DNA of 64,000 nucleotides from Flexithrix dorotheae DSM 6795 (lineage in GTDB: Bacteria > Bacteroidota > Bacteroidia > Cytophagales > Flammeovirgaceae): the NCBI RefSeq assembly GCF_000379765.1, contig NZ_KB903449.1, forward strand, positions 179-64,178, in the 5' to 3' direction. Numbering within the stretch: position 1 is the first letter of the stretch; each line of letters begins with the position of its first letter. The position numbers and the translations under genes were made by a program. Positions 1 to 64,000 of the stretch are shown piece after piece. Below the pieces are notes generated by a model. That model had not been told where the DNA came from and ran no database searches. It saw only the letters and a list, made by a program, of their open reading frames with translations.

Positions 1-572
1 TTGATACCTAAAACATTATAAACTGCCTTGGTAACCACTTTACCATTATCGCGCACTTTATAAAACATAGCGTCCAACCAGACAATTGGATAAACCGCTG
101 ATAAAGGCCTTTGCTGCCACTCTTTCACCTGAGGAATCACCCGATCAGTAATTTCACTCAATGTGGCGGCCGATACTGCTACATCATACATCTCGGCTAT
201 ATGAGCACTGATATCACGCAAACTCATGCCCAGGCCATACAAGCCAATAATCTTTTCTGACAGACTATCTGCCAGAATCGTCTCCCTTTTCTTGACGATC
301 TCTGGTGTGAAATTACTGTGGCGATCTTGGGGAATATCCAGCTCAATTGGTCCAGACATGCTTTTCACTGTCTTGGGTTTAAAACCATTTCGCTTGTTGC
401 CTTTACTACGTTCTGGCTCATCCAGATGAGTTTCCATCTCGGATTGGAGCGCACTTTCCAAAAATTGTTTCAATAAGGGAGCAAAGGCTCCATCTTTACC
501 GGTTAATGATTGACCACTTTTCAATTGTGAAAGCGCCTTGGATTGTAAAGCTGCTAATTCTTCTGGTGTCAT
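1..572 (-). CDS. IS256-family transposase, N-terminal part (cut by window edge)
   Basis: The minus strand stays open from an ATG at 572 to the window edge, giving about 190 residues of a mutator-type (IS256 family) transposase. Visible family features are the N-terminal LLKQFLESALQSEMETHL segment, the EPERSKGNKRNGF stretch, the GPIELDIPQDR segment, the MSLRDISAHI segment and VWLDAMFYKVRD, which carries the first catalytic Asp of the DDE triad. The remaining catalytic residues and the C-terminus lie outside the window. It acts as a DNA cut-and-paste enzyme for its own element. It lies just beyond the 3' end of the GH43 gene and marks the left border of the carbohydrate cluster. Family assignment is secure; completeness cannot be judged. 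Confidence 0.88.
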   Translation of the reverse strand, partial: MTPEELAALQSKALSQLKSGQSLTGKDGAFAPLLKQFLESALQSEMETHLDEPERSKGNKRNGFKPKTVKSMSGPIELDIPQDRHSNFTPEIVKKRETILADSLSEKIIGLYGLGMSLRDISAHIAEMYDVAVSAATLSEITDRVIPQVKEWQQRPLSAVYPIVWLDAMFYKVRDNGKVVTKAVYNVLGI

Positions 573-618
573 TACTGTCTCTTGTCTAAGTGAATAATAA
601 ATTTAAACTTTTTTTTTC

Positions 619-643
619 CTTAGACAGAAGTCAGTTTACACTC
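619..643 (-). repeat. probable terminal inverted repeat of the IS256-type element
   Basis: Read outward-in on the minus strand this is GAGTGTAAACTGACTTCTGT and following bases, placed about 47-71 bases upstream of the transposase start, where an IS256-family end is expected. The GTGTAAA core is common in ends of this family. The partner repeat is outside the window, so the boundary is inferred. Confidence 0.35.
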
Positions 644-760
644 TCGAATAAAATGGAACAAAATCCGCATTATTAAATTTTAATTGATTTTAAAAATGAA
701 CTTTTCCCCTGGATATGCCCCTGAAGTCCCATTTTGCCACATGACCAAAGAAGAACCAAT

Positions 761-2578
761 TTAATTTTTCCCCCTTAAATTATGACTCTGGCTAATCTCC
801 AGCTCAATTAATCCAAAATGCATTCTCCAGGGGGATGAACTGTCATTTCCAAACATGGTAGTCCACCATTTTTTATTTTTATCCTGAAATACCGTTCCAT
901 GACCAGCATGTGGAACAGCCACTTTTGCTGATGTGTATGGGCCTAGAATATTATCCGACACTCCATACATCATGTCATAAGTACCCTCTAGTCTTAATGG
1001 ACCATTCCATTCCGCCCCAAATAAAATATATTTACCGTCAATTTTCGTTAAACAGTTTCCCTCATAGCCCACATGATGGTTTTCAGTAGTCTGTAACTTG
1101 TGGATAGATGATTCAAAGCCCGTTCTTTCTTTATTTAATTTCCCTAGGTTTCCCCCTCCCCATAAAAAATAAACACTAAGATCATCATCCTCAAAAATAA
1201 ACCCATCTATACCTTTTACAAAAGGCCCTGCCACAACATTTTTGTATGGCCCTTCTGGTCTTCCAGTTTCACTTTTAAAAAGATAAGTAAACCCTTTTTT
1301 TGTCCACAAACTGAAGGTAAGGTAATAGTTATCATCAGATTTCACATATTTAATTTCAGGGGCCCAAAGCATCGTAAAATCTGGAAAATCTCTTCCCAAT
1401 TCGCTCCATTTCCAGATAAAACCAACGTCATCCCACTGTTTCAAATCATTAGATTTCCATAACTTAACCCCTCCTTTATTTAATTGATATCCATAACCAT
1501 CTAAGGTACCAACCAAATAGTAATTTCCATCTCCTCCCAATGTTACAGAAGGATCTCTCATTGTTTCTGAATTAATTATTGGCTTTTTACCAGCCACCGG
1601 GGAATTCTCTAATAAGCATTTGGCAGCGGGTCTTATTTTCCCCTCCGGAGAAAAAGTTAAAGGAACTAAAGCTGGTCTTTCCCTTACCACACCCAACTGA
1701 TCTGAATTAGAAGCACTATAGGTAGCCCATAGTTGGCCATTGGGATCTTCAAATACGGTAGTTTGGGAAGCATGAGGAATGGCAAGATACCGCGGTTCAT
1801 ACGGCCCATAAATATTTTCAGCCACTCCGACAAAAACGTCATCAGTTGGAGATTGCATTCTATTAATTATTTCATTAGCAAAAGCATAATATTTACCTTC
1901 AATCTTTTTAATAAAAATCCCTCCATTTCCAATTTTGCTAATCACCGGCCAGTCTCTTCCTTTCGGAAAATCAAATTCTTTCAAAAACGCTCTGGATGAC
2001 TTGATAAAATGTGGCGCTCCTTTTAGGGCTTTAAGGTCTTTTGAAAGCTCCACGATAAATCCATTGCCGTGTAACAAATAAACAGACCCATTATCATCTT
2101 CAAACAATGAAGGATCAGTTGTATTTTCAACCAGACAATTTCCTGGCTGATATGGCCCTTCAGCATTTCCTGAGGTACTTTCAAGAATTTTTAAACACCC
2201 AGAGTCATCTACCAGAACTATATAAAAATTATTTTTTATATAGTGAATTTCCGGGGCGGTATAACGAAGAGAATCATTAAATACTACTCCTATTTCTTCC
2301 CAATTCTTCAAATCTTTGGATTTCCAAAGCATTACCCCAAGTTGATGCTTTTTCAGGTTGGATCCGGTTAAATAATACCAGCCATCCTTACCTAAGGAAA
2401 TACTGATATCTTTTAAAGGATGATTAAAAAGTGGGGATATGGGTTTCGCATTTTCACCCGGCATAGTCACAGCGCCCAAATCAGCAGAGGGGTGATTAAA
2501 AAATTGCTTTGGGTCTTCCTGAGCCAATAAAGGGATAAAAGGACATAGTAAAAATAGCAAACAAATTCTCTTCATCAT
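761..2578 (-). CDS. tandem GH43-family glycosidase (two five-bladed propeller modules)
   Basis: The 605-residue protein has a signal peptide (residues 1-20, ending LLAQ) and two homologous GH43 modules, about 45-300 and 335-600. Module 2 has the family's base Asp (D342 in MRDPSV), WAPEIKYV, the pKa-modulating Asp (D458) and the general acid Glu in YEGN (E506). Module 1 keeps the base (D57) and modulator (D155) but has Gly (about 219) where the acid Glu should be, so it is probably a binding or inactive module. GH43 enzymes remove arabinofuranose, xylose or galactose units. The protein is likely periplasmic. It is the last of three degradative genes on this strand (GH95, sulfatase, GH43), separated by several hundred bases each. 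Specificity is unknown. Confidence 0.85.
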   Translation of the reverse strand: MMKRICLLFLLCPFIPLLAQEDPKQFFNHPSADLGAVTMPGENAKPISPLFNHPLKDISISLGKDGWYYLTGSNLKKHQLGVMLWKSKDLKNWEEIGVVFNDSLRYTAPEIHYIKNNFYIVLVDDSGCLKILESTSGNAEGPYQPGNCLVENTTDPSLFEDDNGSVYLLHGNGFIVELSKDLKALKGAPHFIKSSRAFLKEFDFPKGRDWPVISKIGNGGIFIKKIEGKYYAFANEIINRMQSPTDDVFVGVAENIYGPYEPRYLAIPHASQTTVFEDPNGQLWATYSASNSDQLGVVRERPALVPLTFSPEGKIRPAAKCLLENSPVAGKKPIINSETMRDPSVTLGGDGNYYLVGTLDGYGYQLNKGGVKLWKSNDLKQWDDVGFIWKWSELGRDFPDFTMLWAPEIKYVKSDDNYYLTFSLWTKKGFTYLFKSETGRPEGPYKNVVAGPFVKGIDGFIFEDDDLSVYFLWGGGNLGKLNKERTGFESSIHKLQTTENHHVGYEGNCLTKIDGKYILFGAEWNGPLRLEGTYDMMYGVSDNILGPYTSAKVAVPHAGHGTVFQDKNKKWWTTMFGNDSSSPWRMHFGLIELEISQSHNLRGKN

Positions 2579-2956
2579 ATTTCATTTTCATTTATAACCT
2601 AAATGATTCAAAGAAATATGGTATTTTCCCTTATTGGAAAATTGAGCGTTTTTACTTTTTGTTCATTTGTACAATATGGGAAATTTTATATTTCAAGCAA
2701 TTCGAATAGATGCATAAGTAAGTTGGTCCCAATATAAAGTAGGCTTTTATAGAAATCCGATAAGCTGAACATTCTCCTTTTTTTCAACATAATAACATTT
2801 TCATTTCCAGCATTTTGCCTGATCCAAATTTATTTAGGTCGGGCAAATTTCATTTGTAATTATATTTAAACTTTGTGGAGCTATGCTTAAAATCACCTTT
2901 AAATCCTAATTAAGAACAATAGTGATAAAATGATGGTTAAAAGAACTGCTTTTAGC
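2579..2956. other. intergenic region, no gene seen
   Basis: These 378 AT-rich bases lie between the sulfatase (upstream on the minus strand) and the GH43 gene. I see no open frame worth calling and no strong hairpin. A promoter for the GH43 gene could lie here, but no clear TAnnTTTG element stands out. Confidence 0.5.
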
Positions 2957-4609
2957 TTATGGCAAAATAAGCGCTTGTTTTTTTATTTCCGGACCAGACC
3001 ATTCCAGTTTCCTGTTTGGCCCAGACTTGCCCTGATATTTAACTTGAAGTTGGTAGCTACCAGGTAAAAGGTAAACAATTCGGTAATTGGTAATTTCAGG
3101 ATTATTTCCAATATCCTCCACAAGCAATTTGTCATTAATCATTAACTTTCCAATTCCATTAAAATAGAAAGTGTAAAATCCTTTTCTTTCTATTTTAAGA
3201 TTACCATTCACACCTGGTTCAATTGGATTATATGCAATCTCCCCAAAATGTTTGATAGGTTTATTTCTTTGGTGCTCTAAAGCATAAAGCTCAGTAGTCA
3301 ATCCCTTATCTCCACAATATGCCATCCACTCTTTTAGGACCTTTTTCATTTCTTCGATGATAGATTGAAATTCTGGTTCATTGACCAGGTTTTTCATATT
3401 ATAAGGATCATTTTCTTCCTCAAAAAATTCAAACTCAGGCCGATTTTTATAGCGTTTGACAAGTTTCAAATGTTCAGGATTATTACTCTGTTCCCATTCT
3501 TTAAAATAATTATTCTTCTCGGTAACATTATTTTGGAAGGCCATTTCAGCAGAAATATTCCAAATCAATCGATATTTCCCATTGGATACACTTCTAATTG
3601 GATAATACTCCGACCCATTATAAATACCCCTTGTGGTTTGAATTCCAAATGTATAAGATTTATGAATGTTTGTTTCCTGATTTAATATGGGCATTAATGA
3701 TTTTCCATCCAAATTATTTTGTTCAGATTCTCCTGCCAAATCTATGAAAGTCGGTACGATATCGAGATAGTCTACTAATGCATCAGAGACTGAACCTGGG
3801 GATATTTTCCCCGGCCATTTCACAATTAAAGCGGAAGAAAGACCAGCATTATACAAAGTCCACTTTGCAAATGGGAAACTATTTCCCTGTTCACTTGCAA
3901 AAAAGACGATAGTATTTTCCTCCTGATTATATTTTTTCAATAGCTCCAAAGTTTGTTTAACCTGATTATCCAGATAATTAATTTCAGCCAGATAGTTCCT
4001 GAATTGTCTTCTGGTTTCAGGGGTATCTGCCAAATAGGGAGGCAACTTTATGGAATTTAAATCAAAAAGAGTAGAATCTCCCTTATTCCATGGACTATGA
4101 GGTTCTGTGGAACAAATAAATAAGCAAAACTTTTCGTCCTTTTGAGTAGCTCCTGAAATAAATTTTTCCACCTCCGTAAAATCAGGGTTCTTCTCCTTTT
4201 TTGCATGGCCCTCAAGGTATTCAAAAGGAAAGACTTCTTGTGGTAAAATATGTCTTTTACCAGCAAGCGCAACCCTATAGTTTAATGGTTTTAAATAATG
4301 TACAATTGACTTTATATTGTTATATGCCATTGTATGATTGGGATAGGCTCCGGACCTGACTGGAAAAACACCAGTCATTAGGCTATGCCTGGTAGGAGAA
4401 CACATTGGAGCAGCCTGGTAGCAGCGTGTAAACTTCATCCCATCCAGGGCTAACTGATCAATTGTAGGAGTGACAGCATCTTTACTCCCATAAGTACCAA
4501 TATCCCATTTGGTACAGTCATCCGCCAATATAAACACAATATTGGGTGCATCATTTGCACTGGAATTTTTAAAAACTATTAAAAAAAACAAAAACAGTAA
4601 ATACTTCAT
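2957..4609 (-). CDS. S1 family sulfatase with C-terminal PA14-like domain
   Basis: The 550-residue exported protein (signal peptide about 1-18) is a type I sulfatase. NIVFILADD gives the paired metal-binding acidic residues, and C70 in CSPTR is the cysteine converted to formylglycine. The catalytic domain runs to about residue 455. The last 85 residues (KGFYTFYFNGIGKLMIND to the end) resemble the PA14/carbohydrate-binding tail found on some glycan sulfatases. It removes sulfate esters from a polysaccharide or oligosaccharide in the periplasm. It needs a formylglycine-generating enzyme, which is not in this window. It lies between GH43 and GH95 genes on the same strand, supporting a sulfated fucose- or galactose-containing substrate. 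The sulfated sugar and position cannot be deduced. Confidence 0.9.
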   Translation of the reverse strand: MKYLLFLFFLIVFKNSSANDAPNIVFILADDCTKWDIGTYGSKDAVTPTIDQLALDGMKFTRCYQAAPMCSPTRHSLMTGVFPVRSGAYPNHTMAYNNIKSIVHYLKPLNYRVALAGKRHILPQEVFPFEYLEGHAKKEKNPDFTEVEKFISGATQKDEKFCLFICSTEPHSPWNKGDSTLFDLNSIKLPPYLADTPETRRQFRNYLAEINYLDNQVKQTLELLKKYNQEENTIVFFASEQGNSFPFAKWTLYNAGLSSALIVKWPGKISPGSVSDALVDYLDIVPTFIDLAGESEQNNLDGKSLMPILNQETNIHKSYTFGIQTTRGIYNGSEYYPIRSVSNGKYRLIWNISAEMAFQNNVTEKNNYFKEWEQSNNPEHLKLVKRYKNRPEFEFFEEENDPYNMKNLVNEPEFQSIIEEMKKVLKEWMAYCGDKGLTTELYALEHQRNKPIKHFGEIAYNPIEPGVNGNLKIERKGFYTFYFNGIGKLMINDKLLVEDIGNNPEITNYRIVYLLPGSYQLQVKYQGKSGPNRKLEWSGPEIKKQALILP

Positions 4610-5253
4610 TTTATATCTAATTATTTTTAATAAGTTGTAGCAAATTCCATTAATCAGTTCTCAGGTTAAAGCTTATAGTAAAGCTAATAATTCCAATAAT
4701 TTTCCATCCTAATTCTTTCAATGCTTAACAACCTAATTCAACTCAAATAAAAATTCAATTGGGACCTCCAGACTCATTGGAATAAGATTCTATATTATTG
4801 ACTGAGGGCTTTTTTGTCAACTCCTTAAAGTATTCTAATAACTTTTCTATTTCCATTTCTGTCCCTCAATCTGTTATTTTCCCTTCTCGCGAAACTTTGC
4901 TTTTTATTCCTTGAATTAAAAGAGCAGTGTCTTCGGTATAAATCTAATGAAAAAGATGAGATTTAATAGAAAAATCGGGTTCAGTAAAAATTCAGAAAGA
5001 TCAATCCAAAGCCAATGGAATTTGATCCTTTTTTACTGTATTTAGCTTATTTTTATTATTAATGTTATCATTGTTTTCTGTATTTTCATACTACCAACTA
5101 GCAATCATTACTCAGCCTACTTTGAATTAAAAATAATTCCACCGCAGCGTTAAATTAAAAATTATCTTGCTGCTCCAGGCCTTGATCATTCATTCAACTA
5201 CACAGGAATTGATAAATCCCTAATTAGTTTTTATTTCAATTCTTAATATTTGC
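4610..5253. other. intergenic region with one doubtful small ORF
   Basis: These 644 AT-rich bases separate GH95 and sulfatase genes. On the minus strand a 33-codon frame (4856 to 4755) begins ATG GAA ATA GAA, has a GAGGGA purine run about 5 bases upstream and encodes MEIEKLLEYFKELTKKPSV plus a short tail. It has gene-like composition but no recognised relative. It may be a tiny gene or the tail of a lost one. Nothing else is recognised. Confidence 0.35.
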
Positions 5254-7686
5254 CTAATTAAATGATAGTGTTTGGGTTTCATCAGCGGTTAAGGTCACCT
5301 TTCTACTTTTTGTTCCTGCGAATACCTCCACAGAGCCACCTATCGGTGAATAGATTTTGGCCATGGTTACTTCACCATCTTTCCATTCAAAGGCGATTTC
5401 GAAATTTCCTCTGGCCTTAAGCCCTTTCACTTTTCCACTTTTCCAGGATTTTGGCATTGCAGGTAGTAAGTAAATCTTGCCTGGTGCATGTGACTGGACA
5501 AGCATTTCAGCCACACCAGCAGTACCTCCCAAATTCCCATCAATCTGGAAAATTCTTGGCGGATGCAAATCCAGTAAGTTCGTTTCTAATTGTTCACTGA
5601 TCAAAGCATTTAGGTGTTCCAAAGATTTATCCCCATTCTTAAGACGGGCATAAAAACTGATGATCCATGCCCTACTCCAACCGGTCTGACCGCCACCAGC
5701 CGAGAGGCGCTTTTCTATAGTGTTTTCAGCTGCTGCGAACAGTTCAGGCGTTTCTCCGGAGATTTGCGAGGATGGATACAATCCAAATAAATGCGAAATA
5801 TGCCTATGTCCAACTTCCGTTTCCTCATAGTCTTCATACCATTCCTGTATGGTGCCATCTGCACCTATTTTTGTATCAGGTAACTTTTTCAAAGCTGTTT
5901 CTATTTGTGGAGTCAGTTCGTTTAAATTCAACTCTTTCTCGGCCTCCAGGCATGCCTGAAAAACATCCTGAATGATTTGAATATCAATGCTGGCCGCAAC
6001 TGTATTCTTTTGCTTTTTACCCGTTTTAGGATCAATATAAGTGTTTTCCGGAGAATATGATGGTGCTGTTACCAATTCGCCCTTATCATTTTCCTTAAGA
6101 AAATCCAGGATAAATTGTGTTGCTCCAAAGATCATGGGATATGCATTTTCCTTTAAATATTCCTTGTCTTTTGTAAACTCATAGTGTCTCCAGATCGTCA
6201 GGGACATCCATGCTCCAGCAAGTGGATAACTATAGCCATTCGTTACTTGCGATTCTTTAGTAGACCCATTAGGAGTAACCCTCCCTAAGGGACTGGTCGC
6301 ATGGTGAATCATCCAACCGTCAGAACCGATGTACTTTTGAGCAGTCTCCTTTCCTATCTCCGTCAATCCTACCATGTAATTCGTCAACGGCACCAAAGAC
6401 TCAGACAGGTTACAAACTTCAGCTGGCCAATAATTCATCTGGAGGTTAATGTTTAAGTGGTAATCCGATTCCCAGGCCGCCCACATATTCTCATTCCAGA
6501 TGCCCTGAAGGTTCGCTGGTAAAACTGCTTTTTGCATACCACTTGACATGAGCAGATATCTTCCGTATTGGAAAAATAAAATAGCCAGCCCTACATCTTC
6601 CTTTCCTTCTCTCAGCCGGGCCAAACGTTCATTGGTAGGCAGACTGTCCAAAGAAGAGCCCTCAATTTCCAACTGGACCCGATTAAAAAGTCTACCATGG
6701 GCCGCAACATGTTTATTTTTTAGCGCTTCGTATGGAATTTTTACAGCAGTCTCAAGTTTTTGAAGTGAATTTTTCCTTGCATCAATGCTTCGATTAAAGT
6801 TCATCTCCTCCAGATTGTAATCAGTCGCAGCACTTACAATCAGGGTAAATTCGGAAGCATCCTCAATCACTAGTTCCTCTCCTTCAGCAGATACCTTCCC
6901 ATTTGTAGAAGAAATAGCAACATGACTATTGAACTTCATGTGGTAGCCTCCCTGACCTGAGCCTCCAGCGTTATCATCGTAACCATCAGGGTCGTCAAAG
7001 ATTTGTCCATTTACTTCCAGTATTTTATCCGACAGAATATCCCTGGTGATATCCTTTTCCCGATCGAAGCGAACTTTGCAGGACGTTAACACATCATCCA
7101 GACTTTTGAAGTGATAAACAATCACATCGTATTCGGCTGAAACGAAAGATTCTCTGAGGTATCGTTTTCCGTTTATAGCATATTCTATAGCGGAGACTCC
7201 TTGCTCTATATCTAAATATCGCCTGTAGGTCTCAGGAGTAGTCTGATGATTGAATTGGAGAAATAAATCACCTAAAGGCTGATAAGAGCGAATAGAGGTA
7301 GGGGAAATCACCAGGTTTTCCATGCCGTAGTCAAAGGCTTCTTCATACTTTCCCTCAAGATTTAATTGTTGAAACTTCTCATAATGTTTTCCCACCTGAT
7401 CAGGGTAAGGGTTTTCTGGCATCCCGGCCCAAAGGCTTTCTTCATTTAGCTGAAGATGATCCTCCTTCACCCCTCCAAAAACCATAGCGCCAAGTCTTCC
7501 ATTTCCTAAAGGTAGGGCTTCGAACCATTCTGAAGAAGGCTCATTATACCATAATGTGTTACCAGAAAAAACTTTTGCAGGTTGTTGATCCGCACAACCT
7601 GAAAGCAGCAGGCACAGTACGATTAGTGGGGCAGTAATACCTTTAAGATTTATCAAATGATTGTTTTGCTTTATTAATTGTTTCAT
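5254..7686 (-). CDS. GH95 alpha-L-fucosidase-type enzyme (or alpha-L-galactosidase), lipoprotein
   Basis: The 810-residue protein matches GH95 in length and motifs. A lipobox ends at C31 (LLLSGC), so it is membrane anchored. The N-terminal beta domain starts with LWYNEPSSEWFEALPLGNG. The (alpha/alpha)6 domain carries the paired Asn of HLNINLQMNYWP (N412, N414), SPEN with E547, HRHISHLFGLYP and QIDGNLGG with D716. These match the catalytic Asn, Glu and Asp known from the bifidobacterial 1,2-alpha-L-fucosidase. It should remove terminal alpha-L-fucose or alpha-L-galactose by inversion. The stretch before LPANLQG reads SSGMQKAV, unlike the usual SSRPG-type sequence, so specificity may differ. 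It sits directly downstream of the LacI-type regulator (23-bp gap). Confidence 0.9.
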   Translation of the reverse strand: MKQLIKQNNHLINLKGITAPLIVLCLLLSGCADQQPAKVFSGNTLWYNEPSSEWFEALPLGNGRLGAMVFGGVKEDHLQLNEESLWAGMPENPYPDQVGKHYEKFQQLNLEGKYEEAFDYGMENLVISPTSIRSYQPLGDLFLQFNHQTTPETYRRYLDIEQGVSAIEYAINGKRYLRESFVSAEYDVIVYHFKSLDDVLTSCKVRFDREKDITRDILSDKILEVNGQIFDDPDGYDDNAGGSGQGGYHMKFNSHVAISSTNGKVSAEGEELVIEDASEFTLIVSAATDYNLEEMNFNRSIDARKNSLQKLETAVKIPYEALKNKHVAAHGRLFNRVQLEIEGSSLDSLPTNERLARLREGKEDVGLAILFFQYGRYLLMSSGMQKAVLPANLQGIWNENMWAAWESDYHLNINLQMNYWPAEVCNLSESLVPLTNYMVGLTEIGKETAQKYIGSDGWMIHHATSPLGRVTPNGSTKESQVTNGYSYPLAGAWMSLTIWRHYEFTKDKEYLKENAYPMIFGATQFILDFLKENDKGELVTAPSYSPENTYIDPKTGKKQKNTVAASIDIQIIQDVFQACLEAEKELNLNELTPQIETALKKLPDTKIGADGTIQEWYEDYEETEVGHRHISHLFGLYPSSQISGETPELFAAAENTIEKRLSAGGGQTGWSRAWIISFYARLKNGDKSLEHLNALISEQLETNLLDLHPPRIFQIDGNLGGTAGVAEMLVQSHAPGKIYLLPAMPKSWKSGKVKGLKARGNFEIAFEWKDGEVTMAKIYSPIGGSVEVFAGTKSRKVTLTADETQTLSFN

Positions 7687-7708
7687 ATAACTTATTAATT
7701 TCTCTTTT

Positions 7709-8728
7709 TCAATTTCTGATCTTAGATGATTCCCTAATATTTAAAATGCCATTAAGAATTACAGTTTCCGGAGTTGTATTTTCACTCTCCATTTGTTTTA
7801 AGAGAAGATTGGCTGCGATTTCTCCCATTTCATAAGTAGGCTGGGCAACACTTGTAAGTGGTGGGAAAACCAGTTCAGCGAATGGTGTTTCTGAAAAACC
7901 GGTAATAGCGATGTCATCGGGAACCCTTAAATTATGTTTTCTAATAACACGCATGGCTCCAAGTGCTATCATGTCATTTCCACAGATGATTCCTTCCGGA
8001 AGGTTACCTGAATCAATAATTTTTTCCATAACTCTTTCCCCTTCCTCTACCAATAGTCCGGTTTCAATAATCCACTCAGGATCCACTTTGATTTTGTGTT
8101 TGTTCATGGCCCTTTTATATCCTTCCATACGCTTTTTTGAAAGCAGTAAGTGCTTATAGGCTGAGAAGTGAAAGATTTTTTTTAAACCCTGGGATATCAG
8201 ATGTTCTGTGGCAAAAAATGACCATTTAAAGTCGTCAAATATGACTTTAGACGCTGTTAAAGCATCATTGTATCTATTGAAAAATACAATGGGATATCCC
8301 TGATCGATAAGACTTTTGTAATAATCAAGGTTATGGGTTTCTCTTGATAAGGAAATAATAAGACCATCCACCATATTTTCCTCCAGCGTTTTCACATTCA
8401 TGAGCTCCATCTCGAAGGATTCATTGGATTGCATAATTAAAACCTGATAACCCTTTTTTATAAGCACTTCCTGAATGCCTATAATTACCTCTGGGAAAAA
8501 TGCATTTACAAATTCCGGAATGACCACCCCTACATTAAAGGTTTTGCGGGAGGTCAGTTTTTTAGCTATAGGATTAGGATGATAACCCATAGCTTTTCCC
8601 ACTTTTAAAATCCGTTCTTTAGTCTCTTTTTTGATATCATTCCGATCATTAAAAGCTTTTGATACAGCCGATACCGAAACATTTAATTCCTTGGCGACAT
8701 CTTTTATGGTTACGTGTTTCATCTTCAT
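7709..8728 (-). CDS. LacI/GalR-family transcriptional regulator
   Basis: The N-terminal helix-turn-helix (VTIKDVAKELNVSVSAVSKAF) is followed by the hinge and a periplasmic-binding-protein-like sugar sensor (NVGVVIPEF to the end), giving about 339 residues, normal for the family. The frame stays open upstream to 8866, but residues there do not look like LacI and would be read across the operator cluster. The ATG at 8728 (or 8722, two codons later) places the helix-turn-helix at the N-terminus as usual. It presumably senses a sugar from the GH95/GH43 substrate and controls both its own gene with GH95 and, possibly, the divergent symporter gene. Effector and sign of regulation are unknown. Confidence 0.92.
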   Translation of the reverse strand: MKMKHVTIKDVAKELNVSVSAVSKAFNDRNDIKKETKERILKVGKAMGYHPNPIAKKLTSRKTFNVGVVIPEFVNAFFPEVIIGIQEVLIKKGYQVLIMQSNESFEMELMNVKTLEENMVDGLIISLSRETHNLDYYKSLIDQGYPIVFFNRYNDALTASKVIFDDFKWSFFATEHLISQGLKKIFHFSAYKHLLLSKKRMEGYKRAMNKHKIKVDPEWIIETGLLVEEGERVMEKIIDSGNLPEGIICGNDMIALGAMRVIRKHNLRVPDDIAITGFSETPFAELVFPPLTSVAQPTYEMGEIAANLLLKQMESENTTPETVILNGILNIRESSKIRN

Positions 8729-8743
8729 ATTTTGAGAGTGCAG

Positions 8744-8751
8744 CGAAGATA
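8744..8751 (-). promoter_or_regulatory. possible -7 promoter element of the LacI-type gene
   Basis: TATCTTCG on the minus strand differs by one base from the Bacteroidota TAnnTTTG element and lies about 16 bases upstream of the chosen start. The operator cluster lies immediately upstream, where the -33 region would be, so a bound repressor would block RNA polymerase. Confidence 0.3.
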
Positions 8752-8761
8752 CAAAATTTTC

Positions 8762-8804
8762 GAAAACGGTTTCGGTTTTCGAAAACGGTTTCGAAAGCGC
8801 TTTC
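8762..8804. promoter_or_regulatory. three LacI-type operators in tandem
   Basis: GAAAACGGTTTC occurs twice (8762-8773 and 8781-8792) and the perfect palindrome GAAAGCGCTTTC follows without a gap (8793-8804). All have the central CG and GAAA...TTTC arms typical of LacI/GalR-family operators. They begin 34 bases upstream of the LacI-type gene start and about 160 bases upstream of the divergent symporter gene. This indicates autoregulation and possibly shared control. Confidence 0.75.
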
Positions 8805-8898
8805 ACTAAAATAGCAAGTGTTATTTTAGGATTAAGCAGGCAGCTATACCTACCTTTAATTCTCATTAAGTAATGAGATAAAATTTAATCTATAGAAT

Positions 8899-8912
8899 GT
8901 GCCCTTTGGCAC
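8899..8912. promoter_or_regulatory. short inverted repeat upstream of the symporter
   Basis: GTGCC-CTTT-GGCAC is a perfect 5-bp-arm inverted repeat 54 bases before the symporter GTG start. It could be a protein-binding site or a small leader hairpin. No further support. Confidence 0.25.
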
Positions 8913-8965
8913 GAAGTGCAACAAGTTGATACTGAGATGAAAAATAGGGACTTAAATTCAAAATT

Positions 8966-10636
8966 GTGACCACACTCGACTACTGGACCATATCAATTTT
9001 TTCACTTGTTGTATTCATAACAGGTATTTCATTTGCCCGATCAGGTCAAAATATGAAGTCCTTTTTTGCAGCAGGAGGAGCAGTTCCTTATTGGATTAGC
9101 GGCTTATCTCTTTTTATGAGCTTCTTTTCTGCAGGAACTTTTGTAGTTTGGGGATCTATAGCCTATACCGAGGGATTTGTGGCCATCACCATTCAATCCA
9201 CCATGTGTATTGCAGGTGTAGTTATTGCCTTGTTTATCGCACCCAAATGGAATAAAACAAAAACCATTACTGCTGCACAGTTTATCACAGAACGCCTGGG
9301 TTATAATACACAAAAATTATATACCTATTTTTTCCTTTTTATTTCCATGGTGACCACAGGCGCTTTTCTTTATCCTGTAGCCAAAATTGTGGAAGTATCT
9401 ACTGCTATTCCATTGGTTTATAGCATCATAGGGTTAGGCGTTTTAATTACCATTTATACAGCAGTTGGCGGCTTATGGGCTGTAATAGTAACCGATGTGT
9501 TACAGTTTATTGTACTGACAACAGCGGTATTGTTGGTGGTGCCATTGGCTATCAATAAAGTTGGTGGAGTTAATTCTTTTATTCAGGCTTCCCCGGAAGG
9601 ATTTTTCAATTTGGTAAATGAGGAATATTCCTGGACTTTCATTGCGGGAATGATATTTTACCATATTGTATTTATTGGAGGAAACTGGGCTTATGTACAA
9701 AGGTTTACTTCAGTAGCTTCGCCACGGGATTCCAAAAAAGTGGCCTGGCTTTTTAGTGGGTTATATCTGATTAGCCCACTGATCTGGATGCTGCCTCCAA
9801 TGATTTACCGGGTGATCAACCCGGACTTAAATGGCCTGGCGGATGAAGGTGCTTACCTGATGGTTTGCAAAGAAGTGCTTCCAAAAGGATTATTAGGTTT
9901 GATGTTGGGCGGGATGATATTTGCCACTTCCAGTTCTGTAAATACTACCCTCAATATTTCGGCAGGGGTATTTACCAACGATATTTTCAAACGACTTTTT
10001 AAGCATATATCTGAACAAAAGACCATGAACGTGGCGAGAATAGCCACATTCGTTTTTGGGATAATCACCATCACAGTTGCCTTGCTTGTGCCAAAGATGG
10101 GTGGGATTGTTGAGGTCGTTTTAAGTTTAGCATCGCTTACCGGGGGAGCCATGTTTTTACCCCCCATTTGGGCCATGTTTTCCAAAAATCAAACAGGAAA
10201 AAATGTACTGGCTGTGACTGTCATTAGTCTGCTTCTCAATATTTTTTTCAAATTTATTGCGCCTCAATTATTTGGCTTTTCTTTTTCAAGGGGAATGGAA
10301 ATGCTGGTAGGGGTGATGATTCCTTTTGGATTGTTATCACTTTCTGAATTATACTTCATGTATACAGGCAAAGATAATGAGACATACAGTAAGTACATAG
10401 ATGCGCTAACTACAAGAATAAACAAAGAATCACAGGAGGTGATGTCTTCTGAAACAACCAATCAAAAAGGCCGATCAATAATTGCCAAAGGAATATTTTC
10501 AATTGGTTTGCTGGTCATTGGATTGGGATTCATTGCCGAGTTTGCCAATAATTTAGTGATAGGGCTTGGAGCAATAATATTATTAGTTGCTTTCATCATA
10601 TATCCGAGGAAACAAAACATAAAAAATCATGATTAG
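8966..10636 (+). CDS. sodium:solute symporter (SSS family)
   Basis: The 556-residue hydrophobic protein has about 13-14 membrane segments and SSS-family features such as SGLSLFMSFFSAGTFVVWG near the N-terminus and YTAVGGLWAVIVTDVLQF in the middle. It probably imports a monosaccharide or other small product with Na+ across the inner membrane. The start is a GTG, since the nearby ATG at 8937 is out of frame and soon stops; an AGGGA run lies about 15 bases upstream. It overlaps the next gene by 8 bases, so the two are translationally coupled. Its position opposite the LacI-type gene suggests it takes up the sugar released by the GH95/GH43/GH16 enzymes. Substrate not determined. Confidence 0.88.
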   Translation: MTTLDYWTISIFSLVVFITGISFARSGQNMKSFFAAGGAVPYWISGLSLFMSFFSAGTFVVWGSIAYTEGFVAITIQSTMCIAGVVIALFIAPKWNKTKTITAAQFITERLGYNTQKLYTYFFLFISMVTTGAFLYPVAKIVEVSTAIPLVYSIIGLGVLITIYTAVGGLWAVIVTDVLQFIVLTTAVLLVVPLAINKVGGVNSFIQASPEGFFNLVNEEYSWTFIAGMIFYHIVFIGGNWAYVQRFTSVASPRDSKKVAWLFSGLYLISPLIWMLPPMIYRVINPDLNGLADEGAYLMVCKEVLPKGLLGLMLGGMIFATSSSVNTTLNISAGVFTNDIFKRLFKHISEQKTMNVARIATFVFGIITITVALLVPKMGGIVEVVLSLASLTGGAMFLPPIWAMFSKNQTGKNVLAVTVISLLLNIFFKFIAPQLFGFSFSRGMEMLVGVMIPFGLLSLSELYFMYTGKDNETYSKYIDALTTRINKESQEVMSSETTNQKGRSIIAKGIFSIGLLVIGLGFIAEFANNLVIGLGAIILLVAFIIYPRKQNIKNHD

Positions 10637-12908
10637 AGCTGGTTTTAGTGAAGATAATCGCCAAAATTTAATTGTAAAACACCAGGCTGATTTGGTGGTA
10701 GTAGGAGGTGGAATGTCGGGGGTTTGTTGTGCTATTACTGCTGCAAGAGCAGGTATTAAAGTCATTCTTATTCAGGACAGACCTGTGTTGGGAGGAAACG
10801 CTTCCAGTGAAGTAAGGTTGTGGATATTAGGGGCAACTTCCCACATGGGAAATAACAACAGGTGGGCCCGGGAAGGAGGTGTGATCGATGAGATTCTGAT
10901 AGAAAACCTTTATAGAAACAAAGAAGGAAATCCTATAATTTTCGATACCATTCTGTTGGAAAAGGTTAATCAGGAACAGAACATTACCTTACTTCTTAAT
11001 ACTGCGGTTTATGATGTCGAAAAATCTGGTTCAAGAACCATTAAAAAGTTAAAAGCATTTTGTAGTCAGAATTCTACCGAGTATCATGTAGCATCAAATC
11101 TGTTTTGCGATGCCTCTGGAGATGGCATTGTGGCTTTTAAGGCTGGAGCTGCATTTAGAATGGGGGCGGAATCCAAAGAAGAATTTGGAGAATTATTCGC
11201 TCCGGATAAAGCCTATGGAGAACTGCTGGGCCATACCATGTATTTTTACAGCAAAAAGGTAGATAGTCCGGTTGCCTATACGCCACCTGCTTTTGCTTTA
11301 GATGATATTAAAAAACTACCTAAGTTTAAAGTCATCAGTTCCAAGGAATTTGGTTGTAGGTTTTGGTGGATCGAATATGGAGGAAATCACGATACAGTGC
11401 ATGATACCGAATTGATAAAATGGGAATTATGGAAGGTGGTTTATGGCGTTTGGGATTATATCAAAAATAGTGGGGAATTCGAAGATGTGGATAATTTAAC
11501 ACTTGAATGGGTAGCCACAATTCCAGGAAAAAGGGAAAGCAGGAGGTTTGAAGGTGAATATATACTCAAACAACAGGATATTGTCAATCAGGTTTCATTT
11601 GAAGATGCCATTGCTTTCGGAGGATGGGCCATTGATTTACATCCTTCAGATGGGGTTTACAGCAATTTACCCAGTTGCGAACAGTATCATGCAAAAGGTG
11701 TTTACCAGTTGCCTTACCGATGCTACATCAGCAAAGACATCAATAACCTGTTTTATGCAGGTCGAATAATCAGTGCGACTCATGTAGCCTTTGGTTCTTC
11801 AAGAGTAATGGCTACTTGTGCCCATGGTGCCCAGGCAGTAGGTATGGCAGCAGCTCTATGCACGCAAAAAAATATCCTTCCAAATGACGTTCTGAAAAAA
11901 GGGTTGATCGGTGAACTTCAACAAAAATTAAATGCTACCGGACAGAGTATTCCCGGAATTCCTCATGATATTTCCGATAATTTAGTCGCTCAAACCGATA
12001 TCCGGTTGTCTTCTTACACTTCATTATCAACCATATCTGGAAATGGAAAATGGCTTTCTCTGAATCAATCTGCTGCCCAAATGCTTCCCCTAAAAAAGGA
12101 GGTAAAATATGAATTTGAATTAAACTTTAAAGCTGAGAAAGCTACATGCTTAAATTGTGAATTACGCACAAGTTCAAAACCTTTAAATCATACTCCGGAT
12201 GAAACACTGGAATGTCAATCCATTGAACTAAAGGAAGGGGAGCAAAAGGTGAAAATTGCTTTCGATAAATCTTTAAATGAAGATAAGTACGCTTTTATCC
12301 TGTTTCAAAAGAATGACCTGGTAAGTGTAGAAATTTCCGATTACAGACAAACAGGATTGCTAAGTGTTTTCAACAAAAAAAATCTGGCAGTATCCAATCA
12401 TGGAGCACAAACCCCACCGGAAAATACCGGGTTTGATTCCTTCGAGTTCTGGACGCCAGAAAGGAGGCCAAAAGGGCATAATATGGCTATGGAGATTAAT
12501 CCACCTGTAAAAGGTTTTGGAAAAGATGCCTTACTCAATGGGTATACCAGACCAACAAATACCGGGAATGCCTGGGTCGCAGCCCTCACAGATGAAAATC
12601 CAGAAATTGAACTGTCTTGGAATGAAGTAAAAACAATAAAGGAGATACAATTACATTTCGATCCCGATTTCGATCATCCACTGGAATCCTCGCTTCAGGG
12701 ACATCCCGAAAGTGTTATTCCATTTGTAGTTAGAAATTATAAAATTAAAAACTTAAATAATGAAGTAATTTATGAAAGTGTCAATAATCATCAGACAATT
12801 AACAAAGTAAAATTTACAAACCCGATTAGCACGGCAGGATTAAAAATTGAGTTGGAACATCCCTCAAAAAATGTCCCTGCTGCCCTTTTTCACCTTCAGG
12901 TGTTTTAA
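10629..12908 (+). CDS. FAD-dependent oxidoreductase with C-terminal discoidin-like domain
   Basis: The 759-residue protein starts with an FAD-binding Rossmann motif (DLVVVGGGMSGVCCAITAAR, residues about 20-40) and PVLGGNASSEVRLWILGA, typical of the FAD_oxidored (PF12831-like) family found in Bacteroidota and Planctomycetes sugar clusters. The second FAD segment is FYAGRIISATHVAFGSSRVM. Residues about 590-759 look like a galactose-binding/discoidin-type fold (ALLNGYTRPTNTGNAWVA, then ELSWNEVKTIKEIQLHFD). No signal peptide is seen, so it is probably cytoplasmic. It overlaps the symporter gene by 8 bases, suggesting that it oxidises or reduces the imported compound. The substrate is unknown. Confidence 0.78.
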   Translation: MIRAGFSEDNRQNLIVKHQADLVVVGGGMSGVCCAITAARAGIKVILIQDRPVLGGNASSEVRLWILGATSHMGNNNRWAREGGVIDEILIENLYRNKEGNPIIFDTILLEKVNQEQNITLLLNTAVYDVEKSGSRTIKKLKAFCSQNSTEYHVASNLFCDASGDGIVAFKAGAAFRMGAESKEEFGELFAPDKAYGELLGHTMYFYSKKVDSPVAYTPPAFALDDIKKLPKFKVISSKEFGCRFWWIEYGGNHDTVHDTELIKWELWKVVYGVWDYIKNSGEFEDVDNLTLEWVATIPGKRESRRFEGEYILKQQDIVNQVSFEDAIAFGGWAIDLHPSDGVYSNLPSCEQYHAKGVYQLPYRCYISKDINNLFYAGRIISATHVAFGSSRVMATCAHGAQAVGMAAALCTQKNILPNDVLKKGLIGELQQKLNATGQSIPGIPHDISDNLVAQTDIRLSSYTSLSTISGNGKWLSLNQSAAQMLPLKKEVKYEFELNFKAEKATCLNCELRTSSKPLNHTPDETLECQSIELKEGEQKVKIAFDKSLNEDKYAFILFQKNDLVSVEISDYRQTGLLSVFNKKNLAVSNHGAQTPPENTGFDSFEFWTPERRPKGHNMAMEINPPVKGFGKDALLNGYTRPTNTGNAWVAALTDENPEIELSWNEVKTIKEIQLHFDPDFDHPLESSLQGHPESVIPFVVRNYKIKNLNNEVIYESVNNHQTINKVKFTNPISTAGLKIELEHPSKNVPAALFHLQVF

Positions 12909-12948
12909 ATTTTTCTTTTTTGAATTAATTACTTGGACCTTTAAAAAC

Positions 12949-13701
12949 ATGAGAAAATATCTAATTATTACCTTAATTGGTTTACTATCATCCTGGTCAA
13001 TTTCCCGGGACACCATTAAGATAGACGGAAAGAAATACAAACTGGCCTTTAGCGATGAATTTCAGGGTAACCAGCTTAATGAAAAAGTCTGGGACTATCG
13101 TACAGACAGCAAGCACTGGAGCACCCAATTACCCGAAAATGTGGAAGTGAAAAACGGGTCATTATTACTTCACCTGAAGAAAGAAAAATCAAACGGAATG
13201 GAATACACCGGTGCGGGTATTATTTCAAAAGAGCGGTTTAGTTATGGATATTATGAAGCAAAAATGAAAGTTCCTTCAGGTACCGGATGGCATAATTCCT
13301 TTTGGTTAATGGACCATGATGGTTCAGGAACTACCAACCCAAAGTCCTCAACCATTGAGATCGATATTATTGAAAATGACTCTAAAAATCCATTGAGCTA
13401 TGGGGTAAATTTTCATAAGTGGAAAGACGAACATACTTCCAAAGGCCATAAAAATGTTGTTTCCCCGGATCTGAGTAAGGAATTCCATACATTTTCCTGT
13501 GTGTATACTGTAGAGTATGTAAAATATTATTTAGATGGTGAGGAGGTGCAGCACATTGATATTTCGGAAATGCCAAAAGCCCCACTCAATATCTGGCTGA
13601 CAAGTATTGCCAGCTGGTTAGGCAAAACTGAAGCTGTAGATGAAAGTCAATTACCTGCAACAGTAGCATTTGATTATGTGAGATATTATCGACCAAAGTA
13701 A
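12949..13701 (+). CDS. GH16-family endo-glycanase (beta-glucanase/galactanase fold)
   Basis: The protein is about 250 residues with a signal peptide (MRKYLIITLIGLLSSWSIS). It has the GH16 signature EIDIIE with nucleophile E137, D139 and acid/base E142 (from the chosen start), plus LAFSDEFQGNQLNEKVW near the N-terminus and IWLTSIASW near the end, as expected for a single-domain jelly roll. GH16 enzymes cut internal beta-1,3 or beta-1,4 linkages in glucans, agars, porphyrans or carrageenans. The open frame extends upstream to 12847, inside the FAD gene, but the ATG at 12949 starts a proper signal peptide, 40 bases after the FAD stop. Which polysaccharide it cuts is not clear. Confidence 0.85.
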   Translation: MRKYLIITLIGLLSSWSISRDTIKIDGKKYKLAFSDEFQGNQLNEKVWDYRTDSKHWSTQLPENVEVKNGSLLLHLKKEKSNGMEYTGAGIISKERFSYGYYEAKMKVPSGTGWHNSFWLMDHDGSGTTNPKSSTIEIDIIENDSKNPLSYGVNFHKWKDEHTSKGHKNVVSPDLSKEFHTFSCVYTVEYVKYYLDGEEVQHIDISEMPKAPLNIWLTSIASWLGKTEAVDESQLPATVAFDYVRYYRPK

Positions 13702-13832
13702 GATTATTTAACAGGTTAAGTAAATAATTAAATCAGGGTGATTTTACAATTGAATGAAAATATCATCTACCACTCTCAAATAAGGAACATTTATTTAAAT
13801 AAAGACATACAAGGAAGGTATACCAAAGGAAA

Positions 13833-13863
13833 AAGAGGCTGTCCAATTCTTGGACAGCCTCTT
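13833..13863 (-). terminator. intrinsic terminator for isocitrate dehydrogenase
   Basis: A perfect 13-bp stem (AAGAGGCTGTCCA with its complement, 5-nt loop) lies 5 bases past the stop codon at 13868. Read on the minus strand the stem is followed by a run of T (TTTTTCC), as in an intrinsic terminator. On the plus strand there is no T run, but it could still help end the convergent GH16 transcript. Confidence 0.85.
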
Positions 13864-13867
13864 CAAC

Positions 13868-15304
13868 TTATTGCCCCTGACCCAACGAATATCCACGGAT
13901 ACCGTCAAACTCATAGAGGTTTTCAGTTTTGATCACATCTATTCCCTGCTCCAAAGCTTTCACTAATACCTCTGGGATACTTTGTTTTTTGGCAGGATGT
14001 CCATTTTCCACTTCAAACCGGCATCTCCAGTGATCTGTACAAAAAGTCTCTTCAAACCCTTCTGGCCAAACTTTCACCCCACGGTTGGTAATCATTTTGA
14101 GCTTTATATCACTTTCCAGATTTTTTAGCTTCATCGCCAGCTCATCCACTCGTCCCCCATCCCAGTCTACAAATACATCCACACCTTTGAGTACTTTGTT
14201 TGCTTTGGGCTTTCTTTTATACCTGGGTAAATTGAGTTTTACATCTTTGGTAAAGGACTCTCCTTTGATGTGCCTGGGTCGCTTGCCCAATCGGTCAATA
14301 ACTGCCTGAGCAAAGGCTTTAGTCCCCACCAATTGTCTGCCAATCCCTTCTTTATAAATATCAGCAGTGAGCACTCCATCTTCTATAGTACAGGCCCAGG
14401 CATTAATTATTTTTTCAGCTATATCCTGTTGACCTATGTGGTTAAGCATCATCACTGCTCCCCTGATTAATCCGGAGGGATTAGCCAAATCCTTTCCGGC
14501 AATATCTGGTGCAGATCCGTGGATAGCTTCAAACATCGCACAGGTTTCACCCACATTGGATGATCCTGCAAGGCCCACAGAACCAGATATTTGTGCGGTA
14601 ATATCAGATACCACATCCCCATAAAGATTTGGCATCACTACCACATCAAACATTTCTGGTGTATCGGCCAATCGGGCTGCCCCAATATCTATTATCCAAT
14701 TATCTGCTTTAATATCAGGATATTCCTGAGCAATTTCTTTAAATACCTGATGGAAAAGCCCATCAGTATGTTTCATAATATTGTCTTTGGTAAAGCAACT
14801 TACTTTTTTCCTGTTATATAACCTCGCATATTCAAAAGCATACCGAATAATTTTTTCACATCCGGGGCGAGTTATCAATTTAAGGCACTGAACGACTTCA
14901 TTGGTCTGCTGATGCTCAATTCCGGCATAAAGATCTTCTTCATTTTCCCGAATCACAACCACATCCATATCAGGATGCTTGGTTTCTACAAATGGATGAA
15001 AACTGTTGCAAGGTCTTACATTGGCATAAAGTCCCAGCGTTTTGCGCATAGTTACATTTAAACTTTTATAACCACCTCCCTGAGGCGTTGTAATCGGAGC
15101 TTTCAGAAAAATCTTGTTTTTTCGAATACTGTCCCAGGCCGCTTTATCAATTCCACTGGTATTTCCGGAAAGAAATACCTTTTCACCCACCTGGATTTCT
15201 TCCCATTGAATTCTTGCCTTTGCAGCTTTAAGGATTCTAATTGTCGCATCCATTATTTCAGGCCCTATTCCATCACCTTTAGCATAAGTTACTTTTTGCA
15301 TCAT
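13868..15304 (-). CDS. icd: isocitrate dehydrogenase, Thermus/Rickettsia type, NAD-type cofactor motif
   Basis: The 478-residue enzyme belongs to the isocitrate/isopropylmalate dehydrogenase family and oxidatively decarboxylates isocitrate to 2-oxoglutarate in the TCA cycle. The substrate motif KSLNVTMRK matches the SxN..R motif of isocitrate dehydrogenases, and RENEEDLYAGIEH and TKDNIMKHTDG are typical. Residues about 335-478 form the C-terminal extension seen in the Thermus-type enzymes. The cofactor site reads HGSAPDIAGKD. Asp-Ile here is the NAD pattern, whereas NADP enzymes carry Lys-Tyr, so NAD use is inferred. A second Met directly after the first makes the exact start uncertain by one codon. 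It ends at a strong terminator and is unrelated to the neighbouring sugar genes. Confidence 0.93.
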   Translation of the reverse strand: MMQKVTYAKGDGIGPEIMDATIRILKAAKARIQWEEIQVGEKVFLSGNTSGIDKAAWDSIRKNKIFLKAPITTPQGGGYKSLNVTMRKTLGLYANVRPCNSFHPFVETKHPDMDVVVIRENEEDLYAGIEHQQTNEVVQCLKLITRPGCEKIIRYAFEYARLYNRKKVSCFTKDNIMKHTDGLFHQVFKEIAQEYPDIKADNWIIDIGAARLADTPEMFDVVVMPNLYGDVVSDITAQISGSVGLAGSSNVGETCAMFEAIHGSAPDIAGKDLANPSGLIRGAVMMLNHIGQQDIAEKIINAWACTIEDGVLTADIYKEGIGRQLVGTKAFAQAVIDRLGKRPRHIKGESFTKDVKLNLPRYKRKPKANKVLKGVDVFVDWDGGRVDELAMKLKNLESDIKLKMITNRGVKVWPEGFEETFCTDHWRCRFEVENGHPAKKQSIPEVLVKALEQGIDVIKTENLYEFDGIRGYSLGQGQ

Positions 15305-15461
15305 TTTATTTTTTGAAGTTTACAGATACAAATGAAACAATTATTTTGCATAAGTGATTATTTATGTTTTTAATACTTACCATAAAACATATTTATGATT
15401 TATGCGCTAAATCGAATATAACCTTTAACTTTTACTGGGTTGGAACTGATTCTGAAAGCAA

Positions 15462-15698
15462 TTAATATTGGTAAAGAATTAGTTTTATCTTATCAAAATA
15501 TTCCTTGGGGCATTTTTTTATCAATTGGTCTATTTTAATTTCCGGTATTTTTGAAGCATCAGCATACCATTTTGTAAGACTATGATTAAATCTGGTTTTA
15601 TCGAAAAAGTGCTTTATCTTACCAGATTCATAAAAAGTAAAAACATCTAAAAGATCGTCACTACTAATATCAATGAGACAAATTTTTTTATCTTCCAT
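15462..15698 (-). CDS. small hypothetical protein
   Basis: A 78-residue frame with an ATG start encodes a charged, Lys-rich, Asp-rich protein (MEDKKICLIDISSDDLLDVF at the start, ending KLILYQY). It has no signal peptide or membrane segment. I do not recognise a family. Codon use looks like its neighbours, and the lack of an overlapping frame supports a real gene. Confidence 0.5.
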   Translation of the reverse strand: MEDKKICLIDISSDDLLDVFTFYESGKIKHFFDKTRFNHSLTKWYADASKIPEIKIDQLIKKCPKEYFDKIKLILYQY

Positions 15699-16038
15699 TA
15701 ATTTAAAAATTAGTTTAGCGAAGTTGTAATAAAAATAAAGGGTTACAAAAATATTTCGATGAAGTGATTATGAAATTTTAAACTTTCCTTAATCAAAGCT
15801 CTCGGTATATATCCAGAGATATATTCCATCCTATTTTCCTTTAAACTTCTTTAATTCAATAGTGAATAATTAATTCTCACATCCAGAAGATTTAGCATAT
15901 TTTTAATTCAAAAATTCAGAGGCAACAATTTGATATAAAATACACACTATCATATAGTTCTGAATTTTTGAATGCGTTTTTTCCCTGAATATACACCGAG
16001 ACTCAATATTTTGGAATTAAGAGATATACCAGGTAGGT
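15699..16038. other. intergenic region with a long-spaced inverted repeat
   Basis: This 340-bp AT-rich stretch lies downstream of the TonB-dependent receptor gene. Apart from the inverted repeat at 15906-15973 (listed separately) I see no gene or clear promoter. Confidence 0.5.
15906..15973. repeat. perfect 15-bp inverted repeat, 38-bp spacer
   Basis: ATTCAAAAATTCAGA (15906-15920) is repeated exactly in reverse complement at 15959-15973. It lies 66 bases past the stop of the TonB-dependent receptor gene. It could form a large stem-loop in that transcript's 3' end. There is no adjoining T run typical of an intrinsic terminator. Confidence 0.7.
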
Positions 16039-18396
16039 TTAAAAACCCTTTTCAGGAGCCGTTTGGATTTCCTCTTTCCTTCGATTTATCTTTTTCCTTT
16101 TAACCCCTGAAGAAAACTGATATTTAAATTTGAACCAAACTGGCACAGCGGACAATAGAATATTACGCTCCTGGTATTGGGAAAAGTCCTGGGTGTAAAC
16201 TTCATTACCCCGGTAGGTAAAGGATTTTTTAAATGTAAGGGCTGTTGTGATGCCTACCTTAAATCCTTTAGGGAATGATTTTTCAACGGAAAGAAAATAA
16301 AGAGGGTCACTAAATCGGGACCATTGAATGTCATTTACCGGACTATTGTACATAAAGTTTGAAGAAATCGTAAAATTATGTTTAAGGGAAGCTATAGCGG
16401 ATAAGCCAGATTCGAAGGCGAACTTTTGCATATGTTTTATGTTTTGCTGATTTGCCAGGTCATTTCCATCAGAAATTATTCGGTATCCTTTCAAATAAGA
16501 TTGTAGAATCACAGCCTTACCAAGATTTAATGCGGAAGTTAATTGCAAGCCACTGTAATGAATCGTTCCAAGATTAAATGTTTTAGTCTCCATAATATCC
16601 TGGTCATTTAACCAGCTCATTTCATTGATTACATCAGATCTTTTGTTATAAAAAGCATTTATTGAAAGCCAATTATCACCAAAAGGTTGCGAATATTCCA
16701 AACTCCAATTGGAGATAAATACCGGTGCTAACAAGGGATTTCCACTACGTTGTGTATAGGGGTCATCCATGGATATATAAGGGTTCAGTTGGTGTAATCC
16801 CGGATAAGTGACAGATCGTCTGTATTGGAGTTTAAGGCTCTTATCTTCCGTTAATCTATAATTCACAACCAAATTGGGGAGAAGAACTAAATAATCCTGT
16901 TTTAAGGCATCACTTGGTCTTAATGCCGATTTTTCAACCCTAAGGCCAGGTAGTACATCAAACCTATTAGCCATAAAATGAATACTTCCGTAGGCTGCAT
17001 AGATTTGGGTGCCATAGTTGAAATCATTTCCATTAGCAAGTTTATGTATTTTACTTTGGACTCCTGCCGACATTTTAAACTTTTGACTAATAGGAAGGTT
17101 ATAAGTCATTCTCCAGCTTACAGAATTCTGCTGCGGTTTTGTTTTATAAACCAGATCTTCCTGCAAATTTTCACCAGAAAATTCAGTACTGTTTTTCCCA
17201 TTTAAGCGGTAAAAGCTCATATCCGTATCCAGGTAATGTCCTGTTTCCGGATTAAATAAATGTTTGTAATACAAAGAATAAAAACTACCCCGGTTAATAT
17301 CGGTATCCTCTTTTTTCCTTTCCCAAATCATAGGATTCTCTCCCCCGGCTTCCACCTTAGTATTTCCATCAAATTCAGTTGAATATGGATTATAGTAAGC
17401 ATAAAAATTCAGTAAGTTTTTTTTATTTGGAATATAATCCAAACCAAAGTTAAACCGGTGTGACCAGCTTTTTTGCTTTATAAGCTGAGTAGAAACTATT
17501 TCATTGGTGTTTTCTGGGTTGAATAAATTCCTTTTATAATTTTCTTCCATGTCAAAATAACTGATATCCCCATTGTAGGAGGTATGAATATTTATTTTGC
17601 CAACTCCATAATTCAGGCCGTATGTTGGGAAAATATAGATTTCAGAAGACGATGTTGGCATCTCCATATACACCTGTCCATCGAGCCCTGCTCTTAGATT
17701 TTCTTTCAAAATAATATTAATTACACCACCTGAGGTTCCCTCGTACTTTGCGGGTGGATTACTCATTACTTCTATGCGGTCAATCTTATGGGGACTCAGG
17801 CTTTGAATATATTTGCGGTCTCTCTCTATCCCATTCACCAAAATTATTACTCCTCCATTTCCCTGTAAGCTTATATTTTGCATAAAATCTACCTGGATAC
17901 CCGGGATAGTTTTAAGAATATCCATCCCTGTATTGGAGGCATCAATAATTTTCTTATTTATAAAGAATGTAGTTTTATCTACTTCATTCCGAGCTTTGGT
18001 ACGTTCTCCCATTACAATTACCTCTTCCAGTTCTGTGTTGTTTTCGTGGAGGTAAATGATGTCAAGATTGATAAATGATTCATCCCTTCGTTGAATAAGC
18101 TTTTGCTGAATTTTGTAACCCACCGCACTAATCTGTAAATAATATTCACCTGAGCCAGCTTTGCTTATTTCAAACCTGCCTTCCAGGGTACTGACTACTC
18201 CACCTACCAGAGTAGAATCTCCAGCATTATACATTGCTACATTAGCAAAAGGGACTGCCTCTCCTGTTTGTTTGTCAATAATGGTTCCTGTGATGGTAAT
18301 ATCACTTAATTGTTGTGAAAAAACTGTTGATGAACAACCAAATTTTAATACAACTACAATGAAAATTTTAGTAATTAGAATTGTTTTGTTTCTCAT
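16039..18396 (-). CDS. TonB-dependent receptor / outer-membrane beta-barrel protein
   Basis: The 785-residue exported protein (signal peptide about 1-28, ending VFSQQ) has a CarboxypepD-reg-like beta-sandwich (about 33-115, ITGTIIDKQTGEAVPFANVA), a plug-like domain (about 130-235, IDRIEVMSNPPAKYEGTSGG) and a long beta-barrel region ending at residue 785. This is the OMP_b-brl_3 type common in Bacteroidota. It is an outer-membrane channel whose ligand is unknown. No SusD partner is next to it, so it is unlikely to be a glycan importer of the SusCD type. The next gene upstream on this strand is a LytTR regulator, 163 bases away, which may control it. Confidence 0.85.
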   Translation of the reverse strand: MRNKTILITKIFIVVVLKFGCSSTVFSQQLSDITITGTIIDKQTGEAVPFANVAMYNAGDSTLVGGVVSTLEGRFEISKAGSGEYYLQISAVGYKIQQKLIQRRDESFINLDIIYLHENNTELEEVIVMGERTKARNEVDKTTFFINKKIIDASNTGMDILKTIPGIQVDFMQNISLQGNGGVIILVNGIERDRKYIQSLSPHKIDRIEVMSNPPAKYEGTSGGVINIILKENLRAGLDGQVYMEMPTSSSEIYIFPTYGLNYGVGKINIHTSYNGDISYFDMEENYKRNLFNPENTNEIVSTQLIKQKSWSHRFNFGLDYIPNKKNLLNFYAYYNPYSTEFDGNTKVEAGGENPMIWERKKEDTDINRGSFYSLYYKHLFNPETGHYLDTDMSFYRLNGKNSTEFSGENLQEDLVYKTKPQQNSVSWRMTYNLPISQKFKMSAGVQSKIHKLANGNDFNYGTQIYAAYGSIHFMANRFDVLPGLRVEKSALRPSDALKQDYLVLLPNLVVNYRLTEDKSLKLQYRRSVTYPGLHQLNPYISMDDPYTQRSGNPLLAPVFISNWSLEYSQPFGDNWLSINAFYNKRSDVINEMSWLNDQDIMETKTFNLGTIHYSGLQLTSALNLGKAVILQSYLKGYRIISDGNDLANQQNIKHMQKFAFESGLSAIASLKHNFTISSNFMYNSPVNDIQWSRFSDPLYFLSVEKSFPKGFKVGITTALTFKKSFTYRGNEVYTQDFSQYQERNILLSAVPVWFKFKYQFSSGVKRKKINRRKEEIQTAPEKGF

Positions 18397-18559
18397 ATTC
18401 CCTTTTTGATAGTTTGAACTGCGACAAAAAAAAGGGGAAGGAAAATGGTATAAAATTAAATGTGATACAAAGCAAATTTTTGATGGGAATGGAAAGCTTC
18501 TATGGAAAACTTGTTATGAAGTGTAAAGATTTGGGACAAATGGTAAAGGGTAAAAATAC

Positions 18560-19426
18560 TTATTGGATAAGGTTAAACTGTTCATTGAACGATTGTGCTT
18601 TGTTTCTTGCCACAGGAATTTCCTCCTCAATCCCTTCCAGTTCGAGTTTATAACCAAGAGCATTCCCTTTTTTTGCCCTTACTTTATTCAGGTTGACTAT
18701 AAAAGACCTGTGTGTTTTAAAAATACCAGGAATCCCACAAAGCTGTTTTTCAATATCGGTAATAGAATTTCTAATCATTTCCTTTTGTATTATCCCATCT
18801 AACATGAGGTAAAAAATCACATAATTGCTATCTGATGCTGCGAATAAAAATTGGGATGGAAAAAAGCTTAATTCTTCGTTCTTTAGACGGGAGTTAATTT
18901 GTATCTTGCTTTCCTCAGGTTCTGTTTTTTCCAGTCTGTTTTCCTCATGAAAATGAGAGGTTGTCCTGTGCCGGTAGTTGAGGGCACTGAAAAAACCAAA
19001 AAAGATGAACCCAACTAAAACAGTGATTTTAATTGAATCAAAAAAGGTTGAAAAATTCCACCGCCCTTTTGGACCTTCCAGCCAAAAACCCATGAAATAG
19101 ACAAAAATACCCATCCCAAAAAGTACCACTGTAACAGCAATAATTTCCTTGAGCATATTCCAATCTTTTGTTGAAGAAAAAAAACTGGTTTTTCGTAATA
19201 TTAAGATTATAGCGATTTGAGGAAAAACAATTGAAAAAGAATAAATTGCCATGCTTCCCTCAAAACCTTTGGAATGGTTTGGATTAATGTTAAGAGGAGT
19301 ATATAAAACCAGAAAAATAAAACTAAATATAGCTGTAACCAATGCTCCACGATAAGGATTTTTGATTAGATAATTTTGTGGGTAGCTCCTATTTAGCCAT
19401 AAAACAAAACTTCTCAACATAGACAT
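18560..19426 (-). CDS. membrane-bound LytTR-family DNA-binding regulator
   Basis: The 288-residue protein has four predicted membrane segments in its first 155 residues (e.g. TAIFSFIFLVLYTPLNI, IYSFSIVFPQIAIILIL, VTVVLFGMGIFVYFMGF) followed by a C-terminal LytTR DNA-binding domain (about 190-285, containing FKTHRSFIVNLNKV). Unlike classical LytTR regulators there is no receiver domain, so the membrane part may sense the signal directly. Its likely target is the TonB-dependent receptor gene that follows on the same strand, but this is inference from position only. Confidence 0.85.
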   Translation of the reverse strand: MSMLRSFVLWLNRSYPQNYLIKNPYRGALVTAIFSFIFLVLYTPLNINPNHSKGFEGSMAIYSFSIVFPQIAIILILRKTSFFSSTKDWNMLKEIIAVTVVLFGMGIFVYFMGFWLEGPKGRWNFSTFFDSIKITVLVGFIFFGFFSALNYRHRTTSHFHEENRLEKTEPEESKIQINSRLKNEELSFFPSQFLFAASDSNYVIFYLMLDGIIQKEMIRNSITDIEKQLCGIPGIFKTHRSFIVNLNKVRAKKGNALGYKLELEGIEEEIPVARNKAQSFNEQFNLIQ

Positions 19427-19880
19427 TCAAATATAAAAGTTTAAAAGCAAAAATAATTATTCTTAAACTTTAATAGGAACCTCTCCAAATTATTAGGAAA
19501 GAGGCATTATTCCCAGCCCAACAATTACTGTTTTAAGGAGTTTCGAAAATCTTCTGTCTCCCATAATTCTTCCATACTTGCCTGAAAAGCCAATATCAGG
19601 CATTCATTAGATTATTCCTCAGTTTTATTGCTTTACCATAACCCTGAAAATAAAAAGAAATGTTAAATTGAAATTCAACTAATTGTTTGGTTGATTATCC
19701 GTGATATGAAATTTTGCGGATTTGGAAACGATTTTTGAGAACTGGTGGTAACCTTCCGCAGGAAACTGAGAAGGTACACCAGCAGTATCAATACTGATAG
19801 CCAGGGAGGAACAAATGCTTTTGCTTGCTCTTGCTATGTTATTTTACAATATGTTCAATCTCTATGACACCAGACCCTTA
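19427..19880. other. intergenic region with an imperfect hairpin
   Basis: This 454-bp stretch lies between the permease stop and the LytTR gene start. Around 19743-19783 the segments CTGGTGGTAACCTTC and GAAGGTACACCAG can pair with two single-base bulges. No T run follows. No gene is seen. Confidence 0.4.
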
Positions 19881-22565
19881 TTATTCCATTTTCAAGGATT
19901 TTACTGGATTAAGTTTTGCTGCCTTTATGGCCTGATAACTTATAGTGATGCCTGTAATTACCAGCATAATAAATCCGGTCAGCAAAAAAATGAGCGGATT
20001 AATTTGAATCCTGTAGCTAAAATCCATTAGCCAGTTTTCCATTAACCACCAGGTTATCGGTGTGGCTATTAATAAAGCAATAATGACGATCCAGACAAAT
20101 TCTTTCGATATCTGAATTAATATTGAATAAATTGGTGCTCCAAATACTTTTCTAATTCCAAATTCTTTTGCTCTTTTATTAACCACCAAAGTAATTAAGC
20201 CAAATAATCCAAGGCAGGCAATAAATAATCCCAGAAATGTGACATAATTAAGAACCACCGCGATTCGTCTGTCTTTCCGGTACATATGGCTAAGTGCTTC
20301 ATCTACAAAGTTGAACTCAAAGACATCGTTAGGATGAATTTTGTTAAATATGTTTTCCACCTTGCTTAGGGTCTCTCCCAAATTTTTGGATTGTAATTTT
20401 AAAGTCACTTTTGGGACAATTGAAGTACTATTTTCATGATTGGAAATGTTTTCAAAAATGCCAAATGGATTAATGGCCAGGATAACTGGATTTACAGAGG
20501 AATGAAGTGAAATAAAATTAAAATCCTTTACTATACCAATAACTTCATATTGAGGAAATTGCTTCGGTCGGTCACCTACATGCCAACCAAAAGTGTTTGA
20601 CATCGTTTCATTGATGAGCATGGCATTTTTTTGATCACTTAAGATCTCTTCCGAAAAATTTCTACCTTGTAAGAGGGAAATATCATGTGTTTCCAAAAAG
20701 GCTTCATCCACTACATTAAAATTAAAAAACTGCATGATATTATTTTCATCCTTGTAACCCAATTCCATCCAGCCATTTTGATTAAAGGTATGCATACTGA
20801 CAGAGGCATTTTTTACTTCTGGTATTTTAAGTATTTCTTCTTTTAGTTGCTGACCTTTGGCTTTTCCATTTTTAAATAAATCAGACAAACCTCCTGCATT
20901 AATATTTTGGGGAATAACCAAAAGGTGTTCTTTGTTATAGCCTAAATTTTTATCCTGAATAAATCTCAATTGTTCACCTATGATCAAAGTTCCCGAAACC
21001 AGCATTACAGAAACCACAAACTGGAAACTAACCATAATTTTTCTGAAAGAATCATTGCCTTTCCCTGAAACCAATTTACCAAGGCTTCCTTTTAAAACAG
21101 TGGCTGGGGTAAACCTGGATAGGATTAATGCCGGATAAATTCCTGATACGAGCCCCGTAAAAGAGGAAATGCCCAGAATAATAAGTAAAGTTTCCATTGA
21201 AGGTTCAATTTCCAATTGTTTGGAAGTAAAACCATTGAATAATGGTAGACAGAGTGTAGCTAGAAACAATCCAAAAAGCATAGCGAAAAAGGTGGTTAAA
21301 AGGGCTTCAGTCCAATATTGCATCACAATTTGTTTCCGCTTCGCCCCTATACTTTTTCGAACTCCCACTTCTTTTGCTCTGCTCAGCGATCTCCCAATTG
21401 AAAGAGTCATAAAATTTATAGCGGCTACAATTAGAATAAATAAGGCAATTGTTCCTAAAATATAACTGTATTTTCCATCACTCACTTCTGCAAACCCCCT
21501 CGGCATTTCACTATTTAAATGAATATCTGTTAGGGGTTGCAGCCCAACTCTATATCCATTTTGAGGATAATTATCTGCCAATAAAGATTTAATAGTTCCC
21601 TCTATTTTATGGCAAATCAGGTCAGGAGAACTATTTTCATTAATTTTCACGTAGGTTTCTACCGATACACTATACCAATTTTCCAATTCATTTCTAGATG
21701 CACCAGTTTCATAATTGGAATAAGGGATAATTAGCTCATAAGTTATACTGGAATTGCTTGGTGCATCCTCGATTATTCCCACAATTTTAAACGGCTTTTT
21801 TTCTCCATTTAAATCGATATTAATCAGTTTTCCCAATGCTTTTTCATCTCCAAAATATTTTTTTAATACCTTTTCTGACAGAATAACATTTCCTGGCTGA
21901 AGCAGAAAATTATTTCTATCTCCATCAATTTCTTTAAAATTGAATAATTCGAAAAATCCCTTTTCTGCAAAAAGTACATGCTGATTGTCACTGAAATCTG
22001 TTTTGGAGATCAGGGTATTGATTTGGGCAATTCTTACCACCTGAGCGGCTTCTGGCAGGGTATTCCGGATAGTCTGGCCAAGCACAATAGGTGTAGTACT
22101 ATTAAAATAAATTTCATTATTTCCATGATCTTCTTTTACCCAAGCCCTGTAAATCTGATCCGAATCCTGGTGGAATTTGTCATAAGACCACTCGTCTTTC
22201 ACAAATAAGGCAATAAGAATAGCACAAGCAAGTGCTATAGATAACCCTGAAATATTGACGGTTGTATATAATTTTTCTTTTACAAGTATCCGGAAGGACA
22301 CTTTCAGGTAATTTTTCAGCATAGCTGTAGAGGGATTAATTCGAAAAAATGTTCTGTTACCTTTTATTGTTGAATAATTAAAGAATCGAAATACATCCAA
22401 AATGAATTTGAAGCGTGCTTTTTTGATATTTTCAGATTTACATCTTCTTAGAAATAATTCATAAATATCTCCTTGAACTTCTTCCAGTAGTTCCGGAGCA
22501 CAATACCATTCCAGAAAGTTGTCGGCCCAGGCCGGAGGGCTGTTTTTTTTACTGTTTTGCTCCAT
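19881..22565 (-). CDS. FtsX/MacB-type ABC transporter permease with PadR-linked prefix domain
   Basis: The protein (about 894 residues) has an N-terminal prefix (about 1-80, PPAWADNFLEWYCAPELLEE) known from permeases paired with PadR regulators. Two MacB-type periplasmic domains and two FtsX membrane domains follow, with eight membrane segments and the repeated motifs EVGVRKSIGAKRKQI and EFGIRKVFGAPIYSI. Such proteins work with a separate ATPase in export or as mechanotransmitters; no ATPase gene is in this window. The ATG at 22565 is chosen, 4 bases after the PadR stop. A TTG at 22577 would overlap PadR by 8 bases. It forms an operon with the PadR gene. Substrate unknown. Confidence 0.87.
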   Translation of the reverse strand: MEQNSKKNSPPAWADNFLEWYCAPELLEEVQGDIYELFLRRCKSENIKKARFKFILDVFRFFNYSTIKGNRTFFRINPSTAMLKNYLKVSFRILVKEKLYTTVNISGLSIALACAILIALFVKDEWSYDKFHQDSDQIYRAWVKEDHGNNEIYFNSTTPIVLGQTIRNTLPEAAQVVRIAQINTLISKTDFSDNQHVLFAEKGFFELFNFKEIDGDRNNFLLQPGNVILSEKVLKKYFGDEKALGKLINIDLNGEKKPFKIVGIIEDAPSNSSITYELIIPYSNYETGASRNELENWYSVSVETYVKINENSSPDLICHKIEGTIKSLLADNYPQNGYRVGLQPLTDIHLNSEMPRGFAEVSDGKYSYILGTIALFILIVAAINFMTLSIGRSLSRAKEVGVRKSIGAKRKQIVMQYWTEALLTTFFAMLFGLFLATLCLPLFNGFTSKQLEIEPSMETLLIILGISSFTGLVSGIYPALILSRFTPATVLKGSLGKLVSGKGNDSFRKIMVSFQFVVSVMLVSGTLIIGEQLRFIQDKNLGYNKEHLLVIPQNINAGGLSDLFKNGKAKGQQLKEEILKIPEVKNASVSMHTFNQNGWMELGYKDENNIMQFFNFNVVDEAFLETHDISLLQGRNFSEEILSDQKNAMLINETMSNTFGWHVGDRPKQFPQYEVIGIVKDFNFISLHSSVNPVILAINPFGIFENISNHENSTSIVPKVTLKLQSKNLGETLSKVENIFNKIHPNDVFEFNFVDEALSHMYRKDRRIAVVLNYVTFLGLFIACLGLFGLITLVVNKRAKEFGIRKVFGAPIYSILIQISKEFVWIVIIALLIATPITWWLMENWLMDFSYRIQINPLIFLLTGFIMLVITGITISYQAIKAAKLNPVKSLKME

Positions 22566-22569
22566 AATT

Positions 22570-22893
22570 TTAACCAAAACTAATTTTTGGAATTTGTTGC
22601 CACATCCGTTCCCTGTGCTGTTGAACTTCCTTTAGTGTGCTGTATCCGTAGCTGGTAATTTTATAAAGGCGTTTTCGTCTTCCACCCCTGTCTTGAGTTG
22701 CTCCTCCCATATCAGATTTAATTAACCCTTTCTTTTCCAATCTTCGTAAAACGGTGTGTACCGCACTCAGGGAAATATTATTTCCAGATTGTTGATTATA
22801 TTCATCCGTAATGCTAACTCCGTAAGCCTGATCATTCATAATGGCTACAACCAATAAAATCATTTCTTCCAAATTTCCTAACTGGTTCCCCAT
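22570..22893 (-). CDS. PadR-family transcriptional regulator
   Basis: The 107-residue protein is a winged helix-turn-helix of the short PadR type (LEEMILLVVAIMNDQAYG, LSAVHTVLRRLEKKGLIKSD, GRRKRLYKITSYGYSTL). Two palindromes upstream are probable operators. It probably represses itself and the permease downstream in the same operon until an unknown compound is bound. Confidence 0.92.
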   Translation of the reverse strand: MGNQLGNLEEMILLVVAIMNDQAYGVSITDEYNQQSGNNISLSAVHTVLRRLEKKGLIKSDMGGATQDRGGRRKRLYKITSYGYSTLKEVQQHRERMWQQIPKISFG

Positions 22894-22915
22894 GAGTAAA
22901 AAGTATTAGTTCAAT

Positions 22916-22964
22916 ATTTGTAAAACAAATTTACTGCAATTTAATCAACTTTTGTAAAACAAAT
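22916..22964. promoter_or_regulatory. pair of PadR-type operator palindromes
   Basis: ATTTGTAAAACAAAT (22916-22930) is a perfect 6-bp-arm palindrome, and TTTTGTAAAACAAAT (22950-22964) repeats it with one change, 34 bases centre to centre. They lie 23-71 bases upstream of the PadR start, over the expected promoter, and suggest autoregulation of the PadR-permease operon. Confidence 0.65.
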
Positions 22965-23229
22965 ATATAACTACGAATTTGAATGATTTAAACGGAAAGA
23001 ATTATACAGCAAAGGTTTTTGAAAAAGGGCAGGTCAAACTTGCCAGAGATAAAATAAACTGAAAAATCCCAAAAGAAGGATTACTTTAAAAAAGTACTAA
23101 AACTAAATCCTGATATCAGATGAAAACTGAGAATTTCTTTATAATGACCTGGGGATACAAAACTGACGTTAAAATTGTGAAGGCATCATAACCCCAAATT
23201 AATAGTTTTTTTCTTTTTATCTAAGCGTT

Positions 23230-23237
23230 TAGATTTG
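23230..23237 (+). promoter_or_regulatory. candidate -7 element of the kinase-regulator operon
   Basis: TAGATTTG matches the Bacteroidota TAnnTTTG element, 43 bases before the kinase start. The upstream -33 region is T-rich but has no distinct TTG. Confidence 0.4.
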
Positions 23238-23279
23238 CCTCCTAAAAAATAAATAAACCAGCAACCTCATACCATAAAC

Positions 23280-25244
23280 GTGCGCATTACTACTATAATT
23301 CTTTCCTTATATATCAGTATTACTATAGCAAATGCCTCCCAGAGCGATGCTCCCCAGGATAGCATCGTCACCCAACAGCTTGACAGCCTCCTCGGGATTT
23401 ACAAGCAAAATTTAGATAAGAACCCAGCCGAAGCACAGAAAAGTGTGAGGGAATTAATTACCCTCAGCAGCAAATATAACAAAAAACTGTACAAAGCGAG
23501 GGGGCATTATTTTTTGGCTTATTTACTTAATGCAGAGGGGAAAAACGAAAAAGCGATTGAACAGGGACTTTTATCGGCAAAGGCACTTAAGGATGCCGGC
23601 CGTGAAAAAGGTTTGTCGGCAGTATATAATGTGCTTGCTGTGGCCTATAGAAACCTGAGAGATAATATCCAAGCGATGGATTACTACGTAAAGTGTCTGG
23701 AAATGGCAGAACTCGAAGGAGATCAGACCGAAATTGGCCATGTTTATGGCAACATTGCTAATATTTACATTGAGCAGGAAAAGTACGAAAGTGCTATTGA
23801 CAATTTACAGCGTGCTTCTGAGGCCTACAAAGCGGCTAATTACCCCGATGGAGTGGTTTCCACCCTTTTTGCGCTGGCCAATATTTTCAAAAATCAGGGC
23901 AAGAACGAGGCGGCAAGAAGCTTTTACAGGAAAGTAATTGAATATAGCCTGGCCACAGAAAATTTAGTGCAGGAGGCAAATGCACGAATCAACCTTGGGC
24001 AGCTGCTTCTTGCCGAAAAGAAGTATAAGGAAGCGCTGCCCATGCTCCAAAAAACCTATGCTTTGCTACGAAAACTCGGCTATCCTCAGGATCAGGTGAT
24101 CGTGCTCAATGATCTGGGCGTTGCCTGCAAAAACCTCAACCAAACACAAGAAGCTATTGGTTTCTACAAACAAGCTCTGCAAATCAAAGAAGGTTCTCAG
24201 TTACATGATGCCATACACCTCAACTTATCCGGGCTTTATGCTGACAATAAACAGTATAAAATGGCTTTTCAACATTTATCTCAGGCCTATAGCCTCAAGG
24301 ATAGCCTGAACTCACTGGAAAAAGACAAGCATCTAGCCGAGCTGCAGCAGCAATATGAAACGCAATTAAAAGAAACTCAGATTACCGTTTTGGAGCAGGA
24401 AAAATCTTTAAAGGAAGCTCAACTCAGCCAATCGCAATCGGAAATAAAGCGCCAAACACTGCTCCGAAATGCCTTTATTATTGGTTTTGCACTTGTATTA
24501 CTCTCCCTGGTACTTTTGCGCCACTCCTACATTAAACGCATGCGTATACAAAAACAACTTAGCATCCAGAAAGAAGAAATTGCCCAGCAGGAAATAAATA
24601 CGCTCATCAAAGATTACCGACTCGATGCCATCAAAAAGTATAACGAAGGGCAACAGGAGGAAAGAAAACGTATCGCCAGGGAGATTCATGATGGTTTAGC
24701 CAGTGACCTGGCCAGCTTAAAAATTTCCTTTGAGCATTTCATGAGCAAACAAATGAAAGATAAGGGGTTACAAAAGATGCTATATACCATCCAAACATTA
24801 TATAAGGATTTGCGTGGTATTTCACATCAGTTACATCCGCCTGCTTTTTCCGAAAGTGGCTTCAGCGATTTTCTACAGCAATTTTTACTGGAAAAAAGTA
24901 AGGAGACTAAGACAACTTTGGAAGCACTGTTTTTTCCTCAAAATGAAATTGATCAGCTTCCCGATAACATTTTGGCAGAAATCTACCGTATAGTACAGGA
25001 ACTCACCACAAATATGTTAAAACACGCAGAAGCCACAGAAGGGGAAGTGCAAATCACAAAGCATGAGGATTACATCAATGTAGTTGTGAGTGATAATGGC
25101 AGAGGCATGCCTTCGCAAAAAGTTTCAGGTATTGGTCTGCGCAATATCAAAGAGAGATTGGAGTACCTGGAAGGCGCCCTGGATATCGACACAGGAAAAA
25201 GAGGTACTACCATCAATATAAATTTACCACTTCACCACAGCTAG
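23280..25244 (+). CDS. TPR-containing sensor histidine kinase (NarL/HisKA_3 type)
   Basis: The 654-residue protein has a signal sequence (about 1-20), a series of TPR repeats (about 60-340) placed outside the inner membrane, one membrane segment (about 400-417, IIGFALVLLSLVLLRHSY), a HisKA_3 domain with H470 in REIHDGLASD, and a HATPase_c domain (about 565-650, with DNGRGMP and GIGLRNIKERL). It autophosphorylates and passes phosphate to the response regulator 13 bases downstream. The start is GTG. The signal sensed by the TPR region is unknown; no nearby gene clearly shows what it controls. Confidence 0.92.
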   Translation: MRITTIILSLYISITIANASQSDAPQDSIVTQQLDSLLGIYKQNLDKNPAEAQKSVRELITLSSKYNKKLYKARGHYFLAYLLNAEGKNEKAIEQGLLSAKALKDAGREKGLSAVYNVLAVAYRNLRDNIQAMDYYVKCLEMAELEGDQTEIGHVYGNIANIYIEQEKYESAIDNLQRASEAYKAANYPDGVVSTLFALANIFKNQGKNEAARSFYRKVIEYSLATENLVQEANARINLGQLLLAEKKYKEALPMLQKTYALLRKLGYPQDQVIVLNDLGVACKNLNQTQEAIGFYKQALQIKEGSQLHDAIHLNLSGLYADNKQYKMAFQHLSQAYSLKDSLNSLEKDKHLAELQQQYETQLKETQITVLEQEKSLKEAQLSQSQSEIKRQTLLRNAFIIGFALVLLSLVLLRHSYIKRMRIQKQLSIQKEEIAQQEINTLIKDYRLDAIKKYNEGQQEERKRIAREIHDGLASDLASLKISFEHFMSKQMKDKGLQKMLYTIQTLYKDLRGISHQLHPPAFSESGFSDFLQQFLLEKSKETKTTLEALFFPQNEIDQLPDNILAEIYRIVQELTTNMLKHAEATEGEVQITKHEDYINVVVSDNGRGMPSQKVSGIGLRNIKERLEYLEGALDIDTGKRGTTININLPLHHS

Positions 25245-25257
25245 CATATAAACGATT

Positions 25258-25899
25258 ATGATTAAAACATTTAATATTATTCTGGCAGATGACCATGTGA
25301 TGTTGCTCGATGGTTTGCATGCCATTTTATCAGAACTACCAGAAATTAATAAAATCCATTTGGCCACGGATGGACAGCAGGTATTGCAATACCTGGGAAA
25401 ATTTAATGATATCGACCTGATCATTAGTGATATAAATATGCCAAAATTGGATGGTTTGGTTCTGCTTACAGAAGTTAAGAAAACCAGGCCCAATGTCAAG
25501 TTTTTTGTGCTCAGTGCGCTGGATGACTATCTTACCATCAATAAGGTCATTAAAAAAGAAGCAGATGGCTATCTGCTCAAGTTTGCGGATAAGGATGAGT
25601 TAAAAACTGCCGTACAAAATGTATTAGCAGGTGAACAACACTATGGAGCAGCCGTAAAAGAGCGTTACATGGAAAGTGTTTTTGAGCGTAAAAAACACAA
25701 ACATGTAAAACTTTCTAAAAGAGAAAAAGAGATTTTAGTACTGCTTTCAGATGAATTCACCTCCAAAGAGATTGCTGAGAAACTATTTATTTCTCTCAAC
25801 ACCGTAGAAACGCATCGTAAGAATATACTGCTCAAAACCGGCTCCAAAACCACAACAGGCGCTGTGAAATTTGCGCTTCAGAATGGTATTCTGGAATAG
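25258..25899 (+). CDS. NarL/LuxR-type response regulator
   Basis: The 213-residue protein has a receiver domain (residues 1-120) with acidic pocket ADDH and phospho-acceptor D58 in ISDINMPKLDG. The C-terminal LuxR helix-turn-helix includes KLSKREKEILVLLSDEFTSK and AEKLFISLNTVETHRKNI. It is the partner of the kinase just upstream (13-base gap, same operon). Target genes are unknown. Confidence 0.94.
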   Translation: MIKTFNIILADDHVMLLDGLHAILSELPEINKIHLATDGQQVLQYLGKFNDIDLIISDINMPKLDGLVLLTEVKKTRPNVKFFVLSALDDYLTINKVIKKEADGYLLKFADKDELKTAVQNVLAGEQHYGAAVKERYMESVFERKKHKHVKLSKREKEILVLLSDEFTSKEIAEKLFISLNTVETHRKNILLKTGSKTTTGAVKFALQNGILE

Positions 25900-25909
25900 T
25901 ATTAAGAGG

Positions 25910-26896
25910 CTATTCCGGCTTTTTGTAATGATCTGGAAGCTGGGAATTCAGTACTTCCAGGTCATTAGCGATACTCTTTCCGGCTTTCTCAAATTTTCCT
26001 TCTGTTACCTGACCTGCCAGTATATTAAAATGAAAAAACATTAGGCCTTCATATTGCTGCATACCTATTCGTTCATCACCTTTCACTTTCTGGCTGGTGA
26101 CTTGCAGTACACCATAGAACTGTTCCTCATTTTCCTGATTTACCCAGGTGGACACCAAAATATCATTTAAATCCAATAATGGATTTTCCTCAGCCAGAAC
26201 TGGTTTCAAAGCAGCAAGGCATTCGACCCTTATCCTATCCAATTTACCATTACTGGCAGCTGTATTAAGATCGATATACAAATTAGGTTTGGGCTCACTT
26301 AGTGATATCTCGATTTTATAAAAACCATCAGGCTCCACTTCACTAGTGAAAATCACATCCATGGCAGAACCATAATTAGGGCTATAGCTTCGGATAACAT
26401 TTTCTATCGTACGAGCCATTTTCAGCATAAAGTCCGCTTCACTTTTATCTGTATTAATTTTTAATTTCCAGTAATCCATATGCTCCAGCTTGGCCTCATT
26501 CCCAATAGCTTTCTCGATGGCTTTATGCAGAGCATGATCTTCAAGTGCACGCTTGTACTGACTATTAAAGGAGTAATCATCATCTCCATAGTTCCCTTTT
26601 GGTTTCTTTAATTTGGCATCCCAGTAAATACCGAATTTCACTTTCGGTTCTGTATTCGCTTTAAGTTCCATATAAAACATATTGGGATTCATATTCCCCT
26701 CATTGAAAAAGCGAGTAGCCTTTGTGATGCTCCAGGCATTACCATATTCTGAATTAATGAAATCTGTAAGTTCCTTTTTAGCTTTTTTCTCCGAAATGGC
26801 AAAAAGCCGCATGGCAACCATACCTAAAAACAATAATAAAAAGGGAGTAACCGCCAGGACAAGCCACCCAACTCCAACCCAGATAAGAATTTTCAT
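25910..26896 (-). CDS. hypothetical protein with N-terminal membrane anchor
   Basis: The 328-residue protein has one membrane segment at the N-terminus (residues about 3-30, IWVGVGWLVLAVTPFLLLFL) and a mixed-composition soluble remainder with no motif I recognise. Its 3' end lies only 10 bases from the stop of the convergent response regulator gene. It appears to be a real gene by length, composition and ATG start. Function unknown. Confidence 0.65.
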   Translation of the reverse strand: MKILIWVGVGWLVLAVTPFLLLFLGMVAMRLFAISEKKAKKELTDFINSEYGNAWSITKATRFFNEGNMNPNMFYMELKANTEPKVKFGIYWDAKLKKPKGNYGDDDYSFNSQYKRALEDHALHKAIEKAIGNEAKLEHMDYWKLKINTDKSEADFMLKMARTIENVIRSYSPNYGSAMDVIFTSEVEPDGFYKIEISLSEPKPNLYIDLNTAASNGKLDRIRVECLAALKPVLAEENPLLDLNDILVSTWVNQENEEQFYGVLQVTSQKVKGDERIGMQQYEGLMFFHFNILAGQVTEGKFEKAGKSIANDLEVLNSQLPDHYKKPE

Positions 26897-27053
26897 ATAC
26901 TTCTAAATTAAATTCAATAACGAATTATCCAAAACAATTCTTTCTTCCAATTCAAAATTTAAATATCCATGAAGACAAGGACTTCTTCCTCACTGAAATC
27001 AGTGAATTTACCTTTTCACCCCTAGTGGTTAAAGGCAGAAGCGTAATGCGCCA

Positions 27054-27061
27054 TACCTTTG
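27054..27061 (+). promoter_or_regulatory. candidate -7 promoter element
   Basis: TACCTTTG fits the Bacteroidota TAnnTTTG consensus, 25 bases before the ATG at 27087. A clear -33 TTG is not seen. Confidence 0.4.
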
Positions 27062-27086
27062 TGCTAAAGATTAAAAAAATATATTT

Positions 27087-27488
27087 ATGGGATTACAAGA
27101 GAAAAAAGCGATTCAAGGTATTAAAGATCAATATATGGGTGATCTTCAAAAAGAATTAAATGACATTGTTGGTAAAGAACTTCCTATTGAAATGGATTGG
27201 GATAGCTTTAGTAAGGATATTGATGCCATCAAATTTATACCCGGTGTAGCCGTAAAAAGATCTATCGATGCCTTCCGTGAAGTTTGTAATGACGATATGG
27301 GGAAAGAGGCGGTTCAGGAAAGTATTAACCAACTGGCTATTACTAATATTGAGCAGGAAAATGCTGAAGCCAACAAAACCATGGAAGTAAAAGATGGTGT
27401 ATTCACTATTAAGGCTAGTTTTGGTGGGCACTACAGCGGATTCTTTAACGACACACAAATAAAAGATTACTTAATGAACATTTTATAA
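27087..27488 (+). CDS. hypothetical protein, relative of the fragment at 27741-28019
   Basis: A 133-residue cytosolic protein with no family recognised. Its C-terminal half, beginning DDMGKEAVQESI, clearly resembles the minus-strand fragment at 27741-28019 (DNLGKEALNESI), so this is a small paralogous family. A strong intrinsic terminator follows 21 bases after the stop and a promoter-like element precedes it, so it is a single-gene unit. Confidence 0.75.
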   Translation: MGLQEKKAIQGIKDQYMGDLQKELNDIVGKELPIEMDWDSFSKDIDAIKFIPGVAVKRSIDAFREVCNDDMGKEAVQESINQLAITNIEQENAEANKTMEVKDGVFTIKASFGGHYSGFFNDTQIKDYLMNIL

Positions 27489-27509
27489 TCGCACTGTTCA
27501 ACCAAACTG

Positions 27510-27540
27510 AAGGAGTTGGCAAATTGCTAACTCCTTTTTT
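27510..27540 (+). terminator. intrinsic terminator
   Basis: AAGGAGTTGGC (27510-27520), a 5-base loop and GCTAACTCCTT (27526-27536) form an 11-bp stem with one G-U pair, followed by a T run. It ends the gene at 27087-27488. Confidence 0.9.
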
Positions 27541-27740
27541 ATTTTCTTTTTGGCTCTTTTAATTTCTATATTACCTACCTCCTTTCGCAATTGCATTGTA
27601 TATCCGTAAACAGTCCCCGAATTAAAAGATTCATAGTAAACCTACACTTCTGGATGATGGAGTAACACCACCCTGATTTCTTCCCCAATTTCCACTTCCT
27701 CCCCCTACATTTGGTCTTCCAATGTGTTGATTTTTAACGT

Positions 27741-28019
27741 TTATAGTGTTTTCTCCATTTTCTCCTGCAATATGCCAGGACTCCATAAGTGCTTTCCTGC
27801 CGCTTTCAGATCAAACGCGATGTTTAAAGTTTTATCCGTTAGTATCACGGTTGCATCTTCAGAATTTCTCAAAAGAATCCCATCAATTGATTCATTCAGC
27901 GCTTCCTTCCCTAAATTATCTTCAGCTACCTTAGCAATGGCTAATTTCAAAATTTGCAGAGCCAGAGGCCATATCATGCGTTCTGTTTCATCCGTACCTC
28001 CTTTTTCAATTTCAAGCAC
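27741..28019 (-). pseudogene. 5'-truncated paralog of the 27087 gene
   Basis: About 92 codons on the minus strand are homologous to the C-terminal part of the 133-residue protein at 27087. Matching segments include EDNLGKEALNESI against NDDMGKEAVQESI, and the tails end LQEKMEKTL and IKDYLMNIL. The frame begins with an ordinary GTG (28019), has a stop 7 bases upstream, and lacks the N-terminal third. It abuts the start of the opposite-strand gene at 28021 with no promoter space, so it looks like a remnant of a rearrangement. A shorter functional product is possible but less likely. Confidence 0.6.
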
Positions 28020-28020
28020 T

Positions 28021-28863
28021 ATGGCTTATCAGATTCAGGCTTATGACAAAGCCTATGAATACCTGGCCCACATTCATCATTACCAGCCACTGAAGGGTAC
28101 ATATTTACTTTATCTGCAATTATTAATGCATGAGGGGTATCCTCAAAAAACAGGTATCAATATTTCCACAGAAGTAGAAATGCTTTCTGAAAACTCACTG
28201 ATTGCAGCGCCTAAAGATGCGCTTGATCATCTGGTGAATGCCCAGGTTTTGAGCATTTATAAACGCTATTCGGAAGCCACAGCAGCTTTTATTAAGGTTG
28301 CTAAACTGGGTTACAAACCAGCTGTGAATTATGCACAGGCCTTCCATCATGCCTTTGATGCAAAAGAGTTTGAAAAAGTGATTGTACTATATGAAAAACT
28401 AAAAACACACGCTCCCAGGTTGTTCGATGATGTTTATGGAGCACGTTGGGCCTTTTCCTTATTTAAATTAGAAAGATATGAAGAAGCTATCAAAGCCTAT
28501 AAAGAAATCCTTTTTGACTACCCGGTAATTGCAGAAGATAATGATAGTTATGTCAAGTGGTCCTCAGTTATACATTCATCCTACATAAAGGAAGGCTATA
28601 TTGAAGACGCCATCAAATACCTGAGTATAAAATGTAGTAAGAAACGAGAGGTGGCCCATCACGATTTACGTGTATTTGAGGACATGGCAGCCAAACAAAC
28701 GCCTTATAACGAATTGAGTCATTTGGGCACCTTGCAAATTATGAAGTACAGTGATACAGCACTCACTGAGGAAGATCAAAACAAGCTAAATCATCTGAGA
28801 AATAAAGTGCAGGAAGAAGTTTTTTACAAACATGAAACTACTGGGATTAAAAATTTAAATTAA
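28021..28863 (+). CDS. TPR-like protein, probably truncated at the 5' end
   Basis: The frame is open from 27724, but residues encoded before 28021 are the antisense of the truncated paralog, so I place the start at the ATG at 28021 (280 residues). The sequence shows TPR-type helical repeats (AYDKAYEYLAHIHHYQ, YGARWAFSLFKLERYEEAI, KAYKEILFDYP). It starts abruptly within a repeat, without signal peptide or ribosome-binding site, which suggests that the original N-terminus has been lost. Function unknown. The remaining part appears intact to the stop. Confidence 0.6.
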   Translation: MAYQIQAYDKAYEYLAHIHHYQPLKGTYLLYLQLLMHEGYPQKTGINISTEVEMLSENSLIAAPKDALDHLVNAQVLSIYKRYSEATAAFIKVAKLGYKPAVNYAQAFHHAFDAKEFEKVIVLYEKLKTHAPRLFDDVYGARWAFSLFKLERYEEAIKAYKEILFDYPVIAEDNDSYVKWSSVIHSSYIKEGYIEDAIKYLSIKCSKKREVAHHDLRVFEDMAAKQTPYNELSHLGTLQIMKYSDTALTEEDQNKLNHLRNKVQEEVFYKHETTGIKNLN

Positions 28864-28934
28864 AAAGTAAAATGAAATATCTGTAAGGTTCTATCATTAC
28901 TCGGGTGCAAAATTTCTACCTTTAATAATTAAAT

Positions 28935-29420
28935 TCATCGGTATACCTTAGTCAAAAGAATCTTCAGGATCATTCCCTGGACCACGATTAACAGTGGTAC
29001 ATAAACCGAGACCGTAAAATAATTGGCTCCCAGTGACAATTGATAAACTTTTTCATTCATGGCCAAAGCCAGTACCACAACCATATCAATAATACTTACT
29101 GCAGAAAAAAGCCAGGTAAACCCAATGGCAGACCTTTTTTTAGATTTGAGCAAAAGCAATGCAATCAAAGCCAACAGGCCTGAAAGGAAATCTCCATGAG
29201 CTACTATCTCTTTTAAATAAGGAGGGAAATCAGGGGAAACCTGCCCTGGCATAAATAAAGAAAGTGGTAAATATCGAAATACGTTTACCAGAAGTAAAAT
29301 TGCCAAAACATTAAACTTGTTTTCCTGGTTAATTTCAGGAATGACATACCATTTGATAATTAGAAAAAATACCAGCAGGCTAAAGGTGCACTGTACCCCT
29401 AATACAACTAAAGAATCCAT
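28935..29420 (-). CDS. small integral membrane protein
   Basis: From the ATG at 29420 (preferred over the upstream 29453 start because a membrane helix follows directly) the protein has 161 residues and about five membrane helices (MDSLVVLGVQCTFSLLVFFL at the start; GLLALIALLLL in the middle). No family recognised. It follows the AraC-family gene on the same strand, with its start 95 bases past that stop. It may be a target of the regulator. Confidence 0.7.
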   Translation of the reverse strand: MDSLVVLGVQCTFSLLVFFLIIKWYVIPEINQENKFNVLAILLLVNVFRYLPLSLFMPGQVSPDFPPYLKEIVAHGDFLSGLLALIALLLLKSKKRSAIGFTWLFSAVSIIDMVVVLALAMNEKVYQLSLGANYFTVSVYVPLLIVVQGMILKILLTKVYR

Positions 29421-29514
29421 ATCAATTTCTTTAAAGGTGAATCTCTGGAACAAAGCTATTGTCCTGGGATTCCTTGGAACTGTGGGGAAAAGGCCAGAAA
29501 ACAGGACTTATGGC

Positions 29515-30375
29515 TCAGTGTGTGGGAATAGTTGGTTTTTGATTGGCTTTCCTGTATTCAGAAGGCAAAATTTTAAATTTCTGTTGAAACAATCTCGAGA
29601 AATAGGAACTGTCTTCATAACCGACCTGAAAGCTGATTTCACTTATGGTAAGTGAAGAATGTTTCAGCAAATCTCCTGCTTTTTTCATCCGCTTATTGCG
29701 AATGTAGTTGGCTGGAGTATCATTAAAATGTTTCTTAAATTTCCTCTTAAAAGTAGAAAGACTTTGACCTGCCAGAAATGCCATCTGCTCAAGACTCAGG
29801 TTAGCATACAGATGGGATTCGATGACATCGGAAATATTTGCTTTTTGCGGAGTGAATAAAAAACTATATAGCTCCAGGATGGTTTCAGCGGCTTCGGTAT
29901 GCAGCAAAAGCAAAATTAGTTCTTTAATTTTGAGGTAGAGAATTTCTTCTTTGGCCAATTCAGGATTGTCAAAATAAAAGTCAAGACTCTTAATAAAGTG
30001 ATCAATGACATTTTTCTGAGAAAGGCCGTAGGTATATTTGCCGGGTTTTTGTTGTTTCACAAAAAAAGGAATCTCCTCTTTAAATATTCTTTCAAGAATA
30101 TCAGGAAAAAAATGAATCACACATACTTCACAAATACCAGAAACACTACTTTGAAAAAGATCTGCAAAGTAGGTTCCGCATTTTAATAAAACACTTTCAC
30201 TCTGTTTAATTGTAATTTTTTCTGTAGGAGCTGAAATATGAGTACCCCCTTCATTGAAATATAAAAAACATGCTTCATCCTGAAAAACAGGGTTTTGACG
30301 TAATGGCGGCAGGACTTTTAGTTTTTCAATAACTGTTCTGCCATTCAGGTCAAGATGTTGTCTGTTTTTTATCAT
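29515..30375 (-). CDS. AraC-family transcriptional regulator
   Basis: The 286-residue protein has an N-terminal cupin-like sensing region (about 1-170) and a C-terminal double helix-turn-helix (about 185-280: LSLEQMAFLAGQSLSTFKRK and LTISEISFQVGYEDSSYFSR). It probably regulates the small membrane-protein gene downstream. It is divergent from the sigma factor gene (149 bases between starts). The sensed compound is unknown. Confidence 0.92.
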   Translation of the reverse strand: MIKNRQHLDLNGRTVIEKLKVLPPLRQNPVFQDEACFLYFNEGGTHISAPTEKITIKQSESVLLKCGTYFADLFQSSVSGICEVCVIHFFPDILERIFKEEIPFFVKQQKPGKYTYGLSQKNVIDHFIKSLDFYFDNPELAKEEILYLKIKELILLLLHTEAAETILELYSFLFTPQKANISDVIESHLYANLSLEQMAFLAGQSLSTFKRKFKKHFNDTPANYIRNKRMKKAGDLLKHSSLTISEISFQVGYEDSSYFSRLFQQKFKILPSEYRKANQKPTIPTH

Positions 30376-30455
30376 TCAATCAACTGTTTTTAAATAATTT
30401 TCAGTTCATTTTGGTAAACCTAAAGGAAAGCAACAAAATTCATATTTGTTTAATC

Positions 30456-30467
30456 TCGAATATTCGA
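30456..30467. promoter_or_regulatory. 12-bp perfect palindrome in the AraC/sigma intergenic region
   Basis: TCGAATATTCGA is a perfect palindrome 58 bases before the sigma start and 81 bases before the AraC start. It could be a dimer-binding site, but there is only one copy. Confidence 0.25.
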
Positions 30468-30524
30468 TTTTGTGGTTTAAAGTCTGATAATTTTGAAAAT
30501 CATATAGGCATATACCCCACTACC

Positions 30525-31121
30525 ATGGAACTTAAAAATAATCTATCAGATTTAAATCTCATTAAAGCCATAAAAAATGAAAATGAACAGGGATTGGAGC
30601 AATTGTTTGAAAAATATTATCAGCCCCTTTGTGAATTTTCGGAAATCATTGTGACCAATTCTGATTTAGCTGAAGAAATCGTTTCAGATTTGTTCCTGGA
30701 GTTGTGGACTAAAAGGAAAACCATACAAATTGAAACGGGAGTAAAATCCTACTTATTTGTGGCGGTAAAAAATAAAAGCATCAATTATTTAAAACAACAT
30801 AGAAAAATTTCCTTCATTGACCTGGAAGGAGGAGAACATAAAATTCAGGTGGAAAATGAAGCGGAATCGATGTTGGGATGCACCGAACTAAATTTGGCTA
30901 TTAATAAATTGTTAAATACCATGCCTGCCCAAAGAAGGTTAATTTTTCGCATGAACCGAATAGAAGGATTTAAATATAAAGAGATTGCAGAAATACTATC
31001 AATCTCCGTACATACTGTTCAAAACCAGATGGTTAAGGCCAACAAATTCCTGATTGAAAAATCATACTTACTCCTTAAGCAAATGGTTTTATTCCCTGTT
31101 TTGCTGTTAGGTTTAATTTAA
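30525..31121 (+). CDS. ECF-type RNA polymerase sigma factor (FecI-like)
   Basis: From the ATG at 30525 the protein has 198 residues (the frame opens at 30411 but only through a TTG and non-homologous codons). It has sigma region 2 (about 25-90, FEKYYQPL, AEEIVSDLFLELW) and region 4 (about 125-175, MPAQRRLIFRMNRIEGF, AEILSISVHTVQNQM), the form paired with FecR in Bacteroidota. It directs transcription of the downstream SusCD genes when freed by the FecR protein. Order sigma-FecR-SusC-SusD is the classical arrangement. Confidence 0.93.
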   Translation: MELKNNLSDLNLIKAIKNENEQGLEQLFEKYYQPLCEFSEIIVTNSDLAEEIVSDLFLELWTKRKTIQIETGVKSYLFVAVKNKSINYLKQHRKISFIDLEGGEHKIQVENEAESMLGCTELNLAINKLLNTMPAQRRLIFRMNRIEGFKYKEIAEILSISVHTVQNQMVKANKFLIEKSYLLLKQMVLFPVLLLGLI

Positions 31122-31228
31122 TTATCCGTATTTATCCTTAAAAAAGCCAGGTGAAAAACCGAAAATCCAGTTCATAAAAAGCCTATAATTAGTTCATATT
31201 TTGTTTACAAGGAGGGATAGTAGGTGTT

Positions 31229-31261
31229 TGCATTTTTTGCTGTCATTACAGTGAAAATGCA
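31229..31261 (+). promoter_or_regulatory. stable hairpin directly before the FecR start
   Basis: TGCATTTTTTGCTGT pairs with ACAGTGAAAATGCA around a CATT loop, giving about 14 pairs with two G-U pairs and one bulged T. It ends 6 bases before the FecR ATG at 31268. There is no T run, so it is not an ordinary terminator. It could affect translation of the anti-sigma factor or RNA processing. Confidence 0.5.
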
Positions 31262-31267
31262 TATAAT

Positions 31268-32311
31268 ATGGAAGAAAGAATCTGGGAATTAATTACAAAG
31301 TATTTATCAAATGAAGCTTCAGAATCGGAAATGGAAGAGTTACAGACCTTCCTAAATGCTGATGAGGAAGCCGAACAACTTTTTGAACAAGCCAGTGCCA
31401 TCTGGTTAAAGCATAAAAGACTACCTTCAAAATACGATTTAGAACTTGGGAAAGCTAAACTTAAATCAAAGTTATTACAACAACAGCTTAAGGAGAAAAA
31501 TCAAAATGGAAAAGTAAAAAAACTAAAGGTCTCCAAAAAAATTTATCAGACAATTTTGGTTGCAGCCTCTATTTCCTTTTTACTCATTTCCACTTTTATT
31601 ATCCTTCCAAAATATTATACAACTCCAGAAGCTGAGGTGGTATGGACAGAAAAATCAGTTCCAAAGGGAATGAGAGCTACTTATTCCATGCCAGATGGAA
31701 GCAAAATTAAAGTCAATTCAAATAGTAAAATTCGCTTTAGAGAAGATTTTGCGCAAAATGATGTGAGAGAAGTTTTCCTGGAAGGTGAAGCTTTTTTTGA
31801 AGTGGCTAAAAATCCCGAGAAACCTTTTGTGGTCATCACCAATAATATTCGGACCAAGGTTTTAGGAACTGTTTTTAATGTAAGGGCCTATGAAGGCGAA
31901 CATGACATCTATGTATCCTTAGTGGAGGGAAGTGTAGCTGTGTATAACAAAGAACAAAACAATAAAGCCGTGCCTGTTTTACTTACCCCTTCCGACCAGT
32001 TCATTTTTAATAAAACAAATTCAACAGGCAACATAAAATCAAAAACAGACTTGACCAGCTTTATCTCCTGGAAGGACAATATACTGATATTTAACAATGA
32101 ACCACTAGGAAAAATTACTGAGGTTTTGGAGAACTGGTATGGAGTGGAAATCATCTTTCAAAACCATCAGCTCAAAAATTGTCTGATAAAAGCATCATTC
32201 CAAAATGAACCATTAAACAATGTATTGGAGGTCCTTAAATATGCGACTTCTCTCCACTATTCAACAAACGAAGATGGGATAATTATTTTAAGTGGAAATG
32301 GATGTCCCTGA
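31268..32311 (+). CDS. FecR-family anti-sigma factor
   Basis: The 347-residue protein has an N-terminal cytoplasmic segment, one membrane helix (about 95-115, ILVAASISFLLISTFIIL), the FecR periplasmic domain (about 125-235, GMRATYSMPDGSKIKVN, EGEAFFEVAKNPEKPF) and a C-terminal DUF4974-like domain (about 265-345). It holds the sigma factor inactive at the membrane until SusC signals that substrate is present. Its start follows the sigma stop by 146 bases. Confidence 0.93.
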   Translation: MEERIWELITKYLSNEASESEMEELQTFLNADEEAEQLFEQASAIWLKHKRLPSKYDLELGKAKLKSKLLQQQLKEKNQNGKVKKLKVSKKIYQTILVAASISFLLISTFIILPKYYTTPEAEVVWTEKSVPKGMRATYSMPDGSKIKVNSNSKIRFREDFAQNDVREVFLEGEAFFEVAKNPEKPFVVITNNIRTKVLGTVFNVRAYEGEHDIYVSLVEGSVAVYNKEQNNKAVPVLLTPSDQFIFNKTNSTGNIKSKTDLTSFISWKDNILIFNNEPLGKITEVLENWYGVEIIFQNHQLKNCLIKASFQNEPLNNVLEVLKYATSLHYSTNEDGIIILSGNGCP

Positions 32312-32481
32312 AATATTACATAAAAGAATTGCCTATGATTAAAAACCAATAAAAAAGGGATACCTGAAAGATATCCCATCATTTCTTAAACCTAATCCAG
32401 CAATCAATTGTGGCGCAACGGATGCTGGAAAGGTTTAGATTTTTTAAACAAAACTTCATGTTTCATTTAAGCTTTAAAATT

Positions 32482-35400
32482 ATGAAAAAAAACTTTATCA
32501 AGAAACTATTAATAATGTCAAGGAACCTAATTTTTGGACTGGTTCTTCAGTCTTTACTCTTTTCCTTTGTTTTTGCCTCAGATGAGCTGAAGGCCCAAAA
32601 ACTAAAGGAAGTGGTTTTGAATATTAATGCAGGTGATATTTCCTTAAAAGAGTCCTTTGGGATCATTGAAGATCAGACAAACTTCAGGTTTTCTTACGCC
32701 CACAGAGGGATTCCATTAAAAACAAAGGTAAATATTGATTCAGAAAATGAAACGCTTGAACGGATCCTTATCAAAATTGCCAAAGAAGCCAAATTAGAAT
32801 TTAAAAGGATAAATGAGCAGATTGTGGTGAGAAGGCATAAAGGAAAATCTATCCATAAACAGCCACTTGTTACTTCCCTACAAGAGGTTATTATTTCAGG
32901 TAGTATCCTTGATGGTACCAATAATGAAGCTATCCCCGGAGCAAGTATTCTGGTAAAAGGCCAATCAACAGGAACAATATCGGATATGAATGGTGATTTT
33001 AAATTATCAGTTCCGGAAAATGCAACGATTTTAGTCACCTTTCTGGGCTATGAATCTCAGGAAATACCCATTGAAGGACAAACAAATTTTGAAATTAAAT
33101 TAATTCCCGATCTACAAGAGTTACAGGAAGTATTAATTGTAGGTTATGGAAAATCTACCAAAAAAGATGTAACCGGAGCTGTGGAAGATGTAAAGTCAGT
33201 AAAGGAAATTGCCAATCGTCCTATCAATAATGTAGGTCAGGTTTTGCAAGGCAACGTGGCTGGTGTAACGGTAATCAATGATGGAGGTGATCCAACGGCT
33301 AATCCGCTAATTTGGATTAGAGGAGTAGGTACCCTTTCCAGTGAAGGTCCACTTTATGTGGTGGATGGTGTAATTGGCGGAGCTGTACCCAACCCAGATA
33401 ATATAGCCTCCATGACTGTGTTGAAAGATGCTTCTTCCGCTGCAATATATGGAGTAAGAGCTGCTTCCGGGGTCATATTAATTGAAACAAAAAAAGGAGA
33501 AGAAGGTAAAATGAATGTTTCCTTCAATTCCTATTTGGGTTTCCAGGAAGTAGGTAAAACCTTAACACCTCTAGATGCACAGGAATATGCAGATATTATG
33601 AATACTGCCTTTGATAATGCTGATCTGGCTATGGATAATCCTGCAAGAGATTATATTGACCCAGATAAAAATCCCTATGGGCTTGTAACCAGGACAAACT
33701 GGATGGATGAAATTTTCCAAAAAGGGAAAATGCAAAACTATGATCTGGCCCTTAGTGGAGGAAATAAAAAAAGTACATTTTACACCGCTCTTGGATATAG
33801 AAAAATTGAAGGAACACTACTTAATACTGAATCTGAGAGGATTTCAATCAGATTAAATTCTACACACAAATTGCGGGAAAATCTCCAGATTGGAGAAAAT
33901 TTCTCTTTGGCTTTTACCAATGGTAATTATGGTGTAAATACTACTTCAGGTTATACAGGAGCCATTATTACAGCATTGTATTATCCCCCGAGTGCAGTAG
34001 TTTGGGAAGATCAGGCGGCTGGACTTTATGGAGGAGTAACTCCAAGAGATAACCTGACATATGCTGGTTCTTATGGGGATTTAATTAACCCGGTTGCCTA
34101 TTTACATCGATTAGATAACAGGAGACCAAGCACTACATTATCCGGAAATTTTTTCATCGATTATGAAATCATTGAAGGATTACATTATAAACTAAATGCA
34201 GGTCTGACCAGGGTAAATTCTTCCAGTAAAAATTTTACAAGCAAAATCCTGGAACCAGGAAAGATTTTCGATTTTAATGAACTGGAACAGTCCAATAGTA
34301 TTTCAAATTCTCTTATACTTGAAAATACACTTTCTTATAAAAAATATCTTGGAAAGGATCATTTATTTGATGTTTTGGCTGGTTATACTGTTCAAAAAAA
34401 TGAAAGTGAATTTTTCAGTATGTCAGCAAGAGGATTTGAAAGTGAGGATGAAAACCTGAGGTATTTCCCAAATGCCACCGGACCTTTCAATACACCAAAT
34501 GGAGGTAGAGGAGAAAACAGGCTTGTTTCTGTATTAGCCAGAGTGAACTATTCTTTTAAGGATAAATATCTTGTTTCGGCCATTGTAAGAAGAGATGGCA
34601 CTTCAAAACTAAATAAGGACAACCGATATGGAACTTTCCCTTCTGTATCAGCAGGATGGAGAATTTCGAATGAAGCTTTCATGGAAGATATCTCATTCAT
34701 CAATGATTTAAAATTAAGAGGTAGCTGGGGCAAAATTGGAAATTTAGGTCCATTGGGTAATTATGCCACTTCCATTAGTCTTTCCAGAACCAGGGCACTT
34801 TTAGGAGATCCTGCATCCTATGACAATTACTTCGGTTATGCTATTAATGGGCTTGTAAATCCTGATTTACAATGGGAAACCACCGTACAAACGGATTTCG
34901 GTATCGATGCTCAGCTTTTTGGAAACAAAGTTTCCTTAATGGCAGATTATTTTGTGAAAGAAACAGATGATATGATCCTGGCAATTCCACTTACTGGTAC
35001 AGCTGGTGTGAGTAATTCTCCCTATGAAAATGTGGGTAAAGTAGAAAACAAAGGATGGGAACTTACATTAGGCTATAAAGAACTTTCCAAATCATTTAAG
35101 TATGAATTTTCGGCTAACCTGGCTTCCATAAAAAATAAGGTTATTTCTCTTGGAGAGAACTATGAAGGAGGAATTCCACATGGTAATAATGTAAGGGGAA
35201 TTTTACAACCATTGAGAAGTGAGGTTGGTCAGCCATTGTATTCTTTTTATTTGTATGAAAATGCGGGGATTTTCCAAAATGAAGCCGAAATAAATAGCCA
35301 TGTATCAAGCGAAGGAAAATTAATCCAACCATTAGCTCAACCTGGGGATTTAAAATTTGTAGATCAGAACGGGGATGGTGTATTGGATGAAAAAGATAAA

Positions 35401-35907
35401 GTTTTTAAAGGAAATGCTTTTCCTAACCTTTCCTATGGATTTAATGCCATGTTGGGGTATAAAAACTTTGATTTCACCATGTTTTTCCAGGGAGTTGATA
35501 ACATTAAAGTATTTAATGGACTTAAATTTTCTACGCTTAAGCCCACTCAGGGATACAACATGCTTGTGGATGTGAAAGATGCATGGTCTGCTGACAATAC
35601 AGGTTCGGATATTCCAAGATTATCAGTAAAAGATGATAATAATAATTTCGGAACAGAATCTGATTGGTACCTGGAAGATGCTTCCTATCTAAGGCTTAAA
35701 AACCTGACAATCGGTTATTCACTACCCACAGCATTAATCAACAAAATTAATGTTCAAAAGCTTAGGTTTTACTTTACAGGAACCAACCTGCTTACCTTCT
35801 CCAACTACTCTGGTATGGACCCTGAGGTCATTGCCGACCGTGGAATTGATATGGGTAGGTACCCACAAGCTAAAAGTTACATTTTTGGTTTAAACCTCTC
35901 TTTCTAA
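32482..35907 (+). CDS. SusC/RagA-like TonB-dependent receptor with STN domain
   Basis: The protein is about 1,141 residues from the ATG at 32482. The frame opens at 32410, but the later Met starts a signal sequence (MKKNFIKKLLIMSRNLIF). An STN domain (about residues 40-95, VLNINAGDISLKESFGIIED) is followed by a CarboxypepD-reg-like domain (about 115-200, IPGASILVKGQSTGTISDMN), a SusC-type plug (about 210-320, containing GYGKSTKKDVTGAVEDVK) and a beta-barrel. With SusD it imports oligosaccharides through the outer membrane. The STN domain contacts FecR, so binding of glycan should activate the sigma factor. Confidence 0.95.
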   Translation: MKKNFIKKLLIMSRNLIFGLVLQSLLFSFVFASDELKAQKLKEVVLNINAGDISLKESFGIIEDQTNFRFSYAHRGIPLKTKVNIDSENETLERILIKIAKEAKLEFKRINEQIVVRRHKGKSIHKQPLVTSLQEVIISGSILDGTNNEAIPGASILVKGQSTGTISDMNGDFKLSVPENATILVTFLGYESQEIPIEGQTNFEIKLIPDLQELQEVLIVGYGKSTKKDVTGAVEDVKSVKEIANRPINNVGQVLQGNVAGVTVINDGGDPTANPLIWIRGVGTLSSEGPLYVVDGVIGGAVPNPDNIASMTVLKDASSAAIYGVRAASGVILIETKKGEEGKMNVSFNSYLGFQEVGKTLTPLDAQEYADIMNTAFDNADLAMDNPARDYIDPDKNPYGLVTRTNWMDEIFQKGKMQNYDLALSGGNKKSTFYTALGYRKIEGTLLNTESERISIRLNSTHKLRENLQIGENFSLAFTNGNYGVNTTSGYTGAIITALYYPPSAVVWEDQAAGLYGGVTPRDNLTYAGSYGDLINPVAYLHRLDNRRPSTTLSGNFFIDYEIIEGLHYKLNAGLTRVNSSSKNFTSKILEPGKIFDFNELEQSNSISNSLILENTLSYKKYLGKDHLFDVLAGYTVQKNESEFFSMSARGFESEDENLRYFPNATGPFNTPNGGRGENRLVSVLARVNYSFKDKYLVSAIVRRDGTSKLNKDNRYGTFPSVSAGWRISNEAFMEDISFINDLKLRGSWGKIGNLGPLGNYATSISLSRTRALLGDPASYDNYFGYAINGLVNPDLQWETTVQTDFGIDAQLFGNKVSLMADYFVKETDDMILAIPLTGTAGVSNSPYENVGKVENKGWELTLGYKELSKSFKYEFSANLASIKNKVISLGENYEGGIPHGNNVRGILQPLRSEVGQPLYSFYLYENAGIFQNEAEINSHVSSEGKLIQPLAQPGDLKFVDQNGDGVLDEKDKVFKGNAFPNLSYGFNAMLGYKNFDFTMFFQGVDNIKVFNGLKFSTLKPTQGYNMLVDVKDAWSADNTGSDIPRLSVKDDNNNFGTESDWYLEDASYLRLKNLTIGYSLPTALINKINVQKLRFYFTGTNLLTFSNYSGMDPEVIADRGIDMGRYPQAKSYIFGLNLSF

Positions 35908-35950
35908 TCGTGGCAAAATGTCAATTTTTTCAATTCAAAAAAGAAATAAA

Positions 35951-37477
35951 ATGAAATATATTAAATATATCCCGGTCATAATTTTGTTGCTCTTTTGCAA
36001 TAGCTGCAGTGAGGATTTTTTGGAACTTACTCCACAAGGCGCCCCTTCTTCTGATAATTTCTGGAAGACTGAAGCTGATTTAATCGCTGCAGTAAATTCA
36101 ATGTATGAACCACTTACCTGGGATGACATGTATGGAAGAGGGTTCTTCTGGTTTATTAATGTAAGTGATGATATGGTAACTGGTAGAGTTAAGGCCGATC
36201 CAGATAAAATGAAAAACTTTATTTGTACCGGTAATGAGGGATATACCAGAAATATCTGGGCAAATAAATATAAGATCATAAAGAGAGCAAATGACATTAT
36301 CGTAAATGCTCCCTTAATAGAAGGTGTAGACCAGGAAGTGAAAAACAGGGCAATGGGTGAGGCTTATTTCTTTTCTGGTTTAATGTATCTTGACTTAGCT
36401 TATAGGTATGGGGACAAAGCTGCAGGTATTCCCATCATCGACCGGGAAAATCTTTTGGAATTTAATTTACCCAGAGTTGAAAATGTAATGATCAATTACG
36501 AATACATTGAAGGGGAATTTGAAAAAGCAGCAGAATTATTACCCGTTTTTAATGAATTTGGTCCCATGGATAGAGGAAGAGCCCATAAGCATGCCGCCAA
36601 CGCTTTTCTGGCAAAAACATATCTTTATTGGGCACAACACGATCCATCAAAATATGCAAAAGCTGTTGAGGCTGCCGATAAAGTCATTAATTCAGGAGAA
36701 CATGCCTTAATTAATACTGGAAACCCCAATGAAGATTTTAAAGCAGTTTTCACATCAGCCAACAATTGGAGCAGCGAATACATTTGGTCTGTAGTTTCCA
36801 ATACCCAAACAGGAAGTATTTTACCTGGTGTAATGTTCGAAAATAAAGGATGGGGAAAATACAATGGCTGGGGATATTATCAACCTACTAAAGAATTGTA
36901 TGATGAATACGAAGCTGATGATGCAAGAAGGGATTTTACTATCTTCAAGGAAGGAACTGTATTCAATTATTTTGGGGAAGACTTTACCTGGACACAAACC
37001 TCCAATAATGTGACAGGCTACATGTTTGGTAAATATACCGAGCCATTTAGCGATAAAGCAAGAGTTAACCCGAATGGGGATAAACCAACATGTGACCTAA
37101 ATGTCCCTTTAATGCGCTATGCTGAAGTATTATTAATTAAAGCAGAAGCGTTGATAGCTGATGGGAAAAATGGCGATGAACCTCTGAATATGGTTAGAAA
37201 AAGGGCTGGATTAAAGCCAGTTTCAGGTGCTACCATGGTAGATTTAAAACATGAAAGAAGATGTGAACTTGCAGGAGAATGGAGTGACAGGCATTTTGAT
37301 TTAATCAGATGGGGAGATGCTGAAGAAGCTTATCACAAGCCTCTTCACGCACATGATAATTCTGAGGTTTGGCCAGCCAGACCACAATTTGACCCTTCCG
37401 TTCACCATGTGTGGCCAATTCCTCCACATGAGATCGAAGCCAGTAAGGGTGTGTTGATACAAAACCAAGGCTGGTAA
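35951..37477 (+). CDS. SusD/RagB-like surface glycan-binding lipoprotein
   Basis: The chosen ATG at 35951 gives 508 residues with a lipoprotein signal (IILLLFCNSC). The alternative at 35918 adds 11 residues before the signal. SusD features include DFLELTPQGAPSSDNFWKTE near the N-terminus, TPR-like helices in the middle and the C-terminal RWGDAEEAYHKPLHAHDNSE with HHVWPIPPHEIEAS. It caps the SusC channel and binds the glycan. Its start lies 43 bases after the SusC stop. Confidence 0.95.
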   Translation: MKYIKYIPVIILLLFCNSCSEDFLELTPQGAPSSDNFWKTEADLIAAVNSMYEPLTWDDMYGRGFFWFINVSDDMVTGRVKADPDKMKNFICTGNEGYTRNIWANKYKIIKRANDIIVNAPLIEGVDQEVKNRAMGEAYFFSGLMYLDLAYRYGDKAAGIPIIDRENLLEFNLPRVENVMINYEYIEGEFEKAAELLPVFNEFGPMDRGRAHKHAANAFLAKTYLYWAQHDPSKYAKAVEAADKVINSGEHALINTGNPNEDFKAVFTSANNWSSEYIWSVVSNTQTGSILPGVMFENKGWGKYNGWGYYQPTKELYDEYEADDARRDFTIFKEGTVFNYFGEDFTWTQTSNNVTGYMFGKYTEPFSDKARVNPNGDKPTCDLNVPLMRYAEVLLIKAEALIADGKNGDEPLNMVRKRAGLKPVSGATMVDLKHERRCELAGEWSDRHFDLIRWGDAEEAYHKPLHAHDNSEVWPARPQFDPSVHHVWPIPPHEIEASKGVLIQNQGW

Positions 37478-37486
37478 TTTTAATTA

Positions 37487-37552
37487 TGAATTGCATAAGT
37501 GCAGATAATAACCGGATAAACGTCCTTTTATTAAACGCACTTATGCAATTCA
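37487..37552 (+). repeat. perfect 16-bp inverted repeat, 34-bp spacer, after SusD
   Basis: TGAATTGCATAAGTGC (37487-37502) pairs exactly with GCACTTATGCAATTCA (37537-37552), beginning 9 bases past the SusD stop. It may form a large 3'-end stem-loop that stops or stabilises the SusCD transcript. The bases after it (AATAACTCGTTTTTC) contain a T run 8 bases later, so terminator activity is possible. Confidence 0.75.
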
Positions 37553-37666
37553 AATAACTCGTTTTTCTTTAAGCATAATTGGGATATAAAATTAAAATTT
37601 CCCAAAAGAAATCAATACATACTGAGAACTTTTAGCAGGCGGCCATATATCTTTATATGATAAAAT

Positions 37667-38710
37667 TTATTCCAGAATGTCTTTCCAATTTTCTTGCTCA
37701 TTAATAAAGGCTAAAACCCAATCCCAATATTTTATTCCATTTACCTGATAATCACGATCCTTAACACAATGTGAATTTCCATTGATGAAAAACCGCTTAA
37801 ATTGGTTTGGGTATTTTGAGTTTAAATCATCTGAGGTACTAAGAAGTAATGATTTATAGCCTTCAGGTTCCAGATTAAGGAATTTTTGACCAATAACCTC
37901 ATCCATATATGCAGAATAAAGCCCTATCTTTATTTTAGGATCTTTAAGCATGTCCTGATACCAATAAATAAGTTGCCCCTTACATTTTTCACAATTTTTA
38001 GGAACGAGTTGATTAAAATTCCAGGACTTAACAATCATTTCCCAAAATTTTTGATCCGGCCTTAATAGTCCTGGGCCACTTTCATTAAGTACAAATATTG
38101 ATGTCTTGGGATAAAGTTCTCTAATAAGCCGTAATTGGATAATCGTTCCATATCCACCTGCGCTACACCCTGTAAGGAAAATTATTGAGATATTTGGATA
38201 TTTTTCCTTAACTAGTTTTATTGCCGCAACACTTATTTTAAGTCCATTATGCCAATGATCAATCTCATAATCAGAGTCATAATCTTTTTCTGAGTCACCC
38301 ATATAAATCGAACCATCACAATACGGGATTACAACCTTATTCCAATCTTCGGCTAACCTTTCATCCAGTTGACTTGTAAAATTTGAAATTCGAACATCAT
38401 TTTCTATAGTTGTTTGTTTGCACCGTAACAATCCAGGCCAACATGCTCCTCCACCCTGAAGCGAAATCATTAAATTTCCGGTTTGTGAGGGAGCGTCTTT
38501 AATGGCAATAAAATACGCTCCACCATTTACACACTTGCAATCTTCTGGTGAAAAGTAGAAGTTTTGCCAACTTGCAAACTTAGCGTTTTCCTTAGTGCTC
38601 ACTGGGGTAATTTCTCCATACCTTTTAAAAAGTGACTTATTGGGGGAACAACTAAAGAGCAAAAGCCCTAACATAATTATTAAACTGGTTGTTTGGTATT
38701 TCACTGACAT
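37667..38710 (-). CDS. pectin acetylesterase-like (PAE/Notum family) esterase, lipoprotein
   Basis: The 347-residue lipoprotein (lipobox cysteine C21, LLLFSC) has the PAE family's SLQGGGACW segment (oxyanion region), nucleophile S183 in TGCSAGGYGT, D270 in YSAYMDE and H314 in NSHCV, a complete Ser-Asp-His triad. It probably removes acetyl groups from the locus glycan at the cell surface or in the periplasm. It lies on the minus strand, converging with the SusCD operon and divergent from the GH43 gene, inside the locus. The acetylated sugar is unknown. Confidence 0.85.
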   Translation of the reverse strand: MSVKYQTTSLIIMLGLLLFSCSPNKSLFKRYGEITPVSTKENAKFASWQNFYFSPEDCKCVNGGAYFIAIKDAPSQTGNLMISLQGGGACWPGLLRCKQTTIENDVRISNFTSQLDERLAEDWNKVVIPYCDGSIYMGDSEKDYDSDYEIDHWHNGLKISVAAIKLVKEKYPNISIIFLTGCSAGGYGTIIQLRLIRELYPKTSIFVLNESGPGLLRPDQKFWEMIVKSWNFNQLVPKNCEKCKGQLIYWYQDMLKDPKIKIGLYSAYMDEVIGQKFLNLEPEGYKSLLLSTSDDLNSKYPNQFKRFFINGNSHCVKDRDYQVNGIKYWDWVLAFINEQENWKDILE

Positions 38711-38925
38711 AAGTTGATTTTATAAATATCAAAAAAATTGGTTCTGTACAGTGAATATAAATAAAACAAAAATTAATACCCCTATAATTAAATTAAGCAA
38801 ATTTTCTACAATTGAAAGTTTAGTTATTCACATAATGAGCAATTTATTCGGATGAATAGACAAAGGCCATTTTTAGATATTCGGTAGTTTTACCGACAAT
38901 TAACCGGCTTTAACTTATTTGTCAG

Positions 38926-39918
38926 ATGAAATTCATTCTTTATTCCTGTCTTCTGTTTTGCATGCCCTTTTCTGTTTTTGGGCAATCTAAAACCACATTG
39001 TCAGAAATTAGAATTAGAGATCCATTTATCCTCCCGCATAAAAGCTCGGGATACTATTATATGTATGCTCAGATGGATAACAGGATCGGCAAAAAAGATG
39101 ATGTTAAGGGAGTGGAAGTGTATAAAAGTACAGACCTGGTAAATTGGGAAGGTCCAGTTTCAGTGTTTGAAGTGCCTGAAAATTTTTGGGCTAAAAACAT
39201 GGTTTGGGCTCCTGAAGTACATTTCTATAAAAACAAATATTACTTATTGGTCACTTTTACTTCCCATGATACACTCAATTTTAAAGTAAATCCCCAAAGA
39301 AAAATTCCTCCCAAATATAAAAGAGGCACGCAAATTTTAGTAGCCAATCATCCTGAAGGTCCATTTAAACCATTTGCTAACAAACCCCACACCCCGGAAA
39401 ACTGGATGGCATTGGATGGAACTCTGTATGAAGAGGATGGAATTCCTTATATGATTTTTTGTCATGAATGGGTTCAGGTGCATGATGGCACAATGGAATT
39501 ATTAAAACTGAAAGCAGATTTGTCCAGAAAAATCGGGAAACCTAAAACCCTTTTCAAAACTTCTGAAGCAAAATGGGCAAAAAGTATGAAAGACCTTGGG
39601 ATGAAATATGATGGCTGGGTAACGGACGGACCTTTCCTTTACAAATTACAAAATGGGGAATTATTAATGATCTGGTCCAGCTTTGGGTTGAATAAATATG
39701 CCATTGGCATGGCTCTTTCCTCCTTTGGAAAAATAGCCGGACCATGGAAACAAATCGACCAGCCTCTTTTTGCCAGCAATGGAGGGCACGGAATGGTTTT
39801 TAAGACTTTCGAAGGTAAATTAATGCTGGTTTTTCACCAGCCAAACTCTTCTCCGGAAGAAAGAGCCCGACTTTTTGAAATTGACGAAAGAAATGGGGCC
39901 CTTATCCTCAAAGATTAA
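38926..39918 (+). CDS. GH43-family glycosidase
   Basis: The 330-residue exported protein (signal peptide 1-20, ending SVFGQ) shows GH43 features: base D32 in IRIRDPFIL, WAPEVHFY, D164 in MALDGTLYEEDG (pKa modulator), HEWVQVHDG around E181 (a candidate acid), WVTDGPFLY and GGHGMVFKTF. Subfamily members act on arabinosyl or xylosyl side chains or galactan. It sits first in a plus-strand run of enzymes, 43 bases upstream of the GH2 gene, likely one operon. Confidence 0.88.
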   Translation: MKFILYSCLLFCMPFSVFGQSKTTLSEIRIRDPFILPHKSSGYYYMYAQMDNRIGKKDDVKGVEVYKSTDLVNWEGPVSVFEVPENFWAKNMVWAPEVHFYKNKYYLLVTFTSHDTLNFKVNPQRKIPPKYKRGTQILVANHPEGPFKPFANKPHTPENWMALDGTLYEEDGIPYMIFCHEWVQVHDGTMELLKLKADLSRKIGKPKTLFKTSEAKWAKSMKDLGMKYDGWVTDGPFLYKLQNGELLMIWSSFGLNKYAIGMALSSFGKIAGPWKQIDQPLFASNGGHGMVFKTFEGKLMLVFHQPNSSPEERARLFEIDERNGALILKD

Positions 39919-39961
39919 ATGAATATCAGTAATTTTTATAAACATGTATTTTAATTAGAAA

Positions 39962-41821
39962 ATGAAAAAACGAACCTTTTCGACCTTTATCTTATTTATC
40001 ATTAGCTTACATTTATTCAGTCAAACACCCAGACCGGAACATCCTAAGCCTCAATTTGAACGGGAAAAATGGATGAACCTCAACGGAGAATGGGATTTTG
40101 CAATAGATTTTGGAGTCTCAGGTGTGGAGCAAAAATGGTATGAAGACCCCTCTGGATTTGATGAAAAAATTATAGTTCCGTTTTGCCCGGAAAGCAAATT
40201 ATCAGGAATTGAATACAAGGATTTTATGCCCTCTGTCTGGTATCATAGAAAGATATCGATTCCTGCTGATTGGGATGGAGAGCGGATTTTTTTAAACTTT
40301 GGAGCGGTAGATTATGATTGCCGGGTTTGGGTAAATGGCCAACAGGTAGGGCGGCATTATGGCGGAAGTACTTCCTTTAGTTTTGAGATTACCAATGTGC
40401 TAAAAGCAGGAGAAAATACTTTGGTGGTTAATGCACTGGATGACATTAGGAGCAAAGTCCAGCCTTCCGGAAAGCAAAGTCCTACATTTTATAATACAGG
40501 ATGTTGTAAATACACCAGAGTAACAGGAATATGGCAAACTGTCTGGCTGGAAGCCAGAGGCAAACAACACCTGGAACAGGTAAGAGTTGTGCCGGACCTG
40601 GATAACAGCCAGTTTGTAGTCACTCCCATTTTCTCAGGTTATGCAGACGGTGTTTCTTTTCAGGTTATTTTAACTGAAGCAGATGGAAAAGAAGTGGTAA
40701 AAGTTAACTCTACTTCGGGAAATGGCATGCCCATTCCCTTAAAATTGAAAAAACCTAAATTATGGAGTCCTGAAAGTCCATATCTATACAAGCTCAAATT
40801 TCAGATTTTAAAAAATGGACAGGTAGTAGATGAGGTAAAAAGTTATGCCGGAATGCGAAAGGTACATATTGATGGAAATAAAATCTATGTGAATAACAAA
40901 CCGGTTTTTATGCGACTGGTCTTAGATCAGGGATTTTATCCTGAAGGAGTCTGGACTGCCCCTAGTGATGAAGAACTAAAAGCAGATATTGAAAGGTCTA
41001 TGGCTGTAGGGTTTAATGGAGCCAGGTTACATGAAAAGGTATTTGAAGAAAGATTTCATTACTGGGCAGATAAACTGGGCTATTTAACCTGGGGGGAATA
41101 TCCCGACTGGGGTGTAAGCCGGTCGTACATCAGTCCAATGGCTTTTATCAACTTTAAAAGGGAATGGCAGGAAGCCATGGTAAGGGATATGAATCATCCA
41201 TCCATCATCGCCTGGACCCCATTAAATGAAACACATTCACCCAAAAAAGGACTGGAGGAATACACCAGAGCTGTTTTAGATATTTATGATTTAACCCAAC
41301 AACTAGATCCTACCCGACCAATTAATGATGCCAGTGGATTTTTGCATATTAAAACAGATATTTTTACTGTTCATGACTACGATCAGAATCTGAAATCCAT
41401 GGCAGAAAGATACAGCCATATCAGACCAGATAATCCCGATGTCTATCAGGTGAGCTGGGATTGGTATGGAACGGTTAAAGACTATGATGTGAAATATCTG
41501 GGTCAGCCTTATGTAGTTGATGAGTACGGAGGAACTTTCTGGCTTCCGGAATATGCTAAAGAAGCCGCCAAGGGGAAAGGCAGAAGAGAATGGGGTTATG
41601 GAAAAAGTGCGGAGGAAGTAATCAAATTAATAGCAGATTTAACAAAAGTACTGACGGATAATCCAAATATTGCAGGCTACACTTATACCCAGCTTACAGA
41701 TGTGGAACAGGAAGTAAACGGTATTTATACTTATGATAGAAAATTAAAATTTGACGCAGATAAACTGAAAGCCATTTTTGGAGCTCCGGCTGCCATGGAA
41801 AAAGAAGAAGCTGGAAAGTAA
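39962..41821 (+). CDS. GH2-family glycosidase (beta-galactosidase/glucuronidase type)
   Basis: The 619-residue exported protein (signal peptide about 1-20) has the sugar-binding jelly roll (about 25-190), an immunoglobulin-like domain (about 195-285) and the TIM barrel (about 290-610). Acid/base E423 is in PLNETHSPK and nucleophile E521 in VVDEYGGTFW, so it should be active. The length fits short GH2 enzymes. Likely releases beta-linked galactose, glucuronic acid or related sugars from the oligosaccharide. It follows the GH43 gene closely and ends at a terminator. Confidence 0.9.
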   Translation: MKKRTFSTFILFIISLHLFSQTPRPEHPKPQFEREKWMNLNGEWDFAIDFGVSGVEQKWYEDPSGFDEKIIVPFCPESKLSGIEYKDFMPSVWYHRKISIPADWDGERIFLNFGAVDYDCRVWVNGQQVGRHYGGSTSFSFEITNVLKAGENTLVVNALDDIRSKVQPSGKQSPTFYNTGCCKYTRVTGIWQTVWLEARGKQHLEQVRVVPDLDNSQFVVTPIFSGYADGVSFQVILTEADGKEVVKVNSTSGNGMPIPLKLKKPKLWSPESPYLYKLKFQILKNGQVVDEVKSYAGMRKVHIDGNKIYVNNKPVFMRLVLDQGFYPEGVWTAPSDEELKADIERSMAVGFNGARLHEKVFEERFHYWADKLGYLTWGEYPDWGVSRSYISPMAFINFKREWQEAMVRDMNHPSIIAWTPLNETHSPKKGLEEYTRAVLDIYDLTQQLDPTRPINDASGFLHIKTDIFTVHDYDQNLKSMAERYSHIRPDNPDVYQVSWDWYGTVKDYDVKYLGQPYVVDEYGGTFWLPEYAKEAAKGKGRREWGYGKSAEEVIKLIADLTKVLTDNPNIAGYTYTQLTDVEQEVNGIYTYDRKLKFDADKLKAIFGAPAAMEKEEAGK

Positions 41822-41847
41822 TCCTAAAAAATCATCTCTCCTTTTTT

Positions 41848-41889
41848 AACCCAACCCCATGTAAATAATATGCATGGGATTGGGTTTTT
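41848..41889 (+). terminator. intrinsic terminator after the GH2 gene
   Basis: AACCCAACCCCATG (41848-41861) pairs with CATGGGATTGGGTT (41873-41886) with one mismatch, followed by T residues. It ends the GH43-GH2 operon. Confidence 0.85.
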
Positions 41890-41941
41890 CTAAAAAAGAG
41901 TACCTTCCCGTTTTTTATAGTAATTCCAATGTAATAAAAAT

Positions 41942-41974
41942 AACCTGTCCCGGGCTGGATGTCCCTGACAGGTT
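41942..41974. other. hairpin between GH2 and DUF1080 genes
   Basis: AACCTGTC (41942-41949) and GACAGGTT (41967-41974) form an 8-bp stem followed by TT and AGCG. It may be a second weak terminator, or part of the repeat described at 42001. Confidence 0.5.
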
Positions 41975-42000
41975 TTAGCGCGCAAGATGCTCCTGCAGAG

Positions 42001-42019
42001 TCTGCATTTTTGTGACCCT
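42001..42019 (+). repeat. 19-bp repeat, inverted partner at 44750-44768
   Basis: TCTGCATTTTTGTGACCCT at 42001-42019 is the exact reverse complement of 44750-44768. Both copies lie beside short hairpins, outside coding regions. A 19-bp exact match is not expected by chance in 64 kb. Confidence 0.8.
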
Positions 42020-42112
42020 GCGTCTTTTAAGCTTCAAAAGCTATGGTTTACGCAAGGGTTTTATAGAAGTAATTGCTGGGTTTTTTATTAATAATTGAAA
42101 AACTATTTCCCC

Positions 42113-42919
42113 CTACTTTCCATCAATTTTCTCCAAAAGGATATTCCTGTAATAAAGTTCAGCACCTTCAGCCTGAATCATAATTTTACCCGAAGTTAAG
42201 GGTTTCCAGTCATTTGTTTCATCCGACCAGTATTTCATATGGATGGCCTCATTTACCAGATTACCATTGATAATAAATTTTGCATAATCCCCTCTAACCT
42301 GAAGCTCAATTAAATTCCATCCAGGTTTTTCCCAGCAATAACCCCTGTGAAACCGATGAAACCTTTGTTCACGATTCCCTAGAGTCAGGGAATCACCATG
42401 AGGATCAAAATTTCGAATTACCCTGCTTACTTTAGAGGTTACTTTTGTACCAATGGCCCAGAGGTCACCTGTATCCCCTTCCTGTATCTGGCATTCTACC
42501 CCATTAGGCCAGATCGTTTCAGGATTAATCGTATGAATGATAATCCCGGCATCCCTCACAAAATTATGCCTGGGTCGAAATTTCTTCTCTCCCCATTTGT
42601 ATTCCAGAGTTAAATTATAATGACTAAAACTTTCCTTAGTAGTTAACCCGGCAAAGGTTTGGCGGGACCCATTTTCCTGATTGGCAAAAACGTGGATTTC
42701 TCCATTTTCAATAGAAAAAATATCTTCAGGTTTACCATTAAAATCATCCCTGGTGGTCATTAACCAGCCATCAAGATTTTTCCCATTGAATAATCTGGTG
42801 GCAATTTGCTGGTTTTCATTTTTAATTGGCACTTCAGTTTCCTGTATTTTATTGTTACATGAAACTGAAGCATAAATGGAAATAATAATAAAAAATCGAA
42901 TTTTTAAGCTTCCTATCAT
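42113..42919 (-). CDS. DUF1080 / 3-keto-glycoside hydrolase-family lipoprotein
   Basis: The 268-residue protein (signal sequence and lipobox ending SVSC, about residue 21) is a DUF1080 member with the concanavalin-like fold. Recognisable segments are LFNGKNLDGWLMT, DAGIIIHTINPETIWPNG and the central CQIQEGDTGDLWAIG. Characterised family members hydrolyse 3-keto-glycosides by elimination. It sits on the minus strand within the plus-strand locus, inside a segment flanked by inverted copies of the 19-bp repeat. A 3-keto sugar would have to be produced by an oxidoreductase, which I do not see in the adjacent genes. Confidence 0.82.
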   Translation of the reverse strand: MIGSLKIRFFIIISIYASVSCNNKIQETEVPIKNENQQIATRLFNGKNLDGWLMTTRDDFNGKPEDIFSIENGEIHVFANQENGSRQTFAGLTTKESFSHYNLTLEYKWGEKKFRPRHNFVRDAGIIIHTINPETIWPNGVECQIQEGDTGDLWAIGTKVTSKVSRVIRNFDPHGDSLTLGNREQRFHRFHRGYCWEKPGWNLIELQVRGDYAKFIINGNLVNEAIHMKYWSDETNDWKPLTSGKIMIQAEGAELYYRNILLEKIDGK

Positions 42920-42998
42920 AGATATTAAATCTGAGTAATTAAAATGAATTAAGCATCAAATTTCAATGCCTCCTGTTCAAAGTAATCTTATCTGATTC

Positions 42999-43121
42999 TT
43001 AATCTTTTATAGGATCATCCTCATTTTTTGCCCATTTGTACTTTTCCTCACCAACTGGTTGTAAGTCCTTTGAAAACCGCTTTAACTTGTCAAGATCAAA
43101 AAAATTATAAGCCGCAAAGAA
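42999..43121 (-). pseudogene. possible C-terminal remnant of a lost minus-strand gene
   Basis: A 40-codon open stretch ends at TAA (42999-43001) and reads like the tail of a real protein: FFAAYNFFDLDKLKRFSK, DLQPVGEEKYKWAK and NEDDPIKD. It has no start codon and runs into the 5' end of the GH28/GH49-like gene on the other strand at 43123. The rest of any such gene is absent. I do not recognise the family. Could be chance, but the amino acid composition is strongly protein-like. Confidence 0.3.
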
Positions 43122-43122
43122 A

Positions 43123-44616
43123 ATGATGCACCTGTACAGATACCTTTTTACATGCCTGATTTGGGCAACTTATTCAGTTGGTTTTTCCCAGGTTTGGGTT
43201 TATGACTATCCCGATACTTTGGTATTTACAACACACCTAGGCAAAAATTTCAGGAGCCCTCAATATCAGGTAGAAATCTTTCAGGATGGGAAATCTTATG
43301 ACAGTTATGTGATGGCTGATTACAATACTTTTCCCTCACATCACGGTGGAAGGAAGTTGATGACTGACTGGAATCATTTTACCGTTTTTTCATTTAAAGG
43401 AAAAATAGAAATCAGGGTAACTAAACTTGATGAAACACCCATTGAAAAATGTACTATTTATCCTTTGGTGAAAGAAATCCCTTTTCAGATAAATGGAAAG
43501 GAACTACTCATTACCTTGGATAAACCTCAAAAATTGTATGTGGAAATGAAGGGAATGGAAAATGATCCGCTTTTCCTTTTTGCCGATGCCCCTGAAGAAA
43601 ATATTCCCAATAAAAATGCACCTGAAGTGGGTTTAGTCCAGCCTGATATGCCTGTAAAGAAAGTTCGTGAAATCCTGCTAAATCCAGATTTGGAAACCGT
43701 CTATTTTGAAGAGGGGATTCATCAGTTTGGAGAGGAAACAGACGCAGGTTATCCTGGTTACCAACTTCCTGTTGTGAGCAATAAAAAAATTTATATCCCC
43801 GGAGGAGCTTATATTGTAGGGAGTTTTCGTGGAGAAAATGTTTCAAATATCAAAATTTGCGGAAGGGGAATAATTTCAGGATGTGGTAAAGAAAGACTGG
43901 CTCAGGCGAAAAGTATTCCCTTTAACCAAATTCAATTAGACGGTACCGGAGAACACCAAATAGTAGAAGGATTGACATTTACCAATGCACCTCATTTTGT
44001 CTTGCTTTCAAGAGGAAAAATCACAGCACACAATCTTAAAATGTTTGCCTGGTATCATCAGACAGATGGATTTGGGGGAAATGAAGGTTCCGTGATATTC
44101 GATACTTTTATGAAGGTAAATGACGATTTTGTAAAAATCTACAGAGATCATCAACAGGCCTGGGATATGTATTTTTATAAACAAATAAATGGCGCTTTAT
44201 TTCAACTCGGTTGGAATGCCTATGGTTCTGCCAATCACACCAAAGTCCATGATATTTATGTCATGAAGGATGCAAAAAAATACCCTCAAAAGGAAAGTAA
44301 CACTGCAGTTGTAAATCTGGTGAATAATGGCGGGTCGAATATTGGCAATTGCTCCTTCGAAAATATTTACATAGATCAGTATGTGCAACGGTTGTTGGGT
44401 ATCAAATTAAAGGGAGGAACGATTAAAAATATCCATATAAAAAATGTCTTTATTAATGGAGGAAATAATGCTTTCAATTACCTGTATGCTTTGGAAAGGG
44501 GGAAAATCAGCAACATCACATTGGAGAATATAAATATTGGCACATCTAAAATCTCAACCAAGGAAGCCTTTAACCTAAAAACAGAAGGGGAAGTGGAAAA
44601 AGTAAACTTCCAATAA
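43123..44616 (+). CDS. right-handed beta-helix glycosidase, GH28/GH49-like (clan GH-N)
   Basis: The 497-residue exported protein (signal peptide about 1-22, ending VGFSQ) has a beta-sandwich N-terminus and a parallel beta-helix. The catalytic region reads HQTDGFGGNEG (D314) and KVNDDFVKIY (D334, D335), matching the Asp trio of GH28 polygalacturonases and GH49 dextranases in spacing (20 and 21 residues). It may be an exo- or endo-hydrolase for uronic acid- or glucose-containing chains. Identity within the clan is not certain from reading alone. It follows the 42999 remnant and precedes a sulfatase gene. Confidence 0.72.
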   Translation: MMHLYRYLFTCLIWATYSVGFSQVWVYDYPDTLVFTTHLGKNFRSPQYQVEIFQDGKSYDSYVMADYNTFPSHHGGRKLMTDWNHFTVFSFKGKIEIRVTKLDETPIEKCTIYPLVKEIPFQINGKELLITLDKPQKLYVEMKGMENDPLFLFADAPEENIPNKNAPEVGLVQPDMPVKKVREILLNPDLETVYFEEGIHQFGEETDAGYPGYQLPVVSNKKIYIPGGAYIVGSFRGENVSNIKICGRGIISGCGKERLAQAKSIPFNQIQLDGTGEHQIVEGLTFTNAPHFVLLSRGKITAHNLKMFAWYHQTDGFGGNEGSVIFDTFMKVNDDFVKIYRDHQQAWDMYFYKQINGALFQLGWNAYGSANHTKVHDIYVMKDAKKYPQKESNTAVVNLVNNGGSNIGNCSFENIYIDQYVQRLLGIKLKGGTIKNIHIKNVFINGGNNAFNYLYALERGKISNITLENINIGTSKISTKEAFNLKTEGEVEKVNFQ

Positions 44617-44691
44617 AAAAGTGAAAATCCTATTTTATCATTTCTGATTGTACCGGATTACAGTGATAGTTAACAAAAGTACATCATTTCT

Positions 44692-44724
44692 TTGCAGGGT
44701 CTTTTCTTCAGAAAGACCTTGCAA
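44692..44724. other. 13-bp stem hairpin between the GH28-like and sulfatase genes
   Basis: TTGCAGGGTCTTT (44692-44704) pairs with AAAGACCTTGCAA (44712-44724), one G-U pair, 7-base loop. No T run follows on either strand, so it is not a standard terminator. It lies 25 bases from the inverted 19-bp repeat. Confidence 0.7.
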
Positions 44725-44749
44725 GGTGGAAGCGTGCTAAAATTAGCGA

Positions 44750-44768
44750 AGGGTCACAAAAATGCAGA
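44750..44768 (-). repeat. 19-bp repeat, inverted partner of 42001-42019
   Basis: AGGGTCACAAAAATGCAGA is the exact reverse complement of the copy at 42001. It lies 80 bases before the next sulfatase start. Together the two copies bracket the DUF1080 gene, the remnant and the GH28/GH49-like gene (about 2.7 kb). Confidence 0.8.
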
Positions 44769-44847
44769 CCCCACTGTGACTGTAACTTCCTTTAACTTCT
44801 TTTTAGCATTACAGCTAAGTATTTTAACCAGAATAATTTCAATAAAT

Positions 44848-46281
44848 ATGAAAATTGAATTTACTATTTCCAGGATCAAAAACTTCAGGGCTGCTTACCT
44901 GATTTGGGTATTTATTCCAGGAATTTTCTTACTGGAATGCAAGACGGAAAAAGAAGACCACAAACCCTATAATGTACTTTTTCTGATTGTGGATGATATG
45001 AATGATTATGGTTTTTACCATACTTATCCTGATGTAAAAACTCCCCATCTGGATGCTTTAAAAACTTCTTCCGTAACTTTCAGAAATGCTTACTGTGCCT
45101 CCCCAATTTGCACACCTTCCAGGGCATCTACTTTTAGTGGTTTGTATCCACACAGCACAGGGGCTTATTTTAACGGCTCAGATCCCTGGCGAAAATCGGA
45201 AATTTTAATCAAGCAAACAGAAACACTTCCTGAGCTTTTTAAAAGAAATGGATATGAAACTTTCGGCAGAGGAAAGTTATTTCATGCTCCACTTACCGAA
45301 GGAAGAGAAAAACAAAATTGGGACAATCCACCTTATGGAGGAGGTTTTGGTCCATTTCCCGATTCTCTCCATCAGCTAAAGGGAAAATTCTGGGGTTTTC
45401 AGGCTTTCCCTGATACTGCTTTCCCCGATGTGAAAAATGCCTATGCCCTTGCAGATTTCCTCAAAGAGAATCACCAGAAACCCTTTTTTGCCGCCCTAGG
45501 ATTATGGAGACCACATTCCCCCTTTACTGCCCCACAGCGGTTTTATGATTTATATGATATTAACAAGATCACCATTCCGGAGGGATATAAAGAAAATGAT
45601 CTAGCTGATATTGATTCACTTGCCAAAAAATTAATTGACCCATTTGGACGATTTGAAGTGAGTGGTCCTACAACGGAAGAAGACTGGAAAAATATGATTC
45701 ATGCCTATTTGGCCAGTACTTCTTTTGCCGACTGGTCTATTGGAGTTGTTTTAGAGCAACTGGAAAAAAGTCCTTATGCCGAGAATACGATTGTTGTTTT
45801 CTGGTCGGACAATGGTTACCACTGTGGCGAAAAAAATCACTGGGAAAAAGGTACATTATGGGAACAAGCTGATTTGGTACCCATGGCCATACGAATTCCC
45901 CAGAACACGGAAAACGGAAAGGTTTCCAATCAGCCGGTTAGTCTGGTTGATTTGTACCCAACATTAGTAGATTATTGCGGCCTGCAACAACCAACTCAAA
46001 CCCTGGATGGAAAAAGTTTAAGCCCCTTTTTGGAAGACACACAAATGACCTGGGAAAGACCGGCATTAACCACACTGGGTAAGGAATATACTTCTTTGAG
46101 AGATCATAGATTTAGGTACATAAGGTATAGTAATGGAACAGAAGAACTTTATGACCATCAAAATGATCCTTACGAAACAAGGAATAAAGCCAAATCTCCC
46201 GAAGCTACAGCCATTAAAGCCAAATTCACCAAATATATTCCTCAGGAATGGGCAGAAGAATTAAGTGGACGAAGGTTTTAA
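44848..46281 (+). CDS. S1 family sulfatase (iduronate-sulfatase-like)
   Basis: The chosen ATG at 44848 gives a lipoprotein-type signal (IPGIFLLEC) and a 477-residue protein. The frame opens at 44692, but its extra 52 residues run through the repeat region and hairpin. Catalytic features are LFLIVDDMNDYG (metal ligands) and C88 in CTPSR, converted to formylglycine. It resembles iduronate-2-sulfatase-like enzymes (KTPHLDALK; YCASPICTPSRAS). It removes sulfate from the locus glycan. Needs a maturation enzyme from elsewhere. Confidence 0.9.
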   Translation: MKIEFTISRIKNFRAAYLIWVFIPGIFLLECKTEKEDHKPYNVLFLIVDDMNDYGFYHTYPDVKTPHLDALKTSSVTFRNAYCASPICTPSRASTFSGLYPHSTGAYFNGSDPWRKSEILIKQTETLPELFKRNGYETFGRGKLFHAPLTEGREKQNWDNPPYGGGFGPFPDSLHQLKGKFWGFQAFPDTAFPDVKNAYALADFLKENHQKPFFAALGLWRPHSPFTAPQRFYDLYDINKITIPEGYKENDLADIDSLAKKLIDPFGRFEVSGPTTEEDWKNMIHAYLASTSFADWSIGVVLEQLEKSPYAENTIVVFWSDNGYHCGEKNHWEKGTLWEQADLVPMAIRIPQNTENGKVSNQPVSLVDLYPTLVDYCGLQQPTQTLDGKSLSPFLEDTQMTWERPALTTLGKEYTSLRDHRFRYIRYSNGTEELYDHQNDPYETRNKAKSPEATAIKAKFTKYIPQEWAEELSGRRF

Positions 46282-46355
46282 AATCAAAAAGCTAAAAAGG
46301 GAACCAGAAATTATCTTTTCCGATTCCCTTTTCCTGTTTCTTAATATGATTTAAG

Positions 46356-48143
46356 CTATTTCTTCAATATAGCAGCCCAATCTTCCTCACTTTTTTTAGG
46401 AGCTGTAATTTTCACTAACTCTCCTGCGGTTACTTTTTCCTCTTTTTTATGGTATTCTCCGGTTCGGGGATTAAACCATTTGAGGGAATATTCCCCAGAA
46501 GCTTTTGACAAATCCAGGTCAACTGTTCCTCCATTTTTTAAATATACCAGATAAATCTGGTCCGTTTTTGCAAAACAATAATTATCTGCTGAAATCAATT
46601 CATCTGCAGTATCCATTTCCCAAAATGGAATTTCATTATTGTTGAAAAAATCTAAAGCATACTTGCACTGGTCCCAGAACAAATCTCTGGAACGCCAATC
46701 TTCACAAGTGAGGTCGGAATGTGCATGTTTGTATCCAAAATACCATTCTACGCCCCAGGCTCCCGCCATCATGGCTCCCCAAAGGGCATTTTTTCTGGCA
46801 TTATCATGAGTGGGATTTTCCGCATCCGGAAGCAAGGAATGCTGGGCATCACCTGGTTCATCTACAGCCACTGCCCACGGTTTTCCCGCTTCAGCTGATT
46901 TCTTTCTCCATTTAATTACACTCCCGTGAACCTGGCTGAAATCGGGTTTGCTGGTTTGTACGGAAGGACCTGTGAGTTTGGATTCCGGACCCAGTAAATC
47001 ATCGAACGGATTTCCGTTATGGATTACAATATGGTGGTTATATGGATCATGATCGTAGAAATATTGCGCCATGGCTAATCGCTGATACTTAAATTGTGGA
47101 GGAGTTTTATGGTTTTTTACCCAATCCCCTACTTCTTCTCCTAAATTCCAGTTCAAAGCCAGATGATGGCCAAACCTGGCGATAAGTTCTCTGTAATACA
47201 GCTTGCGAAAGGCCCCTACTCCACCGTTGTCCAGTAAGCCCTGATTTTCCACTTCTGCGGTTTTAAAATGCAGGAACAAACCTAACTTTTGCGCATGGGC
47301 AAAAACCATTTCCCATTGGTCCAGTTTAGAAACATCAAACCTGTCATAATGATCATAATCCACATATGGAAAAACATTTTGGTCATCTCCCACTATATTG
47401 AGCGTAAGAAAAGAAACACTATTTAAACCTTTTGCATGAAGGTAATTCAGTGCCCCAATCAGTGCCTTTCCTTTACCTCCCTTCCACACAGGGTCATTTT
47501 CTTTCCAGTCTTTCAAGTGGGGTTCCCAGGTTTTCACCATTTCGTCCTTATGGTTATCATTATGGAAAGTACCATCAAAATCGGCATAGGAAAGCAGGTT
47601 TTCCGGAGCATCAGGACCCTGTTTTAGGAAATACTCTCCAGTCCCTTCAAATTGGAGGTAATGCTTGCCTACATAGCTCAATCTGCCTTTCGACCTAAAA
47701 TCAAACCCAGTTTTGTCAGTAGGAACAATGGAAAAAGTACCCTTTGCACCGTCCATATATTCTCCTGAAACACCTGTGGCTTTTTTTTCACTCACTGCAG
47801 TCCAATTCCCCTTTCTAAAATCTACCGAATAACTCCATTCTCCAACTTCATCAGGGGCAAAATGCACCCTCCAGACATTCCCGGAAGTAGCCGAAGTCTC
47901 TCCTGCATTTCCATCAGCTGCGAAATATCCAGGAACCAGATAAGTTTTTCCAGAGCCAGCATGGGTAAATTCTACATTCAGTCTATAGTTAAAAAAGGGA
48001 TTGTTTTCATCATCTTCCGCCACCTGAGGACCTTCAAAATCAATGGTGACTTTATGCCAAAGCTTTAATTCTCCTGAAATACTGCCTTGTCCAAAAGCAG
48101 CATGCATACTGCTTAAAAGTGCTAATAAAATTAAAATTCTCAT
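46356..48143 (-). CDS. DUF5060-type putative glycoside hydrolase
   Basis: The 595-residue exported protein (signal peptide about 1-19) starts with a DUF5060 beta-sandwich (about 22-110, LWHKVTIDFEGPQVAEDDEN, WRVHFAPDEVGEWSYSV) followed by a TIM-barrel-like domain (about 150-500) and a short C-terminal beta domain. Candidate catalytic acids are in ALNWNLGEEVGDW (E336/E337) and AVAVDEPGDAQ (E429). Such proteins are common in marine glycan loci and only partly characterised. It is convergent with the sulfatase gene to the left and parallel to the sulfatase gene at 48246, which lies upstream on this strand. Confidence 0.75.
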   Translation of the reverse strand: MRILILLALLSSMHAAFGQGSISGELKLWHKVTIDFEGPQVAEDDENNPFFNYRLNVEFTHAGSGKTYLVPGYFAADGNAGETSATSGNVWRVHFAPDEVGEWSYSVDFRKGNWTAVSEKKATGVSGEYMDGAKGTFSIVPTDKTGFDFRSKGRLSYVGKHYLQFEGTGEYFLKQGPDAPENLLSYADFDGTFHNDNHKDEMVKTWEPHLKDWKENDPVWKGGKGKALIGALNYLHAKGLNSVSFLTLNIVGDDQNVFPYVDYDHYDRFDVSKLDQWEMVFAHAQKLGLFLHFKTAEVENQGLLDNGGVGAFRKLYYRELIARFGHHLALNWNLGEEVGDWVKNHKTPPQFKYQRLAMAQYFYDHDPYNHHIVIHNGNPFDDLLGPESKLTGPSVQTSKPDFSQVHGSVIKWRKKSAEAGKPWAVAVDEPGDAQHSLLPDAENPTHDNARKNALWGAMMAGAWGVEWYFGYKHAHSDLTCEDWRSRDLFWDQCKYALDFFNNNEIPFWEMDTADELISADNYCFAKTDQIYLVYLKNGGTVDLDLSKASGEYSLKWFNPRTGEYHKKEEKVTAGELVKITAPKKSEEDWAAILKK

Positions 48144-48245
48144 TTGTTAGTGTTTATGGCAACCAGCTAAGTCGCGACTTTAATTAAAATCCATCTCATA
48201 TTTCTTTTTGGAAGGATCAAACATCTTGTTTGCCCTTAAAGATAA

Positions 48246-49610
48246 TTATTCCAGCGATTTTCCTACAGCCGATTGAAGTTCCTTTTTAAGTTTATTTTTA
48301 ATGCTTTTATAAGCAGGATCTGCAACCAGGTTATGATGTTCCAAAACATCGGATTCATGATTGTACAATTCCTCCACTCCGGAATTATATAAAGTATATC
48401 TCCAGTTGTCTTTTCTAATTGTACTACCCTCATGCAGAGATGTAATGGCTGAATGTTTCCAGGCAACTTCATTATTTTGAATCAATTCTTTAAGACTGAT
48501 TCCCTCATTACTTTTGTTTTGAGGAAGATTACACAAATCGGTAAGTGTCGGATATAAATCCAGCAAACTGACAATTTTTTCTGTTCTGCTTCCTGGCTTG
48601 GTCACTCCCGGTACCTTAATAATCAAAGGAGACTTTGTGGCTTCTTCCCAAAAAGTAAACTTTTTATACCGAAGCTTTTCGCCCAAATGCCAGCCATGAT
48701 CTCCCCACAATACTACAATCGTATTATCTGCATACCTGGATTTTGCCAAGGCATCCAACACTAATCCCACACATTCATCTGCGTAATTAACTGAGGCTAA
48801 ATACGCTTGAAGTACTTCCTTTTTTAAATGATGTTTATTTACCAATTTAAATTCCTTTGATGGTTTTGCACCTTCAATATCCTCTAAATCATCCATTTTG
48901 ATGGTGGGAAGTCCTAATTTTTCAGGGGGAAATTTATCAAAATATTCCTGAGGAACAAACCAGCTTAAATGAGGCCTGAATATTCCCAAAGCCATAAAGA
49001 ATGGTTTTTCAAAATCTCCTTCCAGTTGTTTGGAAGCCCATTCAGCGTTGAGATAATCTGGTGTTTGTGCTTTTGGAACATCAGTTCCTCCCCAATTCAA
49101 ATTGCCGGAATACTCCGCAGTAGGAAGCCCGCTAAATTCTTTGCCTGCTTCCTTTGTTTTTGGTTTCCCATAATTTCCGGAAACAGGAGACCATAAATCC
49201 CAGGCTTCTTTTTCCACGATTGGTGTATGGTATATTTTTCCTCTTGAAAGGGTAAAATAACCATTTTCCTGAAACCATTGATTAAGCATTACAGCATCTT
49301 TTAACAAGGCTGAAGATCGGATTTTATCTTTATTCCCTAAAATCCCGGATGTAGTAGGCCTGATACCAGACATAATAGCCGCACGTGAAGGATTACAGAC
49401 AGATGCCGCACAATGTGCATTGGTAAAAACCAGGCTCTGGCCAGCCAATTTGTCCATATTGGGTGTTTTGGTTTGAGGATGCCCACCCAAAAAACCAGTG
49501 TAATCATTTAAATCATCTACGGCTATAAAAAGGACATTATACTGTTTTTCCTGTGCCTGCAAAACAGGAAAAGTATAAAGCATAAAGAAAAGAGTTATAT
49601 AAAGTTTCAT
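48246..49610 (-). CDS. S1 family sulfatase (iduronate-sulfatase-like)
   Basis: From the ATG at 49610 the protein has 454 residues and a signal peptide (MKLYITLFFMLYTFPVLQAQ). The frame runs to 49742 but the extra 44 residues precede this signal. Metal site LFIAVDDLNDYT; C72 in CNPSR is the formylglycine cysteine. It is followed at 102 bases by the DUF5060 gene on the same strand, a likely operon. Similar in type to the sulfatase at 44848 but distinct in sequence, so the two likely act at different positions. Confidence 0.9.
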   Translation of the reverse strand: MKLYITLFFMLYTFPVLQAQEKQYNVLFIAVDDLNDYTGFLGGHPQTKTPNMDKLAGQSLVFTNAHCAASVCNPSRAAIMSGIRPTTSGILGNKDKIRSSALLKDAVMLNQWFQENGYFTLSRGKIYHTPIVEKEAWDLWSPVSGNYGKPKTKEAGKEFSGLPTAEYSGNLNWGGTDVPKAQTPDYLNAEWASKQLEGDFEKPFFMALGIFRPHLSWFVPQEYFDKFPPEKLGLPTIKMDDLEDIEGAKPSKEFKLVNKHHLKKEVLQAYLASVNYADECVGLVLDALAKSRYADNTIVVLWGDHGWHLGEKLRYKKFTFWEEATKSPLIIKVPGVTKPGSRTEKIVSLLDLYPTLTDLCNLPQNKSNEGISLKELIQNNEVAWKHSAITSLHEGSTIRKDNWRYTLYNSGVEELYNHESDVLEHHNLVADPAYKSIKNKLKKELQSAVGKSLE

Positions 49611-49828
49611 TCTGAAAAAGGTAAAGTGAAAAACCATACTGCGGAAATACCTCAAATAAAAACATATGCTTGCAATGGAAAAACCTTTAAAAGGAAGAAA
49701 GGCTGATAAAACAAAAAATGAAAGTAATTGAGCAAACTCCATTTAAAGTTCTCATTTTCCAAAAACCGGAATATTGAATAAAGCTTTATTTAAGGGGATT
49801 TGAGCAAGAAGTTAAATAGTGGGGAACC

Positions 49829-49836
49829 TACATTTG
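49829..49836 (+). promoter_or_regulatory. candidate -7 element of the symporter-GH27 operon
   Basis: TACATTTG fits TAnnTTTG and ends 36 bases before the symporter ATG. A TTTG at 49799-49802 is present but further upstream than the usual spacing. Confidence 0.35.
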
Positions 49837-49871
49837 TTTGAAAATATTTCATTCACCCAAGACTTATTCCA

Positions 49872-51743
49872 ATGGGATTTCAAACAACAGACTACGTCAT
49901 TTTCACCTTATATTGTATTGTAATTGTAAGTATTGGTTTATGGGTTTCACGCAATAAAAAGGGGGAAGAAAAAACAGCAAATGATTATTTTTTGGCCAGC
50001 AACTCTCTGACCTGGTGGGCAGTGGGCGCTTCGCTTATTGCAGCCAATATATCAGCAGAGCACTTTATTGCCATGTCAGGTTCTGGCTATGCTGTTGGGC
50101 TGGCCATTGCCGCCTATGAATGGATAGCTGCCATTACCCTGATTTTAGTGGCCAAATATTTACTTCCCATTTTCATTGAAAAGAAGATTTACACCATGCC
50201 GCAATTTATCAATTTGCGATTCAACAGAAAGGTAAGTTCTTTTTTTGCCATATTCTGGTTGTTGGTTTATGTTTTTGTGAACCTCACTTCTGTAAGCTAT
50301 TTGGGGGCATTAGCCCTGCAAAATATTCTGGGAGTGCCTTTGATCTACGGCATTGTAGGTCTACTGGTTTTCTCAGGAATTTATAGCATTTACGGTGGGC
50401 TCTCCTCTGTGGCCTGGACTGATGTAATTCAGGTAGTATTTCTGGTCATTGGCGGGTTAATCACCACTTTTTTAGCCTTAAGTGCAGTCGGCCATGGAAG
50501 TGTAATCACTGGATTTAGTGAAATTTATCAGGGGGCTTCAGATCATTTTTCCATGATCATTGAACGGGGACAATCCATTGTTCCCGATGGTTCTGGTGGT
50601 TTTAAAGATACCTATAATGATTTACCCGGTATTGCAGTATTATTAGGAGCCATGTGGCTAACTAACCTGGGTTACTGGGGGTTTAATCAATATATTATTC
50701 AAAAAGGACTGGCTGCAAAGTCAATTAATGAAGCGAAGAAAGGATTGATTTTCGCAGGCTATCTAAAAATTCTCATTCCGCTTTTGGTAGTGATACCCGG
50801 AATTACAGCCTATGTGCTGGTGAATAATAATTCACCTGAAGAACTGGCCCTACTCATTGGAAAACCAATTTCAGAAATCGGAGAAATTACCAAATCGGAT
50901 GAAGCTTATCCCTGGCTGCTGAAAAACTTTGTTCCCCCGGGAGTAAGAGGATTAGCTTTTGCCGCCTTGGCCGCTGCTATTGTTTCATCCCTGGCCTCCA
51001 TGATCAATAGCACTTCAACAATTTTCACCATGGATATCTATAAAGAATTTTTTAATAAAAATGCTTCTAATAAGGAATTGGTAAAAGTGGGTAGGATAGT
51101 CGCCATTGTGGCGTTAATCATTTCCACTTCTTTTGCGCCTTTACTCAACAACCTGGATCAGGTATTCCAGTATATTCAGGAATACACAGGATTTATTTAT
51201 CCAGGGGTAGTAGTTGTTTTTGCCATGGGGCTTTTCTGGAAACAAATGACTTCCAAAGCGGCTTTATGGACTGCAATTCTTACGATTCCAATCGGCATTG
51301 GGATTAAACTATTATTTCCGGAAATTCCCTTTATTCTAAGAATGGGTTATGTTTTTATCATACTGTGTACCATTGCTTCAGTGGTTAGTTTTCTGGATAA
51401 AGATATTAAGATTAAAACCGTTACAAATTATGCCGGCAACTCGTCCTTTTTGGTAAAAATTGCCTTCTTGTTGCTTGGGACCGGAATCATTTGCTTTATA
51501 ATTGGTATCTTAATGAGTACTGCCTTTAGCCATATTGGTCTGGAATCCATTTTTATGATGGCAGTTTTATTCCTTATGCTGGGCATAATTTTTTACACCA
51601 ATGCCAGACTGGATCATCAGGATCCCAAAGCCATCCATATTGGAGATACACAAACCTTATTTAAAACTACAACAGGATTTAATGTGGCAGCCATAGGTAT
51701 TGTGGCCACCGTAGCAATTCTATATGGAATTTTTTGGCAATAA
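49872..51743 (+). CDS. sodium/sugar symporter (SSS/SGLT family)
   Basis: The 623-residue protein has about 14 membrane segments and SGLT-type features: WAVGASLIAANISAEHFIAM near the N-terminus, AAYEWIAAITLI, YGGLSSVAWTDVIQVVFLV and AALAAAIVSSLASMINSTST. It likely imports galactose or another hexose released by the GH27 and GH2 enzymes. It lies 45 bases upstream of the first GH27 gene. It differs clearly from the symporter at 8966. Confidence 0.9.
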   Translation: MGFQTTDYVIFTLYCIVIVSIGLWVSRNKKGEEKTANDYFLASNSLTWWAVGASLIAANISAEHFIAMSGSGYAVGLAIAAYEWIAAITLILVAKYLLPIFIEKKIYTMPQFINLRFNRKVSSFFAIFWLLVYVFVNLTSVSYLGALALQNILGVPLIYGIVGLLVFSGIYSIYGGLSSVAWTDVIQVVFLVIGGLITTFLALSAVGHGSVITGFSEIYQGASDHFSMIIERGQSIVPDGSGGFKDTYNDLPGIAVLLGAMWLTNLGYWGFNQYIIQKGLAAKSINEAKKGLIFAGYLKILIPLLVVIPGITAYVLVNNNSPEELALLIGKPISEIGEITKSDEAYPWLLKNFVPPGVRGLAFAALAAAIVSSLASMINSTSTIFTMDIYKEFFNKNASNKELVKVGRIVAIVALIISTSFAPLLNNLDQVFQYIQEYTGFIYPGVVVVFAMGLFWKQMTSKAALWTAILTIPIGIGIKLLFPEIPFILRMGYVFIILCTIASVVSFLDKDIKIKTVTNYAGNSSFLVKIAFLLLGTGIICFIIGILMSTAFSHIGLESIFMMAVLFLMLGIIFYTNARLDHQDPKAIHIGDTQTLFKTTTGFNVAAIGIVATVAILYGIFWQ

Positions 51744-51788
51744 TTCTATGCTATAAGCTTAATTTTCTGAACTGACAAACGAAAAATA

Positions 51789-53177
51789 ATGATGAAATTC
51801 AAACGATTTATTGGTACTATTTTATTGTCATTTTGGGCAGGTTTTATATGTGCGCAGACAGAGAAAACTCCCGTGGCTCAAACTCCACCAATGGGCTGGA
51901 ACAGTTATAATTCATATGGTGCAGCCGTTACTGAAAAGGAAATGAAGAGCAACACCGATTACATGGCTGAGAAGTTAAAAGAACTTGGCTGGATGTACAT
52001 TGTGGTAGATTATTGTTGGTCATATCCTCATCCTCCTGGAAGCACACAGAACAATCCTCCCCAATTCCGGCTTAAAAAGGACAATGCCCCTGTACCCTGG
52101 CTGGGCATGGACGAATATGGCAGGTTATTACCTGATTTAAGAAAATTTCCCTCTTCTTCTGGTGGTAAGGGTTTTAAACCGCTGGCAGATTATATTCATG
52201 AAAAAGGGTTAAAATTTGGTATCCATGTCATGAGAGGTATTCCCCGCCAGGCCGTTTGGGCAAAAACTCCAATTAAGGGCGCTCCCGGTATTGATGCTTC
52301 CATGATTGCAGATACCACCAGCATTTGCCCCTGGTTGAATCAAATGTATGGGATAGACATGAACAAGCCCGGAGCTCAGGAATATTACAATTCCCTAATA
52401 GAATTATATACAGAATGGGAAGTAGATTACATTAAAATGGATGACATTGATTTGAATGAAAAATATCCTTACCGTGCTTCTGAGGGGGAAGCCATGCGAA
52501 AAGCCATAGACCAGGGAGAACGCCCAATGGTTCTAAGTCTTTCTTTAAATATGAAATACGAAAATCGGGAACACGTACAACAAAACGGTGATTTATGGCG
52601 AATTTCCAAAGACTTCTGGGACGACTGGAAGTTGCTTTACAACCAATTTGAACTGACGCAAAAATGGGCTGAAATGGCCGGCCCAAACTCCTGGCCGGAT
52701 GCTGACATGCTCCAGTTAGGCATGATTTCCAGAAGAGGTCCACACGGACCAGAAAGAGAAAGTAATTTTACCCCACAAGAAGAAAGAACACATATGTCCT
52801 TGTGGTGCATCGCAAAATCTCCCCTGATGATGGGAGGAGATATGCCCGATAACAATGAATTTACAGAAAATTTACTCACCAACCCGGAGGTGATAGCCCT
52901 TAATCAGAAAGGAAAAAGTGCAAGACAATATTCCAGAATTGATGACAAAGTAATCTGGATAAGTGAAATGCCCGATGGGAAGACGATCAATATCGGATTT
53001 TTTAACCTGAATGATCAGGAAGAAGAGATTTCCTTGAACTTAAAAGAGGCTGGTTTTTCAGGTAAATTCATGGGAAAAGATTTATGGGAACAAAAAAGTC
53101 TGGGTACAATCAGTGCAAAATTGAAATGCAAACTAGCTCCGCATGATGCCAAATTAATCTCCATAACACAGCAATAG
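51789..53177 (+). CDS. GH27-family alpha-galactosidase-like enzyme
   Basis: The 462-residue exported protein (signal peptide about 1-22, ending FICAQ) has GH27 features: TPPMGWNSYNSYG, VVDYCWSYP, nucleophile D218 in DYIKMDD and acid/base D275 in WRISKDFWDDW. The C-terminal beta domain ends KLAPHDAKLISITQQ. It should release alpha-galactose or a related D-galacto sugar (beta-L-arabinopyranose is also known in GH27). It is soluble, while the paralog at 55107 is a lipoprotein. A Met one codon later is an alternative start. Confidence 0.9.
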   Translation: MMKFKRFIGTILLSFWAGFICAQTEKTPVAQTPPMGWNSYNSYGAAVTEKEMKSNTDYMAEKLKELGWMYIVVDYCWSYPHPPGSTQNNPPQFRLKKDNAPVPWLGMDEYGRLLPDLRKFPSSSGGKGFKPLADYIHEKGLKFGIHVMRGIPRQAVWAKTPIKGAPGIDASMIADTTSICPWLNQMYGIDMNKPGAQEYYNSLIELYTEWEVDYIKMDDIDLNEKYPYRASEGEAMRKAIDQGERPMVLSLSLNMKYENREHVQQNGDLWRISKDFWDDWKLLYNQFELTQKWAEMAGPNSWPDADMLQLGMISRRGPHGPERESNFTPQEERTHMSLWCIAKSPLMMGGDMPDNNEFTENLLTNPEVIALNQKGKSARQYSRIDDKVIWISEMPDGKTINIGFFNLNDQEEEISLNLKEAGFSGKFMGKDLWEQKSLGTISAKLKCKLAPHDAKLISITQQ

Positions 53178-53312
53178 AAACGTTACTGGGGAATTTTTAA
53201 AGGGGTAAATAAAGTTGAAAAGGCAAAGTCCGGTTTTATAGGCAATGATTTTTGATTTTAACCAAATCCCCCTCCTGATTGATTTAGGGTTGTTTTAATG
53301 TACAATTAGAAT

Positions 53313-53429
53313 ATGACCAGGCAAAAAGAGCAAGAATACCGGTTATTTGAGCAAAAAAATGGAGTGTTCATTGCCGACCTTCGCTATAGTATTAAAAATG
53401 GCCATGATAATTTAAATCAGGAGTTTTAA
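53313..53429 (+). CDS. tiny ORF upstream of the sulfatase gene
   Basis: A 38-codon ATG-to-TAA frame encodes MTRQKEQEYRLFEQKNGVF and about as many residues again. It ends 28 bases before the sulfatase ATG. Protein-like composition but no relative recognised; could be a leader peptide, a remnant, or chance. Confidence 0.2.
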   Translation: MTRQKEQEYRLFEQKNGVFIADLRYSIKNGHDNLNQEF

Positions 53430-53457
53430 TCAATATTCAAAAAATTCAAAATTGAAA

Positions 53458-54924
53458 ATGAAATTACAGTCATTCACATTGATCATTATTACAATAATTG
53501 GATTGTTGGCTTGTAACCAAAAGCCATCAGCAGACACTGAAAAAAAGACTCCTCCCAATATAATTTATATCCTGACAGATGATATGGGCTATGGTGACCT
53601 GAGCTGTTATGGGCAACAAACTTTATCTACACCAAATATTGATAAACTGGCTGCCCAAGGAATGTTATTTACCCAACATTATGCAGGAAGTTCGGTTTGT
53701 GGCCCTTCCAGAGCAGCACTATTAACAGGAAAACATACAGGGCATACATCAGTAAGAGGAAACGCCCCTGCAGGCCAGCTTCTAAAACCCGATGAAATTA
53801 CCATTGCCGAAAAGATGAAAGAGGCTGGATACCATACCGCCCTTTTTGGAAAATGGGGCGTTGGTCATCCTCCGGCCTTAGACGACCCGGCTCAAAATGG
53901 ATTTGATTATGCTTTTGGTTACATTAATATGTGGCATGCCCATAATTTTTATCCAGATTTTCTCTACAAAAACGGGGAGAAAGTTATGCTTAACAACAAA
54001 CAGACGAGTGAGTCTTACGAAAAGTTTAGTGAGGAACCAGAAGGAAGAGGCGTAGCAGAAGTAAGAAATGATTATGCACCTGATTTATTTCAGCAGGATT
54101 TGCTGAGTTATGTGGAAAACCAAAAGGATAATCCATTTTTCATCTATTATGCTTTAAATATTCCCCATGCCAATAATGAAGCAGGTTATTTGACCGGAGA
54201 CGGTATGGAAGTGCCTTCTCATGGAGAATTTGCCAGTAAAGCCTGGCCTGAGCCTGAAAAAGGGTTTGCGGCTGTTATGCAAAAAATAGATCAATATGTG
54301 GGGGAAATTGAAGCAAAACTGGAAGCGCTGGGGATGGCGGAAAATACAATTATAATTTTCACCAGTGATAACGGACCTCATCAGGAAGGAGGGCATCAGG
54401 TAGATTTTTTTGATAGCAATGGGAAACTAAGGGGGGCAAAAAGAGATCTTTATGAAGGAGGTGTAAGAATTCCCATGATTGCCAAATGGCCCGGGAAAAT
54501 AAAACCTGGCATTAAATCAGAACATATCAGTGCTTTTTGGGATATTTTACCCACCTTTTGCGACATTGCCGGAGTAAGCACTCCTTCGGGAATTGATGGC
54601 ATTTCTTTTATGCCCACCTTATTAGGCGAAACCGGGAAGCAAATAAAACATGAGTATTTATACTGGGAATTTTACGAAGTAGGTGGAAAACAGGCCATTC
54701 GGAAGGGAAATTGGAAATATGTAAAATTACATGTGCGTGATGCAGCGGAACCTGTAGCAGAGTTGTACGACCTTTCAAAAGATATAGGTGAGGAAAATAA
54801 TTTAATAGAAGGAAATGAAGATTTGGCCCTGGAGATGGAAAAATTGCTTAATCAGGCCCATCAGCCTGTTGATTTCATTTCCCTGTTTTCTGAAGATGAG
54901 GCTAATGCCGAAACCAAATTTTAA
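53458..54924 (+). CDS. S1 family sulfatase (arylsulfatase A-like)
   Basis: The ATG at 53458 is chosen over the TTG at 53452, giving 488 residues with a lipoprotein signal (IIGLLAC). Metal site YILTDDMGYGDLSCYG; C81 in CGPSR is the formylglycine cysteine. KWGVGHPPALDDPAQNG and TIIIFTSDNGPHQEGG are typical arylsulfatase motifs. It lies between the two GH27 genes, so galactose sulfate is a reasonable but unproven target. Confidence 0.92.
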   Translation: MKLQSFTLIIITIIGLLACNQKPSADTEKKTPPNIIYILTDDMGYGDLSCYGQQTLSTPNIDKLAAQGMLFTQHYAGSSVCGPSRAALLTGKHTGHTSVRGNAPAGQLLKPDEITIAEKMKEAGYHTALFGKWGVGHPPALDDPAQNGFDYAFGYINMWHAHNFYPDFLYKNGEKVMLNNKQTSESYEKFSEEPEGRGVAEVRNDYAPDLFQQDLLSYVENQKDNPFFIYYALNIPHANNEAGYLTGDGMEVPSHGEFASKAWPEPEKGFAAVMQKIDQYVGEIEAKLEALGMAENTIIIFTSDNGPHQEGGHQVDFFDSNGKLRGAKRDLYEGGVRIPMIAKWPGKIKPGIKSEHISAFWDILPTFCDIAGVSTPSGIDGISFMPTLLGETGKQIKHEYLYWEFYEVGGKQAIRKGNWKYVKLHVRDAAEPVAELYDLSKDIGEENNLIEGNEDLALEMEKLLNQAHQPVDFISLFSEDEANAETKF

Positions 54925-55106
54925 TCAGCATTTTTTAAAACATTGAATTTTCCACAGGAAAAATCAGGCGAATTTTAGTCAAAAAAATACCGTGCACAAT
55001 TATTAAATAATTATAGGCTGTTTGATTTTTTTTCAGATGGCAAGCAGAGGGAAATTTTAAATATTTCAGTAAATCTCTGATTTCAGTTTACAAAAAATCT
55101 AAAAAT

Positions 55107-56570
55107 ATGAATAACAGGATATTTTCAAATTACCTGGTCGGAATGTTATTGCTCACTTTTTGTGCCTGTAACCACAGCGTAAAATATGACCAAAGCCTTA
55201 GCCCCACTACTTCCGAACCTTCCACCTACCTCAATAAAGTAGCGGATACTCCTCCATTGGGATGGAATAGTTTTGATGCATATGATTGCCGTATAAATGA
55301 AGCTGAATTTAAAGCCACTGTGGACTTCATGGCTAAGCACATGAAACCATTGGGATGGGAGTATGCCGTGATAGATTATATTTGGTGGCATCCCGACCCG
55401 GGCAACTGGAATACACCCGACAATTTTACCCGAAGAATTGGCCATCCTAATATTCAGTTTAATGAGGATGGAACCTTAAAACACCCCGAGTGGGTAACCG
55501 TGGACGAATTTGGCAGACTGCTTCCTGCAGTGGAAAGATTTCCTTCCGCCAAAGATGGCCAGGGATTTAAGCCCATTGCCGATTACGTACATGCCAAGGG
55601 ACTAAAATTTGGTATCCATATTATGCGTGGGGTACATCGCTATGTGGCAGAAAAAAACATGCCCATTAAAGGTACCAACATAGGAGCTAGTCAGATTGCC
55701 GAGCCATGGGACACCTGCAAATGGAATAATAATATGTTTGGGGTTGATCCTACCAAACCCGGAGCACAGGAATACTATAATTCTTTATTCGAGCTTTATG
55801 CCAGCTGGGGAGTAGATTATATAAAAGCTGATGATATGATGTTTGCCAATTACCATGCTGGGGAAATTGAAATGATCAGAAAAGCGATTGATAATTGCGG
55901 AAGACCTATGGTTTTAAGTCTTTCTTGTGGAGAAGCACCTTTATCTCAGGCAAAGCATTTGGCGGAAAATGCCAATATGTGGCGAATATCGGCCGATTTT
56001 TGGGATGAATGGGATCATCTTTCCCATAGTTTCGAGTTGCTAAATGCCTGGTCGCCTTGGATTAAAAAACATTCCTGGCCAGATGCAGATATGATCCCTT
56101 TTGGAAAAATTTCCCTCCAGGATCGGCCTCATGGAGAAGAAAGACTTTCCAAATTTACCGTTCCCGAGCAATATACGTTAATGTCGTTATTTGCCATAGC
56201 CCGCTCCCCTTTAATGATTGGTACAGACCTAATTTCCACTCCAAAGGAAACCATTGAAACTTTCTTTTTGAATGAGGAAGTATTACAAATAAATCAGGCA
56301 AGTGAAGACAACAGACAAGTGATAAGAGTCCCGGAAGAATATGCCATTTGGGTTGCTAAAGATCAACATTCTGAAGACAGGTATTTAGCTTTATTTAATT
56401 TAAGTGAAGAAAAAGCAGAAGTAACATTCGATTTCGAATTGGAATATCTAAGGGATAGTTACGAAATAAAAGATATTTGGGCAAAAAAGTCATTGGGGGT
56501 ATTTGAGAATCAATTTGCAGTTGAGCTTCCTACTCATGGTGCGGGTTTATACCGATTAATTAAAAAATAG
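55107..56570 (+). CDS. GH27-family alpha-galactosidase-like lipoprotein
   Basis: The 487-residue lipoprotein (LLLTFCAC) is a paralog of the enzyme at 51789. It has TPPLGWNSFDAYDC, VIDYIWWHP, nucleophile D242 in DYIKADD and acid/base D297 in WRISADFWDEW. Segments such as LKFGIHIMRGVHRY correspond to LKFGIHVMRGIPRQ in the first. Anchoring suggests action at the membrane or cell surface. The two may attack alpha-galactose in different contexts, e.g. before and after desulfation. Confidence 0.9.
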   Translation: MNNRIFSNYLVGMLLLTFCACNHSVKYDQSLSPTTSEPSTYLNKVADTPPLGWNSFDAYDCRINEAEFKATVDFMAKHMKPLGWEYAVIDYIWWHPDPGNWNTPDNFTRRIGHPNIQFNEDGTLKHPEWVTVDEFGRLLPAVERFPSAKDGQGFKPIADYVHAKGLKFGIHIMRGVHRYVAEKNMPIKGTNIGASQIAEPWDTCKWNNNMFGVDPTKPGAQEYYNSLFELYASWGVDYIKADDMMFANYHAGEIEMIRKAIDNCGRPMVLSLSCGEAPLSQAKHLAENANMWRISADFWDEWDHLSHSFELLNAWSPWIKKHSWPDADMIPFGKISLQDRPHGEERLSKFTVPEQYTLMSLFAIARSPLMIGTDLISTPKETIETFFLNEEVLQINQASEDNRQVIRVPEEYAIWVAKDQHSEDRYLALFNLSEEKAEVTFDFELEYLRDSYEIKDIWAKKSLGVFENQFAVELPTHGAGLYRLIKK

Positions 56571-56695
56571 CTTTTCTCCGCATTGGGATGGTTTTTTATC
56601 TTTTGTTTTATGGGAGAATTATTTTAAATTGTTCTTCCAACTGTATTGAAATCTTAAGGAAGAATTACCTTAACCATTACACCTGAAATTTGCTT

Positions 56696-59600
56696 ATGAA
56701 TTGCCTTTTAACTTTCTCCTCTACCATTCCTTTAAGGCTAATCTGGGTATTTTTTGTCCTGCTAAAAATAGCTGACTTAAAAGCTCAGGAAATTGATTAC
56801 AGGTTTCGTCATATTTCTGTAAATGAAGGCCTGGCACATACCGATGCCAAAGCAATTATTCAGGATGAAAAAGGATTTATCTGGATTGGAACAAATGCAG
56901 GATTACAAAGGTATGATGGTAGAGAACTCAGGCTATATCTTAATGATGAAAATGAAGTAAATGCTGTTTATAATAACCGGATAATTTCCCTTAGTGAAGG
57001 CTATAACCATGTTTTATGGATCAGTACAGAAGGTGGATTAAAAAAGTTTGATTTACTTACCCACCAGTATATTCCGCTGTCCACCAATTTGAAAGTACCT
57101 TTAAATGCATTGAAATCGGATGTTTTCCGCACTTTTCCCATTTCAGAAAATCAAATTCTTGTTTTTAGTGCTAATGCCCTGGAACTCCTGGAGATCAGAC
57201 AGGATATCGTGATAAAATGCGAAACTATTTATGAAACTGAACATAAGGAGAATTTTGCATCCTATAGCATTGGAAGGGATGAATCGGGGAAAATTTGGGC
57301 TGCAACCGAAAGGGGGTTATTATCCGTTGATTCTAATGAAAAATCAGCACGGTTATTTCCTGTGACTTTAAATGATGAAGTTCAAAACCTGACGTCAGGC
57401 TTTACCTTTCATGAAAATTATTTATATCTGGCCAGTGGAGATCGGTTGCTAAGGAAACCTGTTGATCAAATTAATGAAAATGCATCCTCTATTGAATTTG
57501 AATTTTTCCCCATTTCCTGGGAAATATTGCTGGGAAATGATGGAAATGAATCTACTAAATTAATCCATCAGGTTTATTCCGGGAAGGATAATATTCTTTG
57601 GCTGGGTACTTCACTTGGGTTGCTAAAATTTAATATTGATGACCCAAAGTCAAAAAGCCTTTTATTTCAATCAAGTGATTATGACCTGTCCAGTTTGTCT
57701 TCAGACCAGATCAGTTCCATTTTTATAGATCGGGGAAACTCTCTATGGGTAGGAACCTTTGGAGGGGGTGTAAATGTGTTAAACCTGAATGAAAAACTAT
57801 TTTATCTGCTTACCAGAAATCTGGAAAATAAGGACAATACCCTAACAGATCATTTTGTAAGAGCAATTCTGGAGGATGAAAAAGGTAACTTATGGATTGG
57901 TACAAAAGAACATGGAATAAACATCTACAATTATGATTCTAAAAAATATTCCTATCTCTTTCATGAGGAAGGGAATAAAAACAGTCTGGTGAGTGATAGA
58001 ATCAGATGTCTGGCTAAGGACCATAAAGACAATATCTGGATTGGCACCACTGATGGCCTTTGTGTTTACAACCAGAATTCTAATAATTTCCATCATCTTA
58101 AAAGTGATGCAAACGATCTCAACAGTATTTCTGAAAATGTTATCTATGCCCTTGATATAGATAAGTTTGGGCAGATTTGGGCTGGTTCATGGCACGATGG
58201 CCTGAATATTATTCATTACAATTCCCACCTGGATTATAAAATTCAGCAACTCTCCTCCAAAACCTTGGGCAGCCTGTTATCTTCAAACGAAATCACTTTC
58301 ATTTATGCAGATAAGGAATTACCCGAAGTGATGGTGGGTACCAAAAACGGGTTGAACCATATTCTTTTAAATGAGCAGGGTCAGATCAACAAAATCATTC
58401 ACTATCAGGTGGATTCGGCCAAATCTGATCAGTTAAGTTCCGCTTTTATATGGCCAATTGTGAAAGAGGATAAAAATAATTACTGGGTTGGCACCCTGGG
58501 AGGTGGATTAAATAAACTCCAAATTGACAGAGAAACAGGCAATTACCGGGCAGAAACTTATAAAATGAATGAAGGAGCCCCTTCAAATGATATAGAAAGC
58601 CTGCTCATGGATGACCAGGGAAATTTATGGCTTGGTGGCAGAGGTTTAGCCAAATTTGACCCAAAATCAAAAGAATTTACAAAATATGATGTGGATGATG
58701 GTTTGCAGGGTAACAGCTTTAAAATCGGTTCTCAGTTTAAATCCAAATCAGGTATGTTATTTTTTGGAGGAACAAAAGGCCTGTCCTATTTCCATCCTGA
58801 TTCCATTATCATAAGTCAACAGAAAACAACTACGGTCTTTACCGATTTTTTTGTAAACGGCAAGAGAGTAATTCCAGGAGAATTTTTTAATTCCGAAATA
58901 GAAATTTTAGAAAATGATATCAATTATACTTCAAGGATTGCATTAAATCATAATGAGAATAATTTTGGATTTCGCTTTGCTGCATTGGATTATACAAATG
59001 CCCAGGGAAATAAATTCAGATATAAACTGGAAGGCTTTGACCAAAACTGGCATGAGATAGATGCCTACAATCCTGAAGCGACTTATTCTAATCTAGATTA
59101 TGGAGATTATACCTTTTGGGTGGTAAGTTCTAATAATGATGGACTTTGGAATAATAAACCAGTTTCGGTAGCCATCAGTATTGTCCCCCCCTGGTGGAAT
59201 ACACCAATGGCTAAAATCATTTATGGCCTGGCCGGACTTTTATTGATTTCCGGACTTTTCCTGTTTCAAAGAAAATGGTACCATTTAAAAAGGGACTTCG
59301 AAATTTCAATGGTAGAAGAAAGAAAAATGGAAGAAATGCACCAAATGCGTCTTCAGTTTTTTACTAATATTTCACATGAATTTAAAACACCTCTAACCTT
59401 AATTTCCGGTCCTTTGCAGAAATTGATGCATAACCAGGTTTCTGAAGCAGATCGGATAAAATATTACAAACTCATTGATAAAAATGCCAGTCGCCTGCTC
59501 AACCTGATTAACGAATTAATGGATTTCAGAAAGGTAGAAACAGGCACATTAAAGTTGAAAGCGATTGAAGGAGATCTCTACAAATTTGTGAATGATACGG

Positions 59601-60994
59601 CTGTTGGATTTGAAGACATCATCAATCAAAAGCAATTAAATTTTAATATTGAAACGAATTGGGAAGATGAAAAAATTTGGTTCGATCCCGGAGTGGTGGA
59701 AAAAATCATTATGAACCTCATTTACAATGCCATTCGATATACAGAACCAGGAGGAAATATCACTGTTGGGGTTTATTCCGAACAACCCAAAAGCCTCTGT
59801 GACTATGCTCATTGTCACACCATCACTTCAGATTTTCGTGCAGATGCATACGTATGGATAAAAGTGTCTGATTCGGGAATCGGGATAAGTCCAGAAGCTA
59901 TTTCCCTTATTTTTGACCGGTATTATCGGATAACAGGAGATAAGAAGAATCACCTGGGTTCTGGTGTGGGGCTGGCCCTAGTAAAAAGCTTGGTAGGTTT
60001 ACACAAAGGAGATATCCATGTTTACAGTGAGAAAGAAAAAGGTACGGATTTTTTTATAGCACTACCGAAAGGAAAAGCCCACCTGAGTGAGGAGGAGATT
60101 CAGGAAATCACCAAACCAGGCAATTTGGAATTAAGCACTTCTTCAGTCTCGGAAGATGAACCTATTGACTTAAAAACTGAGGATTTTGAAGCAGAACCAA
60201 CCCTGAAAGGAGAAACCCCTACTCTACTCATTGTGGAAGACAACGAGGAGTTAAGATTTTTCCTCAAAGAATGCTTTCAGCATGACTACAATGTAATTGA
60301 AGCAGAGGATGGATTAGTGGGATATAAAAAGGCCCTGGAACATTTTCCAGACTTGGTTATCAGCGATATTATTATGCCAAATAGAAATGGGGTAGAACTT
60401 TGTAAAATGCTTAAGGAAAATATGGATACCTGTCATATCCCGGTAGTTCTATTAACAGCAAAATCTTCGGAGGATAGTCAATTGGAGGGCACTACATCTG
60501 GTGCAGATCAATATATTTCCAAACCTTTTAACCTGGAAATATTAAAAGCAAAGGTGACTAACATTCTGAAATCACGAGAAATTTTAAGAGAACGATATGT
60601 CAATAATTCATTGCTGGAATATAGAGAGCTGGCCAATAACCAGAAAGACAGGGAATTTATGGACAAACTTGTGACCATAATTGAAGAACGATTAAGCGAT
60701 ACAGAACTAAATATTGAAAAAATATGCAGGGAGGTTGGACTGGGGAGAACCAAACTTTACAATAAGATTAAAGCCATTACCGGAGAATCAATCGGGCAAT
60801 TTATAAAAAAAATGAGGATGAAAAAATCTTCTGAAATATTGCTTAGTGAGGATGTAAGCGTTACAGAAGTAATGTATCAGGTTGGGATTCAAAGTCAATC
60901 TTATTTTACCAAATCCTTTAAGGCTGAATTTGGCATTACCCCTGCCCAATATGCCAAATCAATGATGGAAAACCAGAAGTCTTTGGATAGTTAA
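56696..60994 (+). CDS. hybrid two-component system sensor/regulator (HTCS, AraC output)
   Basis: From the ATG at 56696 (the TTG at 56690 is two codons earlier) the 1,432-residue protein has a signal peptide, 14-bladed-type reg_prop beta-propeller (about 30-760, repeats such as DEKGFIWIGTNAGL and DEKGNLWIGTKEHGI), a Y_Y_Y domain (about 760-830), a membrane helix (about 840-860, YGLAGLLLISGLFLFQ), HisKA with H894 in NISHEFKTPLTLI, HATPase_c, a receiver domain with D1224 in VISDIIMPNRNG, and an AraC-type DNA-binding domain (about 1320-1425). It senses an oligosaccharide in the periplasm and directly activates locus genes. It ends the plus-strand run. Confidence 0.95.
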   Translation: MNCLLTFSSTIPLRLIWVFFVLLKIADLKAQEIDYRFRHISVNEGLAHTDAKAIIQDEKGFIWIGTNAGLQRYDGRELRLYLNDENEVNAVYNNRIISLSEGYNHVLWISTEGGLKKFDLLTHQYIPLSTNLKVPLNALKSDVFRTFPISENQILVFSANALELLEIRQDIVIKCETIYETEHKENFASYSIGRDESGKIWAATERGLLSVDSNEKSARLFPVTLNDEVQNLTSGFTFHENYLYLASGDRLLRKPVDQINENASSIEFEFFPISWEILLGNDGNESTKLIHQVYSGKDNILWLGTSLGLLKFNIDDPKSKSLLFQSSDYDLSSLSSDQISSIFIDRGNSLWVGTFGGGVNVLNLNEKLFYLLTRNLENKDNTLTDHFVRAILEDEKGNLWIGTKEHGINIYNYDSKKYSYLFHEEGNKNSLVSDRIRCLAKDHKDNIWIGTTDGLCVYNQNSNNFHHLKSDANDLNSISENVIYALDIDKFGQIWAGSWHDGLNIIHYNSHLDYKIQQLSSKTLGSLLSSNEITFIYADKELPEVMVGTKNGLNHILLNEQGQINKIIHYQVDSAKSDQLSSAFIWPIVKEDKNNYWVGTLGGGLNKLQIDRETGNYRAETYKMNEGAPSNDIESLLMDDQGNLWLGGRGLAKFDPKSKEFTKYDVDDGLQGNSFKIGSQFKSKSGMLFFGGTKGLSYFHPDSIIISQQKTTTVFTDFFVNGKRVIPGEFFNSEIEILENDINYTSRIALNHNENNFGFRFAALDYTNAQGNKFRYKLEGFDQNWHEIDAYNPEATYSNLDYGDYTFWVVSSNNDGLWNNKPVSVAISIVPPWWNTPMAKIIYGLAGLLLISGLFLFQRKWYHLKRDFEISMVEERKMEEMHQMRLQFFTNISHEFKTPLTLISGPLQKLMHNQVSEADRIKYYKLIDKNASRLLNLINELMDFRKVETGTLKLKAIEGDLYKFVNDTAVGFEDIINQKQLNFNIETNWEDEKIWFDPGVVEKIIMNLIYNAIRYTEPGGNITVGVYSEQPKSLCDYAHCHTITSDFRADAYVWIKVSDSGIGISPEAISLIFDRYYRITGDKKNHLGSGVGLALVKSLVGLHKGDIHVYSEKEKGTDFFIALPKGKAHLSEEEIQEITKPGNLELSTSSVSEDEPIDLKTEDFEAEPTLKGETPTLLIVEDNEELRFFLKECFQHDYNVIEAEDGLVGYKKALEHFPDLVISDIIMPNRNGVELCKMLKENMDTCHIPVVLLTAKSSEDSQLEGTTSGADQYISKPFNLEILKAKVTNILKSREILRERYVNNSLLEYRELANNQKDREFMDKLVTIIEERLSDTELNIEKICREVGLGRTKLYNKIKAITGESIGQFIKKMRMKKSSEILLSEDVSVTEVMYQVGIQSQSYFTKSFKAEFGITPAQYAKSMMENQKSLDS

Positions 60995-61555
60995 ACTGAA
61001 GCTTTATTGGTTTTCCCAAAGTCCATTTGAATTATAATCCCTGAAATTACGCTAATTGGTTAGGGAAACCAGCCAATAAATTTGGTAGGCACTTTCAGTT
61101 TATTTTTGTGGGGTAAAAAAATATGGATTCCCATTGCATATCCCCTTTGTTGGCTACTCTCTACCAAAAATTCATGTTAAGTAAGTGCTTGGACAGAAAT
61201 AATTATCTTATACTTTGCCATAACTAATTGATACTGAGATAGAGTTGCTCACCATTAAAAAAGTAAAGGTACTTAGTAATTCAAAAATAATCGTGTCTTA
61301 TTTTGCCAAAAAAGACTGATAGAGAGATTAATTCTTCTCGGAAATAATAGTACCCGGTGTGGAGCACTAATACTTAATAAGTTTAAGAAACAGGACCTGT
61401 TTTGTTTCCATTTGAAAAAGTAGTTTAAAAACCTGAAATAGCCTGAATAATTAAAAAATTAAAGGGGTTATCACCTACTGATAGGATTTGTATCTTTCCT
61501 TTCAAAAAAAAGCCCTCCAATATGAAGGGCTTTTAAATTACCAATAAGCCTATAG
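60995..61555. other. intergenic region between two loci
   Basis: This 561-bp AT-rich stretch holds no gene. A TTG (61190-61192) and TATACTTTG (61213-61221) resemble a promoter. AAACAGG-A-CCTGTTT (61388-61402) is a small palindrome. The minus-strand terminator lies at its right end. Confidence 0.4.
61508..61534 (-). terminator. intrinsic terminator of the DUF5017-like gene
   Basis: AAAAGCCCT and AGGGCTTTT form a 9-bp stem with a 9-base loop. On the minus strand a T run follows. It lies 22 bases past the stop at 61556. Confidence 0.85.
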
Positions 61556-62680
61556 CTATTCTCCTATAGTGACCTGTAATTTGCCAAACATTCGCTTGAC
61601 ATCATATTCGTTGACAATATCTCTACTTTCTTCATAACTGCCATTGTAGACTTTATCTCCCACATTAGTAGCTATTGCAGTTGCTTCATAAACCCCTGGC
61701 GTAGCATAAATATAAGACCAGAATTCTACGCCTTCATTGTTAGTAATTGGTATCCCAAACCCTGTATCGAAGTTTCCATAATAGGTTTGCCCTACTTTTA
61801 AGGTTTTAAAATAAACGCCTCCTGAGTAGGACTCGTAAGGAGCAGGACGACTTTCAGAAAAGGAAAAATCAGTCGTAAGTTTAGTCAGTTTCCACTCTTC
61901 AGGGTTTCCATTTTCTGCTACCCATTCCTCATAAAATATACCCAAATCAATGGTTGCTTTAAAATAAGCCGTGTTGGCTATGGTACTCGGAGTTCCTGTT
62001 CCATCCAGATTATTGATGGTGAAAAAATTATCAATATTGGCCAATGCACCTTCAGATAATCCTATCCCATTAAATTCCGGAAAAAAATAAACATTAGCCA
62101 AATCGAATGTATTATTGGGATCCAATCTCATGTTTATGGTAATCGTTCTGCTATCGGTTTCATCATCAGCATTACCCAAAATATTCTCCGGAGTGATTAC
62201 CATGTTTGCCTGGCTACCCGCATTCACATTAATTTTATAGGCATAAGTAACCTGATCCTTATCATCAATGGGCTCAGCAATTACTCCCTCAAAAGTTAAA
62301 GCATTGGGTGATTTTTGTTCAGCTACAGCCCTTCTGAAATCGATGTCAAATTGGGTATGAGAAGAGCGAACTGGCCTGTAAATAATTTCATCAGAATTTG
62401 TGCCTACCATATTGAGCGCACTTTTATCAAAATCATGATTTTCGTCACCGGGAAAGATTGAAAGCAACTCTGCTTCATGATTTATCCGAAAAACCACACA
62501 ATCTCCTGCCAAAATAATTCCATTGGAAGGAATCCATTGCCCTCCTTCAATTCTATACACCTGATCGATATTTAAACTTGCCGATGGTTCTATAGCTTCA
62601 TCTTCCCTACATGACCCCAGACATAGTCCAAGTGCCAAGATCAGCCACCACAATTTTATATTTTTAGTTATATTTTCCAT
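61556..62680 (-). CDS. DUF5017-like surface lipoprotein (SusE/F position)
   Basis: The 374-residue lipoprotein (LGLCLGSC) has an N-terminal PKD-like stretch with ILAGDCVVFRINHEAELLSI and FPGDENHDFD, resembling the DUF5017 family, a middle beta-rich region and a C-terminal WSYIYATPGVYEATAIATN. Its place directly after a SusD gene (33-base gap) is the place where SusE/F-type glycan-binding proteins occur. It belongs to a second locus running leftward from outside the window. Confidence 0.7.
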   Translation of the reverse strand: MENITKNIKLWWLILALGLCLGSCREDEAIEPSASLNIDQVYRIEGGQWIPSNGIILAGDCVVFRINHEAELLSIFPGDENHDFDKSALNMVGTNSDEIIYRPVRSSHTQFDIDFRRAVAEQKSPNALTFEGVIAEPIDDKDQVTYAYKINVNAGSQANMVITPENILGNADDETDSRTITINMRLDPNNTFDLANVYFFPEFNGIGLSEGALANIDNFFTINNLDGTGTPSTIANTAYFKATIDLGIFYEEWVAENGNPEEWKLTKLTTDFSFSESRPAPYESYSGGVYFKTLKVGQTYYGNFDTGFGIPITNNEGVEFWSYIYATPGVYEATAIATNVGDKVYNGSYEESRDIVNEYDVKRMFGKLQVTIGE

Positions 62681-62713
62681 ATTTATTTAATTTAGTTTTT
62701 AAACCATATCTAA

Positions 62714-64000
62714 TTAATAACCAGGATTTTGACTGAGTTTTGGATTGGCATCCAGCTGACCCTGGGGAATTGGCAACAGGTATCCCCTGCTTTGAAAAGT
62801 AGGTGCATTCCTGGCAATGGTTTCAATTTGACCTTCAGTTCCGGCAGGATTTTGTGCATTAAAATTTCCCGCATAAAATCGAGGAGTCATATTTAGAGGT
62901 GCTGATGGATAATCGGCATTTGTATAAACAGCGGCTGCTTCCGAAGCTTCCACAAACTTATCTCTCCTGACAAGATCAAACCACCTTGAATTCATCTCAC
63001 CCACCAATTCTTTTGCACGCTCATAAAGAATTTCATTTCTAAATGCCGCCTGTTCACTTCCATAATTTCTAACAGGCAAACACGAAGCACAATTCAGGGT
63101 AATGTCTGTTCCACTATTGTCCTGACCATAAAAACCGGGCTTCCAGTCGGGCACAGCTTCAGAAGTGGTTTTAACTGGCAATCCTGCATCATAATCATGT
63201 ACTACTCTACCCTCCGCTGAATTTCTGGCTCTGGCTCTTACCAAATTAACAGCATCCCACGCAGAGGCACTATTAACATCGAAGCTTCCTTCCAGGTCCG
63301 CAACAGTTCTATCTCCGGTTGGAGTATAAGTGCCTGGCCCACCATTTACTTCATTATAGGCTTCGGCAAACATTAAGTAAACATCAGCCATACGGATTAC
63401 CTGTAAATCAATTCCCCTCAGGCCGGAAAGGTAGCCATTTGGTACAGGATAAAGACGATATTTGGCCAGAAATAATCTTCCTTCCCGGCCATTTGTTCTC
63501 CTTCTTACATTCTCCCATTTGACTGAATCTACATTTCCTGAGCCATCATCTACTTCAGATAACCTCACATATTGCAGGTATTCTGGTGCATATAAACTTG
63601 CTTCCTGACCCAAACCATTTACAAAAGTACCATTGGAAATTCCCCCTCTGATATTTGTCCAGTACATCCTAACCGAATCCCCCGGATCCCAGATATGATA
63701 ATTGTATCTGGACATTCTGTGTGTTCCTCCCGTGGTTCCTCCAAAATCCTGAGTGTTATCCTCAAGCCCGGGAATCCCATTCCATTCATCTCCCAGTTTA
63801 ATGTCGGTAGCATCCACTGCTGGGCTGGATTTAAGCTTCCATAACCCTTCCCTTTGAATTAATTCGGCATTGGGATGAAAAATATCCGGGAAATACCCAT
63901 TTAAATTGAATCGCTTTGCCCCAATTACTTCCTTGCATAAAGCCAACACCTTTTGAAAATCTTCCGGCATATCATATTGGCTGCCACGGGCTAAATAAAC
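62714..64000 (-). CDS. SusD/RagB-like protein, C-terminal part (cut by window edge)
   Basis: The frame is open to the last base, where it reads VYLARGSQYDMPEDFQKVL, so the true start is beyond the window. SusD features in the 429 residues present are IQVIRMADVYLMFAEAYNEV, EILYERAKELVGEMNSRWFD, LVRRDKFVEASE and the C-terminal YLLPIPQGQLDANPKLSQNP. It binds glycan at the cell surface with a SusC not seen here. It is followed by the DUF5017-like lipoprotein gene. Confidence 0.93.
   Translation of the reverse strand, partial: VYLARGSQYDMPEDFQKVLALCKEVIGAKRFNLNGYFPDIFHPNAELIQREGLWKLKSSPAVDATDIKLGDEWNGIPGLEDNTQDFGGTTGGTHRMSRYNYHIWDPGDSVRMYWTNIRGGISNGTFVNGLGQEASLYAPEYLQYVRLSEVDDGSGNVDSVKWENVRRRTNGREGRLFLAKYRLYPVPNGYLSGLRGIDLQVIRMADVYLMFAEAYNEVNGGPGTYTPTGDRTVADLEGSFDVNSASAWDAVNLVRARARNSAEGRVVHDYDAGLPVKTTSEAVPDWKPGFYGQDNSGTDITLNCASCLPVRNYGSEQAAFRNEILYERAKELVGEMNSRWFDLVRRDKFVEASEAAAVYTNADYPSAPLNMTPRFYAGNFNAQNPAGTEGQIETIARNAPTFQSRGYLLPIPQGQLDANPKLSQNPGY

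Follow-up and report, generated by a model that had tools for sequence, protein, structure and literature searches.

Described systems closest to the locus

In coenocytic green seaweeds, sulfated arabinans are described as some of the most important sulfated polymers (PMC7550628). No bacterial pathway or gene cluster for sulfated arabinans was found in the open PMC literature. PUL13 of Bacteroides plebeius, a SusCD-type polysaccharide utilization locus (PUL) with sulfatases, is directed at a sulfated arabinose/galactose glycan of Codium and wine, and carries S1_8 and S1_14 sulfatases, GH145 and GH43_24 (PMC8406133). The carrageenan PUL of Zobellia galactanivorans is a further example of a locus of marine Bacteroidota for a sulfated algal glycan (PMC5698469). 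At the level of single enzymes, Abp of Geobacillus and CpArap27 of Chitinophaga pinensis are GH27 beta-L-arabinopyranosidases with a residue other than Asp at the specificity position.

We analyzed a window of 64,000 nucleotides of Flexithrix dorotheae DSM 6795, in which positions 30411-60994 form one PUL. It resembles PUL13 in its SusCD pair and sulfatases, but has other S1 types, a GH49-like protein, a DUF5060 protein, two GH27 proteins with Tyr at the specificity position and a furanosidase-type GH2. The glycoside hydrolase sets of the Zobellia carrageenan PUL reportedly differ from this one. Both GH27 proteins share the non-Asp specificity residue of Abp, the best PDB match of GH27a, and CpArap27, but carry Tyr instead of Ile and adjoin sulfatases. 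We propose that the locus probably serves a sulfated glycan from which mainly L-arabinopyranose can be released, most likely a Cladophorales-type sulfated beta-L-arabinopyranan of green algae.

Gene content and organization of the locus

ORF calls and Pfam searches gave the following genes, in this order:

29515..30375, minus strand: AraC-family regulator, divergently oriented next to the locus and perhaps involved in its control (Pfam HTH_18 E 9.3e-22, ExsA_N)
30411..31121, plus strand: ECF sigma factor (Pfam Sigma70_r4_2, Sigma70_r2)
31268..32311, plus strand: FecR-type anti-sigma factor (Pfam FecR, FecR_C)
32410..35907, plus strand: SusC-type TonB-dependent transporter (Pfam TonB barrel, Plug, CarbopepD_reg_2; STN under its cut-off)
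35918..37477, plus strand: SusD-type surface glycan-binding lipoprotein (Pfam SusD_RagB E 1.4e-32; Cys behind a hydrophobic N-terminus)
37667..38710, minus strand: PAE/Notum-type carbohydrate acetylesterase, likely lipoprotein (Pfam PAE E 8.5e-17)
38926..39918, plus strand: GH43, single domain (Pfam E 9.4e-35; 5c0p E 1.6e-67)
39962..41821, plus strand: GH2, nearest the furanosidase group GH2_18/19 (7xyr 542 bits; beta-D-galactofuranosidase 9j6n 306 bits)
42113..42919, minus strand: DUF1080/3-keto-disaccharide hydrolase, likely lipoprotein (Pfam E 4.4e-29)
43123..44616, plus strand: GH49-like hydrolase, candidate backbone endo-hydrolase (6nzs E 1e-12)
44692..46281, plus strand: sulfatase S1a, CTPSR motif (6hhm E 1.3e-48; iduronate-2-sulfatase 1.6e-33)
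46356..48143, minus strand: DUF5060 glycosidase, GH-A type fold (Pfam; AlphaFold pLDDT 93.2; fold search)
48246..49742, minus strand: sulfatase S1b, CNPSR motif (Pfam E 3.8e-41)
49872..51743, plus strand: sodium:solute symporter (SSF), predicted L-arabinose uptake (Pfam SSF E 5.9e-73)
51789..53177, plus strand: GH27a, predicted beta-L-arabinopyranosidase (4nx0 Abp E 7.5e-128; VVDY motif)
53452..54924, plus strand: sulfatase S1c, S1_20-like, likely lipoprotein (7ana 354 bits, 7an1 328 bits)
55107..56570, plus strand: GH27b, predicted beta-L-arabinopyranosidase, likely lipoprotein (VIDY motif)
56690..60994, plus strand: hybrid two-component sensor/regulator (HTCS), 1434 aa (Pfam Reg_prop, Y_Y_Y, HisKA, HATPase_c, Response_reg, HTH_18)

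The SusC-type transporter adjoins the SusD-type lipoprotein with glycan enzymes alongside, and the three sulfatases all carry the CxPxR maturation motif (S1 rule [CS]-x-[PA]-x-R). The first-pass annotation had described a sulfated-glycan locus in which sigma factor, FecR, SusC and SusD precede the enzymes, and both points are borne out; its remark that no described locus has exactly this set agrees with the open PMC literature, where we found none. Pfam E-values lay far beyond chance (5.9e-73 for the SSF, 3.8e-41 to 6.7e-55 for the sulfatases, 1.3e-28 and 1.1e-19 for the GH27 proteins), and all ORFs of 150 aa or more in the locus received an assignment from ORF calls, Pfam and the PDB search, at family level for the GH43.

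An in-frame ATG at 30525, taken as the start in the first-pass annotation, is likely the true start of the ECF sigma gene. Between 30000 and 49900, promoter-like sites showed no excess (55, against a shuffled mean of 62.6), and terminator-like sites numbered 28 against a shuffled mean of 17.8. Past the window, the contig carries a second SusC/SusD pair on the opposite strand and four further sulfatases, which we treated as a neighbouring locus.

The GH27 pair

GH27a matched 4nx0 (Abp) at 430 bits and 3cc1, deposited as a putative alpha-N-acetylgalactosaminidase, at 389 bits, while the best entry named alpha-galactosidase reached 134 bits (E 4.7e-38). GH27b is 45% identical to GH27a. In the alignment, both have Tyr at the specificity position, which reads C6, where alpha-galactosidases carry Asp. 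A bulky non-Asp residue at this position is given as the rule for GH27 beta-L-arabinopyranosidases (PMC4598101, PMC5853685), and Arabidopsis APSE, with the same Tyr, is reported to act on pNP-alpha-Gal at less than 0.1 when pNP-beta-L-Arap is set to 100, although the residue is said to decide GH27 specificity only partly (PMC5853685). The earlier family call was right, and judged by sequence the sub-clade is beta-L-arabinopyranosidase-like; both proteins are predicted to act as beta-L-arabinopyranosidases. An alpha-galactosidase reading was set aside on clade, GH27a being nearest Abp, and on the Tyr residue.

We compared 63 distinct GH27 loci, several of them stretches below 20 kb at contig ends, of which the alignment column assigned 6 to the Tyr type and 57 to others. 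We did not enter GH27b of the window as a locus of its own, and one locus (L155, 16.1 kb) was dropped as a terminal contig overlap, since it repeats L154 in 320 of 320 sampled 50-mers. A sulfatase lay within about 10 kb at 5/6 Tyr-type loci versus 1/57 non-Tyr loci (Fisher p 5e-6, uncorrected for kinship, the sulfatase-linked Tyr-type loci coming from three genomes of one family). The sixth Tyr-type locus (L195), from another family, has no sulfatase within its 15 kb. The share of the genome equally near (about 10 kb) a sulfatase is 6.7% in the relative genome G398 and 7.7% in G399, and in both the adjacency of S1c and GH27b is kept. In favour of a link to L-arabinose, an araA gene was found within about 10 kb at 25/57 non-Tyr loci (22 of the 25 from one genus); against it, none of the six Tyr-type loci has one in that range.

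In a FastTree phylogeny of 64 GH27 proteins, with window GH27b added and the duplicate L155 omitted, GH27a and GH27b fall into separate lineages, and Phe-type proteins adjoin GH27a. This rules out a single Tyr clade, and the residue therefore arose or was retained in two lineages.

Sulfatases

S1a is labelled S1_7-like, since we take its match 6hhm to be an S1_7 ulvan sulfatase. It has two counterparts in the G398 locus (48% and 52%), and S1b has one in the G398 genome (61%, about 9 kb from GH27a). The solved sulfatases nearest to S1c are 7an1 and 7ana; we take the former to be BT1636 and the latter BT1622, and likewise assume the identity of the BT1636 residues (His, Glu and Arg) in the published S1_20 description. 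In the PDB alignment, S1c keeps His164, Glu312 and the following Arg: the axial-O4 His is that of BT1636 and BT1622, and the Glu/Arg for O2 are as in BT1636. The His is kept in 3/3 aligned sequences, window included; a His reading axial O4 is among the S1_20 residue roles described in PMC10154612. S1c differs from both enzymes in that its formylglycine precursor is Cys, not Ser, and its substrate is probably arabinose rather than galactose. Its S1_20-like residues would read an axial O4 and a free O2, and we predict an exo 3-O-sulfatase acting on a galacto-configured pyranose.

Genomic context in relatives

In G398, araBAD sits amid counterparts of 11 genes of the window. The cluster there begins with HTCS, SusCD, S1a-like, GH2, S1, SSF, S1a-like and S1, and continues with araADB, two GH49-like genes, S1b-like, S1c, GH27b, GH43 and S1; araB lies about 11 kb and araA about 13.6 kb from GH27b. 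The SSF counterpart (55% over 231 aa) is about 5 kb from araA. An SSF orthologue (65%) also stands beside araA in a Fulvivirga MAG (L100), with the order araB-araD-HAD-araA-SSF-GH43-DUF5060, three other genes, then two sulfatases and GH2. In G399, araA adjoins a sulfatase, a GH43 and a GH49-like gene. SusC, SusD and HTCS share only 26-36% identity with those of G398 (36% for HTCS), as between any PULs. This context in relatives points to L-arabinose. Against it, the araBAD genes of the window genome are on another contig (C3, L222), with no PUL genes around them in the 20 kb examined.

The first-pass annotation had proposed a galactose-rich substrate from alpha-galactosidase-type GH27. That proposal is unsupported, because both GH27 proteins carry Tyr for Asp, GH27a is nearest Abp, and related loci hold L-arabinose catabolism genes.

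Other enzymes of the locus

The GH2 protein is predicted to be a beta-D-galactofuranosidase or an alpha-L-arabinofuranosidase, so that galactose may be present as galactofuranose side chains. Four PDB sequences match it at E<=1e-80 (7xyr, 9j6n, 9j6m and 7sf2), among which 7XYR and 9J6M are placed in GH2 group III (PMC12243196). With these GH2_18/GH2_19 proteins, its best PDB matches, it shares a C-terminal YT..(T/S)D(V/I)E.E.NG stretch, but it has an NE motif that 7XYR lacks. The best match, 7xyr, bears the deposited name beta-glucuronidase. We set this reading aside, as 7XYR is described as an uncharacterised GH2_19 (PMC12243196) and a beta-D-galactofuranosidase accounts for two of the remaining three close matches. 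Uronic acids, also suggested earlier, find no support: Pfam matched no protein of the locus to a uronate lyase, GH88, GH105 or GH115, and the GH2 lies closest to furanosidases.

GH43 has counterparts beside GH27b in G398 (45%) and beside araBAD-SSF in the Fulvivirga MAG (52%). The column that we take to be the usual general-acid Glu position seems to hold Asp (VTDG) in 5/5 aligned sequences.

The protein at 43123-44616 had been called GH28/GH49-like. The GH28 part was dropped, as no GH28 occurs among its PDB or Pfam matches at E<=1. Its six PDB matches at E<=1 (phmmer) are two dextranases and two isopullulanase sequences, with a peptidase and an alpha-1,3-glucanase making up the rest. The GH49-like part stands, in that form only, because the GH49 model PF03718 scores below the family cut-off (E 0.24; 11.8 bits against 27); no Pfam match reached E<=0.001. 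Asp315, Asp334 and Asp335, presumably the catalytic Asp triad of GH49, are kept in 8/8 aligned sequences, window included. The protein thus resembles GH49 dextranases and isopullulanases in the triad and its flanking motif, but lies below the Pfam threshold, is not expected to have a glucan substrate and possibly belongs to a separate family. A search of 394 further genomes from the phylum, a set to which G398 and G399 do not belong, gave no relatives at E<=1e-30, and the protein was set aside as a marker of the locus.

The DUF5060 protein had no match among PDB sequences. Its AlphaFold model matched 4n0r (Z 30.1, rmsd 3.2, 460 aligned), the GH5 ManDH5 9gpa (Z 29.0; 2.9, 474) and the GH140 8t9w (Z 25.8; 2.9, 372), all at 16-18% identity; the fold comparison singles out none of these families for it. 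Relatives are widespread, with at least 80 loci whose record titles include Bacteroidota, Planctomycetota, Verrucomicrobiota and others. Among the 80 loci listed, whose neighbourhoods covered up to 10 kb each side and were often shorter, we found window-type GH27 in 1, GH2 in 6, GH43 in 1, SSF in 2, GH49-like in 2 and araBAD in 1 (the Fulvivirga MAG), with sulfatases like S1a, S1b and S1c in 16, 13 and 18. DUF5060 was rejected as sole marker of this PUL because its neighbourhoods rarely share the window-type GH27, GH2, GH43, SSF and GH49-like genes.

PAE and DUF1080 have no place in the arabinan scheme. That the glycan is acetylated, as had been suggested, is possible given the one PAE, but no PAE counterpart at E<=1e-10 was found in the G398 and G399 stretches examined.

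Substrate of the locus

At C1-C4, a beta-L-Arap linkage in a backbone is configured like an alpha-D-galactoside. The Cladophorales polymer is described as a 4-linked beta-L-Arap backbone with sulfate at O3/O2 and stubs of beta-D-Xylp and beta-D-Galf, and the target is perhaps of this xylogalactoarabinan type (PMC7550628, PMC9695659). Cladophora polysaccharides vary, as a C. oligoclada fraction is reported to consist of galactose and glucose units (PMC8540071). The arabinose evidence would fit equally well a linear 3-linked sulfated beta-L-arabinopyranan of Codium/Bryopsidales lacking Galf or Xyl side chains, of the kind reviewed in PMC7550628. On such a polymer the furanosidase-type GH2 would find nothing to cleave, and GH43 probably would not either; most of these arabinans are described as sulfated at O2 or O4 (PMC9695659), whereas S1c looks like a 3-O-sulfatase; we regard this target as unlikely.

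A sulfated type II arabinogalactan or AGP, algal or from seagrass, would have its terminal beta-L-Arap caps removed by GH27 while sulfatases unmask the galactan. A GH27 beta-L-arabinopyranosidase has been implicated in arabinogalactan use (PMC4598101), and sulfated AGP from Codium fragile is used by B. plebeius, whose AGP PULs include GH2, GH27, GH43 and sulfatases (PMC8406133). This too seems improbable here: no locus protein matched Pfam GH16, GH30 or GH35 and the ORFs of at least 150 aa are otherwise assigned; none of the 21 PDB matches of GH43 is named an exo-beta-1,3-galactanase, which is an absence only; the S1_8 entry 9bb9 scores low beside other sulfatases (75 vs 169 bits for S1a, 88 vs 354 for S1c); and the system described for a marine Maribacter grown on arabinogalactan has no GH27 (PMC11036162). 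The sulfated galactan towards which the first-pass annotation leaned (agar, carrageenan or similar, with GH27 acting on modified alpha-galactose) draws on S1_20 enzymes, like several of the PDB matches of S1c, being galactose or carrageenan sulfatases, on the C1-C4 configuration common to Gal and Arap, and on 3cc1 as second match of GH27a. Against it stand the Tyr of the GH27 proteins, the araBAD linkage in relatives, and the lack of any locus protein matching Pfam GH16 or GH127/GH129-type families, which make it highly unlikely.

For the Cladophorales-type arabinopyranan, the backbone would be cut by surface enzymes, probably the GH49-like protein, and the oligosaccharides imported by SusCD. 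GH2 would trim furanoside side chains and GH43 a pentose side chain. S1c would take the 3-sulfate off the Arap at the non-reducing end, which GH27a and GH27b would then remove, and S1a and S1b would remove other sulfates. L-arabinose would enter the cytoplasm through the SSF symporter for the araBAD products encoded on the other contig, and expression would be controlled by the ECF sigma/FecR pair and the HTCS.

Significance

It is conceivable, though we hold it only tentatively, that the locus represents the first recognised type of PUL for green-algal sulfated pyranosic arabinans, with kin loci around araBAD in other genera, and that it encodes at least two unprecedented glycosidase activities, a GH49-like endo-beta-L-arabinopyranase and a DUF5060 glycosidase with that same polymer as its substrate, together with a dedicated S1c-GH27b pair removing 3-sulfo-arabinopyranose stepwise. 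If the proposed substrate is true, the locus would name enzymes for sulfated-arabinan breakdown and provide tools for working out how these polymers are built. It would also correct an easy mis-annotation, that of Tyr-type GH27 as alpha-galactosidase, and make the functions of the GH49-like and DUF5060 proteins testable.

Gene content of the locus

ORF calls and Pfam place the PUL at 30411-60994 of the window, and they bear out the gene content and order that the first-pass annotation had given for it. The genes are, in order:

ECF sigma factor
FecR
SusC/SusD
PAE esterase, minus strand
38926-39918, GH43
GH2
DUF1080 protein, minus strand
protein without Pfam family
sulfatase S1a
DUF5060 protein, minus strand
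sulfatase S1b, minus strand
SSF (sodium:solute) symporter
51789-53177, GH27a
sulfatase S1c
55107-56570, GH27b
HTCS (hybrid two-component) regulator

The host genome comprises 9.5 Mb in 101 contigs, in which the sulfatase model gave 109 matches, some being pieces of one gene; the window itself spans 179-64178 of contig C20. A separate glycan cluster at 761-13701 of the window carries GH43, sulfatase, GH95 and LacI-type regulator genes in minus orientation, after which come plus-strand genes for an SSF symporter, an FAD oxidoreductase and GH16. In the right-hand neighbour locus (window 61556-64000 and fetched locus L001 1556-14458), the minus strand encodes SusC/SusD and a 374-aa protein that matches no Pfam family, and the plus strand four sulfatases in a row; this locus may belong to the same sulfated-glycan system or to a second one.

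The enzymes and their candidate polymer

The two GH27 proteins had initially been read as alpha-galactosidase-type, which their sequences do not support. In a PDB search, GH27a was nearest to Abp, the GH27 beta-L-arabinopyranosidase of Geobacillus (4nx0, 430 bits), followed by 3cc1, deposited as a putative alpha-N-acetylgalactosaminidase (389 bits); the best entry named alpha-galactosidase reached 134 bits. According to passages of PMC4598101 and PMC5853685, alpha-galactosidases read the galactose C6 group with an Asp, and beta-L-arabinopyranosidases have Ile, Glu or Tyr at that position. Tyr replaces this Asp in both window proteins (VVDYCW and VIDYIW). Arabidopsis APSE also carries Tyr there, with a pNP-alpha-Gal value below 0.1 when pNP-beta-L-Arap is set at 100, and the same passages caution that this residue by itself is insufficient to fix GH27 specificity (PMC5853685).

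The nearest PDB entries of S1c were 7ana (354 bits) and 7an1 (328 bits), the next reaching 227; we take both to be S1_20 enzymes. As described in part of PMC10154612, BT1636 reads axial O4 via a His that is well conserved across S1_20, and O2 via Glu and Arg, both missing in BT1622. The corresponding His, Glu and Arg are kept in S1c and its two orthologues. Because L-Arap and D-Gal share the same C1-C4 configuration (stated in a section of PMC7550628), the S1c site would fit a 3-sulfo-Arap whose O4 is free, as it is at the non-reducing terminus of a 4-linked chain.

Four PDB entries matched the GH2 at E<=1e-80 (7xyr, 9j6n, 9j6m and 7sf2). The protein at 43123-44616 is below the Pfam GH49 threshold and aligns to GH49 dextranase and isopullulanase, the three Asp of GH49 being kept in 8/8 aligned sequences. 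The DUF5060 protein is predicted to be a GH-A type barrel with strand-rich N- and C-terminal parts; its structural model (pLDDT 93.2) matched 4n0r with Z 30.1 and rmsd 3.2 over 460 residues. The GH43 and its homologues in L100, L154, L158 and L159 carry VTDG, with Asp seemingly replacing the usual general-acid Glu (5/5 aligned).

The xylogalactoarabinan of Cladophora falklandica, as presented in part of PMC7550628, has a backbone of 4-linked beta-L-Arap sulfated mainly at C3, also at C2, with beta-D-Xylp and beta-D-Galf stubs; an excerpt of PMC9695659 gives a similar structure for one Codium isthmocladum fraction. We infer that the two Arap-type GH27, the 3-O-type sulfatase, the furanosidase-type GH2 and the GH43 could map onto this polymer, whereas PAE and DUF1080 do not. 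Alternatively, the GH43 may be an arabinosidase, and Araf a substrate of the GH2. A linear Codium arabinan and a sulfated AGP are both live rivals as the target, and the nearest described system is the sulfated-AGP PUL of B. plebeius (partial text of PMC8406133). Searches of the open-access PMC literature yielded no described PUL for sulfated arabinan-type polymers.

Counterpart loci in relatives

In G398, one of the two nearest relative genomes, the start sequence of contig C2 recurs at position 320719 and the contig ends overlap by ~28 kb. C2 is therefore probably a circular replicon of ~320.7 kb, possibly a secondary chromosome or plasmid, bearing the related sulfatase/araBAD locus. Read across this overlap (loci L154, L155, L220 and L224 all being C2), the order is, with identity to the window gene:

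HTCS 36% (opposite strand), SusC 30%, SusD 26%, S1a-like 52%, GH2 35%, S1
SSF 55% over 231 aa, S1a-like 48%, 329-aa protein, S1, araA-araD-araB, 610-aa protein
GH49-like 34%, second GH49-like 25%, S1b-like 35%, S1c 57%, GH27b 59%, GH43 45%, S1

Thus 11 window genes have a counterpart in a single cluster around the L-arabinose operon, five at ~45-59% identity and the remainder at levels usual among PULs. A Fulvivirga MAG (L100) has araB, araD, a HAD-like protein, araA, SSF (65%), GH43 (52%) and DUF5060 (72%), then three further genes, of which two are GH43, followed by two sulfatases and GH2 (36%). In G399, the other nearest relative, araA adjoins a sulfatase, with GH43 and a GH49-like gene (29%) alongside. 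Counting against araBAD linkage, the window genome's own araBAD lies on contig C3 with no PUL genes in the surrounding 20 kb (L222).

The adjacency and order of S1c and GH27b are common to the window, G398 and G399, and GH27a and DUF5060 are close neighbours in both relatives. Part of the set also occurs in a named strain, Neolewinella lacunae KCTC 42187 (L065 3266-12708), where a GH2 63% identical to the window's lies close to a GH49-like gene (24%) and to genes for a sulfatase, a DUF5060 protein and a DUF1080 protein. G399 encodes a 1256-aa protein (L018 8734-12504) whose N-terminal sulfatase is related to S1a/S1b, near more sulfatases and GH49-like genes. Inside a G398 glycan locus, near GH27a and a sulfatase, lies a bacterial pentameric ligand-gated ion channel homologue (L016 13400-14392; Neur_chan_LBD, E 2.3e-19).

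Neighbourhood of GH27 genes

We surveyed ~10 kb on each side of GH27 genes, where contigs were long enough. The order (390 genomes) and the phylum (395 genomes), excluding the window's genome and its two nearest, supplied 61 matches at E<=1e-80, to which the window, G398 and G399 loci were added; removal of the duplicate L155 left 63. By alignment column, the C6-reading residue was Tyr in 6, Ile in 45, Phe in 10, Leu in 1 and Gln in 1. A sulfatase lay within ~10 kb in 5/6 Tyr loci vs 1/57 others; the genome fraction equally near a sulfatase was 6.7% in G398 and 7.7% in G399. The Fisher p of 5e-6 is descriptive only, since the five positive loci are spread over three genomes, all in a single family, and so represent fewer than five independent events. 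No sulfatase occurs in the 15 kb covered for the sixth Tyr locus (L195), which belongs to a different family, and the two Tyr lineages are separate in the GH27 tree.

None of the 6 Tyr loci had araA within ~10 kb, vs 25/57 non-Tyr loci (22 of a single genus, the remaining 3 of two further families). The proximity of araA to non-Tyr loci speaks for an L-arabinose role in the wider GH27 clade. Within the window's family there is a sulfatase-linked GH27 subset.
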